A DNA stretch of 64,000 nucleotides from Malassezia japonica (lineage: Eukaryota > Basidiomycota > Malasseziomycetes > Malasseziales > Malasseziaceae): positions 372,001 to 436,000 of the forward strand of contig NC_083372.1 in assembly GCF_029542785.1 (NCBI RefSeq), read 5' to 3'. Made by a program: the position numbers and the translations under genes. Shown one piece after another: positions 1-64,000 of the stretch (within the stretch, counting starts at the first letter, position 1; every line of letters begins with the position of its first letter). Below the pieces are notes generated by a model. It saw nothing but the letters and a program-made list of their open reading frames with translations. It was not told the DNA's origin and did not search any database.

Positions 1-1116
1 TGCGCAACGGTCTCGGGCGAGGGCGTCGTCCCGTCCGAGGACGCCGGCGTTTCCGACGACGAGTCTATCGCCGCCTTCTTCTGCGAGACGCGCGCCGCGA
101 TCGGGCGCTTCTCACCATAGACACGCTCCATGTGGGGGTTCTCGAACAGCACCAAGAAGAGCAGCTGCGAAGCGTGTGCAGCAAGCGACACAAAGAGCAC
201 CGTGTAGCTGCCGGTGAGCAGCGACAGGCCGTAGTAGCCCGCATAGCCAATGCTGTACATCGGATCCGGCGCAACCTCGTACACGCCGTCGAACACGAGG
301 TTTTGCAGGCAGAGGAAGAAGCAGTCGCCCCAGTACCAGGCGTAGTCCTTCACCACACGGTGCGCATCGAGCTTGACCCAGATGTTGAACACGATGAGGA
401 GCAGGCCGGTCGCCCAGCGCACGATAAACAGGAACCAGCCGAGACCACGCGTGCCGTGCATGTTGGACACGCCAAAGAAGAAGTAGGCCGTAAAGTCGTT
501 CAACAGAATCACGTCAACCATCGAGCGGAATAAGAGCCATGTGTTGTACTCAATCGGCATTTCCTGCGTTAGTGGCACCACACACCTCAAACTTGTACTG
601 CTTGCCCATCTTGGTCTGCAGCTGCTGCTGTATCCACGCACTGATGCGCGGCGAGCGCTTCGGGTCCATCCAGCCCTCGCGCTCCACCAGGCGGACGATC
701 CAGCGCGTCGTGCTCTGCTGGACCAGCAGGTATCCCAGTCCGCCGTTGTACGAGATACGCCAAAATGCAAAGTAGAGCATAAAAAAGATCCGTGCGGTCG
801 ACCGCGACAAGGTGAAGAAGAGCACGACCTGGACCGTGAGCGAGACGATCGTCACATAGTCCAGCGGTGTCTTGGGAAGGTCCGGACGGAAGATGGAGCT
901 AAGCATGTCCGGCGTCTCTTGGACATGGAACAGACGGCCGTCAGGCGTGCGGCCCAGCACGGCGCCCTTCTGCGACCCCGCCTTTTCCGGCTCCTGCGCC
1001 GGGGTAGGGGTCGAAGTACTAGTCGTGTTGCCCGTTGTGGTCTCCGAAGCACCTTGGCGCTGACGGAGACCCTCTAGGGAAGATGGGGTGTTCACGGCGG
1101 TACTATCCGCACTCAT
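1..1116 (-). CDS. CHO2: Phosphatidylethanolamine N-methyltransferase (N-terminal part, cut by window edge)
   Basis: Cho2 performs the first methylation of phosphatidylethanolamine to phosphatidylcholine in the ER membrane. Exon 1 (586-1116) carries an Arg/Gln-rich N-terminus and the first membrane segments; exon 2 (1-563) continues with typical Cho2 blocks such as LLNDFTAYFFFGVSN, YEVAPDPMYSIGYAGYYG and LFENPHMERVYG, then runs off the left edge in a Ser/Thr-rich stretch. The intron (564-585, 22 nt) starts GTGTGTGG, ends CTAACGCAG and is required to keep the frame. I use the ATG at 1116, since the frame farther upstream has only a GTG. About half of the usual protein is present. GPM1 lies upstream on the same strand with a 213 bp gap that would hold the promoter. 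Family assignment is confident; the exact start is less so. Confidence 0.93.
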
Positions 1117-1329
1117 TACCGATTCTTCGGAGGTGGTTGAACAACGCCCAGCGAAAAGATCCCCCACACGACGAGCTGGTATTCCCTGCAGCTCGCCACG
1201 TGGCGATAAACCTACGCCGGATCGCTACGGATGTGGGGAATGCCGAAAGCGCCGAATGCCAGCAATGTCTAGGATTCTCAACTACGACTAGCACAGCCCG
1301 TCATCCTTGTACATAATTGCGGCAGACGC

Positions 1330-2146
1330 TTACTGCAGGATCTGCTTGTCGACGACCTTGCCGTCCGAGTCGATCTTGTAGACGATCGGGACACCGGTCG
1401 CGAGCTCCGTGTTGACGATCTGCTCACCGGTCATGTTCTCGAGAGCCATGATCACGGCGCGGAGCGAGTTGCCGTGGGCAGCAACAAGGACCGACTTGCC
1501 CTCCTGGACAGCGGGCTTGATGTGCTTCTCAAAGAAGGGAAGCACACGCTCAGCAGTAAGCTTCAGCGACTCGCCGCCCGGGGGGACGATGTCGTACGAG
1601 CGGCGCCAGGTGTGCACCTGCTCCTCACCGAACTTGGCACGAGCGTCGTCCTTGTTGAGGCCGGTGAGCTCACCGTAGTCGCGCTCGTTCAGGGCCTGGT
1701 CCTGGGTGACCGGGATGTTCTCCTGGCCGATGGCCTTGAGCTGGATACCCAGGGTCTTCTGGGCGCGCTGCAGAGCAGAGGTGAAGGCGAGGCTGCGACG
1801 TGTTAGTACGGTGCTCGCAAGAAGATACGTACTCAAAGTGAGTCTAGAAGCGCGGCAGGCAATGCCGTGTTAGTACATGCTTTCACAGTCACACAATACG
1901 TACGAGACCAGCCTTCTTGAGCTCCTCGGCACCCTTGAGGGCCTCCTGCTCACCCAGCTCGGTCAGGCTAGGGTCCCTCCAGCCGGTGAACTGCACGGTG
2001 AGTAGGCTGTCCAGCCCAGCGGGCGCGCACGTACGAGGTTCAGTTTGTTCCATTCGGACTGGCCGTGACGAGTGAGGACGAGAGTTCTAGCATGGTCAGC
2101 ATTATTCTCCAAAGGGCGTCAAAAATGCCCTTACGTACCCAACCAT
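1330..2146 (-). CDS. GPM1: 2,3-bisphosphoglycerate-dependent phosphoglycerate mutase
   Basis: Glycolytic enzyme interconverting 3- and 2-phosphoglycerate in the cytosol. Proposed exons are 2139-2146, 2035-2086, 1904-1990, 1833-1843 and 1330-1792, giving 206 residues. The catalytic signature [18 protein letters not shown] is split over exons 2 and 3, and the second active-site block is AAHGNSLRA. The length matches the short fission-yeast-type dPGM (about 211 residues) rather than the 247-residue budding-yeast form. The introns (52, 44, 60 and 40 nt) all start GTACGT and are longer than most in the window. Exon 1 is only 8 nt (ATG GTT GG) and exon 4 only 11 nt; the latter supplies T-H-F-D of [18 protein letters not shown], which the family needs for continuity. 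Identity is certain; the 8-nt first exon is the weakest part of the model. Confidence 0.93.
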
Positions 2147-2286
2147 GGTCTATGCGTGCGGGTAGAAAGATCCAGCGAGCTGTTACCCCGGCTTCAGGAG
2201 CGCCGGTACCACGTGGCGAGCCGGTCGGGCCATTACGGAAAGCCCATGTGCTTAGAACGACACGTGATATACTTGCCAAGCGGCGA

Positions 2287-2297
2287 TTATCTGATAG
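2287..2297. promoter_or_regulatory. Back-to-back GATA sites
   Basis: TTATCTGATAG reads AGATAA on the minus strand and TGATAG on the plus strand; both fit HGATAR, and they share one base. It sits about 170 bp upstream of the start of a GATA zinc-finger gene, suggesting autoregulation (inference). Confidence 0.5.
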
Positions 2298-2381
2298 CTG
2301 AAACCGAGCTTGGTCCTGCCCAGGGAAAATTGACTCGTCAACTCGGCGCAGACTTCGCAAAAGTTTGCGTCAATTGCGACG

Positions 2382-2418
2382 GTTCTATCTAGTTGAGTGC
2401 TCTGTCTCTCGATAGAAC
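2382..2418. repeat. 8-bp perfect inverted repeat carrying two GATA sites
   Basis: GTTCTATC (2382-2389) and GATAGAAC (2411-2418) are exact reverse complements separated by 21 nt. Each arm contains a GATA core (AGATAG on minus, CGATAG on plus). It lies 49-85 bp before the GATA-factor ATG, so it could be a paired operator or a weak hairpin in the 5' leader. Confidence 0.6.
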
Positions 2419-2466
2419 TTGGTCTAAGCTCTCTCTCGCAGCGTTGGAGCAAACGCGCCTAGCAAT

Positions 2467-4211
2467 ATGGCGCCTAGCTTGCAGGTGCAAGGGGTACGTG
2501 TGATGGCGTGCTGCTGTTCAAGGATGCTAACACTTTTTTTTAGGACAACTTCTCACAATTTACCGACGAGCGCGATACACTGGAGTTGGTAAAGAATTCT
2601 CGCCTATGCTTGCGCTTGCACGAATCGCTGCAGCCTGCTAAGCGACTGGAGAATGTGTCCTGGCGGCTCTGGCACAAGCGACATCGTGCCAACAAGGTAC
2701 ATGCTGTTGCCACACGACAGGCCACGAAGCAACTCAGGCAGAACACGGCGGCAGCTCAAGCATCCCTCTCTACGTCACTCATGTCTTCCAGTACGACCTT
2801 CCCCTCACAATCGGATGCCGGTTTGATACCATCAGCGGTCGACTACAATGCTCTCCCCATGCATCAGGGCATGACGTCTACTTCGTCCTTTATGCTAGGC
2901 GACACGAGCGGGCACCCCTGGTCCGGCATGTCGACCTTGCACGATACCAGGCAATTCTCTGGCGTCTTTAACAACGCCCAGCCACCCGAGCAGCATGTCT
3001 CGCCAGATATGCTTCAGCTCTTCCCAACCGTTGGCGAGAACCAAATGTGTGGCATGGAAGGCTGTACATACGTGGACAATGGCCACAGCTTGCTGAATGA
3101 CGTGCTGGGCATTCCGCCAGCGGCACACGACCTGGAATCGGACCTGTCTATTTCGGCACCCGAGCCCAAGACCTCGGAACGCCACTCGCTCTCTCCCGAG
3201 CCGGAGCCTAAGCTGGAAGAGGGTGTTCTCTCTACACCCACCCAATCCAAGGCAGAGGCGTCGTTGTGTGCCTCGGACGTGTCCATTGACGCAACGCCTG
3301 GATCGTCCGGTACGCCCACCGAGGATATACCGACCTGCAGCAACTGTGGGACACACAGTACGCCTCTTTGGAGGCGCAATCACGACACGCTGCTCCTCTG
3401 CAATGCGTGTGGCTTGTACCTGAAAATCCACAAAACTCATCGCCCCTTGCTGTTGCGGCAGCGCCAGCAAATCTGCAATGCGTCGCGCAGTAATGGCAGC
3501 GATCGGAATTCGCGGACCCAGGAAGCAACGAGCTGTACCAATTGTGGAACACGCGTGACGCCGTTATGGCGCAAAGACGAGCACGGTGCTATGCTGTGTA
3601 ATGCGTGTGGTTTGTACCTGAAACTCCACCGCGAGCACCGCCCTGCCCGCTATCGTGCGGACGTGATACGAAAACGGGCACGCTACGACCCCCGACAACG
3701 TGTCGGCCAAGACGACCTGCAGTCGTCGCCCGTGTCCGAACCTGTTTCTTCCAAAAACACGCCTGACAGCTCCGGGCATGCCGATCTGCCCACGAGTGCT
3801 CCTCTTTCGTCGCTGACAGACTGGTCGACGGGCTCTCCATCGATGCAGCTCTCACCTCCGCCTCTTCCGGAACCCGAGGCGTGCAGTTCAATGAGCGATG
3901 CGAGTCGCTTCCTGAACTCGTCCCAAGAGCCCCTCGGCGACCTTGCGGCGCTGGCGTGCTGCGGCAATGACTCGTGCACGGGCCCTGTGTTGGTAAACGA
4001 CAAGGTTTCCCATTTCGGGGAGCAAGCGCAGGCCTATGGTATGAACGATCAGTCTAATGTAATGTTTGGCCTAGACTTTGGTATGGATGCGATGATGCGA
4101 CCTCCCTATACCCAAAGCTCCAAATCTTCGCTATGGCCGGTGTATCAAGCACCCTCTGCACAGCAATTCTCGGACAGTGCGGACCCAGCCGTACCACTTC
4201 ATCTTCGCTAA
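2467..4211 (+). CDS. Two-finger GATA transcription factor (AreA/Gaf1-like)
   Basis: Exon 1 is 2467-2493, the intron 2494-2543 (50 nt, GTACGT ... CTAAC then a T-tract and TAG), exon 2 2544-4211; 564 residues. Residues about 26-58 contain RLENVSWRLWHKR, matching the DUF1752 region of fungal nitrogen-type GATA factors (AreA, Gat1, Gaf1). Two GATA fingers follow: C274-X2-C-X17-C-X2-C and C340-X2-C-X17-C-X2-C, each with TPLWR and LCNACGLYLK, so both look functional. No cysteine-rich linker typical of the iron-type factors (SreA, Urbs1) is seen between them; with DUF1752 this favours a nitrogen-type role. The remainder is Ser/Pro-rich and acidic, as in activation domains. Several GATA sites lie just upstream. 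The target pathway is inferred, not shown. Confidence 0.88.
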
Positions 4212-4907
4212 GCGGCCTTACACTCCGTAGCACATCTCTTATCTTTTATAGGCTACTTAATAATGGTCATGATGACGCGGACGTGCACGACAGACGACCG
4301 AGGGCGCGCGCACCCTGAGTCCACACAGTGCCACGGTCTTGGCCCACTGCGGAGTGAGCCAACGTTGCTCCACCCAATAGTCTCGGCACCCGCCGCCCAA
4401 GGTGAGCTATGCGTGCCGTTTGTCCGAGTCAGGAAATAAGGCCCTCCCCAGCGTTCCGCGGATGCACACTGAGCCGAGGCCCACAGGCATGCGACGCGGG
4501 GCATCCGCGACCTCCACCTAGGCACGCGTCGATGCCGCAGGTGTTGCATTGTTCTGCTGCATATCACGTGGCTTTTGCAGGGAAAATGGCAGGGAAATGC
4601 CGCGATGGCGGCCGCCATAGGCCAGTCGAGTGGCGCGGACTTATGCCGATGCCGAGTGCAACACTGAAACCGACGCGCGCCCGCGTGCCTGCTGGGCAAG
4701 CTTCACGTGGCGAGACGGGGATGTGAAGGCTGGCCTGGCGCGCTGGATTGTGGGCCGACCAAGAGGACTCGCGTACTTTCAGACCACCGCTGGAGAGCTA
4801 CTAGTCGCGTCGGACAGCTTGGCTGTACAAAGGAAAAAAAACCTTTGTATTTGGGATTTCGTGTGTTGCACGCAGCTGCTGTGTGTTGCCACTGAGCATA
4901 GGCAGGC
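4212..4907. other. Intergenic region, no gene seen
   Basis: About 700 bp between two plus-strand genes: 3' UTR of the GATA factor and promoter of the DUF2841 gene. It holds CACGTG at 4565-4570 and 4704-4709 and an A-tract near 4831. Open frames here have no family resemblance. Confidence 0.6.
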
Positions 4908-7097
4908 ATGCCACGCATTCCCATTCGTGTCGAGCCCTACAGCTCACCCGCGAAACAGCATCGCCATTATAAGTGCAAGCGAGACCAAGTTCTACGCGCG
5001 CTCGGAAAAGCAGCCTACATCAATGGCAGCCAATTTGCTATTCTTCTCGTGTCGGCACGCGGCGACGTTGAGACGTACGCGAGCGATGCCTTCCAGGAAA
5101 GACTGGATGATTGGTTTATGAAAAGTGGGGTTGCAGACGAAGCGCGACAGCGCGCCCTGGACAATGTCCCTGATCACCGCGCTGCGCCACCGACACAACT
5201 CACTACTGACGATCTTCTAGACGACGTGCCAGAGTCGCCGAGCGGCGGCGCCACACCCTCCCTGCCAGGGATGCCCGACGACCCCTTCCTTGAGCCGTGG
5301 TCCAATCTGGCGGGAGGCGCAGATAAGGTGCCGCAGACGGACGAATGGTCGCGTCTTTTGAAACGCTCCGAGATCTCGGACGAGACCCAGAGCATTGGCG
5401 AAGGCAGCGCGAGCGCCGCTGGCTCGCCCCACGTGCCGCTGGTGCCCCAGATGTCGACGCCGGTGCAGTCGATGCGCCCCCGCGCCGGCAGTGTGGGCCG
5501 CGTCGCGGCCAACGCCCACCAGCCGCAACACGTCGTGGTGCTGCGGAACGAGGCGGAGCGTACCGCGTTTATGGAGATGCGATTTGGGCAGCTCCAGCAA
5601 GTGATGTGCAAAATGATTGCCAAGGAGTGGATCAAGGTCATCGAACCCAAAAAGCAGACGCGTTTCCCTTACAACAAAGGCGAAGAAGGCAAGCCGAGCT
5701 GGTGGCCGGCCGACGTCCGACACAAGGAGCCCGACCACCTGATGAAGCCCGAACGCCACGCGCTGCTGCTCGCGATGCTGCGCTCGAACCAGGCGCGTAT
5801 TGCGCGCCTGCAGCTCGCGACGGCGGAAGTCGTCGTCCAGATCAAGTCGGGGCGCGTTAGTCTACTCATGGACATTTACCGCATCGCGCGTGAAGAGGAG
5901 CAGCTTCGCGACCAAGGAATGGACCTTGACACACCCATCACCGTCGGTGTCTCTTCGCTCGATGGCTGGGACAACAACGCGGGGTGCGTATCCGAACAAA
6001 AGGGCGAAGGAAGCACTCAAGGCACGCCTCGCGACGAGGCCGCGCCGGGCTCCGAGCCGATCGCCAAGCTGCTTGCGTCCCAACGCAAGCGAAGGCGCTA
6101 CACTGCGACCGCGGAGCAAACGCCGGACCGCTCGGGTGCATCCATGGCGTGGACGCCACTGAGCGAGCAGTACGACCAGCACCAGGGCCTGCGTGCCGTT
6201 CCGCAGGTCTCGCCATCGCACCCCATGACGGGTGCGGTGCACATGCGCCCTATGCCACCAGTGGATGTGCAGCGAGCCCACGCTTTACCTTTTGACGCGT
6301 CAGACTTGTCCAACTACTCGCCGATGCATCCGCCCTCATCGTCAGGCCGTTCGGACGCGCCCCCCATGACGCCGGCCCATGGTGCAGCCATGGGCGGCGC
6401 TGCCCATGCGCCATTAGCACAGTCCCCGGAGCTGTCGCGCTCGGGGCTATTGTCTTATTCGCCTAGCGAACATGAATTGCATCGCAGCGCATCGACGGCG
6501 GTACCAGCGCACATTCCGCACGGTGTGACGCAGCCCATGAAGCCGACACGGTCGGCTCCTGCGCATATGCCCAACACACCGGAGGCCTGGCAAGTGCTGC
6601 AGTCGCAGCAAGGGGCGGGCTTCCGCATGGACCAACCGCAGCCAACCTCTATGGCATTGCAAGCACACGGTGATGGCGATCACCGTGTATCGTGGCCTTT
6701 CTCCTACTCGGTCTATCCACACGGCCCGCAGCATCCGGGCGCTTGGGCGATGCCCGAGACGCCCATGCACCGCCAGCACGTACCAAGCATGAGCATGAGC
6801 GTGGGGTCGTCGAGCGATGTCCGATTTTCACCTTCTTTTGACACCAGTTTCACCAGTAATTCCGGCCCGATGACACCCGGCAACATGATGCCTATGCAGC
6901 AAGTACATACGCACATGCCTGCGCCGGGTGGAAATGCGATGGCATTCCATGCACCGCACAAGTCGCCCGCGGTTCTCCCTGGCGAGCTGCCGCCGGTGGG
7001 CGTCGCGCCGTCCCATGATATGCCTCCCTTCGATGCTAAATTGGAGCCCAAGCCCAATGTCCGCTACAGCAACATGAGCGACTGGCCCTGCCAGTAA
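4908..7097 (+). CDS. DUF2841 protein with MADS-like N-terminus, putative regulator
   Basis: Single exon, 729 residues. The first ~65 residues (RIPIRVEPYSS ... KCKRDQVLRALGKAAYI ... AILLVSARGDVETYAS) resemble a diverged MADS box: basic region, then the hydrophobic LLVS-x-x-G-x-V-x-T-Y/F-A strand. Residues about 210-340 contain IAKEWIKVIEPKKQTRFPY, KPSWWP, and RHKEPDHLMKPERHALLL, which I recognise as the conserved core of fungal DUF2841, a domain of unknown biochemical function. The C-terminal half is Pro/Met/His/Ser-rich and low in complexity, as in transcription regulators. A nuclear regulatory role is inferred from composition and the MADS-like segment only. The ATG at 4908 is the first in frame after the intergenic region. 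Confidence 0.75.
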   Translation: MPRIPIRVEPYSSPAKQHRHYKCKRDQVLRALGKAAYINGSQFAILLVSARGDVETYASDAFQERLDDWFMKSGVADEARQRALDNVPDHRAAPPTQLTTDDLLDDVPESPSGGATPSLPGMPDDPFLEPWSNLAGGADKVPQTDEWSRLLKRSEISDETQSIGEGSASAAGSPHVPLVPQMSTPVQSMRPRAGSVGRVAANAHQPQHVVVLRNEAERTAFMEMRFGQLQQVMCKMIAKEWIKVIEPKKQTRFPYNKGEEGKPSWWPADVRHKEPDHLMKPERHALLLAMLRSNQARIARLQLATAEVVVQIKSGRVSLLMDIYRIAREEEQLRDQGMDLDTPITVGVSSLDGWDNNAGCVSEQKGEGSTQGTPRDEAAPGSEPIAKLLASQRKRRRYTATAEQTPDRSGASMAWTPLSEQYDQHQGLRAVPQVSPSHPMTGAVHMRPMPPVDVQRAHALPFDASDLSNYSPMHPPSSSGRSDAPPMTPAHGAAMGGAAHAPLAQSPELSRSGLLSYSPSEHELHRSASTAVPAHIPHGVTQPMKPTRSAPAHMPNTPEAWQVLQSQQGAGFRMDQPQPTSMALQAHGDGDHRVSWPFSYSVYPHGPQHPGAWAMPETPMHRQHVPSMSMSVGSSSDVRFSPSFDTSFTSNSGPMTPGNMMPMQQVHTHMPAPGGNAMAFHAPHKSPAVLPGELPPVGVAPSHDMPPFDAKLEPKPNVRYSNMSDWPCQ

Positions 7098-7225
7098 GCC
7101 ACGCGTATTTTGCGCCCCATTCATTATCTCCAGAAGACCGCCCGTACATAATGTATACCCCCGTTGGTAGCTGTGCTCTACGGCTCGCCCCTCCTATTTC
7201 GGCAGACTTTTTGAATGTATCCAGT

Positions 7226-7797
7226 TCACACAGCGTACATCTGCGTCCACTGCCGACTAGTCTCGATCGCGCTGCGTCAGTAGATGCACATACCCTTTCT
7301 CGTTGGTCTTGTAGTGCTCCGCCACATCGTTCGCCAGAGGGTCGTCAGGATTCGGCGCTGAAAGCAGCGCCTGGATCGACAGAAGCACCGTGCGGATCTG
7401 CAGCGCAGGCGACCATTTGTCTGGGTCAATAGAATGCACCTACCCTTGAGGATATCGAGGCAGATACGCCCGAGTTTGTCTGCGTCAGCCGCGGCACGTA
7501 CCAATGTTCGGGTGGTAGATCTTGGTGAGGAAGCGCACCTTGGGCGGCGCCATGGGATAGTCCTCGGGAAGGAAAAGCTCGAGCTTGAACGAGCCGCCTG
7601 CGTCAGTCAGGACACGCACCGTCAAACGGACTCTGCGATGGCCCTGAGATCACGACATCAAAATAGCGCAGATTATCCTCATGGGGCGTCGCCTGGATGC
7701 CCGGCGCCGGATCAGCGACGAGGCGCTCTGTCTCCTGCAATGTATGAGCACCGTAAACCTAGCAGCTTACCTTGATGATGCGCTTCGGCAGCGACAT
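7226..7797 (-). CDS. UBC13: Ubiquitin-conjugating enzyme E2 for K63 chains
   Basis: Six exons: 7771-7797, 7620-7734, 7502-7597, 7444-7479, 7294-7420 and 7226-7271, joined to 148 residues. The product matches Ubc13/UBE2N through its whole length: [31 protein letters not shown] with the catalytic Cys in ICLDIL, and [19 protein letters not shown]. Ubc13 works with Mms2-type partners to build K63-linked ubiquitin chains in DNA-damage tolerance. The five introns are 36, 22, 22, 23 and 22 nt; the tiny ones start GTRBGT and end TGAC followed by (G/C)CAG. Removing all five is essential to obtain the family sequence, so this gene is the clearest proof of the mini-intron rule. The start is shared with a 160 bp divergent promoter opposite LAS17. 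Confidence 0.96.
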
Positions 7798-7957
7798 GGA
7801 TCAACGTCAGGGTCTGCGCCGCCGATTCGTTCGGCGCGCCGTGCGGGGAGTGTCGAATCGTGGAACTACGCGAGTTTAGTTCCGCAAGTGTGGAGGCCGT
7901 GCCTGCGGGCCGAGCGCTGGGCACTCTGCCTTGCGCTTCGAGGGGGGAAGGAACGCG

Positions 7958-9400
7958 ATGCCCTCGTCTTCCTTCACTTCGAGCGAAAAGTCGCTCATAA
8001 AGTCCGTGCTGACCTCGTCGTCGTGCAAGATTATCACGGCGACGCTCGCACGGATCTACGTTACGTACCCAACGCCCGACCGTTGGTACTACACAGGAAT
8101 CGAAGGCGCACTGGCGTTCGTGCGCGATGCCGACGGCAACTTTGGGTTCCGTGTCGTGGACCTCAAGGACAATGGCAAGGTTATTTGGGACCACGAGCTG
8201 TATGACGACTTTTACTTTTACCAGGACAAGCCCTACTTTCACACTTTTGCAGGCGACGTACGTCTCTCTTCTCACCCAGGAATGCATGATCGGATTGTGC
8301 TACGCGGACGAGGCGGGCGCAGCGCAGCTGTACAAGAAACTCAACAACCGCGCAAAATACGGTACGTCGCCTTTCTCACCCAGCGAAATCATCCTCGAGC
8401 TCGTCCGGATTTGGCTTCGCGAAAAAGCTCACCAGCAAGCTCGACTGGTCCAAGAGCTCCAGCTCGGAAGAAAAGCGCGCTGCAAAGACCAGCACACCGA
8501 CACAGCCGGTCCCCGATGAGCCCCAGTGGAACGGGCTCGTGGATCAGCTCGGAAGCATGGGCGTCTCGCAATCCGATATCCAAAACAACGAGGGATTCAT
8601 CCGCGACTTTTTGGGACAGCGTGCCAACGGCGACGCACCGGGGCTCGCGCCGCCAGTGACAGAAACCTTTCCGACGCTGCGCAACCTTCCTCCGCCGGTG
8701 CCGTCCGTGCATGCAACGCCCCCGCCGCCTTCACCGGCGCCCAGTGCTCCGCCGATTCCCCAGCGCAACGTCTCGGACAGCGTGCCACCGCCCCCGGGAC
8801 CACGGCCGCCGCGCAGCGTTCCTGCGCCCCCGCCGCGGTCGGGGGCAGGCGGAGGTGCGCCTCCGCCGGTGCCGCCTCCGCCGAGTACGCGCGCGGCCAA
8901 GGGAGGACCGCCGCCGGTCCCGTCGCGCTCGACGGCTGGACGTGCACCGCCGCCGGTTCCTCCGCCTCCCGTACGGGGCGGCGCGCCGCCGCCGCCTCCG
9001 CCTCCGCCGTCGGTGGGTGGGGGTGCGCCGCCTCCCCGCCCCCGCCGCCTGCGATGGGCGGTGGTGCACCCCGCCCCCGCCCCCGCCTCCTGCAATGGGT
9101 GGGGGTGCGCCCCCACCGCCGCCTGCGCCGCCGAGCGCTGCGCCGGCCTCGCTTCCTGCACCCCAAGAAGGACGCAATGCGCTGCTCGCCAGCATCCAGG
9201 GCAAGAGTGTCAGGGACCTCAAAAAGACCGAGACACACGATACGTCTTCCCCCAAGATCGGCAGCGGCTCGTCGAGTGCCGCGGCGGCTGCGCCGGCAGC
9301 GGGCGGCAACGACTTGGCCAGTGCGCTGGCCAGTGCGTTGAACCAACGCAAAGACAACATGGGTGGCTCGGACGACGAAGAAAGCGACGAGGATTGGTAG
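7958..9400 (+). CDS. LAS17: WASP-family actin nucleation promoter (Las17), with apparent frame slips
   Basis: Activator of the Arp2/3 complex at endocytic actin patches. Exons are 7958-8257, 8280-8361 and 8384-9400; both introns are 22 nt (GTACGT ... CTCACCCAG). Residues 1 to about 128 form a WH1 domain (KIITATLARIYVTYPTPDRW, IEGALAFVRD, HTFAGDECMIGLCYAD). A long polyproline region follows, then a WH2 motif (GRNALLASIQGKSVRDLKK) and an acidic tail ending DDEESDEDW. The reading frame does not run through the polyproline block. It moves frame once near the C-run at 9031-9043 and again near 9067-9087, each equivalent to one missing base; the bridging frame there reads PPPPPAMGGGAP as expected. 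The WH2/acidic end is in the last frame. No plausible intron resolves this, so I suspect indels in C homopolymers of the assembly, although a real lesion cannot be excluded. Corrected length would be about 466. Confidence 0.88.
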
Positions 9401-9711
9401 TCTATGTAATGTACTGCCTGAAACGATACTTGCCGGCGAGTCGTGCCCTCGTCGCGAAACAGCAGGGCCTCGCTTAAGGGCAAGTTCCCCGACGGAACAG
9501 ACACCAGTTCGTGCCTCGTCCCTTTCCCCGTTCGCCCAAGTAGCTAAGGTGGAAAAGAGTTAATTGGCCGATACACTCCGCCATCGGCTTGAGCGGGCAG
9601 GAAGAAGATGGCAAATACAACTATTGACTAGAGCGGATCATAGCAAACATTCCATGCCTTGCGGCACAGCAACGTGTACTTGCAATTTTTGGACAGCTAG
9701 GCCGTCGCAAT
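9401..9711. other. Convergent spacer, no gene seen
   Basis: About 310 bp between the 3' ends of LAS17 and TEF1. Only presumed 3' UTRs; no conserved frame or RNA gene recognised. Confidence 0.6.
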
Positions 9712-11094
9712 TTACTTCTTCTTGGAAGCCTTCTCGGCGGCCTTGGTGACCTTGCCGCTCTTGCCCGAGGTCTTCTCGACGCTCTTGATGACACCGACAG
9801 CGACAGTCTGGCGCATGTCACGGACGGCGAAACGACCAAGCGGGGGGTAGGTGTTGAAGGACTCAACGCACATGGGCTTGGTGGGGATCATCTCGACAAT
9901 GGCAGCGTCACCCGACTTGACGAACTTGGGGTTCTCCTCCATGGTCTTACCCGAGCGACGGTCGATCTTCTCGAGGATGTGGTTGAAGCGGCAGGCAATG
10001 TGGGCCGTGTGGCAGTCAAGCACGGGCGAGTAACCGTTACCGATCTGACCGGGGTGGTTCATGACAATGACCTGGGCCTTGAACGAAGCGGCCTCCTGGG
10101 CGGGGTCGTTCTTCGAGTCCGAGGCAACGTTACCACGGCGAATGTCCTTGACCGACACGTTCTTGATGTTGAAGCCGACGTTGTCACCGGGGAGACCCTC
10201 GGGGAGCGACTCGTGGTGCATCTCGACCGACTTAACTTCGGTGGTCACGTTCGAGGGGGCGAAGGTGACAACCATACCGGGCTTGATCACACCGGTCTCG
10301 ACACGGCCGACGGGGACAGTGCCGATACCACCGATCTTGTACACGTCCTGGAGGGGAAGACGGAGGGGCTTGTCGGTGGGGCGGGTAGGGGGCTCAATGG
10401 CGTCAATGGCGTCCAGAAGAGTCTTACCGGTGGCCTTGCCCGACTTGGTCTCCTTCTCCCATCCCTTGTACCAGGGCATGTTGGTGGTGGGCTCAATCAT
10501 GTTGTCACCGTGCCAGCCCGAGATGGGGACAAAGGCAACAGCCTTGGGGTTGTAACCGACCTTCTTGATGAAGTTCGACACCTCACGGACAATCTCGTGG
10601 AAGCGCTCCTCCGAGTACTTGGTGGTGTCCATCTTGTTGACGGCAACGATCAGCTGACGCACACCGAGGGTGAACGAGAGCAGAGCGTGCTCACGGGTCT
10701 GACCGTCCTTCGAGATACCGGCCTCGAACTCACCAGTACCACCGGCAATGATGAGGATGGCGCAGTCGGCCTGCGAGGTACCAGTGATCATGTTCTTGAT
10801 GAAGTCACGGTGACCGGGGGCGTCAATGACGGTGACGTTGTACTTGGGGGTCTCGAACTTCCAGAGCGCAATGTCGATGGTGATACCACGCTCACGCTCG
10901 GCCTTGAGCTTGTCAAGAACCCAGGCGTACTTGAACGAACCCTTACCGAGCTCGGCGGCCTCCTTCTCGAACTTCTCGACGGTACGCTTGTCGATACCAC
11001 CGCACTTGTAGATCAAGTGACCAGTGGTGGTCGACTTACCGGAGTCGACGTGACCGATGACGACGAGGTTAACGTGCTGCTTCTCCTTTCCCAT
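9712..11094 (-). CDS. TEF1: Translation elongation factor 1-alpha
   Basis: GTPase delivering aminoacyl-tRNA to the ribosome. A single 460-residue exon begins [20 protein letters not shown] and contains the GTPase blocks [21 protein letters not shown] and NKMD, followed by domains 2 and 3, ending in a Lys-rich tail. It is full length. It has no introns, unlike many smaller neighbours. Codon choice is visibly restricted (heavy use of C-ending codons such as GTC, CTC, ACC, AAG), as expected for one of the most highly expressed genes. A C/T/A-rich leader precedes the ATG on the coding strand. Confidence 0.98.
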
Positions 11095-11503
11095 TGTAGC
11101 TGATGGATGTGGTGAGAAAAAAAGGTGGGTGAAAACTCTTCGTTCTTAAGTCTCAACGGGCTCACAACTCCTCGTGGCCTGCAGCCATTTTTCTTTTTTC
11201 ACTGTACATTCGAATTTTCTCAGCCCTTCGGCCGTTGACACAGGCCGCTTCTGCTTCTCAGGGACCAATACCACGCCGCGATTGGACCTGATCGATGCTT
11301 GGTTGCGATCACCTGCAGCAAGCATCGCCCGTGTTGCGCTGGCACGCCGAAGAAGAAGTATAAACCCGCCAATCATAGGGCATGGAATAGCGTGGGTAAA
11401 ACCCCGTGCACTTCTATATTGTCACGTGAATCTTCGGCGTGACGTCCACGTGCCTCCACAGGATCGCCTAGCTTCCTCCACTTGGTCGTGGCACGGACGG
11501 GGG
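11095..11503. promoter_or_regulatory. Divergent promoter TEF1 / RAI1
   Basis: A 409 bp spacer. It contains TATAAA on the plus strand (11359-11364), CACGTG at 11423-11428 and 11447-11452, and CCTCCACTT at 11475-11483, about 20 bp before the RAI1 ATG. No gene seen. Confidence 0.55.
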
Positions 11504-13083
11504 ATGCTGCCGACACGCTCAGGCGCGCCGTTCGCGCCGCAGGGAATGCGAGGGGGACAAAATTACGCACAGCAATGGACCGGGAATGGAATGGCACCAC
11601 CTCCCGGCTTTGGCGCGCCGTTTGGGGCGCCAGGACCGATGCACGCGCCGGGCATGCCCATGGCGCACGGCGCACCTCCGATGATGCAAGGCGTCCCGCC
11701 GCCGATCGCGGCAATGCGGCGCCCAGACGGTGCGCCCCAGGCCGTGTCGATCCAGCAGCCGACGCTCGTGAGCTCGTTCTCGTACGATGAAAGCAAGACG
11801 CTGTGCTTTGACGATCGCTCCAAACGGTACTATCACGCGCCGCCCACGCAACAGAACCACGGCAATGGCTCGGGAGCAGCTGCGGACCTCAACTATGGCT
11901 TTGAGTCGTTTCACGAAAAGGTGAGTATTTGTTTGTTTATTTGGCTCTAACGCAGCCGCATGTTCCTGATCCACTCGACTCGGTCTTGTATACGCTTATG
12001 CATCGCGCATCGCAGCCGACGCCTCCGCCTCCAGTGCACGGCGCTGCGCAGGTCCCTGCCGAGGCGCTCGAAGCGGAATTGCTACGCACCAACGTCATTA
12101 CCTGGCGCGGTATCCTGACCAAGCTGTGCACTGCATGGGCATGCCATGTCCAGGCGCCGCCCATGTTCCGCGAAGGCTTTGAGCTGAATGTTATGATGCT
12201 TGGCGATACACTCATTATCGAAGAGACGCCGCCCGACATGCACCAGCTTGCGGCGCTCGCACAGCAGTCCAAGCCCCGCAAGCTGCAAAAAGCAACCTAC
12301 TATGGCTACAACTTTGAGTCGTTCTGTACGGCCAATACCCCCGACGGCCCATCCGCGCCGAACGGATGGGGTGGTCCTGTGAATACAAACGAGCAGTGGT
12401 GTCATATTGTCAAGACACGGCTCGGTGATACCCGTGTGATGATTGGCGGCGAAGTCGACTGTGTCGAGTCGCCGAACCATGGTGCGCCCGAGACGGTGGT
12501 CGAGCTAAAGACCAACATGCAGCCCCGCAACGAGCAGGACCAGCTGAAGCTTCAGGTCAAGATGCTGCGTATGTACATGCAGTCCTTTTTGCTCGGCGTC
12601 CAGTCGATTGTCGTTGGCTTCCGCGACCACAAAGGCACGCTGCTCTCCCACGAGCAGTACCGCACGACTGACCTTCCCCGCATGGTGCGCGGCAAGCCCG
12701 GGCAGTGGAATGCGCACCACAATCTGTCGTTTGGTGCACAGGTTCTCGAGTGGCTGCGCAAAGAGGTCGGGCGCGAGATGGAGCGCTGGAGCTTCCATGT
12801 TGCGCAGAGCCTCAAACAGAACGAGGCGGTGCGTGGCCCCTATCCCTGGCGCGTGCATCGCACGACCCAGTCGTTCTTGGGCCACCTGCCGCTGCCCTCG
12901 GTTGAGGACGCAGAGATGGACTACCCCGTGTACCGCGTGAGTTTCCAGCCGCCGTTCCAGCAGGTCACGCTGCGGTACGTGCCGCCTGCCGAGCTGCAGC
13001 GCGACGGCCGCCGCGCGCACCGATGTGGGCTCGTCCCCTCGGCGTTCTACCGCTGGGCGACGAGTCCGATGCCCACTGTATGA
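11504..13083 (+). CDS. RAI1: Decapping nuclease Rai1/DXO family
   Basis: Removes incomplete or unusual 5' caps from RNA and in fungi partners the nuclear exonuclease Rat1. Exons 11504-11920 and 11956-13083, intron 35 nt (GTGAGT ... CTAACGCAG), 514 residues. The first ~110 residues are Gly/Pro/Met/Ala-rich, an extension not needed for the fold. The conserved core includes NVITWRGILTKL, the catalytic acidic block GGEVDCVESPN, VELKTNM and QSFLLGVQSIVVGFRDHKG, which together make the metal-binding active site of the DXO/Rai1 fold. The gene converges on the zinc transporter with only 23 bp between stop codons. Identity is confident from the motif set; the Rat1 partnership is family knowledge. Confidence 0.93.
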
Positions 13084-13106
13084 TAGTCTTGACAAACTTG
13101 TGTACA

Positions 13107-14633
13107 CTATGTAGACGGAGGGTGCTCCGGCGAGGCCTTGGCCGTGCTCGACCCCGGCGGAGCGAGTTGGCAGCACGTTGCGTCGCGGCACTCTTCGCCG
13201 TCGCACGCAAGCAGGCACGCAGGGTCGCCCTGCGACAACTCGTTTTCGACCAGGTTGCCGTCGGCGGTGAGTAGGCGTCCTTGCGCGTCGGTCTTGTTGC
13301 GGACCTCGACGCCGCTGAGGCGCGCGGCCTCCTTCAAACCGCCCGACACAAACTCGGGCTGGATCGTGGAAGAGTGGATGCCCCAGAGGTGCAGAGCGCG
13401 GCGCACCTGGTTCGCAATCTCCATGTAGCGTGCTGTCTGCTCGCTCGAGCAGTCGACGAGGATGTGCAGGCTCGCGACAATCTTGGACTCGTTCAGCTGC
13501 CAGACGTGCAGGTCGTGCAGGCTCAGCACGCCGTCGATGCGGAGCACCGATTCGCGCACGCCGTCGAGCGACACCGAGGTCGGCACGCCCTGGAGCAGGA
13601 TAAACGACGCAGACTTGACCAAGGGAAGCGCCGAGTGGAAGATGATGATCGCAATCACCAATGAGATCGTGGGGTCGACGTAGAAGCGCCACGAGTAGTC
13701 TGTGAACCAGATAAAGAGGCCGGTGAGGATCACACCGACGTTGCCGACCGCGTCACCGAGCACATGCAAAAAGACGCCAGTCATGTTCATGTTCTCGTGC
13801 GAGTGGCCCGACGAGCCCGTTGCCTGGCGGTGGCGGCGCACCGCCGCCGACGTCTCTTCCTCGTGATCGTGGTCGTGATCGTGGTCGTGGTCGTGCGTTT
13901 GTGCCGCGCCATAGTGCGCAGTCTGCTTGCCACGCAGCAAACTCTGCTGCTCGCCGTTCTTGGACGAGGAGTCGTAGCCAAGCGACTGGGCTTTGTTCAT
14001 GATAAAGGCGCGCGCACGCGCGGGGTGGCTGACGAGTTCGTTGATGTTGTTCTGCATCCGCTCCTCGGCCGCCTCCTCGTCGCCGTGGCCATGGTCGTGC
14101 GCGCCGGCGTTCTCCTCGTCGTGTTCGTGCGTATGAGCGTGTTCGTGGCCGTGGCTGTGGCCGGCGTGGGGATGGCCGTGGCCGTGGAAGAGGCAGAGGC
14201 CGATCAGGTTCGACGTGAGGCCGAGCGAGCCGACAATCACAATCAGCTTGGGGTTCGACACCTCGGGGACCTTGACGAAGCGCTCGAGAGCCTCCATAAA
14301 GATGCTAAAGCACAGCGCAAGGAGGAACACGCCGTTGAAGAGCGCGCCGAGGATCTCGGCACGCTGCCAGCCGTACGAGAACAGGGGGTGCTTGTCGTTT
14401 TTGTTCACGAGCTGCGTCAGTAAAAATACGTACACGGACCGCGTACAGCGCGACGATCAGCGACATCACGTCGTTCAGCATGTGGAAACTGTCCGCGACG
14501 AGCGCCAGCGAGCCGACGGCATAGCCTGCGTAAGCACAGAGCACGTACCGCTAATAATCTCTACAAAGAAAAACAACGTATCAATCGCAAGAAGAATCAA
14601 AATGCGCGTCTCATTGCCCAGCGAACCGCCCAT
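13107..14633 (-). CDS. ZRC1: Zinc/cation diffusion facilitator, vacuolar ZRC1/COT1 type
   Basis: Exons 14549-14633, 14434-14525 and 13107-14411; introns 23 and 22 nt. The 493-residue protein has the CDF pattern: ILILLAIDTLFFFVEIISG as TM1, ADSFHMLNDVMSL in TM2 and HVLGDAVGNVGVIL in TM5, supplying the paired His/Asp metal sites. The loop between TM4 and TM5 is long and His-rich (HGHGHPHAGHSHGHEHAHTH and an HD dipeptide run near 13863-13900). A C-terminal CDF cytosolic domain (SLHDLHVWQLNESKIVASLH) follows. The tail contains clustered Cys residues (CLLACDGEECRDATCC), which may bind metal. Role by family: proton-driven Zn2+ (or Co2+) loading of the vacuole. Both introns are needed to recover TM1 and TM2. 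Confidence 0.93.
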
Positions 14634-15126
14634 CCTGCGCCAGACCAAAATGGAGTATCGCGCACGCCAAGCGGAAAAAGTCCGAACGGGTGGAGAACTG
14701 TGGAGGTTTCTCGCTTGCGGGCGGCGCCGAACGGCGGCGAGCGCCGGCGCTCGCCCAACCCCCCCTCTTCCCTAGCTCAGATGCGGCAGACCGCACGTAG
14801 CACACGGCACACGGCATGCAGTGCCTACGATGCAGCACACAGCACAATACCCGACGTATACAATACACTCTACATTCTATCATGTTTGCCCACCAGGTGA
14901 CAAGTTCTGCTACCGTGGCGCTTTTCAGCGCAAGCAGACCTGCCAAAGAGTGGACGCTTGATCTCGGACGCCAATGTTGAGCTATTCCGCCACGATCGGC
15001 AGGCAGTTCATGAGGATGGCGTCCTTGCTCGTTAAACAATAAGGAGGCTTTTTGCGCGCGCGCTGCGGTAGGGCCTTTTGCACGTGACAAAAGTGTACCG
15101 CGGCGATGCACAGACGCTGCTCGGCG
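14634..15126. other. Divergent spacer, no gene seen
   Basis: About 490 bp. It contains TGTGGAGG (14699-14706) and CACGTG (15081-15086, about 40 bp before the next ATG). No RNA gene or conserved frame recognised. Confidence 0.5.
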
Positions 15127-16063
15127 ATGGCGCACGACGCGTCCGGCGCAGCTTCCGGCGCGGCCTCTGCCGAGGTCGCACGCCGTGGCTTTAGCGTCGA
15201 TGCAGGGCGTGCGCAGACGCAGGCCGCTGGGATGAAGGCGTCGTTTGAAGATGTCGTGCGCCAGACAGGCTGGCTCTTGCACCTCCGTGCGCAGCTCGCG
15301 CGCCAGGGCCAAGGCGCGCGCGAGCCGCTGCCGATGTTATACCCCCTTGCGCGTGTGTGCAAGTCATACCTTGAACATGCAGTAGCGCTGCGTGATCACC
15401 TCGTACGTCGTCGTGCTGACCCAGCTCTGTGCACAGGCGCATCTCGAGCGTGCACTCGAAAAACAGGACGGCAAGGACGAGCTCGTGGCGCCCGACTCGT
15501 CGCTCGCGCAGCTTGATCCCGAGCTGTACCGTGTAATTTCCGCGATGCCGCTCGACTGGAGCGGCGAGAATGCGGAGAGCACCGACTTTGGGGTGCTGCC
15601 CAACATGACGGCGCTGCCGGAACTTGCGAGCACCACCGCGGCGGCCAACGCGCCGCCCGGCGCTGACGCGTCGAGTGCCATTGCCATCGATAGCGACGAC
15701 GAAGAGCCGACGTCTGCCCGCCGCAGCGGCGATGCGCTCGCGAACGATCAGCCGACAAAGCGGCGCAAGGTCGAAGGGAGCGATGCGCCGGATATCATGT
15801 CCATGTTCTTTGCGGAGAACATGGCGGGCGACAAGAAAGCCGAGGCGGCGCCCGAGGCGCCCGCGTCTGCGAGCACGGACGCGTCCGGCCTCGACCAGCT
15901 GATCGCCGACAACATGTCGGACCTATCGTGGCTCGACTTTTCCTCGCTCGGCAACCACGCCGGCGAGGACAGCCAGTTTGCGGGCCTCATGGGCGATAGC
16001 GCCGAATTTAGCGGGCTCTCTTCGCTCGATTTTCCTACGCAAGACGAAAAGAAGCCTAGCTAA
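15127..16063 (+). CDS. Unknown protein, probable nuclear, acidic C-terminus
   Basis: Exons 15127-15402 and 15425-16063 with a 22-nt intron (GTACGT ... CTGACCCAG); 304 residues. An in-frame ATG 21 bp upstream (15106) is an alternative start. Residues about 40-115 are predicted helical and Leu/Arg-rich (WLLHLRAQLARQG, YPLARVCKSYLEHAVALRDH, then AHLERALEKQDGKDEL across the junction), resembling a small helical-bundle subunit. The rest is low-complexity and acidic, with a basic cluster PTKRRKVEG that looks like a nuclear localisation signal and repeated Asp/Ser-Trp-Leu-Asp-Phe motifs near the end, as in activation-type tails. I do not recognise the family; a Mediator- or chromatin-complex subunit is possible but unproven. 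The last 8 bp overlap the 3' end of the ARMH3 gene. Confidence 0.75.
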
Positions 16064-18119
16064 GCTGTGCCAGCAGATCCTGCTGGAGGCACCGCAGCAG
16101 CGCCGCGCTCGGGCTCGGCGTGCCCGACGACGGCGCGCCGCGGCGTCCGTCGCGCGGTCGGCTCTGGGCCGTGCGGAGGATTGCGGCGCAGGCCGGTGCG
16201 TCGTTGCCCAGCAGCGCGTTCAGGTCCATTTCCTGGATGATGCGCATCACTGTCTGCGTGCTCGGCGGCTTGTTGGCCGTGCGCGAAAAGAAGTACGACG
16301 CGCCCGACGGCCGCTCGCGCCACGCGGCGATCTTGGCGTCGATCGCGTGCAGAATGTCCTGGAGGAGCGCCCAGTGCACGTTGACCTTGCCGCGGCGGGG
16401 AGGCAGCAGCCCCGCGACCTTTTGGAGGGCCTCGGCGTTGCGAGCCAGCTCGTAGACGAGCAGGTGCGTCTCGGCAGGCGTCTGCAAAAAGCGGTCCGAG
16501 TACACGAGCGCCACTGCAAGCGTCTCGAGGAGCGACGTGGCGACGAGCTGCACGTCGCTCCCGACCAGCTCCTCGTGCCGCTGGGCAAGGAACGAGGCGA
16601 CGCCGAGCATTGCACGCCACAGCTCGAGCCAGTCGTACTCGAGCAGGACGTGCTGCTGCGCACAGAGCATCGCGGTGCGCTGGACGGCCGTCAGCGCGGT
16701 GACAAACGCCGGCGCGTCGAGCCGCTTGCTGCGGTTGTACTTGAAAAAGAGCGCAGCATTGTCGAGGACAAGCACGACGAGCCGCCGCCGCCGCTTTGTC
16801 CCGTCCTGGGGCGGAAGAGGGAGCGGATTCGCTTTCTGGCGGCACAAGTCCACGCGGTCGACGAGCACGCCGGGATCGGCCTTGCCGCGCTCGACCGCGT
16901 CCTCGTTGCGCTGCACCTCGTCGCAGAGGAGGCGCTCGCGCACCGCCGCATTCTCCGTGCCGTCCGCGGGCCCAAGGAAAGCGACAATGATCTGCAGGAC
17001 GGTGTGCGCATAGGTCGACGCCCGCGCACTGCTCGACGCATGCGTCAGTACATAGGACGCGAGCGAAAAGAAGGTCACGACCAGCGGCTCGCCAGTCGGC
17101 GGCGCAAGCATCCCGAGCACAAACGCGTCCGAGGTGTGCACCAGCAGCCAGACGCACAGAAGGAAGAGCGCGCGGGGCGGCGGCAGCGGCCGCGGCGCCT
17201 CGTCTTGCTCGGCGGCGCCCCACAGGAGCCAGGCACTCGACGGCGCCGCGCGCGCCTCGGGCGCCGCGCGGTACATGTCCAAGGTGCGCGCAAACTGCAC
17301 CGAGAGCGCGTGCGCAATACGCGCCATATCGACCGAGTCGGCATAGTCGCGCAGCTTGCGGTGGTACGGCTGGAAGCCCGCGTTGCTCATGACCGCCGAC
17401 GACACGGGATCGAGCGTGAGGCCCGTCGCGTTCGCGACGCCGTGCGTCTGCCCGGCGGTCGACAAGAGGCTCACCAGCAGCGCCGTCTCGGAAATCACGT
17501 CGACCGAGGTATTAGTGTGGACGACGTGCATCGCGCTCGAAAAGAGGTCGCGGTGCAGAAAGTAGGTCGCGAGCGACGTGTTGCCCATGTACGCAATGCA
17601 CACTAGCGCGAGCTGCACCGTGTGCGGCTGGAGCGCGCTTCCGCCCTGCGGCGCCTCGCGCAGCGCGTCGTCGATTGCCGCGACCAGCGCATAGAACATT
17701 TCGTCCGCGTCCGACATGCGGCCGGCCAGCAGCGTAATCACGTCGAGCGTGTAGTTGGTATAGGCTTTCGGCAGCAGCGCACACGCGAGCGCGAGCAGCG
17801 TCTCGAGCGCGTTGGCGCGGCGCAGCTCGTCGTCCTTGTCCTCGGCAAATGTGCGCAGCGCCTCTTTCCAGAGCCCCGTGATGTTTTCGCGCGCAAGCGC
17901 CGCGCGCTCGTCGAGCAGATCCGCCGGGGCGACGAGCGCAAGCACCGCGTCGCGCTCCACCGGGAGGCACAGCAGGTCCATGTAGAACTGCGTGCGCGGC
18001 GCGGCGTTCGCCTTGCCCATCGCCTTGGCGCTCACGCCGCGCGCATCCGACGCGTCCCAGGGCTGCTCGCCGGCCAACAGCCGCTCGTAGCACGCCCGGA
18101 ATTTCGTCTTGGGCCGCAT
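16056..18119 (-). CDS. ARMH3 / DUF1741 armadillo-like protein
   Basis: Single exon, 687 residues from the ATG at 18119 (the frame stays open upstream, but that overlaps the TAF7 leader). The start RPKTKFRACYERLLAG, the block RTQFYMDLLCLPVERDAVLAL and the C-terminal region about 500-630 (NRSKRLDAPAFVTALTAVQR ... YELARNAEALQKVAGLLPP) match the fungal members of the family named for human ARMH3/C10orf76. The protein is an all-helical repeat scaffold. In animals it supports Golgi PI4-kinase activity; transfer of that role here is inference. It shares a 37 bp divergent promoter with TAF7, and its stop codon overlaps the preceding plus-strand gene by 8 bp. Confidence 0.85.
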   Translation of the reverse strand: MRPKTKFRACYERLLAGEQPWDASDARGVSAKAMGKANAAPRTQFYMDLLCLPVERDAVLALVAPADLLDERAALARENITGLWKEALRTFAEDKDDELRRANALETLLALACALLPKAYTNYTLDVITLLAGRMSDADEMFYALVAAIDDALREAPQGGSALQPHTVQLALVCIAYMGNTSLATYFLHRDLFSSAMHVVHTNTSVDVISETALLVSLLSTAGQTHGVANATGLTLDPVSSAVMSNAGFQPYHRKLRDYADSVDMARIAHALSVQFARTLDMYRAAPEARAAPSSAWLLWGAAEQDEAPRPLPPPRALFLLCVWLLVHTSDAFVLGMLAPPTGEPLVVTFFSLASYVLTHASSSARASTYAHTVLQIIVAFLGPADGTENAAVRERLLCDEVQRNEDAVERGKADPGVLVDRVDLCRQKANPLPLPPQDGTKRRRRLVVLVLDNAALFFKYNRSKRLDAPAFVTALTAVQRTAMLCAQQHVLLEYDWLELWRAMLGVASFLAQRHEELVGSDVQLVATSLLETLAVALVYSDRFLQTPAETHLLVYELARNAEALQKVAGLLPPRRGKVNVHWALLQDILHAIDAKIAAWRERPSGASYFFSRTANKPPSTQTVMRIIQEMDLNALLGNDAPACAAILRTAQSRPRDGRRGAPSSGTPSPSAALLRCLQQDLLAQLS

Positions 18120-18156
18120 TCGTCGACGAATGTGGAGAAAGAGTCCCACTTCCAGC

Positions 18157-19604
18157 ATGGGCGACGAGGCGAAGCCCAAGGTCAAGGTGCGGCCGCACAT
18201 GCGCAAGCCGCGCGTGAAGCTCAACTTTTCGCGGAACATGGCCGGTGCGTCGGCCGGAGGTGATGGCCCCAAGACGAAGCCGTACATGCAAGGCTATGAC
18301 CGCGAGCTCGACAGCGAGGACGAGGACTCGGGCGAGGGGATGGCGTTTGAGGAGCAGCTCATCCTGCGCCTGCCCGAGGGCCCTGGCGTGGATGGCGAGC
18401 TGGACGAGCTGCGCAAGACGATCAAGAAGCGGGGCACACTGCCAGACACTTGGTTCAAGTTCAAGGGTACGTCTTCGCTGCTGACACAGACTCGCGCCGC
18501 GCCATCTTTCACATTGGCGGCCAGCCGTACTCGGCCAAGATTGTGGATTTGCCGTGCATCGTCGAGTCGCACAAGACGCTCGACAACAAGCAGATTTTCA
18601 AGATCGCCGACATCTCACAAATGCTCCTGGTGGAGCATGCGGTGGCGAACGAGGGCGAGGCCGTCGAGGCGTCCTCGTCGCGCGACGCGACCGGCAAGAG
18701 CGGCTTCCACGGCGACGACTATATATACCCCCACGGCATCACGCCGCCGATGCAGTGGGCGCGCAAGCGCCGCTTCCGCAAGCGCATCCACAACCGCGGC
18801 ATCGACATGGTGGAAAAAGAGGTCGAGAACCTCTTGAACGACGACCGCCGCGCGGAAAGGGTCGAGTTTGAATACGTCGACCCCTCCGAGGCGGATTTGA
18901 TCGAGGAGGAGATTGCGAATACCAAGTACGAGTACGGCGCCGAAGACGACGAGCACGCCTCGTCGCAACAACACGACTCGGGCGACGAAGAGGACCACCA
19001 GGCGATGGATGGCGAGGACGACGACGAGAACGTCGACCAGGACCTCGCTGCCGAGCTCGACGCGGCACTCGCTCGCGAGCACGGCGACGAGGGCGAGGAG
19101 GACAGCGCGTCGAACAGCGACAATGACAAGGAGAGCGACGAGGGCAGCCGCGCCGACTCGGACCTCGAGGACCTCTGGGACGACGACGAGAACGAGGAGG
19201 AGGACGGAGAGCAGGACGCGGAACAGGATGCGGAACAGGATGCGGACAAGGACGAGGACGACGGCGAGGAAGAGGCCGAGCGCCGCGTGCGCGAGTCGCA
19301 GCTCGAGGCCGAGTGCCGCGAAATCGAGACGCTGATCCGCCGCAAGCAGACCGACATCGACGCGACGCTCAACGCGCTGATCAAGAGCCGCCACCAGCAG
19401 GCCCTGCGCAAGCTCCAGGTGGAGCTGGACCTGAAGAAGAAGCACCTGCTCGACATCAAGCAGCTCCGGCGCACCATCCGCGAGGAGCGCGCGGCAGAGG
19501 CCGAAGCCCGCGAAACAGCCGCGGCCGAGGCGCACAAGGCGCGCGAGGCACACAAAACCCTCGACGAGCCCGCCGAGCCCAGTCCGACCGAGCCCGAGAA
19601 ATAG
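18157..19604 (+). CDS. TAF7: TFIID subunit TAF7
   Basis: Exons 18157-18466 and 18490-19604, intron 23 nt (GTACGT ... CTGACACAG), 474 residues. The TAFII55 domain occupies about residues 60-250: FEEQLILRLPEG, then across the intron FKFKDSRRAIFHIGGQ, PYSAKIVDLPCIVESHKT and IADISQMLLVEHAV. This domain contacts TAF1 in TFIID. A basic patch (QWARKRRFRKRIHNRGID) follows, then a strongly acidic stretch about 19000-19275 that includes three EQDA repeats, and finally a coiled coil (about 19290-19540). Family membership is certain. The start is the first ATG after the very short divergent promoter. The gene converges on RPC37 with 8 bp between stops. Confidence 0.96.
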
Positions 19605-19612
19605 TGTACATC

Positions 19613-20416
19613 CTACAGAAAATCGGCTACGCTTGCATCGCAGTACAGCCGCGCGCGCGAGCGCGCGAGCAGTTGGTCGTCGACAATCTCGCGCGCGCCG
19701 GGCGCGTCGGCGTCCATCCAGCGCAGGTCCACCCAGCGCTCGGCCTCGGCGTCGCGCTGCGACAGCTCCGTGCCGCGCGCGGCGCGCCCTTCGGTGCGCA
19801 CAGACACGTTGAGTGGAATGACGCTCGAGGCCTTGCGCGTTTCGCGTGCTTCGCGCGTCTCGCGCGCCTCGCCTTCGTCGTCCGAGACCGGCGCGCCACG
19901 CTCGCGGCGCCGCTCGTTTTCTTCGGCCTGCCCGAGGAGGTCGACGTGCTGCATCGACGGGCGCATTTGCAGGACAGCGTGCAGAGGCGTGAGATGCAGC
20001 TCGCCATCACGCATCGTACCGACCAGGTACTCGGTCGCGTTGGGGACGCTGGCGCTCTCGAGGCGCATGCTGTCAAAGCGCACAGGGCCGTCCTGGCGCT
20101 CCTGCTTGACCTGCGGCGCAGCGCCCGGCACCGGAATCTTGCCGAGGCGCTCGCACGCCTCTGCGTACTCGGCACCTTTTTCGCCATCGTACACCGACGC
20201 GCGCATGTCCAGCGGCAGCTCCATCTCGACGCGGTTCGTGTGGGGCCGCCAGCGGCTGGTCACCGTCTGCCCGCGCTGCGCGGCAGACGCCGGCACTGGC
20301 AGCGGCCTATCGCGCTGGTACAGCGGGTATTGAAATAGCTGGAGCTTTGCACCGTCGCTCAGCGAGTGCGACAGGAACACCGGCAGCGAGGCCACCAGCT
20401 CGTCCTCCTCCGCCAT
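19613..20416 (-). CDS. RPC37: RNA polymerase III subunit Rpc37/RPC5
   Basis: Single exon, 267 residues starting MAEEDELVASLPVFLSHSLS. It shows the Sin_N/RPC5 pattern: hydrophobic LQLFQYPLYQRDRPLP, TNRVEMELPLDMRASVYD, and ATEYLVGTMRDGELHLTPLH followed by LQMRPSMQHVDLLG. Rpc37 pairs with Rpc53 in a TFIIF-like heterodimer used for Pol III termination and reinitiation. The C-terminal third is charged. The frame continues open upstream of the ATG at 20416, but that part is antisense to NDK and shows no family similarity. It is separated from NDK by 78 bp containing CACGTG at 20443-20448. Confidence 0.9.
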   Translation of the reverse strand: MAEEDELVASLPVFLSHSLSDGAKLQLFQYPLYQRDRPLPVPASAAQRGQTVTSRWRPHTNRVEMELPLDMRASVYDGEKGAEYAEACERLGKIPVPGAAPQVKQERQDGPVRFDSMRLESASVPNATEYLVGTMRDGELHLTPLHAVLQMRPSMQHVDLLGQAEENERRRERGAPVSDDEGEARETREARETRKASSVIPLNVSVRTEGRAARGTELSQRDAEAERWVDLRWMDADAPGAREIVDDQLLARSRARLYCDASVADFL

Positions 20417-20494
20417 GGTGGAAAAATCCCCGATCCCGATCGCACGTGAAGTTTGCGCCCGGGACCGTGCATGTTCCGCCCTACTACGACTACG

Positions 20495-21157
20495 ATGTTC
20501 GCCAAGATTGCTACGACTGCTGGTCTCCGCGGTGCCGCGCGTGCGTTTAGCACGCGCGCTGCGCCTGCGATGCGTGCCTCGCGCTCGCCGCTTGCGCTCG
20601 CTGCCGGCGCCGCCGTCGCGGGTGTGTCGCTCTTTGCGCTGCCCTCGGTGCAGCTCGAGGCGCCCGAGCCGAGCATTGCCGGCACCTACGCCACGGCGAG
20701 CGAGCGCAGCTTTGTCATGATTAAGCCGGACGGCGTGAGCCGCCAGATCGTTGGCAAGATCATTGAGCGCTTCGAGACCCGCGGCTACAAGCTGGTCTCG
20801 ATCAAGTCCGTGCTCCCTTCGGAGGAGCTCGCCAAGACGCACTACGCGGACCTCGCGCACAAGCCCTTCTTCCCCGCGCTGGTCAAGTACATCACCTCGG
20901 GCACCCCGGTGATCGCCATGGTCTGGGAGGGCAAGGACGTCATCCGCCAGGGCCGCCGCATGGTCGGCGCGACCAACCCCCTGGAGGCCGAGCAGGGCTC
21001 GATCCGCGGCGAGTTTGCCGTGAGCGTCGGCCGGAACATTATCCACGCCTCGGACGGCTTCGACTCGGCGACGAAGGAGATCGGCCTCTGGTTCGACGAA
21101 AAGGAGCTCGCCGCCTACGAGCCGGCTGCCTGGAACCAGATCATGGCCGACAACTAA
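20495..21157 (+). CDS. NDK1: Nucleoside-diphosphate kinase with mitochondrial-type presequence
   Basis: Transfers phosphate from NTPs to NDPs through a phosphohistidine. The core, about residues 68-220, has SFVMIKPDGV, IIERFETRGYKLV, PFFPALVKYITSGTPVIAMVWEGK, the arginine-containing GATNPLEAEQGSIRGEFA, and the catalytic His in GRNIIHASD. In front lies a 65-residue extension: basic/hydroxylated FAKIATTAGLRGAARAFSTR, typical of a mitochondrial presequence, then a hydrophobic stretch SPLALAAGAAVAGVSLFALP that could be a membrane anchor or intermembrane-space sorting signal. An ATG 42 bp upstream (20453) is in frame. The bipartite leader suggests mitochondrial location (inference); the cytosolic form could arise from internal initiation. 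It ends 5 bp from the DIS3 stop. Confidence 0.93.
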   Translation: MFAKIATTAGLRGAARAFSTRAAPAMRASRSPLALAAGAAVAGVSLFALPSVQLEAPEPSIAGTYATASERSFVMIKPDGVSRQIVGKIIERFETRGYKLVSIKSVLPSEELAKTHYADLAHKPFFPALVKYITSGTPVIAMVWEGKDVIRQGRRMVGATNPLEAEQGSIRGEFAVSVGRNIIHASDGFDSATKEIGLWFDEKELAAYEPAAWNQIMADN

Positions 21158-21162
21158 GTAGC

Positions 21163-24159
21163 CTATAGGACCAAGGCCATCTTGACGCGGCCACGCTTTG
21201 TGCTCTTGTCTTTTTCCACGCCGATCTCCACGCGGCAGCGGTCAAAGATGCCGAGCGTCACGTCCTTGGACAGGCCCGAGACCGAGGCGGGGATCGTCAC
21301 CTGGTAGGAATCCGCGTCAAAGTCGCAGTCTTGCTTAAAGGTGATCAGGCCCTCGAGGCCGTATTGGTTCACAAAGACCGCGAGGCCGTTGCGGAAGGTG
21401 CGCACGACATACGCGTCTGCACGCAGCAGCATCACCGCCCCGTCGCCCTTGCCGACCTGCGTCGCGTCCGCCCCACGCTCGGCATTGCGTGCAGTGATCG
21501 CAAGGCCCACGTAGAACTCGACCGAGGCGCGGCCCGCAAGCTGCCCAGCACGGTGGCGCTTGTTCACCACCGCGAGCACGTCGTCGACATAGTGCTTCGA
21601 GTAGAGCGACGTCGGGAGCGGCTCGTAGTGGATCGCCGCCGCGAGCTGCCGGTGGACAAGCACATCCGCATAGCGGCGGATCGGCGACGTAAAGTGCGTG
21701 TACATGCCCATCGCAAGACCATAATGCCCAAACGCATTGCGCGCCACGCTGCCAGTACAAAAGTACTCGGCCGCGAGCATGCACCGCGTCGCAAGGATAC
21801 GCACGAGCGTGTTGAACGTTGCGTCGGTCTTGTCGACGCACTTGTCGAGCGACGCGGCAAGCGCGCCGGAGCTCGACGTGTCGAGGTCCATGCCCCGCCG
21901 CTTTTTCAAAATGTCCTTGAGCGTGTCAAAGTTGTCCGACGGCGGGGGGCAGTGGCGGCGCAGCACCGCCGTCGTGGGGTACGCTTCGTAGATGCGCTGT
22001 GCGACGCTGGTATTCGCAAGAAGCATAAACTCCTCGACCAGGCTGTTGGTCTCGTGCATCTCTTTTTGCTCGACGTCGATCGGGCCAGAGGACTCGCGCG
22101 AGTCCATCTGGATGCGCACCTCGGGCGAGGCGAGGTTCAGCGCACCGGCCTCCATACGCCGCTGCTTGAGCTTGATCGCAAGTCCGTTGAGCAGGCGCAC
22201 ACTCGTCGTGATGGGGTCGTCGAGCTTTTTGTTGTCTTTGCGTTTCTGTGCCTCTTCGTAGGTAAACGCGGCCTTGCTCGCAATCACCGACTTGGTAAAG
22301 CGCACCGACACGACGTCGGCGTCGGGCGTCATCTCCCAGATCGCGCTAAACGCAAGGCGCTCGACAAACGGACGCAGGGAGCACAGGTTCGTGCCGAGAA
22401 GGTGGGGGAGCATGTCGATGCGCTTGTCGACGAGGTAGACGGTCGTACCACGCGACGCGGCCTCGGCGTCCATCGGCGTGTCGGGGCGCACAAAGTAGGA
22501 CACGTCCGCAATGTGCACGCCGACCTGGATGTTGCCGTTCGGCAAGGGCTTGGCGTGCAGCGCATCGTCAATGTCCTGGCAGCCGGGGGGGTCAATACTG
22601 CAGATGTTTTCCGCACGAAGGTCCTCGCGGTCGCGCCACGCAGGGCTCGCCGCGTCCTTCGGCGGCACCTTCCAGTCGTCGCCCTCGGCGGGCAGGCAGT
22701 CGAGGATCGCTTTCGAAAAGGGGCGGTACGGCACGTCGTACTCGAGCAGCAGGCTCTCTTGCTCGGCCTCTTTGCTCTCCGCCGCGCCGAGCGCACGGAC
22801 AAAGTGCCCTTCGGGATAGCGGCTCGAGGCGCGCCACTCGTCCATGGTCACCAGAATCTTTTGGCCCAGGAGTTCCTTCACCTGGCGCGTACGGATCTTG
22901 ATGCGGGGAATCTTGCGGTCGACGGGCGACGCAAAGAGGGTCTGTGGCCCAAGCGAGGCGATCGCCCCTTCGTTCACCGACGTCTGGTCGATGTGCGCGA
23001 CGTACGAGCGCCAGTTGCGGCGCGCCACGCCGACCACGCGGCCGGTCGGCTGCTTCTTGGCATCGTCGGTGATGGCAAGCGTCTCTTCCTCGACCTGCTC
23101 TTCCTCGTCGTCGTCGCTATCGCGCGCATCGTCGTTGCGCCGCGCGCTGTCGGAATCGAGCACCGCGTCCGTCGCGCCTTTCCACTCGGACTCGGGGAGG
23201 AGCGCGACGTAGACGACGTCGCCGTCGACCGCACGGTTCATAGCTTCGCGCCCTTGCAAGAGGATCGGCTTCGAGAGCGACTCGGTGCGCACCGTGCCTT
23301 CGAGGTAGTTGAACGCATTCGCATTAAAGAAGCCCTTGTGCAGCGACCCAGCACGGAACGCCGCTTCGAGCTGCGACGTCTCCCAGTACTCGTCAAAGAC
23401 GTGTGCATTGCGCTGCAGCTCGGGGTGCTTCTCGCCTTCGAGCTCGCGCGCCGAAAGGAGGTCCTGCAGCTGGTCCGCGTTCTGGAAGCCGGTAATGTAC
23501 TCGCGGACGCTGCACGCCGTCACGCCGTCCGTGCGTGCTTTGTGCACATTGTCCACGTCGTCGCTCACGAGCACCACGCCGAGCTTGCTGTCGGACGTCT
23601 GGAGGTGCTGTGCGTACCACGCAGCCGCGCGGCGGATCGCACGGTCGTTGCGGTCATTCGGCGTCTCGTGTGCGTCGCGCACGATCGCGGTATCGGCGTG
23701 AAAGTCGTTGAAAAACTGCCACATCTTGCGGTCCGGGTCGGTGAGGAGCGCACGCAGGCGGTTCGCCAGCGGCAGGCTGCGGTTGCGCACCTCGTCGAGC
23801 ACCGTCTGGAGGACGACGACATTGGTAAAGGCCGGGTTTTCCAGCACGTCCATCTGGTGCAGGACCACATTGGTATCGATCATCACATAGTGGGGAGCGC
23901 CGGTATAGGTATTCTCAATGCCGCGCGTATCGAGCATCGGCTTGCGCGTCGGCATGGAAGAGCCGGCGCCTTCGGCGGCGTACAGCGCAGGGCCACAAAA
24001 AGCACACGCCACGCTGCCGCAGGGGATATCATCGCGGTGGTAGGTCTCGCGCAGGACCTTGAGGACCTTGCCGCGCGCCGTCTTGCGGTGAAACTTGACG
24101 TACGCGGCCGCCTTTTCGTCGTCCGTGCGCGGCCGCTTCTGGATAGAAATCGGCGCCAT
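21163..24159 (-). CDS. DIS3: Exosome catalytic subunit Dis3/Rrp44
   Basis: Processive 3'-5' exoribonuclease and endonuclease of the RNA exosome. One exon, 998 residues from the ATG at 24159 (the frame upstream starts only with TTG). In order: an N-terminal Cys motif (CGSVACAFC), a PIN domain with HYVMIDTNVVLHQMD, OB folds, the RNB catalytic domain with CSIDPPGCQDIDDALHAK and the metal-binding aspartates, MLPHLLGTNLCSLRPFVERL, HFTSPIRRYADVLVHRQL, and a C-terminal S1 domain. Length matches the family (about 970-1000). Intronless. The antisense strand shows a very long open frame across this gene, which I regard as a codon-bias shadow. Confidence 0.97.
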   Translation of the reverse strand: MAPISIQKRPRTDDEKAAAYVKFHRKTARGKVLKVLRETYHRDDIPCGSVACAFCGPALYAAEGAGSSMPTRKPMLDTRGIENTYTGAPHYVMIDTNVVLHQMDVLENPAFTNVVVLQTVLDEVRNRSLPLANRLRALLTDPDRKMWQFFNDFHADTAIVRDAHETPNDRNDRAIRRAAAWYAQHLQTSDSKLGVVLVSDDVDNVHKARTDGVTACSVREYITGFQNADQLQDLLSARELEGEKHPELQRNAHVFDEYWETSQLEAAFRAGSLHKGFFNANAFNYLEGTVRTESLSKPILLQGREAMNRAVDGDVVYVALLPESEWKGATDAVLDSDSARRNDDARDSDDDEEEQVEEETLAITDDAKKQPTGRVVGVARRNWRSYVAHIDQTSVNEGAIASLGPQTLFASPVDRKIPRIKIRTRQVKELLGQKILVTMDEWRASSRYPEGHFVRALGAAESKEAEQESLLLEYDVPYRPFSKAILDCLPAEGDDWKVPPKDAASPAWRDREDLRAENICSIDPPGCQDIDDALHAKPLPNGNIQVGVHIADVSYFVRPDTPMDAEAASRGTTVYLVDKRIDMLPHLLGTNLCSLRPFVERLAFSAIWEMTPDADVVSVRFTKSVIASKAAFTYEEAQKRKDNKKLDDPITTSVRLLNGLAIKLKQRRMEAGALNLASPEVRIQMDSRESSGPIDVEQKEMHETNSLVEEFMLLANTSVAQRIYEAYPTTAVLRRHCPPPSDNFDTLKDILKKRRGMDLDTSSSGALAASLDKCVDKTDATFNTLVRILATRCMLAAEYFCTGSVARNAFGHYGLAMGMYTHFTSPIRRYADVLVHRQLAAAIHYEPLPTSLYSKHYVDDVLAVVNKRHRAGQLAGRASVEFYVGLAITARNAERGADATQVGKGDGAVMLLRADAYVVRTFRNGLAVFVNQYGLEGLITFKQDCDFDADSYQVTIPASVSGLSKDVTLGIFDRCRVEIGVEKDKSTKRGRVKMALVL

Positions 24160-24559
24160 GGCAGCGGTAGCCAAGGCGAATTTTCGGCCTCCACTTGTGG
24201 CGGACGGGGTGGTGGTACGGGGGCTGCGCTGAGCTTGTGCCGTGCGCCTTGCACCTTGCGTCTGTTGCTACATTCTCACGTTCTCTGCTACATGCTCCTC
24301 TATAGTACGCTACCTCTGTGCTCAACCCCCGATATTTCCGGTGTCATCGTTACCTCCCCCGTTCTCCGATGCGATGCATAGGACGTTGTCCACGCGATAG
24401 CTCACGTGACATGGCGTGATGCGCGGCGCCGTCCCACGCTAATCCCCGGTGGCCTGTTGGCTGGAAATTTGGGCACGCAATTCAAAGCCGGGCGAAGCTG
24501 TCTGGAGAAAGAGTCGGCTGATTTTTGACTACACCCTTCCACACACGACGGTTGTGGCA
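24160..24559. promoter_or_regulatory. Divergent promoter DIS3 / MET5
   Basis: A 400 bp spacer without a gene. CCTCCACTT lies at 24188-24196, 29 bp upstream of the DIS3 ATG. TCACGTGA lies at 24402-24409 on the MET5 side. Confidence 0.55.
24402..24409. promoter_or_regulatory. TCACGTGA, Cbf1-type sulfur-gene element
   Basis: Perfect 8-bp palindrome 150 bp upstream of the sulfite reductase ATG. In yeasts Cbf1 with Met4 binds this word at MET genes. The position in front of MET5 makes that role plausible, though CACGTG is common in promoters across this window. Confidence 0.5.
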
Positions 24560-27500
24560 ATGAGCGTGTCTTCTGTTTCGGCGGTGTGGCATGTGGTGCG
24601 CCATACGGCGCCCACAGTCGTATCGGTCGGACCGAGTGACGTGTACAATGCCGCGGACCTCTCCGACGGCCAGAATTTGGAGCAGCTGACGCTCGCAACC
24701 GAGGTCGGCTCGGTCGTCCAGAACATTGTGCGCGATGCGCCCGAGAAGCCCGTGAGCGTGCTGCTCGACGCCAGCCAGACGTCGCTGCTGCGTCTCGTTC
24801 CTTATCTCCCTTCGTTGGTCAAGAAGCCGGTCGTGTTCCACGTTGCCACGCACGGTGAGCACGCCGACGTGCTCCTGCTGCGCCAGAGCGGCTTTGCGCT
24901 CCTCGCCTCGTCGACCGCGTCCGAGGCGCAGGACTATGCGATCGTCGCCCAGCACCTCGCGGCCAGCACCTCGTCGGGTGTGATCCACCTGTACGACGAC
25001 GAGACCTCTGCGGCGGACCTCGTGGCGGGCGACGCCCTGCGCGCAGCCATCGCCTCGACCGCCGCGTCGGTCGAGTTGAGCGAAGAGGCGCTCGACGCCG
25101 CGCTCAAGCACGTCTCGAGCATCGTTAAGCACGACGTCCCTGCATACAACGTGTACGGCACCACGGACGCCAAGGACGCCGCGATTGTGCTCGGCGCGGG
25201 CGCCAAGGCACTTGCGGATGCCGCACAGGTCGCCGTCATCTCACTGCACGTCGTGCGCCCCCTCTTTGCGGAGCGCTGGGTGGCTGCGGTGCCCACGTCA
25301 GTCGAGCGCCTCGCGGTGCTCGAGGCGACGTCGAAGCGCACCACGCGCCTCGCGCCGCTCTTTGTCGACGTCGCATCCGCCTTCCAGCATGTGCCGGAGC
25401 GCGACGTCCCGGCGACGCTCGTCAGCGGCACCCTCGGCCAGGTCGACGCAAAGAACGCCGCGGCGGCCGCCTCAAGCCTCCAAGAGGCGCTCGAGAAGGG
25501 CACCTCGGGCTTTGTCGTCGGCACCCAGGCCACCGAGGCGCCTACGACGCTCGCCGTGCAGCGCAAGGAGTACGTCCACGAGCGTGCGTACAACGTGATG
25601 CTCGAGCAGCTCTTCAAGGAGCGCCTCGCGGTGATCAACCCCCCGAGCGACGACGCGGACCCCGCTGCGAGCAGCCCCGAGTTTGCGTTCGGCAAGGTGC
25701 TCGCGCAGGTCCAGCGCGAGGACGAGCTCGCGTCGCTTGCGCGCGCTGCGATCGACGGCGGCAAGGTCGCGTCGGACCTCGCACAGGCGCTTGAGCGCTG
25801 GCTCGCCGCCAAGTGCGACGCGAACAAGCGCCCCGAGGCCGCGGCGGCCGTGCGCTCCGCGCTGGGCGGCGCCAAGTCGAGCGAGGCGGACGCGCTCCGT
25901 GCGCTCGAAAAGTACCTTGAGCCTTTGAGCCGCTGGATTATCGGCAACGACGCGTGGGCGTACGATGCGGGTATGGGTGGTGTGCACCACGTCATTGCCT
26001 CGCAGCGCAACGTGAACATGCTCATCTTTGATACGGTGCCCTACTCGGGCCGCGAGAATGTGCCGCTGAACCAGCGCAAGAAAGACATTGGTCTGTACGC
26101 AATGAACTACGGCAACACATACGTTGCGAGCACTGCGCTCTACTCGGACTACACCCAGGTCCTGCACGCGCTCATGGAGGCCGAGCGTTTCGACGGCCCC
26201 TCGATCGTGCTGGCCTACGTCCCCTACCACCGCTCTGACGCCTCGGCGCTCGACGTGCTCCGCGAGACGAAGCTTGCAGTCGACTCGGGCTACTGGCCGC
26301 TCTACCGCTGGGACCCCAGCGCGGAGAGCCGCAACTCGGACGTCTTCCGCCTGGACAGCGTGCGCATCCGCGAGCAGCTCAAGTCGTTCCTCGACCGCCA
26401 GAACCACCTGAGTCTCCTCGCGAGCGCCAAGCCCGAGCTGCCGTACGACCTCGCGGCCTCGCAGGGCACCGCGCTGCGTGAGCTGCAGCAGCGCAAGGCC
26501 AAGGAGGCCTACGACAACCTCCTCGGCTCGATGGAGGGCCCCCCTCTGCTGGTGCTCTTTGCCTCGGACGCGGGTGGCGCCGAGAAGGCCGCGCGCCGTC
26601 TTGCGCTGCGTGCCAAGCTGCGTGGCCTCGGCGTGCGCACGCTCGCCCTTGACGACTTCCCGCTGGAGGATCTGAGCGGCGAGAAGAACGTCGTGATCGT
26701 CACTTCGACCGCCGGCCAGGGTGAGCCGCCGCAAAACGGCCGCCTGACCTTCAAGGCGCTTTCGAAGCTGCCGACCGGCACCTTTAACGAGGAGACGCGC
26801 TTCGGTGTGTTTGGTATGGGTGACTCGCACTACTGGCCGCGCCCCGAAGACGCGCACTTCTACAACAAGCCCGCCAAGGACCTCGACAAGCGCCTGGCGG
26901 AGCTGGGTGCGCAGCGCCTCGTCTCGCTCGGTCTCGGTGATGACCAGGACGCCGACGGCTGGCAGACCGGCTACAAGGCGTGGGAGCCGCAGCTCTGGAA
27001 GGCGCTCGGCGTGGACCACGTCGAGGTGAAGGAGGCCGAGCCCGAGCCGATCACCAACGAGAACATCAAGATCGCGAGCAACTACCTGCGTGGCACGATC
27101 GTCGAGGGCCTCGCCGACAAGTCGACCGGCCGCATCGCCGAGACCGACACGCAGCTCACCAAGTTCCACGGCACCTACATGCAGTACGACCGTGACACGA
27201 TCGAGGAGCGCCAAAAGGCCGGCCTCGAGCCCGCCTACGGCTTCATGATCCGTGTGCGTATGCCGGGTGGTGTGTGTACCGCCGACCAGTGGCTGCAGCT
27301 CGACCGCGTCACGGAGGACTTTGGCGGGATCAAGTCGCTCAAGATCACCACGCGCCAGACCGTGCAGTACCACATGATCCTCAAGGAGAACCTGAAGAGC
27401 GCCATGCAGTCGATCAACAAGAGTCTCTTTGACACGATCGCCGCGTGTGGTGACGTGAACCGTAACGTGATGTGCGCTCCGAACCCCAACCTCACCGAGG

Positions 27501-28801
27501 TGCACGAGCAGATGTACGAGTTCTCCAAGAAGCTCTCGAACTACCTGCTCCCCCGCATGAACGCCTACCACGAGATCTGGCTCGACAAGGGCACCGACTC
27601 CTCGAGCAAGCTCCTGGTCGGTGGCGCGGTGCAGGACTACGAGCCGCTCTACGGCCCGTACTACCTGCCGCGCAAGTTCAAGATCGCGCTTGCGGTTCCC
27701 CCGCGCAACGATGTCGATGTGTTTGCGAACGACATTGGTCTCATTGCCATTGCCGACCCCCAGAAGAAGAAGCTGCTCGGCTTCAACCTGGCCATCGGTG
27801 GTGGTATGGGTGTGACGCACTCGATGAAGGCGACCTACCCCCGTCTCGCGAGCGTGATCGGTTTCCTGCGCCTCGACCAGGTGTGCGAGGCGTGCCGCGA
27901 GGTGATGCTCATCCAGCGCGACACGGGCAACCGCCAAAACCGCAAGCAGGCGCGTCTGAAGTACACCATCGACAAGTACTGGGGCGGCGCGGAGAACTTC
28001 CGTGCGGAGCTCGAGCGCCGCCTCGGCTACAAGCTCGAGGAGGCCCGCCCGTACAACTTTGTGAACAACACGGACGAATACGGCTGGAAGCAAGACTTCC
28101 GCGGCAAGTGGCACTGCACGCTCTGGCTCGAAAACGGTCGTGTGATCGACGAGCCGGGCCTGCCCTTCCGCACGGGCCTGCGCGAGCTGGCCAAGTTCCA
28201 CAAGGGCACCTTCCGCCTGACGCCGAACCAGCACATTATCGTGTCGGACATCGACGAGGCGGACAAGCCCAAGATCGAGGCGCACTTGAAGGAATACAAG
28301 ATGAACAACTGGGAGCACTCGGGTCTGCGCCTGAGCGCCAGCGCCTGTGTCGCCTTCCCTACATGTGGTCTCGCGATGGCCGAGTCGGAGCGCTACATCT
28401 TCCGCCTCGTGGACAAGGTCGAGCGCATCTACCTTGCCAGCGGCCTCAAGCACGACGAGATCACGCTGCGCATGACGGGCTGCCCCAACGGCTGTGCCCG
28501 TCCGTGGATCGGCGAAATCGCGTTCGTGGGCAAGGCCCCTGGCACCTATGTCATGCTCCTCGGCGGTGGCCACAATGGTGAGCGCCTCAACAAGGTGTTC
28601 CGCGAGTCGGTCGGCGAGAAGGAGATCCTCGAGATCCTCGAGGTGCTCATTCCCCGCTACGCCAAGGAGCGTCTCGAGGGTGAGCGCTTCGGCGACTGGG
28701 TCATCCGCGCGGGTATCATTGCCGAGACTACCCACGGCGCGGCATTCTGGGATAATGTCGATGCGGACAAGCCGCTTTCTGCGATCGCGCAGAGCGCTTA
28801 A
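24560..28801 (+). CDS. MET5: Sulfite reductase (NADPH) hemoprotein beta subunit
   Basis: Reduces sulfite to sulfide for cysteine and methionine synthesis, with a Met10-type flavoprotein partner. Single exon, 1413 residues from the ATG at 24560. The N-terminal ~650 residues form the oxidoreductase-like region of fungal Met5 (SRWIIGNDAWAYDAGMGGVH, LIFDTVPYSGR). A flavodoxin-like domain follows (LLVLFASDAGGAEKAARRLA, VIVTSTAGQGEPPQNG), then two siroheme/ferredoxin-like halves. All four cluster-binding cysteines are present: C-X5-C in SACVAFPTCG and C-X3-C in GCPNGCARP. Codon use is strongly biased to C-ending codons, suggesting high expression. Full length, no frameshift. TCACGTGA lies upstream. 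Confidence 0.97.
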   Translation: MSVSSVSAVWHVVRHTAPTVVSVGPSDVYNAADLSDGQNLEQLTLATEVGSVVQNIVRDAPEKPVSVLLDASQTSLLRLVPYLPSLVKKPVVFHVATHGEHADVLLLRQSGFALLASSTASEAQDYAIVAQHLAASTSSGVIHLYDDETSAADLVAGDALRAAIASTAASVELSEEALDAALKHVSSIVKHDVPAYNVYGTTDAKDAAIVLGAGAKALADAAQVAVISLHVVRPLFAERWVAAVPTSVERLAVLEATSKRTTRLAPLFVDVASAFQHVPERDVPATLVSGTLGQVDAKNAAAAASSLQEALEKGTSGFVVGTQATEAPTTLAVQRKEYVHERAYNVMLEQLFKERLAVINPPSDDADPAASSPEFAFGKVLAQVQREDELASLARAAIDGGKVASDLAQALERWLAAKCDANKRPEAAAAVRSALGGAKSSEADALRALEKYLEPLSRWIIGNDAWAYDAGMGGVHHVIASQRNVNMLIFDTVPYSGRENVPLNQRKKDIGLYAMNYGNTYVASTALYSDYTQVLHALMEAERFDGPSIVLAYVPYHRSDASALDVLRETKLAVDSGYWPLYRWDPSAESRNSDVFRLDSVRIREQLKSFLDRQNHLSLLASAKPELPYDLAASQGTALRELQQRKAKEAYDNLLGSMEGPPLLVLFASDAGGAEKAARRLALRAKLRGLGVRTLALDDFPLEDLSGEKNVVIVTSTAGQGEPPQNGRLTFKALSKLPTGTFNEETRFGVFGMGDSHYWPRPEDAHFYNKPAKDLDKRLAELGAQRLVSLGLGDDQDADGWQTGYKAWEPQLWKALGVDHVEVKEAEPEPITNENIKIASNYLRGTIVEGLADKSTGRIAETDTQLTKFHGTYMQYDRDTIEERQKAGLEPAYGFMIRVRMPGGVCTADQWLQLDRVTEDFGGIKSLKITTRQTVQYHMILKENLKSAMQSINKSLFDTIAACGDVNRNVMCAPNPNLTEVHEQMYEFSKKLSNYLLPRMNAYHEIWLDKGTDSSSKLLVGGAVQDYEPLYGPYYLPRKFKIALAVPPRNDVDVFANDIGLIAIADPQKKKLLGFNLAIGGGMGVTHSMKATYPRLASVIGFLRLDQVCEACREVMLIQRDTGNRQNRKQARLKYTIDKYWGGAENFRAELERRLGYKLEEARPYNFVNNTDEYGWKQDFRGKWHCTLWLENGRVIDEPGLPFRTGLRELAKFHKGTFRLTPNQHIIVSDIDEADKPKIEAHLKEYKMNNWEHSGLRLSASACVAFPTCGLAMAESERYIFRLVDKVERIYLASGLKHDEITLRMTGCPNGCARPWIGEIAFVGKAPGTYVMLLGGGHNGERLNKVFRESVGEKEILEILEVLIPRYAKERLEGERFGDWVIRAGIIAETTHGAAFWDNVDADKPLSAIAQSA

Positions 28802-29442
28802 TCTCGGTTTCTCTGTAGTCGTTGTAGGTACTCCAGATTTGGGATATGCATAACCACCGAGGGCGCCCCGCAAGCTAGACTCTGTTCCCACGCGCCAAGC
28901 CGCGGCATGCTCGCCGCTTAGCTTCCCCCGCACGGCCCACGAGCACATTTCCGCCGAGGGCAAGGGCGTCGGATGCGCGTGTACCGTAGCGTTTGTCATA
29001 TCACCTGCAGTGTTCCTGCGGACGGCGGAGCTCCTTGGTCGAATGATAAACGCAAATCTAAAGCGATGCACCATTATGCATGCCAATGCATTTATACACA
29101 AATTTTTGTTTATTTGGAACAAGTCGGGCCAGAAGCGAAGCCCTACAAGGCCATGTAGATCCTGTTGCCAACGACAAACGACGCGACAAACGCGCACGTT
29201 ACGGAATTCCCTCTGCGTAAGATGAGCTGCCCCGCGGTCTGCGCGCCAATCCGCGGAATCGAGCGGCGTTGATTGCATGTATCTAAAGAAGTTGCAGCAA
29301 ACGGTCCACCGCTTCCATTGTGTCCCGGCGCCCCAGACCGCCTTGTTTTCTTTCCACCCTATATTAGATACCGCTTACGCTCGTTACGCGTCGCACCCTC
29401 CCTTCCTTCCTTTACTCCGCACCGAAATTGAATCTTCCCAGC
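28802..29442. other. Intergenic region upstream of the secreted glycoprotein gene
   Basis: About 640 bp, the 3' UTR of MET5 plus a long promoter. It has a TATA-like TATATTA near 29360 and a C/T-rich tract (about 29395-29415) just before the ATG, a layout common for highly expressed fungal genes. No gene recognised. Confidence 0.5.
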
Positions 29443-30270
29443 ATGTTCAGCTCCATGAAGCTCGTTGCTGCTGTTACTGCCGCCCTCGTCGCCTCGCGCG
29501 TGTCGGCGGACAAGCCCACGTTTAACATCAACCACCTCCCCGACACCTGGGAGGACGGCCAGGCTGGCTCGAACAGCTGCAAGCAGTGGGGTGCCTCGAG
29601 CTCGAACTCCAAGTGCCAGAACGTGTTTATCAACTCTGCGCGCGATTTCTGCCTGTGGGCGCCGTCCGGCGGTGACCACACGGTCGGCCACGAGGAGGAG
29701 CGCATGGTCTCGTACTGTGTCAAGTCGGGCTACGGTACGCGTCTTATCCCCGACGGCACCCTCAAGTCGGCCTACTTTGTGAAGACCGACGGCTTCGTCC
29801 AGGTCACCGGTATCGGTGACTTTACCTCGATGCACATCAAGTCGGGCGACGAGGGTGGCGAGCTCGACCCCCACGGTGCCACCGGCGCCGGTAACCCCGC
29901 GGGTGGTCTCGTGTTCACCCGCAGCAAGGCCGGCCAAGAGGGCGAGTGGGTCCAGCTCAAGGAGTGGAACAACTTCATGAGCGCTACCGAGTACTCGATC
30001 CGTGGCTGCTGGGGCGACAGTGCCACCGAGTACTGCCCGCACATCTACGACGAGATGGGCTCGTACTTCAACGAGCCCGGCCGCTACAAGGAGGGCACCT
30101 TTGAGGACTGCGAGGGCACCGACGGCGACTGGCCGGGTGTGTACCACGGCTCGACCTTCTACCAGGGCCAGGCCTCGACCCCGCCCGCGCAGAAGCCCGG
30201 CTCGACCTCGAAGTGCCACACCTTCCACACGGTCCGCAACGGTGTTGCGCCCAAGACCCTGTACAGCTAA
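29443..30270 (+). CDS. Secreted protein of the macrophage-activating-glycoprotein (MAPG-like) family
   Basis: Single exon, 275 residues. A signal peptide is evident (SMKLVAAVTAALVASRVSA, cleavage before DKPTFN). The mature part carries the pattern of a fungal secreted family: SNSKCQNVFINSARDFCLWA, VSYCVKSGYGTRLIPDGTLK, VQVTGIGDFTSMHIKSGDEG, GELDPHGATGAGNPAGGLVF, then YCPHIYDEMGS and GVYHGSTFYQG. About nine cysteines probably form disulfides. A short Pro/Ser-rich linker and a last Cys segment end the protein; no GPI signal is seen. Codon use is strongly biased, suggesting abundant secretion. Biochemical function is unknown for the family; the name comes from a basidiomycete homologue described as activating macrophages. 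Confidence 0.82.
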   Translation: MFSSMKLVAAVTAALVASRVSADKPTFNINHLPDTWEDGQAGSNSCKQWGASSSNSKCQNVFINSARDFCLWAPSGGDHTVGHEEERMVSYCVKSGYGTRLIPDGTLKSAYFVKTDGFVQVTGIGDFTSMHIKSGDEGGELDPHGATGAGNPAGGLVFTRSKAGQEGEWVQLKEWNNFMSATEYSIRGCWGDSATEYCPHIYDEMGSYFNEPGRYKEGTFEDCEGTDGDWPGVYHGSTFYQGQASTPPAQKPGSTSKCHTFHTVRNGVAPKTLYS

Positions 30271-30693
30271 ATAAGTTGGCGAAGCGCCCTGATACACCGC
30301 TGCAACGCCTTGCCCTCCCCACTGCATGCGTGCATGACATTCTACCTTCTCTTTTTGCATTCGTTGCATCGTCTATACCTAGTTGAGCTATTTATGCCTT
30401 TTATGTTATTCGGCCTACACAACTGTGAAAAAATAGAGACGACGATGCGCGTCGCGTCCGACACGTTCAGCAGGGACACTGCTCGGGTGCGGCATCCGGC
30501 ACGTGCAATCGCACCGAGTCCTACTTTGCCCCGATACGTTCGATCGATGGCTTCTTGGCCAATCAGTTTGCGTGTACAGGAAGGGGCCGAGTACAACAAG
30601 TCTGAGCTAATTGCTACGCTTGGGTGATCTGTGTGTTCCTAAAAGCGGTGCACATTTCGAAAAAACTTGGCTCCCACCTTCCCTCCTCTAGCG
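30271..30693. other. Intergenic region, no gene seen
   Basis: About 420 bp, relatively AT-rich near 30350-30440; CACGTG at 30500-30505. Presumed 3' UTR and promoter. Confidence 0.5.
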
Positions 30694-32147
30694 ATGAGTG
30701 CACAGAACAGTGCAGCAGGTGGCCTGGGCGACCAGGCCGTCTTGAACCAGATCCTCCTGGGCATCTCGGACCTGCGCCGCGAGGTACGTGGGCTGTGTTT
30801 TTTGGGCGCTAACCCTAGGTTCACAAGGTCACGGACCGTATCGAGTCCCTCGAGCTCCAGCAGGCGCCGACGACGCCGACCATGTCGCTCTTCTCGCCGA
30901 GCATCTCGCCCGCGAAGCGCACCTCGTACGCCGCGCATCAGTCGTCGCTGCACGGCTGGAAGCCGGAGCAGAACCGCGCTTCGCAGCCTTCGGTCGCTCA
31001 GACCGTGCCGCCCCAGCAGGCGCCCGTATCCCTCAAGGCTACCGACCCGAACCTCGGCCTCTGGGTCGTGGTGCCGGCCGGTGGTGCGGGCACGCGTCTC
31101 TGGCCGCTGAGCCGTGAGAGCTGCCCCAAGTTCTTGCTGGATCTCACCGGCCGCGGTCGCACGCTGATTCAAAACACCTTTGACCGTCTTCTGCCGCTGT
31201 CGGGTGTCGACAAGTTTATGGTGGTGACCGGCAATGCGCACGTCGACGCCGTGTCGGAGCAGCTTCCTCAGCTCGTTCCTGGCAACGTCTTTGCGGAGCC
31301 GTCGCCGAAGGAGTCGATGGCTGCGATCGGTCTCGCGGCCGCCGTCCTGATGCGCCGCGACCCCGACGCGGTGCTCGGCTCCTTCGCCGCGGACCACATC
31401 GTGTCGGGCCGCGACGCGTTCGAGTCCGCTGTGCGTGAGGCCGTCGCCGTCGCCCGCGAGGGCTTCTTGGTGACGATCGGTATCGCGCCGTCGTACCCTT
31501 CGACCGGATTCGGCTACATCAAGCTCGGCGAGAGCCTCGAGCTGGAAGGCGCGCCCAACGCGCACAAGGTGCTCGAGTTCAAAGAGAAGCCCGATGCGCG
31601 CACCGCGAGCGCCTACCTCTCCACCGGTGAGTACCGCTGGAACGGTGGTATGTTCGTCGTCAAGGCCAAGACGCTCTTGACCCTGCTCGAGAAGAACGTG
31701 CCGGAGCTCTACGCCGGCCTCAACACCATTGCCGACGCGTGGGACACGCCCAGCCGCCAGCTCGTGCTCAACGAGACCTGGCCGCTGCTCCCCAAGATCG
31801 CTATCGACCACGCCGTCGCGGAGCCCGCGTCCAGGGTCGGCAAGGTCGCTGTCGTCCCGGCGACCTTTGGTTGGGACGACGTCGGAGACTTTGCCTCGCT
31901 CTCGGACCTGCTCCCCGCCGAGAAGAACGAGGCACGTGTGCTCGGCGACCCCTCGCTCGTGATCACCGAGGGCCAGGTCGGCGGTATCGTGGTGCCCGCG
32001 TCCGGCCGCCGCATCGCGTGCCTGGGTATGGACGACGTGGTGGTCGTCGACACGCCCGACGCGCTCCTCATCACGACGCGTGCGCGTTCGCAGGATGTCA
32101 AGAAGATCGTGGGCAAGTGCAAGAAGAACTTCCCCGACCTTTGCTAA
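30694..32147 (+). CDS. Bacterial-type mannose-1-phosphate guanylyltransferase
   Basis: Forms GDP-mannose from mannose-1-phosphate and GTP. Exons 30694-30783 and 30819-32147, intron 35 nt (GTACGT ... CTAACCCTAG), 472 residues. The catalytic domain starts near residue 115 with [20 protein letters not shown] and continues with [54 protein letters not shown] and [13 protein letters not shown]. That is the bacterial (notably actinobacterial) ManC-like family, not the eukaryotic Psa1/GMPPB type, which starts with an LVGGFGTRLRPLT-like motif and ends in a left-handed beta-helix. The first ~110 residues are an extra Ser/Pro/Gln-rich N-terminus with a short coiled coil, and they carry the only intron. 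I infer transfer from bacteria followed by acquisition of a fungal 5' end. Activity itself is very likely from intact motifs. Confidence 0.88.
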
Positions 32148-32284
32148 TCGTTGATGTGCGCGCACACACGTAGATAGGCAGGTTCATATATTCTATGTTG
32201 AAAGAGGCAGGCCAACGCAGCGAAGAGGCGTTTGCAGCTCGGCGGACGCACGCGCGGACGACATTGTCAGGAGGTATCATGTCG

Positions 32285-32562
32285 TTATCCCTGGCGCTGC
32301 TGTTAGACTTTTCACATACCTGCTTGTGCTTGGGGTTCTTGCTGCAGATCACATAGAGGCGGCCTTTGCGGCGCACAATCGCACAGCAGTTGCACATCTT
32401 CTTGACGGCCGCACGCACCTTCATGCCACGCACCATGGGGGGTGCGACTGGCTGCGCGGTCAGCACACGGGGCATAGCAGGACCCTGCATTGCGAGCGCA
32501 GGCATCGGGCGCGCAGACGCCACGGCTTGCCGGATCACCGGAACACTCGCACGAAGGAGCAT
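32285..32562 (-). CDS. Mitochondrial ribosomal protein bL36m
   Basis: Two exons: 32320-32562 and a 12-nt terminal exon 32285-32296, intron 23 nt (GTATGT ... CTAACAGCAG). The product is 84 residues. A mitochondrial presequence ([20 protein letters not shown]) precedes the bL36 core [20 protein letters not shown], then [11 protein letters not shown]. The last exon supplies R-Q-G and the stop, restoring the universal KHKQRQG end. The zinc-type Cys/His set (C, C, C, H) is complete. Without splicing the frame would run on into an unrelated 70-residue tail, so the tiny last exon is well supported by homology. It shares a 51 bp divergent promoter with URB2, containing CACGTG at 32585-32590. Confidence 0.92.
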
Positions 32563-32613
32563 CGTCGTCGAGACAAAGGTGCGGCACGTGACAGAAAAAG
32601 TCGGTTTCTGTGC

Positions 32614-35600
32614 ATGGCGGCCATGGCGCTCGGGGCATGGGGCGTGACGACGTCCGAGCAGCTCGTCAAGGCGCTCAAGCGCCCGGACGGCGCAAAGGAC
32701 GCGCTCCCGAACGGCGCACGGGCAACCAAGATTGACATTTTACGGACCGCCTGGCACGACCAGAGCCTGTACGTGCCCAAAAAGACCGACCTGCTCCTCG
32801 ATGTCGCCCTCGAGGCAGTGGTGCAGTCCAGCAAGGGCGCCAAGGACAAGGAAGCGTACTTTCTGGAGCCGGCGTACTGGGCCCTGCTCGCCGAGATCCT
32901 CGGTGCGGAAAAGTGCGACCTGCACGCGCTCGCAGGCAAGTACCAGTTCCTGCCGCTCGCGACGCAGGTGCTCGGCGCGTGCAGCAGGCAAGTGTGGGAC
33001 GCCGCCGCACCGGCGCTGCAGTTCCTCGTACCGGCCAGCATCCGCAGGCACGGCGCGGGGCACATTGACGGGGTCAATGCCGCATTTCTCGACGTATTCA
33101 AGGCGATCCCTCGCATCTGTGGGCCGGAGCAGGTGCCGATCACGACCGCAGTCCTCGAGAGCATGCTCAAGTACTGGCTCCCTGCGCTTGAGCTCGGTAC
33201 CAACGCGAAAAAGACGGCCAAGTTCTTTGTCCAGGAATCCCTGCCGGCCTATGCCGCGGCGTACACGCATGCGATTGCCTTGCCGAGCCCTGCGCTCGAA
33301 ACGCTCCTCGCGCAAGTCTCGGCGTGCTCGCTTTTCGGCCCGGAGTCGCTCGCGAATGCAAAGGAGAAGCACACGCTCCCGGAGAACCTCGATACCCTCA
33401 CCACGACGCTCGTCGGCCACCTCCAGGGCGAGGCGGCTAGCAATGTGCTCCGTGCGCTTCCGTCGTTCCTCGCGCAGATGGTGCAGTCCATGCAGTATGG
33501 GCGCGACTCGGGTGCGCTGCCGGGCGCGCAGCGCCAGGGCGTGCTGGAGCAGTACATTGTGCCGGTATGCACGGCGATGCACCAAGGCCTCGCTCACGGC
33601 GGCACATTTGCAGACGCTGCCGCAGCGACGCGCCTCGCCCTCGTTCAACAAATCGATGCACTGGCGCTCTACCAGCCTAGTGGCGACGACCGCGAAGTAT
33701 GGGCTGTGCTGTGGGCACAGCTTTGTACAGATACCCTTGCCCACCTCGCGGCGCATGCAGACAGCGCGCAAGTGAGCTTCGCGACGTTCTCGGCGCTGTG
33801 GCGCGTGCACAGTGAGAGCTTGGTCGGCGTCTTGGTGCCTATGCTCGTCGCGACGACGCGCGTCGCGCCGGGCGACGCGTGGGACGAAGCCCACCTTTTT
33901 CTCGTGCATGTCCTCGACCAGTATGCGCAGCTGCGCGAGATGCCGCAGCTCATGGCGCGTGCACGCGACGTCGTACGCGAGGTGCGCGACGTCCCTGGCC
34001 TCGTGCAGAGCCCGTTCTTTCACCAGCGGACGACGTCGGTGTGGGAAGCACGGCTCAAGGACGCAACGTCGCACAACCAGGTCGTGCCGCTGCTTCAAGA
34101 GGCCCTGGAGGGTACAGAAGGCCTGCTCCAAGACGCATCCGCTCAGGAAAGCACACTCCTCTGCACGTCGCACCTGCTGATGCTGGCGGTCAAGAGCGTC
34201 GGATTGGCGCATTCCTCCGCCGAGCTTGCTCGCGTCCTCGACGCGATCGCACAGCTGGCCGACCAGTGCATCGCGCGTGGCCTTGAGAAGCAGCCGCTCG
34301 TCCTCGCGTCGGGCCTCCGCCTGCGTTTTGTCCTCCTGCGCCGCGCGCTGCGCACGGCACTTGCATCTGGCGACGAGGCGCCGGCAGCACTCACGACGTA
34401 TCCATCATTGGACCGCATCGGCGCTCTGTTTGCCAAGACCCAGGTCCCCGAGCTCCAGCTAGAAATCTTTCGGGCTCTGCTCGGCGCGGCCGAGGCCGCT
34501 CAGGCGCACAATGCGACGGACGACGTGGCGAATGCACAGCTCGAGGCGATCGTGCAAGGGCCGCTGCTTCCGGCCTTGCAGATGCCGACAACCGGCGCTC
34601 GTCCACCGTGGGACGGCCAGATCTTTGGCCTTGCGAGTCCTGCCTACCTCCCCGTCGCCTTGTGGCGCATGATCACGACGCGCTGGGCCGCTGTGCTCGA
34701 CCGTACGACGCCCGAGCAGTTTGAGGCGCTCGCTCGGTTCCTGCAGGATACGCTGCACGACGGCGCCGAGCCGAGCATGCTTGCCGAGCTCAGCCGCATG
34801 GCGCTTAGGAATGCTCAGTTCCTCGAGCAGCCGCACTGGCGTGCAGCCGTGCTGGGCCATGCGACCGCCGCGCTCGCGTGGATCGACGTGACGAGCGAAC
34901 CGTCCAAGGTGCCGAAAAAGGCCCTGAAGCCTACCATGGCCTCGGTGCAGCTTCTCGCCTCGGTGCCGATGGGCTACCTCGCCCGTGCAGGCATCGAGTT
35001 GCTCTTTGGCAAGCTCGCATGGCTCGATGCGGCGCTGACCGTACAAAACGCATCGGTCAGCGTATGGACTTGGCTCAAAGAGCTTCTCGCTGCACTTGCG
35101 GTGACGGCCAACACGATGCCCGAGCCCATGCCGATTACGTCGTACCTCGAGGCGCTGGGCAGCGTGCCTTGCACGGAGCCTTTGTTTGTCGAGCACAGCA
35201 TGGCCTATGTCAAGGCCGTGCTGCGCCGCCAGACGGACATTGCCTCTATCCTGCCGGTGCTCAGCGCGCTCCACGACAAGCACGGGACAATGGCGCAACA
35301 CGTCATGACGACGACCATGGAATGGCTCGCAGACGATGCCGCCGAGCGCGTCGTAGCGCTCAGTGTCGACATCTCGCTGGACGATGCGATGCCGTCGCTC
35401 TCTGACATCCTCGCGCACGTCGGCGATGCCGATACGAGCCGCGTGAGTCTCCAGCTGCGTGCGTACGCAGCGCACGTCCGTCTGCAGCGCGCTCTCGCCG
35501 CGCCGCTCCCTAATGCGTCGGAGAATGCGAGCGAGATTGTCACGGCTGTCGCCTCTTTGTGCCAGCGTTCGGAACGTACCTCGGCTGAGCCGCTTGCAAA

Positions 35601-36690
35601 TGCGCTCTTTGCGGCGCTCGTCGCGCTCCGGCCCGTGGTATCTGGGCGCCCGTACGTCACGCTCGCGATCGTCTTTGCGACGCTGCACGCGACACTCCAA
35701 GACACGGCGTCGCTCACGGCGCAGTTCATCGCGGTCGCCACGCAGATGGAAGGCGACGCGTATGCAGATACCCTTGAGGCGCTCGAAACGGCGCTCGTGC
35801 GAACGCACGATGCGCACGACCGCGCGTCGCTCCTCGTTGTCCTCGCCCTCCTTTTGCAGCACGCGCCGAGCGGCACGAGCCGCATCGCCAGTGTGCGATT
35901 CTCCTCGCTGCTTGTCCATCTGCCGCTCACCGTGCGCAGCTCGCCCGAGCTCGCGGCCGCGGCCGTGGCGCTGGTCGAGCGCGTATGCAATTACCGTGCC
36001 TTGATCCTGCGCCCGCTCGACATTCCACGCATCTTGGCACTGCTCACTGTGCTGGTCGGCCCGAGTGCTGTGGAAGAGCAGGGAGGGTCGCCAGAAGCAA
36101 GTGCCATCTTCCAGGGTGCCGTTGGCGTGCTACGCTCCATCATTCGTTTGCGCAAGGACCTGCTGAGCCCGTACTTACCGCAGCTGGCCGAGGTCTTGTG
36201 CCAGCTCCTGCCGCTCCTCGGCTCCCTCCTGCGTACCAATGTCGGCCGTGCACAGCTGCGGCGCCTCGCGGCCGCGACACCGGCATGGCTCGACGAGGCC
36301 ACCGCGCCGCTGGGCGTCAACGAGGCGCGCTCGCTGAGCCGTCTCTTTGCGGAAATTCCGGCCAAGACGACGTCCATCGCGACGATTGTCGCGCACAAGC
36401 GGCGGCGCACAGACGATGGGCATGCGAGCACCACCGAGTCGCTCGCGCGCTCCATGTCGAAGCATGCGGTCTATATCCTGGTCGCCTACGTACGCTGTGT
36501 AACGCATGGCGTAACGACGATCGCAACGCCGCTGCGTCAAGAGCTGCAGCCGGGCTTGTTTGCGCTCTGCGATTTGGTCAGCAAGTACGAACGCGACGCT
36601 GTCCTCAAAGGCATGCTCGATGCAAGTGGCCAGGTCGTCTTCAAGGGGCTATGGAGTGAATGGGAGCGCCAGCGGTATAAGGGTGCATAA
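32614..36690 (+). CDS. URB2: Nucleolar pre-ribosome factor Urb2/Npa2
   Basis: Single exon, 1358 residues, helical-repeat protein rich in Leu and Ala. Urb2/Npa2 acts with Npa1, Dbp6 and others in early 60S pre-ribosomal particles. The clearest evidence is the C-terminal Urb2 domain (about residues 1180-1358), ending [20 protein letters not shown] and then [19 protein letters not shown]. The rest is poorly conserved, as is usual. Start: the first ATG after the divergent spacer; an in-frame Met four codons downstream is equally possible. The open frame extends upstream through the bL36m gene on the other strand, which is a shadow. Confidence 0.85.
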
Positions 36691-36749
36691 ATAGGTATTA
36701 TTGCGGGGTATGCAAAGAAAAAGCGATTCTATTTTGAGATGCGAAACGA

Positions 36750-38480
36750 TTAGAGAGCCGTACGCGAAGAGGTCTCCACGCGGAGCGTAAGCATCAGAAG
36801 ACCAGAGAACAGGTAGAGTGCACCGGCAACGTACACCGGCGTCGCAGCCTGCGTGGGGTTGGGCTTTTGGGGGACGCCGTAGATCTTGATGATAGGGGCA
36901 AACAGACCAGTGAGACGGTTGAGACTCGATGCGATACCGTCGGCCGTGCCACGCAGGGGGGCAGGGAAGGATTCGGGGGTGTAGCAATACAGCACACCGT
37001 ACATGATGTTTTGCGTAAAGGCAGTCACACAGCTGAATGCGAGCGTACCATCACTGGTTCCCACCGCAGTGAAACCAAACAAGAAGACACCACTGAGCAG
37101 GGTACCGATCGACATGGCACCGCGACGGCCGCTGCGAGGAAAGGTTACCATCCAGGTAGCAATCAGACTACCAGGCACACCGCATAGAGAGATATACGCG
37201 TAGTTCCTGTAGGTCTCGGCGAGAGAGTTGTAAATGCTCACTCCATCACCATTCGCCGCCTGGAGGTACAGAATGATGAACGAATTGAACAGGGGATACG
37301 CAAGACCGATCAGAGCCCACAGAATCCAGATAACTGCCGTGGTGTAGCCCAGAGCGAAGTTCGAGAAGAGAGGCTTGATGTGTGTCAAAGTCTTGGTGAA
37401 CCGAACCGAGCGGGCATTGAAAGCGAGCATACGAATCTGGTGCATACACCTTCCAACGATACCCTTGGGCTGCTCGTGAACAAGCTCTTCGATCGAAGTG
37501 TCATCCATTGCACCGTCCTGGCCAGCAGCCGAGCGGAGAATGCCGACCGTGAGCATGTCATCGGGAATAGGCTTGCCGCACATCTTGGCAAAGTTCTTCA
37601 TGGCCTCGATAGCTTCCTCGTCACGGCCCTTGGACAGAAGGAACTTGGGGCTCTCGGGGATCTTGAACACGACAAAACGCAGGAAGAAACAGGCCAGCGT
37701 GAAGGCGCCGATCGTAAAGTTGAGGTAGCGCCAACCAGCGTTGTTCGCAATCCAACCCTGGCTGTTCTTGGCGGAGCACGGGGCTCCAGTTCCATCCGTT
37801 TGACAGTTGTAATTCACAATGAGACCCCAGCCAATCAGCGAGGACATGAGCTGACCCAGCGACCAAAAGACCGAGAGAAGGGTCAAGAGGTACTGACGGT
37901 TACCAGGAAGGAACTCGAGGAAGAGCATGCCGTCCACAGGCAGACTGCCGCCCAGACCAAAACCAAGCGCGGCAAGCAGACCACCAAGACCGACAAAGCT
38001 CGTCGCACCTCCCGAGGCAATACCGAATACGCCAGCAATAAACAGTGTCGCGTTAAACGACAGGCGACGACCGACAATGTCGGCTGCAGTACCCCAGAAA
38101 GCAGCACCGCAGATAAGACCCGCATAGAGCGCGATTGTCATGAACTCGGGATGCTGAATCCCAAACTCCACTTGCACTTGCGGCAGGATGATGGCAATCA
38201 ATTGAAGCCACGCGTTATCAATAAGCCAGCCGACACCCGAGACACCAAGGAGACCCCACTGCCACCAGGTCATGCCAATGTGCTCGTTCATGATCTTGTT
38301 AAAAATGTACACCTTGCGCCCATACACCTCGTCGATCGCAGCGGACTCAACATTCCTAGACTTCATCTCGAGCTGCTCGGTGTAGGCAACATCCTCCTTG
38401 GCCTCATTGGTCTTCTTCTCCTCCGAAACAGCAAAGTGCTGCTCGACGTCCACCGCGTCGCCTTGATTGAGTGCGGACAT
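36750..38480 (-). CDS. MFS transporter (sugar porter/SV2-like)
   Basis: Single exon, 576 residues with about 12 hydrophobic segments and a charged N-terminal tail of about 75 residues. Motifs include YAGLICGAAFWGTAADIVGR in the TM2-3 loop (MFS signature), the PESPKFLLSKGRDEEAIEAM segment after TM6 as in sugar porters, FPRSGRRGAMSIG between TM8 and TM9, and YCYTPESFPAPLRGTADGIA in TM10-11. This looks like the fungal SV2-like branch, where substrates are mostly unknown. Cargo cannot be read from the sequence. Presumed plasma membrane. The only transporter of its type in the window; the neighbouring tRNA gene lies upstream on the same strand. Confidence 0.88.
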   Translation of the reverse strand: MSALNQGDAVDVEQHFAVSEEKKTNEAKEDVAYTEQLEMKSRNVESAAIDEVYGRKVYIFNKIMNEHIGMTWWQWGLLGVSGVGWLIDNAWLQLIAIILPQVQVEFGIQHPEFMTIALYAGLICGAAFWGTAADIVGRRLSFNATLFIAGVFGIASGGATSFVGLGGLLAALGFGLGGSLPVDGMLFLEFLPGNRQYLLTLLSVFWSLGQLMSSLIGWGLIVNYNCQTDGTGAPCSAKNSQGWIANNAGWRYLNFTIGAFTLACFFLRFVVFKIPESPKFLLSKGRDEEAIEAMKNFAKMCGKPIPDDMLTVGILRSAAGQDGAMDDTSIEELVHEQPKGIVGRCMHQIRMLAFNARSVRFTKTLTHIKPLFSNFALGYTTAVIWILWALIGLAYPLFNSFIILYLQAANGDGVSIYNSLAETYRNYAYISLCGVPGSLIATWMVTFPRSGRRGAMSIGTLLSGVFLFGFTAVGTSDGTLAFSCVTAFTQNIMYGVLYCYTPESFPAPLRGTADGIASSLNRLTGLFAPIIKIYGVPQKPNPTQAATPVYVAGALYLFSGLLMLTLRVETSSRTAL

Positions 38481-38779
38481 GTTTATCCACTGGTATACCC
38501 TGGAAGATTAAAAGTCGATCCCCGCTCGCTTGGGCTAAAGGGGGGGGTATTGTGGTTGAGTGGGCAGGGGGTGAAAATCGCTGAATTTATACTGCAAACC
38601 CTGCTGAGACCCTAGACATGCCGAGGAAGTGCATATCCCCTGCTGGGCCTGCCGATTTAGCAAAGGGACCACTCACATCTCAGGAATACAGAATCAGCGC
38701 TTAGTAATGTCACATGCGATATGCTTTCGGAACTGCGTGTTACTAAATTACAGAATTGCCAGTTGTTGGTAAGCGACGC
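38481..38779. other. MFS promoter region
   Basis: About 300 bp between the MFS start and the tRNA terminator; includes a G-run at 38539-38545. No gene recognised. Confidence 0.45.
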
Positions 38780-38784
38780 AAAAA
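38780..38784 (-). terminator. Pol III terminator of tRNA-Leu
   Basis: Five T residues on the minus strand, 4 nt beyond the tRNA 3' end. Confidence 0.6.
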
Positions 38785-38788
38785 GATG

Positions 38789-38896
38789 TGACAAGAGTGG
38801 GATTCGAACCCACGCCTCAGGGAGACTGCGATTTGGTTGTCAAGGTATCTCGAAAGAGCCTGAACACAGCGCCTTAGACCACTCGGCCATCTTGCC
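38789..38896 (-). tRNA. tRNA-Leu(CAG) with intron
   Basis: The minus strand folds as a class II tRNA. The acceptor stem pairs GGCAAGA with TCTTGTC (one G-T pair), with discriminator A and no encoded CCA. The A box is TGGCCGAGTGG and the B box GGTTCGAATCC. The anticodon stem CTGTG/CGCAG encloses the loop TTCAGG-T with anticodon CAG. A 27-nt intron (38832-38858) interrupts after position 37 and contains CTTGA, which can pair with the anticodon region. A long variable arm fits leucine. Isotype is supported by anticodon and arm together. Confidence 0.9.
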
Positions 38897-39000
38897 TGGT
38901 GATATACTAGATCCGAGCTGCGTTACCAATTTAAGCCCTCGCGCATGTCAAGCAGGCCAGGCACACCGAGCGTCTAGCACGGAAGGGGGGTATGAACGAA

Positions 39001-39976
39001 TTAGACGCCACGGTGGCCGACAACGTCGCGCGCACCAGTGGGTAGATGGAACGCTATAGACGACTCGTCAGCATTGCGCTGTACACGCCGACGTCGGTGC
39101 GCATAGGGCTCGTCAAAGAGGATGGCGTCCACAAACGGATCGCGTCCGCCAGTAGGAACAGGCTCCGGATCCGGCTCAGGCACCATGCACATTGATGGCG
39201 TCGGCATTGGTGCGAGCGAGGCATTTTCGGGCGACCGCGAGCGAGGGGGTATAGGCGATGCCGCCTCCATCGCCGAAAACAAGAACGAATTCCGCATAGG
39301 ACTTGCGTGAATCGACTTGCTTCGTGCGAGGCGCTGTGTGTGTGTAGTCATCACCGCCTGCCGCGTCGAATGCGTGCCGGCGAGATGTGCGCGTGGAGAC
39401 ACCTGCGCGCTGGAGCGGCGCGCGCGAGGCGACTGCCGTCCAATTTCTTTCGACAGCGGCCGGCCAGTTGAATTGCGGTTCGTGGCCGAGGTCTGCGACA
39501 TGCGCCAGCGCACGCGCTCCTCCTGGAAGGCCATTTCGTTGTCGATCGATGCCATTGCAACACTGTTCCGAGCGTCGCGTGCGTTCTTGTTCCGGAGCTG
39601 TACATGGGACGTCGAACGCTGGGCGTCTTCGGCAGAGAGGGCTGCGTGAGTAAATAGACGTACATTCAGCATGTTTGGCGGAAGGACTGGGAAACTTGAT
39701 CGAGTAGGGGCCTGTCATATTTTCGAGACTCTCCCTCGCCATGATGTCCGATGTCGTCTGCCCAGACTGAATTAGGTGCGGCCGTGGAAAGACGGCCGAG
39801 TACGACTTGCGAGGGGCATACACTCGGCGAGGGGGTATGCTGGTATAGAGGTTCGTCAGCAGATGCTCCAGTTCTTGCTGATTATCATGATCTGGATGGG
39901 GTTCTGGCTGTGACGATGGTCGAGACAAGCTCCTCCCGCGGTCCCGTAAAGGACCTGGCCGGGGACGTCGAGGCAT
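39001..39976 (-). CDS. Unknown Arg/Ser/Pro-rich protein
   Basis: Exons 39664-39976 and 39001-39641, intron 22 nt (GTACGT ... CTCACGCAG), 317 residues. I do not recognise the family. The N-terminus is basic and Pro/Ser-rich (RPGPLRDRGRSLSRPSSQPE), followed by a short helical segment QELEHLLTNLYTS and the basic VYAPRKSYSAVFPRPHL. The second exon has scattered R-x-x-S motifs, potential phosphorylation sites, and no membrane segment. Such composition suits a disordered regulatory or cytoskeletal-adaptor protein, but no function can be claimed. It shares a 27 bp divergent spacer with CUE2. The intron follows the local rule exactly, which supports a real gene. Confidence 0.65.
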
Positions 39977-40003
39977 GGTTCCTGGCCGTGGCGGATACGA
40001 GAA

Positions 40004-42145
40004 ATGCGCCTAATTTCCCTAATGGAGGGTGTTGCTGTTTATCCACACTTGCCCAATGTGGAGGCGCAGGGACTGCGGCTGACCGCACCCTGCAGGCCAA
40101 TGGGGGAAGGAGCCGATGCGAATGCGCTCCTGGGGCGGTTCTGCCCCCCCCTGGATCCCAGTCTTGTGCTGGCGATTGCAAGCGAGCCGGACCGCGACGA
40201 AGAGGAGCTGGCACAAATTTTGCAGGGGCTCGCCGATGCTACGCGCATGGAAGACGCTGCCGAGCAGGAGGGTGATGCGTGGCCCGAAGATCCTGTGAAA
40301 GAGGAGCCTGCGCAAGAGGAGCCTGCGCAAGAGGAGCCTGCGCAAGAGGAGCCTGCGCAGGAGGAAGCAACGGCCATGGAGGAACCTGCCGAGGACGGAC
40401 CGTCCAAGAAAGAGCCTGTGGATGTAGACTGCGAGCCTGTGCCAGAGCAGGCGCCCGAGCCCGCTGCCATTTCGGATGCACCCCTCGCCGCGGCCGTGGA
40501 AGAGCTGGCTGTGGACGACTATGTCCTCGCCTTTCTCGTGCACTCCTTTCCCGACAAGCCCCCCGAGTCGCTACAGAAAGCGCTGGACGATGCACACGGC
40601 GACGTGGACGTCGCGATGGACGCACTCCTTGCCGAAGACATGCTCAGCGAGGACGCACTTTTTGCGCAGAGCCTGCTCAACGAAGAGGAACAAGCTCGTC
40701 GCACACACACGCCCACCGAAGCCAAGCATATCCCCCGCGGCGGCCTCGATCTGGACGCACTCGTATCCGGCACACGCCCCAAGAAGGGCAGCAAGGCCAA
40801 AAGCAAGCTCCCCGGAAAGAAGCCCATGACGGTCAGCCTGACCGACCAGCGCAGCGCACACCATATCTATGCCGAGAAGCGCGGCGTGTCTACGCCCAAG
40901 CGCGAGAAAGCGCCCTCGCCGACGATCGAGGCGGACGAGTTTCTGGACGACGAGGAGCTTGCGCGGCGTCTGCAGAATGCCGAGCGCGACGCCGTTTCTG
41001 GCAACGAGAAGCTTGTCGTCGACCAGCAGTGGCTGCTTGCATCCTCGACGCTTTCGCAGCTTGCGTCGCTCCTGGACGTCCCCCTTGCGAAGATCCAAAG
41101 CATATTCCACCAGTCTTCGCTGAATCTGCACGTCGCCATGGCCCGTGCCATTGCCTATGCCGCCGCGCAGCCCGCTTCCATCGCCGCGCAAGAGTCGCCC
41201 GTCTTCCCTACGGTCGTTGAGACGCTCGCGAGCATTTCCAGCCGCGACCCCCGCAAGATGGCCGAGGTGCTCGCAGCGACGCAAGGCGAGCAGTCTGCGG
41301 CGCTCGATCTTCTCCAGCTGCAGGATGTCGTTGCGCAAGCGGCGTCCGGTGCGAGCAATCGCCCCGATATCCTCGACCCTACCGGGCAGCTGGTCGATGA
41401 GAGCGCCGCGGCCACGACCTATACCCCCACCGTCACGCAGAAGCGCAAGCCCGCCGTCGGCGGCGCGCCGCGGTGGCTCGACAGCAAGGCCACTTCGTAC
41501 GCCGACCGTACCGCGCAGCCCGCAGCCGCGCTGTCTGGCAAAGCGCTTGCCGCGCGTGCGTTGTCGGACGGCCAAGCTGCGACCGTCTTCCCCGCGTCTG
41601 CGCAGCGTGTCGAGCTGAGCGAGTCGGCGGGTCTGGACCTGGACCAGTCCTACACGAGCGAAGAGTGCCGCCAGCGCGCCGACGAGCTCCGTGCCAAGCG
41701 CAATGCGGCGTTGCGCCAAGCCGCTACCTCTGCCCGGCGCTACCGTGGCGGTGCAATGGCCGGCCTGAGTGGCGCGGCGAGTGTCTATGCCGAAGAGGCG
41801 CGCAAGTACGACGCGGCTGCGCGGCGGTGGCAGATGCGTGGCGCCTCTGCGCTGGTCGACCAGCGGCGTGCGGACTATACCGGTGTGAGCGAGTATGCGG
41901 AGCGTATTGATCTACATGGTCTTTCGGTGCACGAGGCGCTGACGGTGGTGGAGCACACGGTGCACCGTGCCTCGGCGCAGTCCTCGAGCCGCACCTTTCT
42001 CGAAATTGTCACTGGGCGTGGCGTGCACAGCCGGCACAATGTGTCGGTGATCCGCCCGGCGATCGTCCGCCTGCTCGCCCAGCGTGGCTACACGGTGGAC
42101 AGCACCACGAACCCTGGCGTGCTCTACGTGAAGCACGCCAGGTAG
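40004..42145 (+). CDS. CUE2: CUE/DUF1771/Smr-domain protein, Cue2-like no-go decay endonuclease
   Basis: Single exon, 713 residues; ATG at 40022 is an in-frame alternative. Acidic N-terminus with four EEPAQ-type repeats, then CUE-like helices (VLAFLVHSFPDKPPESLQKA, around residues 180-215), a second CUE-like helical region near residues 345-380, a DUF1771 helix pair (SEECRQRADELRAKRNAALR), and a C-terminal Smr domain. The Smr core shows DLHGLSVHEALTVVEHTV and IVTGRGVHSRHNVSVIRPAI, the D-L-H and GRG-x-HS motifs that cut RNA in this family. In yeast Cue2 cleaves mRNA at collided ribosomes. Domain order matches; role by homology. Confidence 0.88.
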   Translation: MRLISLMEGVAVYPHLPNVEAQGLRLTAPCRPMGEGADANALLGRFCPPLDPSLVLAIASEPDRDEEELAQILQGLADATRMEDAAEQEGDAWPEDPVKEEPAQEEPAQEEPAQEEPAQEEATAMEEPAEDGPSKKEPVDVDCEPVPEQAPEPAAISDAPLAAAVEELAVDDYVLAFLVHSFPDKPPESLQKALDDAHGDVDVAMDALLAEDMLSEDALFAQSLLNEEEQARRTHTPTEAKHIPRGGLDLDALVSGTRPKKGSKAKSKLPGKKPMTVSLTDQRSAHHIYAEKRGVSTPKREKAPSPTIEADEFLDDEELARRLQNAERDAVSGNEKLVVDQQWLLASSTLSQLASLLDVPLAKIQSIFHQSSLNLHVAMARAIAYAAAQPASIAAQESPVFPTVVETLASISSRDPRKMAEVLAATQGEQSAALDLLQLQDVVAQAASGASNRPDILDPTGQLVDESAAATTYTPTVTQKRKPAVGGAPRWLDSKATSYADRTAQPAAALSGKALAARALSDGQAATVFPASAQRVELSESAGLDLDQSYTSEECRQRADELRAKRNAALRQAATSARRYRGGAMAGLSGAASVYAEEARKYDAAARRWQMRGASALVDQRRADYTGVSEYAERIDLHGLSVHEALTVVEHTVHRASAQSSSRTFLEIVTGRGVHSRHNVSVIRPAIVRLLAQRGYTVDSTTNPGVLYVKHAR
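40301..40360 (+). repeat. Four 15-bp tandem repeats inside CUE2
   Basis: GAGGAGCCTGCGCAA repeated four times (the last ends in G), coding for E-E-P-A-Q. Copies are nearly identical at DNA level, so recent slippage is likely and length may vary between strains. Confidence 0.85.
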
Positions 42146-42520
42146 ACCCTAGGCCCGCGGTGCCCCGCACCCCGGCGAGTTCCTCCTGCCTGGCGCCTGC
42201 AGCACCGCCATGCGCACGGCTGCGCCTTGCGTCAGAAGTGGAGGGTCTAGGGTCATTTAGCACAATGATAGGCTCAGCGCGACACTCTTCATCGGGCACC
42301 GCGCATTGGTGTGTAATAAATCGGGACCAGCGCCTGCAGCCGCCACGCGCTGCACGTTGGCTGCGGCTGGACGCGCTGGCCGCCTGCAACGTTGCGCGAA
42401 CAAAAGTGTGGCCTGGTGCCGTGCGACGACGACGACCGATCTTGCTGCCGTGGATAGTTCTTTCTGCAGTACCGTTGGACTGAAGAGAGGTTGAGCTATT
42501 GCTGTGCTGCTAGCCGCACG
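42146..42520. other. Intergenic region with AAGTGGAGG
   Basis: 375 bp upstream of the ZDS1-like gene. AAGTGGAGG at 42236-42244. No gene recognised. Confidence 0.5.
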
Positions 42521-45500
42521 ATGGCCAATAGCCAGATCACAGATCTCGAGCTCCAGCGGGAGGTCGAGGCGCTGCGCACACGGCGACGGCAGTCGGTGAA
42601 CCGTGTCGTGCTCGATCCCGACCTCCCCGATCTACAAGGTGCGGGCCTGCTGCCGAATGCAAGCCCGCCCCTCGACCGGCACCCGTCGTCCTCGAGTGTG
42701 GCGAGCTCGTCCTATCAGGCCCCGACGACGCCTCCCGAGACGGACCAGGGTGCGTTTGTGCTCGACGAAAAGTCGCTGCACGCCCGCGCGCCGCTTTTTG
42801 GGTCCTCGCAGCGCTCGCGCTACCTCGCGCGCCGCAACGCCCGCCAGGCGCAGGCCGCGTCCGAGAGCGAAAAAGGGCCACTGCCCCAACCCCCCCCGTC
42901 GTCCCATCCGCCGCCAAACGACCCGAACCACCTCTTTTGGGTGCCTGCTGCTGCGCACCCCGAAATCTCACCGGCAGACTTTCGCTCCTTTCTCAAAGAG
43001 CAGGCAGAGCGGAATGTGAGCCAGCACGAAGCCGAGAAGAGCCAAATACCCGCGCGCGGCGCTCCCCTCTCGCCCCCGCTCGACGGCGCCGCTGACGCCC
43101 AAGGGGAGGCGACGATCGCCGCGAACCGCCTCCTCGGCCGCTCGACCTCGAACGTGCGCCGCACCTCGTCGCTCCGCAAGCAGATCAAGCCGGAAGACAA
43201 GGACGCGGAACCGAGCGAACGGCCGGGCAGCCTGCTCGCCGTGTCGAACGACCAGCGCGCCCGGAACCGCCTCTCGAGCAGGGACCTGTCGCCGGACCAA
43301 ATCACCCTCCGCGAGCTGCAGCGGATGGAGCGGGCAGCACAGGCGCCACCGGTCGCCCCAGTCCCGGAGCGCGCTGCGCCTGCCTACGAAGACGACCGCA
43401 GCTCGAACGGCACTCACCAGACGCACTCGTCCGAGAGCGCCGAGTCCGAGCCGCGCTCGTCCCACACTGGGCCCGCGCTGCAGCGGAGCTCGCGCAACAT
43501 GAAACTCGCACGCCCTCAGGGCCCAGTGCCGCAGAGAAGCGCGCGCCCGGAGCGGCGCGCAGTGCCCGAGCCGCCGCGCTTTCCAGAGAACATGATCTCG
43601 ACGATCGAGGCGCTCTCGCTCGACGCGACGCCCCAGGCACCGCCTCAGCTGGTCGACGAACCCGAGTCGTTTGCACAGGCCGAGCCGCTGCCGCCGCATC
43701 CCCACTCGGCAGAGAAGCCGCGGCGGGGCAATACACTCCCGCCTCGCCTCGACAGCGCGCTCGAGGCCAAGGAGCAGCGGCGCGCCGCAAACATTGCCGA
43801 CGTCCGCGCCAAGGTCTCGAAAAAGAATGTCTTGCCGGAGCTGCCGGACGAGGCGCCGCAACGGCACTCGCTCGAGCGCGTGCCGGTGCCGAGCGCGCCG
43901 CGCGACGACGTGCAGCCTGCGCGGCACTCGGAAGAGAACGTCCCGCGGTCGCGGCCGCTGCCGGAGCCCATGGCACGGAGCGATAGCCGCTCACGCGAGG
44001 CACGGCCGCTGCCTGAGCCGCGCGCAGCGCCCAAGGACGGGCGGCCGGTGCCCGAGGTGCCGCCCGGTGCAGAGATGCGCCCGAGTTTGGAAGGGGCAGG
44101 TGTGGATGTGCCGCGCGAGGCGCGTGCGGTGCCCGAGGCTCGTGTAGTGCCCGAGGCGCGTGCAGTGCCGGAACCGCTGCGTGTCGAGCCTGCGCGTGTC
44201 GAGCCTGCGCGTGTCGAGCCCCCGCGTGCCGAGCCATTGCGTGCCGAGCCACGCGCGGTGCCCGAGCCGCGCCCAGTGCCCGAACCGCGCGCGGTGCCCG
44301 AACCCCCCCGCGCGGTGCCCGAACCCCCCCGCGCGGTGCGCCCGTCGACGGACTCGCTGCGTGCCGAGTCGGTCGCCGCGCACGAGCCTGGCGCGCGTGT
44401 CGAGCCTGGTCCTCGCACCGAGCGTTCTGCGCGTGACAAGCGTGGTTTTGGGCTGTCGTGGTTCGGCCTCGCCAAGGAGGACGAGGACGAGAGCAAGCGG
44501 CACAAGGAGGAGCGGCGCAAGGTCAAAGAGGAGCCGCCGCCGCCGCCGCCGCTGCTGCACCCCCCTCCGCCTCCCCCCGCTACGAAGCGCAAAGAAAAAG
44601 ACACGTTCCTTGCGAATCTCTTTGGCAAGCGCAAGAGCCACGAGCCCCAGGACTCGCTGCGCCACCGCGCGCGTACACTCTTTTCCAATACCGGCGGCAC
44701 GCCGCCGCCGATTGTCCCGGAGGAATATCCCTACACCCGTTTTGCCCTGCACATTGAGCGTGCGCTCTACCGCCTGAGCCACTTTAAGCTCGCGAACCCC
44801 CGGCGTGCGCTGCAGGAGCAGGTGGTGATCAGCAATTTGATGTTTTGGTACCTCGCCATTGTCAATTCCGCGCAGAGCCGCCCGGCGGACATTGGCCACG
44901 GCCACCAGCGCCAGGGCGGTCCGAGCGAGTACGACGACACGGAGCGCCGGCAGTGCCGCGGCACGCCGCCGATCGCCGTGCACACCGGCACGCTGGTGCG
45001 TGCCGTGCCGCAATTCGTGCCGCAAATGTACACTCCCTACGGGATGGTGCCGCCGATGCCGTGGGGCTTCCCACCCAACATGTACTTTGACCCCCACGCG
45101 CAGACATGGGTGCCGAACGGGATGCCTGTCCCCCCCCCGGCTGCTCCGCCGGTGCCGCCACGGACCCAAGATGACTACGATGTAAATGAGTACGTGCTCG
45201 ACGAATACTATACACCCAAGGCGGCCGACACGGGCGTGGCGCCCGTGCCGAGCTGGTCGGCGCCGCAGCCGGCAGCGCCGCCCGCTCTGCCCATGCCGCC
45301 CCTCCCTGAGAAGCAGGCTCCGGAAGCCAACGGGCTCCCGATGCACGCGCGCGGCCCGAGCGCCGCTGGTCCGAAAGAGCGCTCCGCGTCGAACCGCCCA
45401 CCTCTTCCCCGCCCGAGCGGTTCGCCGCGTGCCCTTCGCCAGGCACGCTCGTCGCCCTCGCTGGCGCCCCGAAAAGAGGGCCGCGCGCCTGTCCCAGCGC

Positions 45501-45553
45501 CGCGCGTTCCCCCGCTGCCCGTCGGCCTCGTCAAGCGGCCGAGCCGGCCGTGA
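42521..45553 (+). CDS. Zds1/Zds2-like protein (Zds_C domain)
   Basis: Single exon, 1010 residues, mostly disordered and rich in Pro, Arg, Glu and Ala. The recognisable part is the C-terminal Zds_C motif about residues 740-790: YTRFALHIERALYRLSHFKL followed by ANPRRALQEQVVISNLMFWY. In yeasts Zds proteins bind PP2A-Cdc55 and control mitotic exit and entry. The N-terminus begins with a conserved-looking helix ITDLELQREVEALRTRRRQS. A Pro/Glu/Arg repeat region precedes the domain, and a proline-rich tail follows. The start is the second ATG of the frame, chosen because it heads the helix; the earlier one (42491) lies in leader-like sequence. Confidence 0.8.
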   Translation: MANSQITDLELQREVEALRTRRRQSVNRVVLDPDLPDLQGAGLLPNASPPLDRHPSSSSVASSSYQAPTTPPETDQGAFVLDEKSLHARAPLFGSSQRSRYLARRNARQAQAASESEKGPLPQPPPSSHPPPNDPNHLFWVPAAAHPEISPADFRSFLKEQAERNVSQHEAEKSQIPARGAPLSPPLDGAADAQGEATIAANRLLGRSTSNVRRTSSLRKQIKPEDKDAEPSERPGSLLAVSNDQRARNRLSSRDLSPDQITLRELQRMERAAQAPPVAPVPERAAPAYEDDRSSNGTHQTHSSESAESEPRSSHTGPALQRSSRNMKLARPQGPVPQRSARPERRAVPEPPRFPENMISTIEALSLDATPQAPPQLVDEPESFAQAEPLPPHPHSAEKPRRGNTLPPRLDSALEAKEQRRAANIADVRAKVSKKNVLPELPDEAPQRHSLERVPVPSAPRDDVQPARHSEENVPRSRPLPEPMARSDSRSREARPLPEPRAAPKDGRPVPEVPPGAEMRPSLEGAGVDVPREARAVPEARVVPEARAVPEPLRVEPARVEPARVEPPRAEPLRAEPRAVPEPRPVPEPRAVPEPPRAVPEPPRAVRPSTDSLRAESVAAHEPGARVEPGPRTERSARDKRGFGLSWFGLAKEDEDESKRHKEERRKVKEEPPPPPPLLHPPPPPPATKRKEKDTFLANLFGKRKSHEPQDSLRHRARTLFSNTGGTPPPIVPEEYPYTRFALHIERALYRLSHFKLANPRRALQEQVVISNLMFWYLAIVNSAQSRPADIGHGHQRQGGPSEYDDTERRQCRGTPPIAVHTGTLVRAVPQFVPQMYTPYGMVPPMPWGFPPNMYFDPHAQTWVPNGMPVPPPAAPPVPPRTQDDYDVNEYVLDEYYTPKAADTGVAPVPSWSAPQPAAPPALPMPPLPEKQAPEANGLPMHARGPSAAGPKERSASNRPPLPRPSGSPRALRQARSSPSLAPRKEGRAPVPAPRVPPLPVGLVKRPSRP
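44108..44340 (+). repeat. Degenerate P-E-x-R-A-V / V-E-P-A-R repeats inside the ZDS1-like gene
   Basis: Short tandem units coding for variants of REARAVPEAR, RVEPA and RAVPEPP, some identical at DNA level. Likely unstable in length. Confidence 0.7.
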
Positions 45554-45618
45554 TGCTTCATAGTGGAGGACGTAACTCCCAACTGTATTTCCCCGACTTT
45601 TTCACTTCGTGCTTCGAT

Positions 45619-46028
45619 ATGCCGGCGACCGTGCTGACCGGCATCGTGACGAAGGCGGGCGTCATGGCCAAGACCGTGACGATGACCGTCGAAAAGATCA
45701 AGATGCACCCGAAACTGCTCAAGGTATGTTGCCCCGGCTAAGACAGACGTACGTGCGCCACAAAAAGTACCTCGTGCACGACCCCGACTCGACGCTCCGC
45801 ATCGGCGAGCGCATCTCGGCACAGGCATGCCGCCCGCTGAGTGCGCGCAAGCGCTTCACGCTGCTCGAGCGTCTCGGATTCAAGGATATGCCGGTGACGC
45901 ACGGCGAGGGCGGCGCAGAGGCCGACCAGCTCCGCCGCCTCAAGGCCGACGCCGCAATGTCGGCTGAGCAGCGCGAGCGCCTGCGCATCGAACAGCGCGT
46001 CAAGAACGAGATGCGTGGCCGCCCGTAG
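45619..46028 (+). CDS. Mitochondrial ribosomal protein uS17m
   Basis: Exons 45619-45723 and 45747-46028, intron 23 nt (GTATGT ... CTAAGACAG), 128 residues. The S17 OB fold is clear: VLTGIVTKAGVMAKTVTMTV and, across the junction, HPKLLKTYVRHKKYLVHDPD, then LRIGERISAQACRPLSARKRF. The C-terminal ~45 residues are a charged helical extension typical of mitochondrial forms. The upstream TAGTGGAGG (45561-45569) is a near match to the shared promoter word. Identity is confident. Confidence 0.93.
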
Positions 46029-46334
46029 ATACCCTATACCCCAAAAACGGCGCAGTGCAGAGACAGTGGGTAGAGCTAGTGAGCAGAGGAAGGAGTGCGT
46101 GCTGGGGGGAATAGAGAAAGCAGGGTCAAAAAAGGAGCAAGGGCGCCGCACGCGCGAGGCACGCGACGCACACGGCTCGCCCACGAGTATGCGCTACACG
46201 CTACTTTCCTGCGCACGCCTTCCCTCCCACGCTCTGCCTACGCCCTCTTCCCTCATTGCTTTCTTCTCCACGCTGGGCGCCCATGTGTCAACTTAATTGC
46301 ACATATCCCACGCGACCCCGGCTTCCTTAGCGCC
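46029..46334. other. Intergenic region, no gene seen
   Basis: About 300 bp between two plus-strand genes; C/T-rich near 46220-46270. No motif stands out. Confidence 0.5.
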
Positions 46335-47235
46335 ATGAGCAAGCCGGCTGTCCCTACGCCTGCCGAGAAGCGGTCGCTGGTCGACGAAGTCCTTGGTGCC
46401 TTTCGCCATGTCCCCCCCTCGAAGACGCTGGACCATGTCGGTCGTTTCCTGAGCACCTGGAGCGGTACGGATAAGGTATGCCCCCTCCCACTTACCCCAG
46501 TCGCTGATGACTGTGCAATACTCGTCCAAGGCGGTGGTCGGTGTCTTGCTCTTTCTTCAAGGCGTGCGTGCGCGTCTGAACCTGTCGACGGTCGGCAAGA
46601 CCCCCAGCGGTGTCGCGCCGCTGCTCAAGCTTGCGGACCTGATCGGCGATGCGCGTATCCTGTACCGTATTTGGGGCCTGCTCCCCATGATCCAGTGGCT
46701 GATCACGATCGAGCGCACGCCCCCCCCCACGAAGCTCCTGCTGCAGATCGAGCGTATCCAGGCCTGGTCGATGGTCGCGTACTGCCCCATGGAGGCGATT
46801 GCGTACCTCGGCTACCACAAGGTGCTCAACGTCTCGACCGACGCGCAGAACTGGCTGTGGAAGCATGCGCTGCGCCTCTGGCTCCTGTACATCGTGCTGC
46901 AGTTTGTGCACCTCATCGAGGACAACCGTCTGCTGCGCCTGCGTACCAAGGCGCTCGAGCGCTCGCGCGGCCACCCCCAGCCCCGTGTGGTGAAGGGCAG
47001 CACGGAGCCGAGCGCGCCGCTGTCGGAAGACCAGCAAGTGACGCGCCGCATGTGGGACGAGATCCGCGAGCGCAAGAGTGCGATCATGACACAGTTCTGG
47101 ATCTACATCGGCTACCTCCCCCCCAGCGTCCACTGGGCGGTGCCGGGCGGCGTGATGGCCGAGTCGTGGGTCGGCTTCTTTGGCGCGATCGCCGCTGCCG
47201 CCGGTATGCTGCCTACGTGGAGGGCGACGGCCTAG
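46335..47235 (+). CDS. PEX11: Peroxisomal membrane protein Pex11
   Basis: Exons 46335-46475 and 46501-47235, intron 25 nt (GTATGC ... CTTACCCCAG), 291 residues. The junction restores GTDKSLMTVQYSSK, the family's conserved early block; VGKTPSGVAPLLKLADLIGD and LYRIWGLLPMIQWL continue it. C-terminal hydrophobic segments (PPSVHWAVPGGVMAESWVGF) fit the membrane topology of Pex11, which elongates peroxisomes before fission. Its stop codon lies in the palindrome CTAG shared with the convergent kinase gene, so the two coding regions overlap by 4 bp. Confidence 0.9.
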
Positions 47236-48420
47236 GCGCGCAGCGCCGCCTCGGTCGCGCTGATCAGCGCGTCAATCGACGGGCGCCGCGTGGGGTCCGT
47301 GACGAGGCACTCCTTGATCAGCCCCCGCAGCGCGTCCGAGTAGGTGTCGTTCGTAGGAAACTTGTACGCGCCGTTTGTCACCGCAAGCGCGAGCGAGCCG
47401 CCTTGCTCGGTCGTCGAGGCTGTCTCGAAGGGCGAGTGCAAGTAGGCCATTGCGTAGAGCGTGCATCCCAGCGCCCAGATGTCCACCTTTTCGTCGAGCA
47501 CCACGTCCGTCTTTACGTCAAAGAGCTCGGGCGCACGGTAGGGCATGCTCGAGCGCTCGGCGGCGAGGTCCTGGTGCGCAATCGCCTCTTTGCGCGACTG
47601 GATGGCTACTCTCGCCGGGATCGCGCTGCCAAAGTCCATCAGGATCGGCGTGCGGCCGTCGTCGGCAATCATGATATTGCTGGGTCAGGAGGAATACGTA
47701 CGCAGGCTTGATATCGCGGTGCGCGTACGCGACGCGCGCCGCATCGGCCGGCGCCTCGCTCGGGACGCGCATCGGCGCCGCAGGGGGGTACGCCTCGTCC
47801 GCGTCAAAGAGCAGCGAGTCCGTGTCGCCCTTGGCCGGCGCCGCCTCGACCGTGTCGTCAGGGAGCGCGTAGCTATGCATCGTCTTTACGCCGCGGCACG
47901 CGCCGAGGAACAGCTGCAGGATGGTCCTTTCGTCGAAACGTGTGCCGTGGATGACGTGCGCGTTGATCGCGTCCTGGACGTTGCCATTCGCAAAGTACGG
48001 CAGGAGGATATACACCACGCGCCCGGGCGTGCTCTCCTCGTCGCCGGCGGGAATATTGCCGAGGACCGACGCACGCACGTCGTCGCGCACGACCGCCGCG
48101 TCGCACGCACGGATCACGTTCGGGCCGCGGAAGCGGTGCATCGCATCGACCTCGGCAAGCGCCTCGCGCACGGATGCCTCGCCGTACTGGCACCGGATCT
48201 TTTTCAAGGCATACTGCTGCCCGGTCGCCGGATCCCGCACGAGGTACACGAGACTAAAGCCGCCCTCGCCGAGCAGCTTGACAATGTCGTACGCATTGCC
48301 GTTGATGCGCACCTGCGCCGCACCCGCCCCGCACGGGAGCGCAGACAGCAGCGCATAGACCAGGTCGAGCGCCGTCTCTGCAGCACGGCCCACGTGTTGG
48401 ACCAGCGAGCGGTCTTCCAT
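47232..48420 (-). CDS. ENV7: Ser/Thr protein kinase, STK16/Env7 family
   Basis: Exons 47702-48420 and 47232-47679, intron 22 nt (GTACGT ... CTGACCCAG), 388 residues. The kinase domain includes the glycine loop LLGEGGFSLVYLV, lysine in YALKKIRCQYGE, the HRDIKPANIMI catalytic loop restored across the intron, MDFGSA in place of DFG, and PYRAPELFDVKTD with DIWALGCTLYAMAY. This set, including the short N-terminus that may be acylated and the inserted acidic segment before HRD, matches STK16/Env7 kinases of vacuole or Golgi membranes. It diverges from SPP1 with only 20 bp between the ATGs. Confidence 0.9.
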
Positions 48421-48440
48421 GGTAGTGTGGAGGCACCATC
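48421..48440. promoter_or_regulatory. 20-bp divergent spacer ENV7 / SPP1
   Basis: The entire gap between two start codons contains TGTGGAGG. Transcription must start inside or at the neighbouring 5' coding ends. Confidence 0.6.
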
Positions 48441-49572
48441 ATGGACGAGCGCAAACGCAAAGACGCGCCGGACGCGCCGGACGCGTCCAAGAAGAGCGCG
48501 GTGCATGGCCTCGATGCGGGCGAGGAGGCGCCGGTGCCGCTGCGGTACTGCATCTGCCGCCAAGAGTTTGGTAGGTGCACCGGCTCACACAGAGGACGAC
48601 CGCGTGATGATTGCGTGCGACTTTTGCGACGAGTGGTACCACGCCGCGTGCCTCGGCATTGCCGACGAGGCCGTCGAGCTCATCGACCAGTTTGTGTGCC
48701 CCGAGTGCGAAAAGAGTACGTCGTCATGCTCACCAGAAATGGACGCACGCACCTCGTACAAGGCCGCGTGCAAGGCCGACGGGTGCTCGAGCGCCGCGCG
48801 CCTGCCCATGTCGCGCTACTGCTCGGACGCGTGCGGGATGCGCACAGTCAAGGCGCGTGCGGACCGCGTGCGGCCGCCCAATGCCGAGTTTCACACAGAG
48901 ATCGTGCAGCGCGGTGACGCGCGGCGTGGCGTCGTCGTGTGGACGCGTCCTGCGCTCGCCTCGGTCGACGACGCGTCCCTCGACGCCTGGTTCCGCGCCA
49001 TGCAAAAGGGGATGGCCATGCCGAGCGCCGTCCCCGCGGTGCCGCCCGGCACGAGCAGCGGGCAGCACGCGCTGGCGCACGCGACGGCGCTGCCCTCCCG
49101 ACGCGACGCGTCGCTGGAGCGCGAGCTTGCGCGCCTCCGCACGCTCGCAGCCCAAGGGAATACCATGATCGACGTGCTGGCCGTGCGCACCAAGCTCCTG
49201 CAGCTCGCCGAGGACCGCGTGTCGACGCTCCCTCTGGCCGACGACGACGGCAAACGCGACGCTGGGCCCCGCTGCGGCTTTGACGCGCGTCTTGCATGGC
49301 CCGACGAGGCGCTGTGGCAGTGGGCGACGTCGCCGGCGGGCCGCGCGATGCTCCAGGAAGAGATTCCCCTGGACGGCACGCTGGCCGGCGACGCGCACGG
49401 CCCTGCGGTCGTGTGCGGCACGGCGAAGCGCCGCTGCAAGCGGCATGCCGACTGGTCGATCGTGCGTGGCGCCGAGGCCGAAGTCGCGCGTGAGCTGCAG
49501 ACGTCCTATGTATCTGCGCTTGCCGAGCGCGAGCAGCACGTCCGCGCTTTGCTGGAGCATACCCCTACATAG
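48441..49572 (+). CDS. SPP1: COMPASS subunit Spp1/CFP1-like PHD protein
   Basis: Exons 48441-48570, 48593-48715 and 48737-49572; introns 22 and 21 nt; 362 residues. The PHD finger is split by intron 1: LRYCICRQEFE joined to DDRVMIACDFCDEWYHAACL and VCPECEK. A second Cys-rich block (CKADGCSSAARLPMSRYCSD) and the late CGFDARLAWP plus CGTAKRRCKRHADW match the CFP1/Spp1 layout. Spp1 reads H3K4 methylation for the Set1 complex. The 21-nt intron keeps frame and has no stop, so retention would add seven residues after CEK; I prefer splicing because its ends (GTACGT, CTCACCAG) follow the local rule. The 3' end overlaps the next minus-strand gene by 8 bp. Confidence 0.9.
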
Positions 49573-49777
49573 CCAGACGCGCCCCGCTGCCTGCCAGACT
49601 TGCGAGGCCGACGAGCGTGAGGAACGCGCCCCACTTGGGCTGCGTCCGCCGCGCGGCGGCAAACGTGCCGATGCGGTGCGCCTCGTTCAGCGCCCCGATA
49701 CCGACGCACGCCAGCGCCGCGGCGCCCGTCAGGCGGCACGACAGGCACACCTCCTCTGCTGGCGCATGCACGACGTA
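49565..49777 (-). CDS. DMAC1/Dmo2-like small membrane protein (DUF4536), 5' end uncertain
   Basis: About 70 residues are visible. The start of the domain EEVCLSCRLTGAAALACVGI contains the C-x-x-C-R-x-T-G signature of DUF4536/DMAC1 proteins, and two hydrophobic segments follow. In animals DMAC1 assists complex I assembly. No ATG opens this frame; CTAACGCGGCAG just upstream (49778-49789) looks like a 3' splice site. One candidate first exon is ATG at 49849 to 49826, which would place the start within the MIC10 3' end in another frame, but its 5' splice site (GTGCGG) is weak. The stop overlaps SPP1 by 8 bp. Confidence 0.6.
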   Translation of the reverse strand, partial: YVVHAPAEEVCLSCRLTGAAALACVGIGALNEAHRIGTFAAARRTQPKWGAFLTLVGLASLAGSGARLAM

Positions 49778-49826
49778 CTGCCGCGTTAGACCTGTTTGCT
49801 ACGCGCAGCACTACGAATGCCGCACG

Positions 49827-50409
49827 TTAGACGCGGCGCACCTTGTCATCGGCGGTCTGCTTGACGTCCTTCACGGCGTCCTGCAGGTCCTGGGTCTTGT
49901 CCTGGAACTTGGCCGTGAGGTCGTGCGCGGCGTCCTGCAGGTTGTGCACCTGGTTCTCCACCGCGTCGCGGCCCTTCTCGGAGAGCTCCGCGAAGCGCTT
50001 CTGCGCCGTGTCCCGGATATCGCCCACGGCGGGGTTCACGTTGTCTTCAACCTCGTCCTTGGCCTTGCCAAAGAGCTCGCCGACGCGCTGCTGGAGCTTG
50101 CCAAACTGCGAGTCGGGCACCGACGACGCAGCCGAGCCGGGGATCAGGCGCACACCCGGCACCGAGACGGGGTTGAAGGAGCGCTCACAGTCAGTGTACC
50201 CGGCACCGAGACCGAAACCGGTACCGAGCCAGACAGGCCACGAGCGACCTGGGTCAGCCAAACAACGTACGCTTCAGGAGGAGCACCGACAGCACGACAC
50301 CGGCGCTGAAACCAATGCCGGTCTTGACAATGGCATTGCTAATGCAGAGGTCGAGCTTCTTGTTGAGCACGTCCTCGCTCGCGAGGTTGCCGCCCGGCTT
50401 GACGCTCAT
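49827..50409 (-). CDS. MIC10: MICOS subunit Mic10 with long C-terminal extension
   Basis: Exons 50271-50409 and 49827-50248, intron 22 nt (GTACGT ... CTGACCCAG), 186 residues. The Mic10 core is complete in the first ~85: NLASEDVLNKKLDLCISNAI, the glycine-zipper membrane hairpin GIGFSAGVVLSVLL and WLGTGFGLGAGYTDCERSFN. Mic10 bends inner membrane at crista junctions. Beyond residue 95 there is a ~90-residue amphipathic, strongly charged helical tail (FGKLQQRVGELFGKAKDEVE, QKRFAELSEKGRDAVENQVH, KFQDKTQDLQDAVKDVKQTA) resembling LEA or apolipoprotein-type repeats. Typical Mic10 is about 75-100 residues, so this is a fusion or extension. No stop or splice signal separates the parts. Confidence 0.9.
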
Positions 50410-50457
50410 CTTGTCTCTGGCGAAGCTGTCGATCGCCGGCCGGACGCGGGCCGTTTA

Positions 50458-50465
50458 TCACGTGA
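50458..50465. promoter_or_regulatory. TCACGTGA between MIC10 and MGS1
   Basis: Perfect palindrome inside the 60 bp divergent spacer, 4 bp before the MGS1 ATG. Confidence 0.45.
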
Positions 50466-50469
50466 TCCC

Positions 50470-52266
50470 ATGGCGGCGCCGGCATCATACGAGAGCGTCG
50501 CGTGTCCGAACTGCGAGCGGCGCGTCGCGTTTGGGGTGCTGAACGAGCACCTAGACAAGTGTCTTGCGGGGGGAGAGGCAAGGGACGAAAAAAAAAGCGA
50601 CGCGCGGGGCGAAAAACGGACGGCAAACGACGCGGATCTGCCGCCGCGCACGGACGTTGCCCCCAGCGAGGGACGCGCACGGCCGCCCCGCGACGCGCTC
50701 GAGCTGTCCAAGCCGTTTGCGGAGCGCATGCGGCCGCGGTCGCTGGGCGAGTATATCGGGCAGGCCGAGGTCGTAAAAGGCGCGCTGCAGGCGCTCCTGC
50801 GCCGCGGCCAAGTGCCGTCGATGGTCCTGTGGGGCCCGCCGGGCTCGGGCAAGACGACGCTCGCGCGCCTCGTTACGCGCGAGGCGACCGCCGCACTCAC
50901 GCGCGAAAATCCGAGCGCCGCGCCGTACCGCTTTGTGGAAATGTCGGCGACCGTCGCGACGGTCGTCGAGATGAAAAAGGTCATGGACGAGGCCGTGCAC
51001 CGCCTCCAGCTCACCGGCCAGCGCAGCGTGCTGTTCATCGACGAGATCCAGCGGCTGAATCGGACGCAGCAGGACGTGTTTCTGCCCGCGCTCGAAAAAG
51101 GGTACGCCGTCGTGTAACTCACGCAGCCACCTCACGCTCCTCGCGGCCACCACCGAGAACCCCTCGTTCCGGCTGCAGAGCGCGCTCCTCTCGCGCATGC
51201 GGTGCGTATTTTCACGCTAATCCAGTGTCGTGGTCCTCTCGAAGCTCTCGGTTCCCGATACGATCCTCGTCTTGCGGCAGGCGATGGGCCGCGTCCAAGA
51301 CGACGGCGACGCGATCCCGCCGTGGCTCGACGATGCGCTCCTCGAATGGATCGCACAGATTTCCGACGGCGACGCACGGTACGTCGCGAGGCTCACGCAG
51401 CGCCGCGCTCAATGCCCTCGAACTCGCCTTGGTCACGGGCGACGAAAAAGCGTCGCACGAAGCCAACGTCGCGCAGCTCAAGGCGGCGCTGAAGCGCACC
51501 GCGCTCAAGTACGGTACGTCGCCATGCTCACACCCAGACCGCGCGGGCGATGCACACTATGATACCATTAGCGCGCTGCACGTACGTCGCCCCTCTTACC
51601 CAGAAAAGCATCCGTGGCTCAAATCCCGACGCGGCACTCTACTGGCTCGCACGCATGGTCGCCGCGGGCGACGACCCCCTGTTTATCGCGCGGCGCCTCA
51701 TTGTATGCGCGTCCGAAGACTGCTGCTCGCCCGAGATGCTGAACCTCGCACTGGCCACCTACCGGGCGTGCGAGGTGGTGGGCCTCCCCGAGTGCGGCAT
51801 CAACCTCTCGCACTGCGTCGCGACGCTCGCCGAGCACCCCAAGTCCACGCGCACCTACCGCGCGTGGAAAAAGGCACTGAGCATGGTCGAATCCGAGTTT
51901 AATTATCCGGTGCCGCTGCACATCCGCAACGCGCCGACCTCGCTTATGAAAAATCTCGGCTACGGCGCCGAGTACCGCTACGAGCCCTCATTTGCACACC
52001 CCGTCCACCAAGAGTTCTTTCCCCCAGAGGTGCGCACGACGCGCTTCCTCTCCCCGCCCCCCGACGCGGCCGAGGTGGAGCAGGTGATGGAGCGCGCGGC
52101 TGGCACCGGCGTGTATGCGTGCCAGCGGCAATTTCAGATCGGCGCGCGCGCCGTCGATTTCGACCTCCTGGACGAGTGGGAGCGCAAGCACAACGACGGC
52201 GCGCCGTGGCGCGGCCGCGCGGCGCTGGAGGCCGCCGCGCCCCCCGCCCCGGGCCACCCTTCATAG
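50470..52266 (+). CDS. MGS1: AAA+ ATPase Mgs1/WRNIP1 (RarA family)
   Basis: Six exons: 50470-51101, 51127-51201, 51226-51378, 51401-51513, 51538-51581, 51604-52266; introns 25, 24, 22, 24 and 22 nt; 559 residues. Order: UBZ-type zinc finger CPNCERRVAFGVLNEHLDKC, Walker A GPPGSGKTTLARLV, Walker B VLFIDEIQRLN, sensor segment HLTLLAATTENPSFRLQSAL restored across intron 1, then YDRAGDAHYDTISALHKSIR restored across introns 4 and 5, and PDAALYWLARMVAAGDDP. Mgs1 acts at stalled replication forks and binds ubiquitinated PCNA. The densest intron set in the window, all supported by family continuity. The fourth intron (24 nt) has no in-frame stop. Confidence 0.95.
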
Positions 52267-52337
52267 CCTCCACTTTTCACGTGCCCCCTACGATCCCCGG
52301 CGCGGTCCGTGGACGAGGCGTGTGCGGTGAGGACGCG

Positions 52338-53902
52338 ATGGCGTCCGGCGCGCCCGGCATGATGCCGTATATGGAAAATATCGACGTAAATGATGTGGTG
52401 GACTTTATCAAGTCGCTGAAAGTTGCCGAGCTGAAGGACCATATTCGGCTCATCAACGAGCAGCTGCCCTACGCGCCGAGTGTGCGCCTGTCGGGCAACA
52501 AGTCGGATCTCGCTGCGCGCCTGCTGGAGGTGGTCGAAGCGAATAGTCATACCCACAAACGGCTGCAGGAGTTTGCGATGCTCATCGGCCCGCTGGGCCT
52601 GCAGGCCTACATGCGGGGCCTCGCGAATGTGCGCCAGGCGAGCCAGTACGTCTTTGATCTAACGCAGACTCGGCCACATGTACGGCCGGGTGCCCGAGGC
52701 GCGGCCGTCGCCTGTTGTGCCGAAAATCGGCTCTGCGGCGCCGAGCGCCGAGTCGTCGCCTGCGCCCGCTGTGCCACGATCTCATACCGGGGCGCTGCAC
52801 CAGCTGCGCTTCCGCCCGTCGCCCTTTTACGAGGTGCTGGAGTTTGTCTCGAGCATTGTGCAGATTCCCGAAGCGCCTCCTCCCTCTGGGCGGCGCCAGG
52901 TGAATGTCAACTTTACCCTGTCGCAAAAGCTGCGCGAGCTTTTGCAGGATACCCCCAAACGATTCCAGCTGCGCCTCTTTTGCACGACGTTTGAGCACTA
53001 CATGGCCTCGATCAGCACGCGCCATGCGGCGCCGGTCGAGTTTCCCTACACATGCGAGGCGCGCGTGAACGACAAGCCGCTGGGCGTGAGCCTCAAAGGC
53101 AGCAAAAAGCACCCCGGGCGCGTGTCGCCCCCCGACGTGAACCGCAACAACTCGCTCTATCTGCAGCCCGCACACCTGAACCGGATCGAAGTGGCGTATG
53201 CCAACGCCCCGAACGTATGTACTTTGGCTAACGCAGCGCCATGCCATTGTCGTTGCGCTGTGCCGCGTGACGAGCGCCGACCAGCTCACTGCACAGCTCA
53301 AGCAGCGGCAGTACCGCAGCAAGGAAGAGGTGCTTGCCAAGATGCAGCGCCAGGCGATGGACGAGGACATTGTGACGGGCGCCTCGACGCTCAAACTCAC
53401 CTGCCCGTTGACCTACATGCGCTTGGCGACGCCGTGCCGTGCCGATACCTGCGAGCACATCCAGTGCTTTGACGCGCAGAGCTTCTACTCGATGAACGAG
53501 CAGTCGCCGCAGTGGCTGTGCCCCGTGTGCAACCAGAGCATCCTCTCGGACCAGCTCCGCATGGACGGCTACGTGGAGGACATTCTGCAGCGCGTCCCGA
53601 CCGAGGTCGACACGGTGATGGTCGAGTCGGACGGGACGTGGCACACCACCGACGGCAAGTACACCGACGCCTCGCCCATTCTCCACACATTGCCTCCGGC
53701 GCCGAGCCCAGAGGAGGACGCAGCGCTGGACCCAGAGAGCCTCGCCGAGTTCCTGATGGACGAAGACGACCTCGACGCGCCAGATGCGTCGCAGCCATCA
53801 CACGACCCGGTACTGGGCAGCGACCCAATGACTCCCCCGCCGCTCGCTGCTGAGCAGCCGACGGACGTGATTGACCTCACCCTCGATAGCGACGACGAAT
53901 AG
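52338..53902 (+). CDS. SIZ1: SUMO E3 ligase, Siz/PIAS family
   Basis: Exons 52338-52645, 52668-53214 and 53237-53902; both introns 22 nt (GTACGT or GTATGT ... CTAACGCAG); 506 residues. A SAP-like helix pair sits at about residues 18-66, a PINIT domain at roughly 140-290, and the SP-RING at about 341-385 with CPLTYMRLATPCRADTCEHI and WLCPVCN. The C-terminus ends VIDLTLDSDDE, a SUMO-interacting motif. It attaches SUMO to nuclear substrates. Upstream, CCTCCACTT (52267-52275) is directly followed by CACGTG (52278-52283). SPT20 starts 37 bp after the stop. Confidence 0.94.
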
Positions 53903-53939
53903 CGGCCCTGCCGGAAAGTGGAGGTTCGCTTCCTACGCC

Positions 53940-55358
53940 ATGGCGACGTCCGCGTCGGTGTACAACTACCAGCGGACGGTGCGCCAGATCCTGAAGCGCC
54001 ACCGCAAGGACCCCGCAAGCTTCATTGTACATATCCATCCGCAGTTTATGCGCTTTGAAAAGCAGGATGGGTGCTTCCTTTTTGAGTCGCGCACCAAAGA
54101 CTTTCTCCACTATATCCGGGACCAGACGCTGCCGGTCGACCTCGTGGACGTGTTTGAGCAGGCGGGCGTCCCGTTCTTTGAGGGGTGCCTCATGGTCGAG
54201 GTCCACGACCACCGCAAACCGACCGCAAGCGCGGCAGAAAACAGCGCACGCAACGAGTACGGCCGCATGGACCGGAACAATACCGAGCTGATGTACCTCC
54301 GCGACGGCGGGCGCTACGGGCGCCGGACGACGGGCGCACTCGGACGCCCGGGCGCGCCTGAAGATACGTATCCGGGGCCGGACGGCGTCGAGATCTACCG
54401 CGTCGTCCTCCAGCCGACCGTCGAGGGGGTGTGGAACGATTTGAAGGCCATGGACGCCAAGCTGGGGGGGATCTGGAGCGACGAGGACGCACTGCGCGTC
54501 GAGGCCGCGATCGTAAACCTGACGGCGCCGCCGCTGTGCCTCACCCCGGATCCCCACGCGATGCACATCGCAAACTTGATGCTGAGCAGCACGATGCCCC
54601 CGGCCTACTATCCCCACACACCGAGCTTCCAGCGGTACCGCCGCGAAAAAGGGACCGGCCACAAGCTCAACTCGGTCGAGCTCGAGCTCGAGCGGTCGCA
54701 GGACGCACGCCGCGAGCAGATCATGTCGATGATGAAGGACGGCTGGGCGACGACGCCGGCGCCGGCGAATACGACCGACCTGGGGTCGACCGACGGATCG
54801 TTCGTGCCCACCTTTTCGCGCCTGGACTTTTTGCGCAACTGGCGCAAGGCGCGCGCGGGCGACGGCGCGCCGGACGCCAATGCACAGCCCAACGGCAAAG
54901 TCCCAGAGATGGCCAAGGCGACGCCGCCCAAGAAGAAAAAGACGGCCAAGGGCAAAGCAGAGGAGAAGAAGGACGAGTCGGCGGCCTCGCCCGACGCCGC
55001 ATCGCCCCCGCAAAAGGGGCGCGCAAAGGCGAAACGGCGCAAGACCGAAGAGGTCGCGTCGCCCCTCGAAAAGCCGGCGCCGGCGCCGAAACAAAAGTCG
55101 GTCCTCTATCCCGGCGGCCAGCCGTTTCCGGGCAAGGCCAACGCGCAGTTCCCCGCATACAACATGCAGGCCGACAAGCCGATGGTACTGCCGGGCCAGG
55201 GCGTCGCGATGAACCACAATGTCCTGCCGAACGGCGCCATGATGCCGGGCTTTGGCACGCCGACGCTCGGCATGCAAGGCCTCCCGTCCGCCTTCAACTC
55301 ACCGCAGCAGGGCATGCAGCCGGTGGAGCAGGAAGGCACTTCGTGGATGTATTCGTAG
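53940..55358 (+). CDS. SPT20: SAGA subunit Spt20
   Basis: Single exon, 472 residues. The conserved Spt20 domain fills the first ~230: SFIVHIHPQFMRFEKQDGCF, FLHYIRDQTLPVDLVDVFEQ, VPFFEGCLMVEVHDHR and EIYRVVLQPTVEGVWNDLKA. The remainder is basic, Lys/Ala-rich, then Pro/Gln/Met-rich, as in homologues. Spt20 holds SAGA together. AAGTGGAGG lies at 53916-53924, 15 bp before the ATG, within a 37 bp spacer. Its stop codon directly abuts that of the convergent peroxin gene, with no base between. Confidence 0.93.
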   Translation: MATSASVYNYQRTVRQILKRHRKDPASFIVHIHPQFMRFEKQDGCFLFESRTKDFLHYIRDQTLPVDLVDVFEQAGVPFFEGCLMVEVHDHRKPTASAAENSARNEYGRMDRNNTELMYLRDGGRYGRRTTGALGRPGAPEDTYPGPDGVEIYRVVLQPTVEGVWNDLKAMDAKLGGIWSDEDALRVEAAIVNLTAPPLCLTPDPHAMHIANLMLSSTMPPAYYPHTPSFQRYRREKGTGHKLNSVELELERSQDARREQIMSMMKDGWATTPAPANTTDLGSTDGSFVPTFSRLDFLRNWRKARAGDGAPDANAQPNGKVPEMAKATPPKKKKTAKGKAEEKKDESAASPDAASPPQKGRAKAKRRKTEEVASPLEKPAPAPKQKSVLYPGGQPFPGKANAQFPAYNMQADKPMVLPGQGVAMNHNVLPNGAMMPGFGTPTLGMQGLPSAFNSPQQGMQPVEQEGTSWMYS

Positions 55359-56856
55359 CTATTTCTCTTCCGTGACCTTGACCGCGCGCCGGAGCCAACG
55401 GCGGCGGCGCGTGACGGCCTTGTGCTTCGGGGGAACAATGTCAATGTCGAGCGCATCGACCTCCTCGTCGCTCTCGTCCGCCTCGTCGACCATCGTCGCA
55501 GGCGTGCGGGGGGCGTTGGGGTCCGTGACGTACGCGTACGGCGCAGGGCTCTGCCACGAGTCGTCGGTATAGACAAAGCCCGACTCGTCCACACCCACCG
55601 AGCTCCACGAGCCGCCCCAGTCGATGCGCCAGTCGTCGCCGTCGATCCACTCCCAGCCCGGCTCGAGCGCAAAGGAGAGCTTGTACTTGCCGAGCTCGTG
55701 CCCGTCGTCCTCGCCCGGCGGCGTCCAGCCGTCGCTGCCTTTTGTCCACGGGCGGCGCTCGCTGAGGCGGAGCGCGGTGCCGGACCACCGCTTCTCTTGC
55801 GAGCCCTTGGTGAGGCCAGGGCGGAAGCGCTGGTTTTCGTACAGCTCCATGTCGCGCCAGCCCCGCGACCAGACCTCTTCCGGCAAACGGTCCTCGTCCA
55901 GCAGGTCGGTAAGGCGCTGCGTAAAGCGGCGGTGGCGCAGCACGCGCTTCTGCGCATTTTTGCTGCTGCCCAGGTGCTTCTTTAGGCCAGCGACCGTCGG
56001 CTTCACCCACGGGTGATTCGCCACCAGCGCCAGCTCGCCGACGAGGAAAAGGGTGAGACGGAGGGGAATCAGCGGGCCCACAAAGTACATGGCGACCGTC
56101 GCGAGGAGCGCGCCTTGCAACAGGCGCAACGTCCGCGAAACGTCCGACCAGTTGAGGTACTTGACGATCGGCGCAATGTCGTCGTAACCGTCAATGATAA
56201 GCCGCATCATGTTCTGTATGTCGCGCATGTTGAGGTAGTAGCGCAGCTCGCCCTCATGCACCGGGCTCGGCTCGATCGGCGGGCGCCGCGGCTCCTCGTT
56301 GAGGACAGTCGTGCCTTGCAGCGAGGCACGCAGCGCGTCGCCGGGCGACGCATCCGTCTCGATCTCGGTGAGGGGGAAACGGATAAAGTATGTGTTGCAC
56401 ATGATCACCACGAGCACCGCAGGCGGCACACAGAGCAGCAGGCGAGGATTCAGTGCTGGATTAGCTAGGATACGTACACAACACCGCCCAGATTCCCATC
56501 CACATCAACGTCCAGGGCCAGTCGTCCCACATCAGCGTCGACTCGACATTGTCCTGGAAGTAGAACATCGGGCCGCTCTTTTGCACAAAGCCACGGAAGT
56601 TGACAGAGGTTGTGGTAAGCGACAAGGCAGGCTTCCGCTTCTCGGTCGGCAGCCGCGGCGGCTCGCCGTGCACGGCGACCATCGACCCAATGACCATGGA
56701 CTGCATCGAAGCACTTGCGCGCTGCGACAGCGAAGCAGCACTGCGCACCGACCGAGGGGAAACCGGTGGCGTTGCCTCGCCACTGTCTTCCATCTTGCCG
56801 GGCATGCGCTGCTCCAAGAGCGCCAAATTCTCCGTCGTGATCGGCTCCGGCGCCAT
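55359..56856 (-). CDS. Peroxin of the Pex30/Pex28 type with dysferlin domain
   Basis: Exons 56478-56856 and 55359-56455, intron 22 nt (GTACGT ... CTAATCCAG), 491 residues. The N-terminal part has membrane segments (WPWTLMWMGIWAVLS joined across the intron to LNPRLLLCVPPAVLVVIM; LLQGALLATVAMYFVGPLIP). The C-terminal dysferlin-type domain contains ELYENQRFRPGLTKGSQEKR, the W-rich RRPWTKGSDGWTPPGED and WEWIDGDDWRID. Such proteins sit in ER subdomains and peroxisomal membranes and control peroxisome and lipid-droplet formation. Which paralogue it is (Pex23, 28, 30, 31 or 32) cannot be told. Confidence 0.87.
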
Positions 56857-56912
56857 GGTCGGTAACGGACTGACCGGGGGCCCCACACCCACGTGGCCCC
56901 ACGTGTTCCACC
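56857..56912. promoter_or_regulatory. 56-bp divergent promoter with two CACGTG boxes
   Basis: CACGTG at 56890-56895 and 56900-56905, ten bp centre to centre (one helical turn), between the PEX30-type gene and TRS130. Confidence 0.6.
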
Positions 56913-59900
56913 ATGCCGCTCGACGCGGACAGCGCGGTGCACGGCGCGCTGTGCCCACGCATCGCGGTGCTGAGCAGCGGGGATGTTGGAGAGATCGCGC
57001 GGAGGAATGGCGCACAACACATTGCCCAGGTATTGCGCCCGTTTGAGCGCTGCGTCGAGAATAGTACGTCGCCGAGCTCACCCAGTCGCCGTGCGCACTT
57101 CGCAGCTCGCGGCGCGCACACGCGCTTCGTTTCCGGTGCGCTTCGACGCGCTGGACGCGTTCCTTGTGCCTAAGGATTTGTTTGCGAGGGGGGCACTCGA
57201 GCACTTTCTCGACACGGTCCAGGCGCACCTCCGCTCGCACGCCCAGCAGCTCGACGGCGACCAGCCCATCGCCTCGCTCGTCCCTCCGCCGGAGCCGGAG
57301 CGGGCGGCGTGGGAGAAGCAGGTGCGGTCGATTCCGCCGTGGTGCGCGGACATTGCCGCGTACCTCTACCGCTACCGCCCCATTTGCGCGTTTGACGGAT
57401 TCTCGCATCCCACGGCGATGCTGCTCGTCGTCTCGTCCAGCAATCCGGACCCGATGAATGCATTTGCGCAGCTCTACGAAGAGTCGAGCACAAGCTCCGT
57501 GTTCCGGTCGCAGCCGCACGTCGAGGGCGACGTCCTGCGCTCGTACCTCGTTCTGCACGACGCATCCGCGCCAAACGCGGACCTACGCCGCTCCGAGGCG
57601 CTCCTGGACGAGGTGAAAAGGACGTATGGGCTGCAGTGCGCGCTCCTCACGATCAACTCGGCGACCGAGCCGGTGGATAGCGTCGTGGCGCGCGTGCAGG
57701 CCGAGTGGGATACGCCGGACCTGCGCCACGTTCCGCCGTCCAGCACACCGCCGGGCGCGGCGCTCAGCGTGGACGACGTGCAGCGAATCGAGGCGTACGT
57801 CCGCGAGCTCGTGGTCAAGAGCCTCGTGCCGTACCTCGAGCGCACCGTCCAGCAGCTCAACGAGCAGGTGGGCAGCTCACGCCGCGGCCTGACCGGCCGC
57901 CTGCTTGGCGCAGGCCGCAAACTGTTTAGCACGCGAACCACGACGCCGTCTGCGCCCCCGGCCAGCGGATGGGACGCAGAAAGAGGCACCTACCCTGCTA
58001 CGGCGCTCGCGTCGCAGACACGGCGCCTCGCGGACCTCGCGATGCATACCTGCGACTACAAACTCGCGGCAGAGATGTACGACACGGCCCGCCGCGACTA
58101 CGAGCAGGACAGGGCTATGTCGTATGTCGGCGCATCCACCGAGCTCTTGTGCCTTGCACGCCTGCTGAGCGGCAGCAGCGACGGCGTGCCGCTCTTGTTC
58201 TCCTCGGCGTGCGACGCGTACTTGCTCGACGCAGCCGGGCGTCTGTACGCGCTGCGCGCGACATTCCTGTATAGCGACGTGCAGCGCACGCTCGACCACG
58301 GTGCACAGGTCGCTGCAGCGCTGCGGCGTGCTGCAGCGTTTACCGACGAGGTGCTGCGCGGCGTCGTGCTCGAGCTCGCGGCGCTTGCGTACCTGTGCAT
58401 GCCCCACCCCCACGTCCGCAAGAGCGCCGCGACAATGCTCCAGAGCGCCGAGCAGTTTGACGCGTGCGGGCAAAAGGCGTTTGCGCTGCGCTGCTACATG
58501 CTCGCCGCGCCATACTACGAGGACGAGCACTGGCCGGCGATCACCGATCGCGTGCTCACCAAGCTCGCCGCACAGGCGCACAACAGCGGCCAGGGCGGTG
58601 CGGCGCTTGAGTACGCGGTCAAGCTCCTGTACACCACGCCACGCACGGAAAAGGAGGACAAGGCGCATGTCGAGCAGCTCGTCAACGTGTACGAGTTTGC
58701 TAAGACCCAGGACGAAATCACGCTCCCGACGCCGCTCTGGGACGTGGCCGAGTGCACGGTCCAGCCTGAGCACGATCCAAGCGGCGCATGGGCGCACCTC
58801 TATCCGTCGCTCGCGCATGCGCTGCATAAGAAGCACGTCTCTCAAGCAGGCGAGGGCGAGGCGATTACCGTGCGTCTGCAGGCCACCAATCCGCTCCATA
58901 CCCCTGTCACGCTCTCGGACCTGAGGCTGGCATTTGCGGACGCCGCAAAGCCCCTCGATGCCGCACATGTCTCGGTCGACGCCCCGCCGAGCATCGCACT
59001 GGGCCCGCGCGAGTCGCGCTCGATCGACGTCCCGGTGCGCATCGCTGCGTGCGGCACCTTTGGCCTCTGCGCGATCCACTACCGGCTCGAGGGCGTGCCG
59101 GTGCGCCAGGCGATGGAAAAGTACGGCAAGCGCTTGCAAGCAACCAAGGCGCAGCGCATCACGCCGACGTATGCGCCCGATACCACGCTCCAAGTGCACG
59201 TCCGCCAAGACCTGCCGCGCTTGACGACTACCGTCGAAGGGCCACACACGGCGTACGTCGGCGAGTCGATCTCGCTGCGTATTGCCGTGCGCAGCGAGGG
59301 TGCGGCCGTGTCCGAGATCCAGGTGGCTTGCAAGGAGCCGTACGCCAGCTTTGGGCCGGCCGGTGGGCCTGTGGGCGAGACGACGCCGGTGCCAGCCGCC
59401 CTCGCGACGCCGGCGCCGCACCGCGTCCAGCAGGCGCTTGCGCCGCAGGAGCACACCGAAGTGCAGTGCACCGTGCCGCTCCTTGACGCGGGCGAGACGA
59501 CAATCGAGTGGCTCTTTGTATACCAGAATGCACACGGAGAGACGTTTTCGTGCTCGGCACGGCACTCGCTCGACGTGCGCACATTGCTGCGTGCTTCGAC
59601 GTCGGTGCGCACGGTCCAAGGCGCATCACTCGCCTACCTCGTCGCCCTCGACGTCCAGAACGAGGACGAGGAGGCGGTCACCATTGCGGGCGTGTCGATG
59701 CTCAGCACGCAATGGAAAGCCGCACATGCTGCCGAGGCACTCACACTTGCGCCTGGCGAGCGCAGCACAATGGCAACGCGCATCGACCGTGCCTCCACGC
59801 CAACGGACGCGACGCTGCCGCACGCCCTTGGCGCCATCGGGCCGCTTGTTGGCCGCTCCGACTTTGCCGACGTCGAGGCCGCTGCACTCAATCTGCACTG

Positions 59901-60664
59901 CACTGCAGTGCAAGGCGCCGGCGCATCGATGCCGCTCGATGCGTACGTCGCGCAGCGCAGCGCCTTGCGCATGAAATCACTCGAGCACGACTACGAGTTC
60001 CTGCCCGAGCCCGTGCGCCGCCGGGCGTTTCTGCTCCTCGAGTCGCACGAGGCCGACTTGTTGGTACACTGGACGCGCCCGGCGGCCCAGGGCTGCCTCC
60101 TTCTCTACGGGACACACATTGGCCTGCGTGCAGACGTACCGGGTGACGTCGCGCGCCTGGAGTCGCTCGCGCGGCCAACGACGACTACACGCGCCATGTA
60201 CGCTGCGACGACGCAGGAGCAGCAGCGGCGCATTGAGCGTCTGCTCATGTCGCCCCTCGCCGCGATTCCCCCGCCGGTCTCGCTCGAGGTGCATGCGCCG
60301 GTTGCCAAGTACGAGGGAGAAAGGTACGTGCAAATAAAAAAGCTTACCCAGCGTCCAACTCGCGCCAGTCACGCTTCGTTTGCGCAACGAGTCGACGTGG
60401 CCTCTGGCCTATACGCTGCGCCTCCTTCCCGCCAGTATCCGCCCTGCAGCGGCACAGGCAATTGCGCCGTGGATCGGGCGCACGGTACAGCGCGGGACGC
60501 TCGCCCCATGGCACACCGAGACGCTCTCGGCGCACGTCGCGATCACCTCGGCTGGCGCCTACCAGCTTGGCGACTGGGCGTGCGAGGCGGCGGTCAATAA
60601 CGTGGCGATCCAGCCTTTCTTTTCTACCGGGCGCGTCTCTACGGTGCTCGTAGTGCAGGCATAG
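56913..60664 (+). CDS. TRS130: TRAPP II subunit Trs130/TRAPPC10
   Basis: Exons 56913-57063, 57086-60323 and 60352-60664; introns 22 and 28 nt; 1233 residues. Start PLDADSAVHGALCPRIAVLS; exon 2 opens AVRTSQLAARTRASFPVRFD and DLFARGALEHFLDTVQAHLR, matching TRAPPC10 N-termini. Helical repeats follow, then beta-rich Ig-like domains and the C-terminal block LRNESTWPLAYTLRLLPASI. TRAPP II activates Ypt31/32 GTPases at the late Golgi. Length is right for the family. Its last 26 bp overlap, antisense, the end of ASA1. Confidence 0.88.
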
Positions 60665-61779
60665 CATCGTCCTTGGTAAAGGGCACGTCCCAGAGCGATA
60701 TGCGTCCGTCCTTGCTTCCTGCGGCCAGCAGGTGGCGGGGCAGCGCCGGCCCCTCTTCGTCGCTGCTGTCGTCGGCAGGCAGCGCGAGTGTATGTACATT
60801 TCCGCGGCGGATATACGCGACGCCATTCACGCCGTCTTTGTGGTATGCGAGCGTTGCAAGAAGGTCCATGGCTGGCAGCGAAAAGACGCGCACGCCGCCG
60901 TCCCAGCCGCCGACCGCCATGGTCCGTGCGTCGGATCGGACGGCGACACATGCATGGCCCGGGCGCTGCATCGTGGTCGTTTGAGGCTGTGCGTTTTCTG
61001 CGAGGGCGATCTGCACGACGCGCTGGTCGGCGCCGACAGACACGACCGTGCGCTCGTCCGGCGTGAGGCACAGCGCCATGACCGATTCGGTATGCGGCCG
61101 ATGCGACCAGAGGAGTTCAGGGGGGCTTAGGCTGCCGTCGTCGCCGGCCGTCATCGTCCAGGCTTGGACGCTTCCGTCTTCGTAGCCCGCGACGAGGTAC
61201 AGCGTGCTGCCGAGCAGAGTAAGCCGCACGCCCATCACGATCGGCGGGCGTTCCATGCCGCGGCCGAGCACCGCGAGCCGCCCTACCGAGTCTCGCACAC
61301 GCCGGCGCTGGGGCAGCGCATAGATATCGATCCATGCCGACTCGAGGGTATGGGGCACGGCGAGCCAGCCTGTGAGCGAGGCGGCATCGCGCAGGGCCAT
61401 GTCGTAGGCACAGTAGTTGAGCGCGTTCACCTCGACGCTGAGCGCCAACGAAGGCGCATCGAGGGTGCTTCCCCATGCCGACGCCTCGTCTGGCAGTGTC
61501 CACGCTCGTACACAATTATCTCGGCCATGGCTGCGTGAGCAATGCGACGTACGTGACGAGGTAGCCGCCCCACGCGTCTGCGCGAAGCACCGTATCTTTG
61601 TGGGCGTCCCAAAAAAGGCGGGGGCGGTAGTCGGTCATGCTCGTCACCGATACGCGACCCTTTGCATCGCCAGCAACGAGGTACGCTCCTGCGTTGGCAA
61701 ACGCGACCGAGTGCACCGCCGACGGGGCATGATGCCGCACGACCCAGCACGGCGCCGGCGCCGCCCATAAAGGGGCCAT
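60639..61779 (-). CDS. ASA1: ASTRA-associated WD-repeat protein Asa1 (GNB1L-like)
   Basis: Exons 61553-61779 and 60639-61530, intron 22 nt (GTACGT ... CTCACGCAG), 372 residues. WD repeats include VHSVAFANAGAYLVAGDAKG, the Asa1-typical block around the junction LVTHGRDNCVRAWTLP, LYLVAGYEDGSVQAWTM, ALCLTPDERTVVSVGADQRV and LLAAGSKDGRISLWDV. Asa1 belongs to the ASTRA complex, which helps Tra1 and other PIKK proteins mature. The 3' end lies inside the end of TRS130. It diverges from HPM1 with 20 bp. Confidence 0.87.
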
Positions 61780-61799
61780 GATGTGGAGGTTAAGGAACC
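61780..61799. promoter_or_regulatory. 20-bp divergent spacer ASA1 / HPM1
   Basis: The whole gap between the ATGs contains TGTGGAGG, the same core as in the ENV7/SPP1 spacer. Confidence 0.6.
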
Positions 61800-62857
61800 A
61801 TGGCCTTCACGTTTGGGTTTCACGAGAGCGACGGGGCGGACGCCGGTGACGCCGAGCCCGAGCAGGGTATTCCTCTGCAGGCAGCAAAGCAAATCAATGC
61901 GGCACAGCTTGTACGTTGTGAAACTAACGCAGCGCGAGCTCCTTCCTGAAAAGCTGTCGTTCTCGCCGATCGAGGTGCCGTTCGGCTCGTCGTTCCTAAG
62001 GCTTGCGCGCCGCGATCTGTTTGACGTGCGCTTCCAGCTGCTGAACGACGAAGAGAGTGCGCAAGGTGTTGCAGATACGCATACCGACCTCATCCCCGGC
62101 GTGTACGAAGGCGGGCTCAAGACATGGGAGTGCTCGCTCGACTTGGTCGCCACGCTCGCCGAGCGCCTCCCGTCGTACCATGCCGAGGATGCTAGCTGGC
62201 CCTCGGGCCGGCACATTGTCGAGCTCGGCTGTGGGACGGCAGTGCCAACGTGTTTCCTGTTCCGCACGCTCTTTTCTACGCAGCCCTCGGACCGCCCGAC
62301 GGTGCTGGATCTGTGCGACTATAACGAGGAGGTGCTTTCTCTGGTACGTGTATATCCTAACGCAGGTCGTCTATCCCAATCTTCTCCTGAACTGGTTCTT
62401 CTCTGCGGGCGGCCCCGGTCACGGCCGGTCGGTCGAGGCGGGCGACTTGGAGATCGACCACGACCTCTTGACGCAGTTTGAGCAAGAGCTGCAAGCGCGC
62501 CAAATTCAACTGCGCTTCTTCTCCGGCGCATGGGACTCGCTTGACCTCTCGCTCCCCGGCCAGTCTCGCGCCGAGATTGTGCTGAGCAGTGAGACGGTCT
62601 ACGCGATCCCCAGTCTCTCCCCCTTGTGCCGTGTGTTGCAAGACATTTGCTGGCCGACCTCCTCCAATACCTCTAATGCCAGCGTCGCCGCAAAGACCAC
62701 GCTGTGTCTCATCGCTGCCAAGGTGCTCTATTTTGGAGTCGGCGGCGGCGTGCGTGCTTTTTGCGATGCGGTCGCAGCCAGGCACGGGTGGACGGCGGCC
62801 GTGCGAGAGAACAGGTCGGGCGTAGGCCGTGTGGTGTTGAGCACCGGTTTTCCGTAG
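61800..62857 (+). CDS. HPM1: Protein-histidine N-methyltransferase, Hpm1/METTL18
   Basis: Exons 61800-61910, 61933-62343 and 62366-62857; both introns 22 nt (GTACGT ... CTAACGCAG); 337 residues. The seven-beta-strand methyltransferase core has LIPGVYEGGLKTWECSLDLV, the SAM motif HIVELGCGTAVPTCFL, DYNEEVLSL joined across the intron to VVYPNLLLNW, and ILSSETVYAIPSL-type post-motif (here IVLSSETVYAIPSL). Hpm1 methylates a histidine of ribosomal protein uL3 in yeast. The family match is good throughout. N-terminal FTFGF is also typical. Confidence 0.92.
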
Positions 62858-62878
62858 CGCAGTGCCTGCACTGCCTCA

Positions 62879-63503
62879 TTAATCCGAGATACTTCCTACG
62901 TCGCTCATTTCGGCGTCGTCATTTTCTTCGTCGGCGTCCGCATCGGCTGCGGCGCCCGCCGTTTTGCTCGCGTACTGCGCGACGCATTGACGCACTTTGC
63001 GGTCGTATGCATCTGGGTCGTTCATCAGCAATGCGGCCGCCTCGCCGTTCAGTGGGTCCGTAGGGTTGGGGTATCGGAGGAGTTGAGGCAAAAACGATTC
63101 AAAGATGTTGATACAGTCAAACATGGGCGACCATGTCTGGTTGATGACGTCCAGGCACACTGAACCGGACACCTCGTCAATGTTCGGATGAAAGATCTTG
63201 TTCACGAATCCAATCGAGGGCGACTTGTACGGGTATTGTTCCGGGAGCTCGACATGGATACGCCACACGCCGTCTTCATACGGAGCTGCGTCAGTCTCTA
63301 CGCCACACATACTTTCCGAGGGTCCTTTGAACTGCACATGGAAGTCCTGCATATTGTCATCCACCAAGGTAATCTCATAGTCGGACATGAGGCTGCGTGA
63401 GCACGTCGACATACAGTTTCATCACGTCCATCTCGATACGGCGCTTGGGACTCGTGTGGTGGGCATTTGTCCCTGCGCGTGGTGTACCACCGGTACGCAT
63501 CAT
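62879..63503 (-). CDS. UBC8: Ubiquitin-conjugating enzyme E2, Ubc8/UBE2H
   Basis: Exons 63415-63503 and 62879-63392, intron 22 nt (GTATGT ... CTCACGCAG), about 200 residues. [13 protein letters not shown] joined to [20 protein letters not shown], then [40 protein letters not shown] with the catalytic Cys in VCLDV, and an acidic tail ([15 protein letters not shown]) as in UBE2H. Ubc8 serves the GID/CTLH ligase, which degrades gluconeogenic enzymes. Two consecutive ATGs (63503, 63500) may start translation; the first ~18 residues are not conserved, so an unseen upstream intron is possible. Confidence 0.92.
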
Positions 63504-63908
63504 GATCAATGGGCTTACACACGGAAAGAATGTTGATGTGCAACGGCCTCGCAACGATCGAGAAGGAGCAAGGGATGCACAGCCAAATCTAAGATGATAG
63601 CCGCGGCGGCACCCCGCGCTTGGGCCCCTAACCCTCCTTGCCCCTCTGTCCGATTGGCTAAGCGCGCCCAGGGCGGTACGTGGATCTAAGCATACCTCCA
63701 CTTGGCGATCATCCCATCGCGGCCCTGGGTGACGTGCTCGCGACGAAGCCTGAGCCTAGGCCCCATTTTACACCATAGACATAAGTAGAGTGATCCGTAC
63801 CGACAACGGGCGTTCTAGAGGCGATCCCGAGCGAGATCAGGATGATGCGGCGATATGCCCTCTAATGGAGGTGGATGCCGTGGCCCTCGTCGTTCTTTTG
63901 TGACGACG
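63504..63908. other. Divergent spacer with CCTCCACTT
   Basis: 405 bp between UBC8 and the last gene. CCTCCACTT at 63695-63703. No gene recognised. Confidence 0.5.
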
Positions 63909-64000
63909 ATGGAGGCCAAAGACATTCTGGCGAATATCGCCTTTACCACGTCGGGTGCGCTCGTTGACTGTGTGGACAGTATGTGGGGTTTCTCACGACA
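63909..64000 (+). CDS. Start of an unidentified gene, cut by the right edge
   Basis: The ATG at 63909 opens 23 codons (MEAKDILANIAFTTSGALVD then C-V-D) up to GTATGT at about 63979; the last bases read CTCACGACA, so a ~23-nt intron following the local rule would end one base outside the window. The family cannot be told from so short a stretch. Confidence 0.5.
   Translation, partial: MEAKDILANIAFTTSGALVDCVDSMWGFSR

Follow-up and report, generated by a model that had tools for sequence, protein, structure and literature searches.

A class of 22-nt introns with closely spaced splice signals in Malassezia japonica

Malassezia genes have been described in a review as having very short introns (PMC7426719), and the annotation of M. 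restricta set the minimum intron at 20 and 15 (PMC6473144). Introns of M. restricta have a median length of 30 nt and a mean length of 37 nt (PMC9241646), whereas two annotations of M. globosa put the mean at 76 or 79 nt (PMC4634964). Very short Malassezia introns are already published, but the fixed geometry described below is without a match in the literature searched: the Malassezia literature covered gave no account of a mode at 22 nt, of a floor or of a fixed 16 + 5 geometry (M. sympodialis proteogenomics lies outside that search and may say more).

In other lineages, introns of 15–16 nt in heterotrich ciliates, 16–17 nt in Mikrocytos and 18–21 nt in a chlorarachniophyte nucleomorph are reported (PMC10245619), so that an initial view, by which the M. 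japonica introns approach the lower limit for any spliceosome, is about right, although they set no record. Mikrocytos mackini, the chlorarachniophyte nucleomorph and the heterotrichs resemble M. japonica in that intron lengths form a very narrow class among the shortest known; unlike their uniform tiny-intron class, that of M. japonica coexists with longer introns. Mikrocytos has a highly reduced spliceosome (PMC10245619), and the listing for Stentor marks Slu7 and Prp18 as not found (PMC9505925); genes for both are present in M. japonica, unlike in Stentor. Introns of 21–29 nt in Nyctotherus and 20–33 nt in Paramecium are also described (PMC2633312). The short introns of Nyctotherus tend to contain stops or shift frame, and a branch motif was not found in them, whereas M. 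japonica has a strong branch motif in a fixed place. In Yarrowia lipolytica, Giardia and Trichomonas the branch site is anchored to the AG, with 2 nt between branch motif and AG in Yarrowia and 4 nt in the other two (PMC2483917); M. japonica also has 2 nt there, in its tiny class only (CTVAC-NC-AG). Yarrowia introns are longer (204 and 269, taken as median and mean length) and, unlike in Yarrowia, branch–acceptor fusion accompanies minimum length in M. japonica.

Lengths and splice signals of the tiny introns

The window, a stretch of 64,000 nt of the M. japonica genome, contains 22 segments of exactly 22 nt, 19 found via a pattern and three via gene models (48571, 51582 and 56477). This reproduces the number given in a preliminary description of the window, with two of the 22-mers weak (15403–15424 and 39663–39642). 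Its counts of other sizes match for 21 nt (one), 24 nt (two), 25 nt (two) and 28 nt (one), but there are four introns of 23 nt, not five. One predicted intron of 27 nt is absent from its list. The window pattern (donor GT[AG][CT]G[TC], acceptor [CT]T[AGC]AC.?[CT]AG; both strands, lengths 12–80) gave 20 pairs at 22 nt and 0–1 at each other length; a 22-nt match at 360–381, with donor GTGCGC, was taken as false.

Throughout the 8.43-Mb genome, whose best named relatives at the protein level are Malassezia, GTACGT...CTVACNCAG spanning 17–47 nt had 1965 matches, whereas the reversed pattern had 13. Among the 100 genome-wide matches listed, 87 were exactly 22 nt and 13 were longer, including 12 of 23–28 nt; none was shorter, with 17–21 nt permitted by the pattern. 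A slightly stricter pattern (10–80 nt), applied to 200 kb outside the window in 20 stretches from elsewhere in the genome, gave 30 pairs at 22 nt, 5 at 23, 5 at 25 and 0–2 elsewhere, and a looser pattern gave two pairs at 21 nt and one at 15 nt in that sample. A gene finder without length preference likewise had its mode at 22 nt (51 of the 205 introns it predicted across 264 kb), although its intron set is not independent of the donor and branch signals because its preferences for these were chosen after the 22-nt class had been seen. The tiny introns are not the whole population: 56 of 104 high-scoring predicted introns differ from the 22-nt mode, ranging over 21–92 nt, and the introns are not nearly all confined to a few lengths. 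The reading as spliceosomal-type introns whose small class is mostly of 22 nt is supported.

The 22-mers are laid out as GTACGT, a 7-nt spacer, CTVAC, one base and CAG. The presumed branch A, assigned by consensus only, lies 16 nt after the first G, with the intron 3′ end 5 nt further on, in agreement with the distances of about 16 and 5 nt first proposed. A scan of 264 kb from GT[AG][CT]GT to CT[AGC]AC, with no acceptor required, found the donor-to-branch-A distance to be 16 nt in 61 cases, 17 nt in 7, 15 nt in 1, 12 nt in 1 and 9 nt in 3, followed by a thin tail; the reversed control gave 61 in total across 8–60 nt, with ≤4 at any distance. The distance from branch A to the end was 5 nt in 57 of 62 introns of ≤24 nt and in 5 of 24 introns of 30–60 nt, supporting the proposed fusion of branch site and 3′ splice site in the small class. 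A Fisher test (59/62 versus 5/24) serves only to show that fusion is not the rule among longer introns, the contrast being partly forced because introns of ≤24 nt above a 16-nt floor have little room past the branch. The donor is common to both classes (GTACGT in 36 of 48 introns of 22 nt and 17 of 24 of 30–60 nt), with looser branch-to-AG spacing in the longer one. With GT...AG ends and a branch motif complementary to the GUAGUA stretch of U2, the introns fit the U2 type; GTACGT and CTVAC did not fit the U12-type motifs. The segments are probably spliced as read, with the named A as the likely branch point.

Retention had been said always to shift frame, which holds for 22, 23, 25 and 28 nt but fails for 21, 24 and 27 nt. 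An in-frame stop would follow retention in 11 of 48 22-mers. Lengths of 23–34 nt with remainder 2, 1 and 0 numbered 13, 10 and 6, multiples of three being short by too few to give selection on frame for 22 nt more than little support.

Host genes in the window and shared sites in relatives

Omission of the scanned segments restores conserved proteins. Restoration was assessed on 14 tiny introns of the window, in five genes, by junction scans against relatives that used no splice signals; the proposed length was best for 13 of the 14, and also for one 36-nt intron. In five scans the best start was displaced by some bases with the length unchanged. The minus-strand UBC13/UBE2N gene (7226..7797; gene model and scan) has introns at 7293–7272 (22 nt), 7443–7421 (23), 7501–7480 (22), 7619–7598 (22) and 7770–7735 (36), all five lengths of which were recovered, with 117/145 identity and 0 gaps to UBE2N chain 1j7d_B. 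All five tiny introns of a plus-strand RarA/MGS1-like AAA ATPase gene (51102..51603; gene model and scan) were likewise best at the proposed length, namely 51102–51126 (25), 51202–51225 (24), 51379–51400 (22), 51514–51537 (24, by only 2 points) and 51582–51603 (22). Scans and gene models also covered a minus-strand UBE2H/UBC8-like gene (63286..63414), with introns at 63414–63393 (22) and 63312–63286 (27), and the 22-nt intron of a minus-strand STK16-like kinase gene (47680..47701), which matched the pattern too. The exception was intron 1 of a plus-strand SIZ/PIAS SUMO-ligase gene (52646..52667, 22 nt; pattern and gene model), for which the deposited M. psittaci protein is better matched when 10 nt are removed. 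Intron 2 of that gene (53215..53236, 22 nt; pattern, Pfam and scan) lies within the PINIT match.

Eleven tiny introns, in seven genes, fall within the segment that best matches a Pfam domain. Pattern, gene model and Pfam together mark plus-strand 22-nt introns within a WH1 domain (8258..8279) and closely downstream of the WH1 match (8362..8383), a plus-strand 23-nt intron in a TAFII55_N (TAF7-like) gene (18467..18489), and minus-strand 22-nt introns in a WD40-repeat gene (61531..61552) and a Cation_efflux gene (14412..14433), the latter with a 23-nt intron (14526..14548; gene model and Pfam). Gene model and Pfam also mark a plus-strand 23-nt intron in a Ribosomal_S17 gene (45724..45746) and, in a minus-strand Pex24p-family gene, a 22-nt intron with branch CTAAT (56456..56477).

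Other 22-nt introns found by both pattern and gene model are in minus-strand genes for a 228-aa predicted protein without a Pfam match (564..585) and a MIC10-like protein, by eye (50249..50270), and in plus-strand genes for a 1233-aa protein (57064..57085), which also has a modelled 28-nt intron (60324..60351), and for a product without a Pfam match (61911..61932 and 62344..62365). A plus-strand gene that is PHD-finger-like by eye has a modelled 22-nt intron (48571..48592) and one of 21 nt (48716..48736), with 16 nt from donor to branch and 4 nt from branch to acceptor. Weaker candidates are the plus-strand pattern match at 15403..15424, where the gene finder preferred 34 nt from the same donor (15403–15436), the minus-strand match at 39642..39663, outside modelled genes (no gene scoring at least 15 there), and a plus-strand 25-nt gene-model intron at 46476..46500 (score 7.6). 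Longer introns are exemplified by the model of a minus-strand gene that is phosphoglycerate mutase-like by eye (1793..2138), at 2138–2087 (52 nt), 2034–1991 (44), 1903–1844 (60) and 1832–1793 (40), all with GTACGT donors.

The site of SIZ intron 2 is common to relatives, judging from protein letters: their unspliced reading frames imply lengths of 22, 23 and 21 nt. The implied 21-nt intron, in an M. obtusa-like protein, would place branch A 15 nt from the donor (read by eye from the letters), so that 16 nt is a floor for this genome and not for the genus.

Spliceosome components

Canonical genes were found for U2 snRNA, with GUAGUA, and U6 snRNA, with ACAGAGA. Pfam matches to Slu7 and Prp18 were above cut-off in the genome, and loss of either as a cause of the fused acceptor was rejected. 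A U2AF-large-like match had an E value of 3.9e-66, yet fell below the curated cut-off. SNRNP27 and Methyltransf_10/METTL16-family matches were above cut-off (PF05971 is not specific to METTL16). The donor GTACGT has C at position +4. The idea linking loss of METTL16 or SNRNP27K to a donor without A at +4 comes from PMC10581693, in which the terms basidiomyc, Malassezia, Ustilag and GTACGT do not occur; as a cause here it is unsupported, both Pfam families being matched. For U1 snRNA, the genome gave no match to Rfam RF00003 at E up to 10 among the 41 of 132 first-look candidates scored. The pattern TACCTN{12,30}ATCANGAAG occurred at 5 places versus 2 for its reversed control. An Rfam search of the five loci, with E values of up to 10 allowed, returned no U1; the best-looking of the five is, by eye, the start of a coding gene. 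The single place matching ATACNTACN{14,44}ATCANGAA resembles gene sequence by eye.

What may set the size

We favour the reading that the U2-type introns of this Malassezia species have shrunk to the most compact geometry that its spliceosome accepts (probability about 0.7). Two distances would be fixed: branch A would lie 16 nt after the first G, and the intron would end 5 nt beyond branch A. The first would act as a hard floor, probably the room needed for the 5′-splice-site contact (U1, then U6) beside the U2–branch helix. Deletion pressure in a compact genome would shorten introns to this floor and pile them up at 22 nt, and longer introns would be removed by the same machinery with freer branch-to-AG spacing.

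The preliminary description had instead suggested that the geometry of the spliceosome is adapted to a single fixed size. In such size-selective recognition 22 nt would be an optimum, read as one composite signal, with deviants counter-selected on both sides; the sharpness of the peak, the fixing of both distances and the failure of RF00003 and two loose patterns to find U1 would all fit. Introns of 23–28 nt nevertheless exist (the 12 noted above), those of 30–60 nt share the donor, and the distribution is one-sided, as predicted by a floor; because lengths stack on the lower edge with an upward tail, they point to a minimum rather than an optimum, and we judge size selection unlikely. Quite improbable is a recent spread of introner-like elements, in which one 22-nt sequence was inserted many times. 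The ends are stereotyped and similar spacers are in slight excess among the 48 22-mers (19 of 1128 pairs at least 6/7 identical, where 200 column shuffles averaged 7.5 and reached 18 at most), but 46 of the 48 spacers differ from one another, repeats at the exon/intron ends are seen in 0–1 of 48 for 3 nt and in 0 of 48 for 4 nt, and relatives differ in length at one shared site; near-identical copies or target-site duplications were not seen in this set. That the segments are not introns at all, being skipped in translation, excised from DNA or assembly errors, is hardly credible given GT...CTVACNCAG signals alongside U2 and U6 genes, the genome-wide excess over the reversed pattern and the presence of a similar segment at the corresponding site of other sequences.

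How closely the ends of an intron can approach in a normal spliceosome is a structural question for which unusual protists and relict nuclei have so far been the setting. Here the natural replicates at one limit are very many and come from a yeast-like genome that has Slu7, Prp18 and a U2AF-large-like gene, and the longer introns beside the 22-mers serve as internal controls. A bolder version, which we advance tentatively and with the odds against it, is that a fully equipped fungal spliceosome reads donor and branch as one composite signal with their contacts at the closest possible spacing (16 nt), that the U1 step may be bypassed or strongly diverged, and that the genome has been driven there well over a thousand times; were this true, Malassezia would be a natural measurement of the minimum donor-to-branch distance. 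The introns also matter for annotation: a deposited M. obtusa protein is without conserved residues beside such a site, as if the gene caller had not accepted an intron so small.

Abundance and length of the tiny introns

The preliminary description had reported a class of tiny introns (21–25 nt), most of exactly 22 nt, with a GTACGT-like donor and a branch motif joined directly to the 3′ splice site. This class was borne out by counts in the window, in 20 stretches elsewhere totalling 200 kb and, set against a reversed pattern, in the whole genome (8,433,779 bp in 9 contigs). Donor–acceptor pairs in the window, where GC content runs from 57 to 69% in 2-kb steps, numbered 20 at 22 nt and 0–1 at every other length in the range 12–80 nt. 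With a slightly stricter pattern, the 200 kb contained 30 at 22 nt, 5 at 23 nt, 5 at 25 nt and 0–2 at each remaining length. When the branch motif was dropped, GTACGT followed by any YAG still peaked at 22 nt: the window had 17 such pairs and no more than 4 at any other length, and the 200 kb had 40 and no more than 8.

Genome-wide, GTACGTN{2,32}CTVACNCAG gave 1014 + 951 matches, compared with 7 + 6 for the backwards pattern. Lengths were tallied for the 100 matches listed, all on the + strand of contig 1 and within its first 788 kb: 87 were 22 nt, three were 23, two were 24, two were 25 and three were 26, with one each at 27, 28 and 34 nt and none at 17–21 nt. If that share holds, exact 22-mers of this strict form would number ~1,700 in the genome. 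Gene finding by dynamic programming, with no length favoured, yielded 205 predicted introns over 264 kb, 51 of them 22 nt; among those scoring at least 10, 48 of 104 were 22 nt and 56 were of other lengths. Many low-scoring long introns from this finder were taken as probable noise.

A complete 22-nt intron signature at 39642–39663 (−) lay outside every modelled gene, and is perhaps part of a UTR or of a small gene. Elsewhere in the window, a 108-nt tRNA gene at 38789–38896 (−) was matched by Rfam (46.6 bits) and missed by ARAGORN with bacterial settings; its length suggests that it contains a tRNA intron.

Intron lengths from signal-free removal scans

Proposed introns were scanned with splice signals ignored, scoring the translation after each removal against a relative's protein; removals started no more than 9–12 nt from the proposed start and were at most 45 or 60 nt long, giving 874 to 1525 variants per scan. 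In UBC13, lengths of 36, 22, 22, 23 and 22 nt were all best. With all introns removed, the translation matched UBE2N chain 1j7d_B, which we take to be human, at 117 of 145 positions with zero gaps, and the score against this chain fell from 634 to 31 when none was removed. The best lengths were 22 and 27 nt in a UBE2H-like gene; 25, 24, 22, 24 and 22 nt in a RarA/MGS1-like gene, where the second 24 beat 27 by just 2 points; 22 nt in an STK16-like gene; and 22 nt for intron 2 of the SIZ/PIAS SUMO-ligase gene (53215–53236 (+)), scanned against the M. psittaci protein. For SIZ/PIAS intron 1 (52646–52667 (+)), a 10-nt removal scored 1813 against the same protein, above the proposed 22 nt at 1787. 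Across the five genes scanned, length was confirmed for 13 of the 14 tiny introns and for the 36-nt intron; in five scans (two in UBC13 and three in other genes) the best-scoring start was offset by some bases, with the length unchanged.

The M. psittaci protein (P0001) has extra residues, QYVFEDLPR, at the intron-1 site, and these resemble the translated window intron, QYVFDLTQ. Going by these letters, an intron may be retained there in the deposited protein or the stretch may be coding in M. psittaci, which may explain the exception.

Eleven tiny introns, in seven genes, fell within the segment most similar to a Pfam domain: four in UQ_con, two in Cation_efflux, and one each in WH1, Ribosomal_S17, PINIT, Pex24p and TAFII55_N. 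A Pfam match was absent in 2 of the 10 proteins scanned.

Splice-site geometry and splicing machinery

Distance counts upheld, for the tiny class, the earlier placement of the presumed branch A about 16 nt from the 5′ site and about 5 nt from the intron end. Counted over 8–60 nt from the first intron G, with no acceptor assumed, GT[AG][CT]GT to CT[AGC]AC gave 61 pairs at 16 nt, 7 at 17, 1 at 15, 1 at 12 and 3 at 9, with zero at 8, 10, 11, 13 and 14 nt; the stricter GTACGT to CT[AG]AC gave 29 at 16 nt, 3 at 17 and zero at 8–15. Reversed controls totalled 61 (looser) and 6 (stricter), with single-distance maxima of 4 and 2. In 62 high-scoring introns of at most 24 nt, the donor-to-branch distance was 16 in 52, 17 in 9 and 18 in 1, and the branch-to-end distance was 5 in 57; both 21-mers among them kept the 16 and cut the latter to 4. 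Introns of 30–60 nt had the GTACGT donor in 17 of 24 cases, with a branch-to-end distance of 5 in just 5 and of 6–12 in 15. Together, these data point to one donor consensus and one apparent machinery, with a floor on the donor-to-branch distance and a preferred minimum from branch to intron end.

The 48 high-scoring 22-mers had GTACGT as donor in 36, and as branch CTAAC (16), CTCAC (10), CTGAC (10), CTAAT (6), CTTAC (5) or CTCAT (1). Among their 7-nt spacers, 19 pairs shared 6 or 7 of 7 bases, compared with a mean of 7.5 in column shuffles, a ~2.5-fold excess.

U2 (123 bits) and U6 (81 bits) snRNAs were clear, and canonical at GUAGUA and ACAGAGA, respectively, while U1 was not found in the whole genome by Rfam and two patterns, used as loose first looks. 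By pairing rules, C at donor +4 is unsuited to canonical U1 and to the canonical U6 box. Slu7 (E 2.3e-91), Prp18 (in two pieces), SNRNP27 and a Methyltransf_10 gene of the METTL16 family passed cut-off. The best U2AF-large match (E 3.9e-66, 224 bits) was below the curated 310 bits, and a further piece of the profile lay 60 nt downstream; we label this gene U2AF-large-like from the sub-cut-off match, and the shortfall perhaps comes from exon-by-exon reading.

The tiny introns are real and well supported, and are best seen as ordinary spliceosomal introns, predicted to be spliced, resting on a geometric floor. Passages of published work mention very short introns in Malassezia genes (a review; PMC7426719), annotation of M. 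restricta with the shortest permitted intron set at 20 and 15 (PMC6473144), a median of 30 nt in M. restricta (PMC9241646) and an average of 76 or 79 nt in M. globosa (PMC4634964). Shorter uniform introns are described in Mikrocytos, a chlorarachniophyte nucleomorph and heterotrichs (PMC10245619), and fused branch-acceptors in Yarrowia, Giardia and Trichomonas (PMC2483917). Among the open-licence papers listed, titles, abstract starts and some passages yielded no description of a fixed 22-nt geometry in Malassezia.

The SUMO-ligase intron-2 site in relatives

Among 7999 candidates scored, the top named match to the window's SUMO-ligase protein was from M. psittaci (67% full-length), with other Malassezia next, which places the window in this genus or very near it. 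Judged by their letters, some of the database proteins appear to be unspliced metagenome reading frames, with the intron readable within them. Five sequences were chosen from the matches listed because their letters looked unspliced at the intron-2 site or comparable. Over all codon choices, we took the length that best restored exon 3, considering GT...AG-compatible lengths only (2 to 7 per protein). The window's own gene, as positive control, gave 22 nt (score 128, next 25); P0009 gave 22 nt (111, next 39), P0011 23 nt (107, next 32) and P0002 21 nt (106, next 44). P0012 was too short: its best length, 23 nt, had an uninformative score (7, from 8 residues), and ~35 nt fits by eye. P0005, P0010 and P0021 were continuous through the site, as spliced or intronless sequences would be.

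By eye, P0002 agrees with the deposited M. obtusa SUMO ligase (P0008) wherever both have letters. P0008 is without conserved residues adjoining the intron-2 site and without part of the zf-MIZ region, and zf-MIZ is not among its listed Pfam domains; these gaps are perhaps an annotation artefact of an imposed minimum intron length. In the 21-nt intron of P0002, the putative branch A is read as lying 15 nt from the donor.
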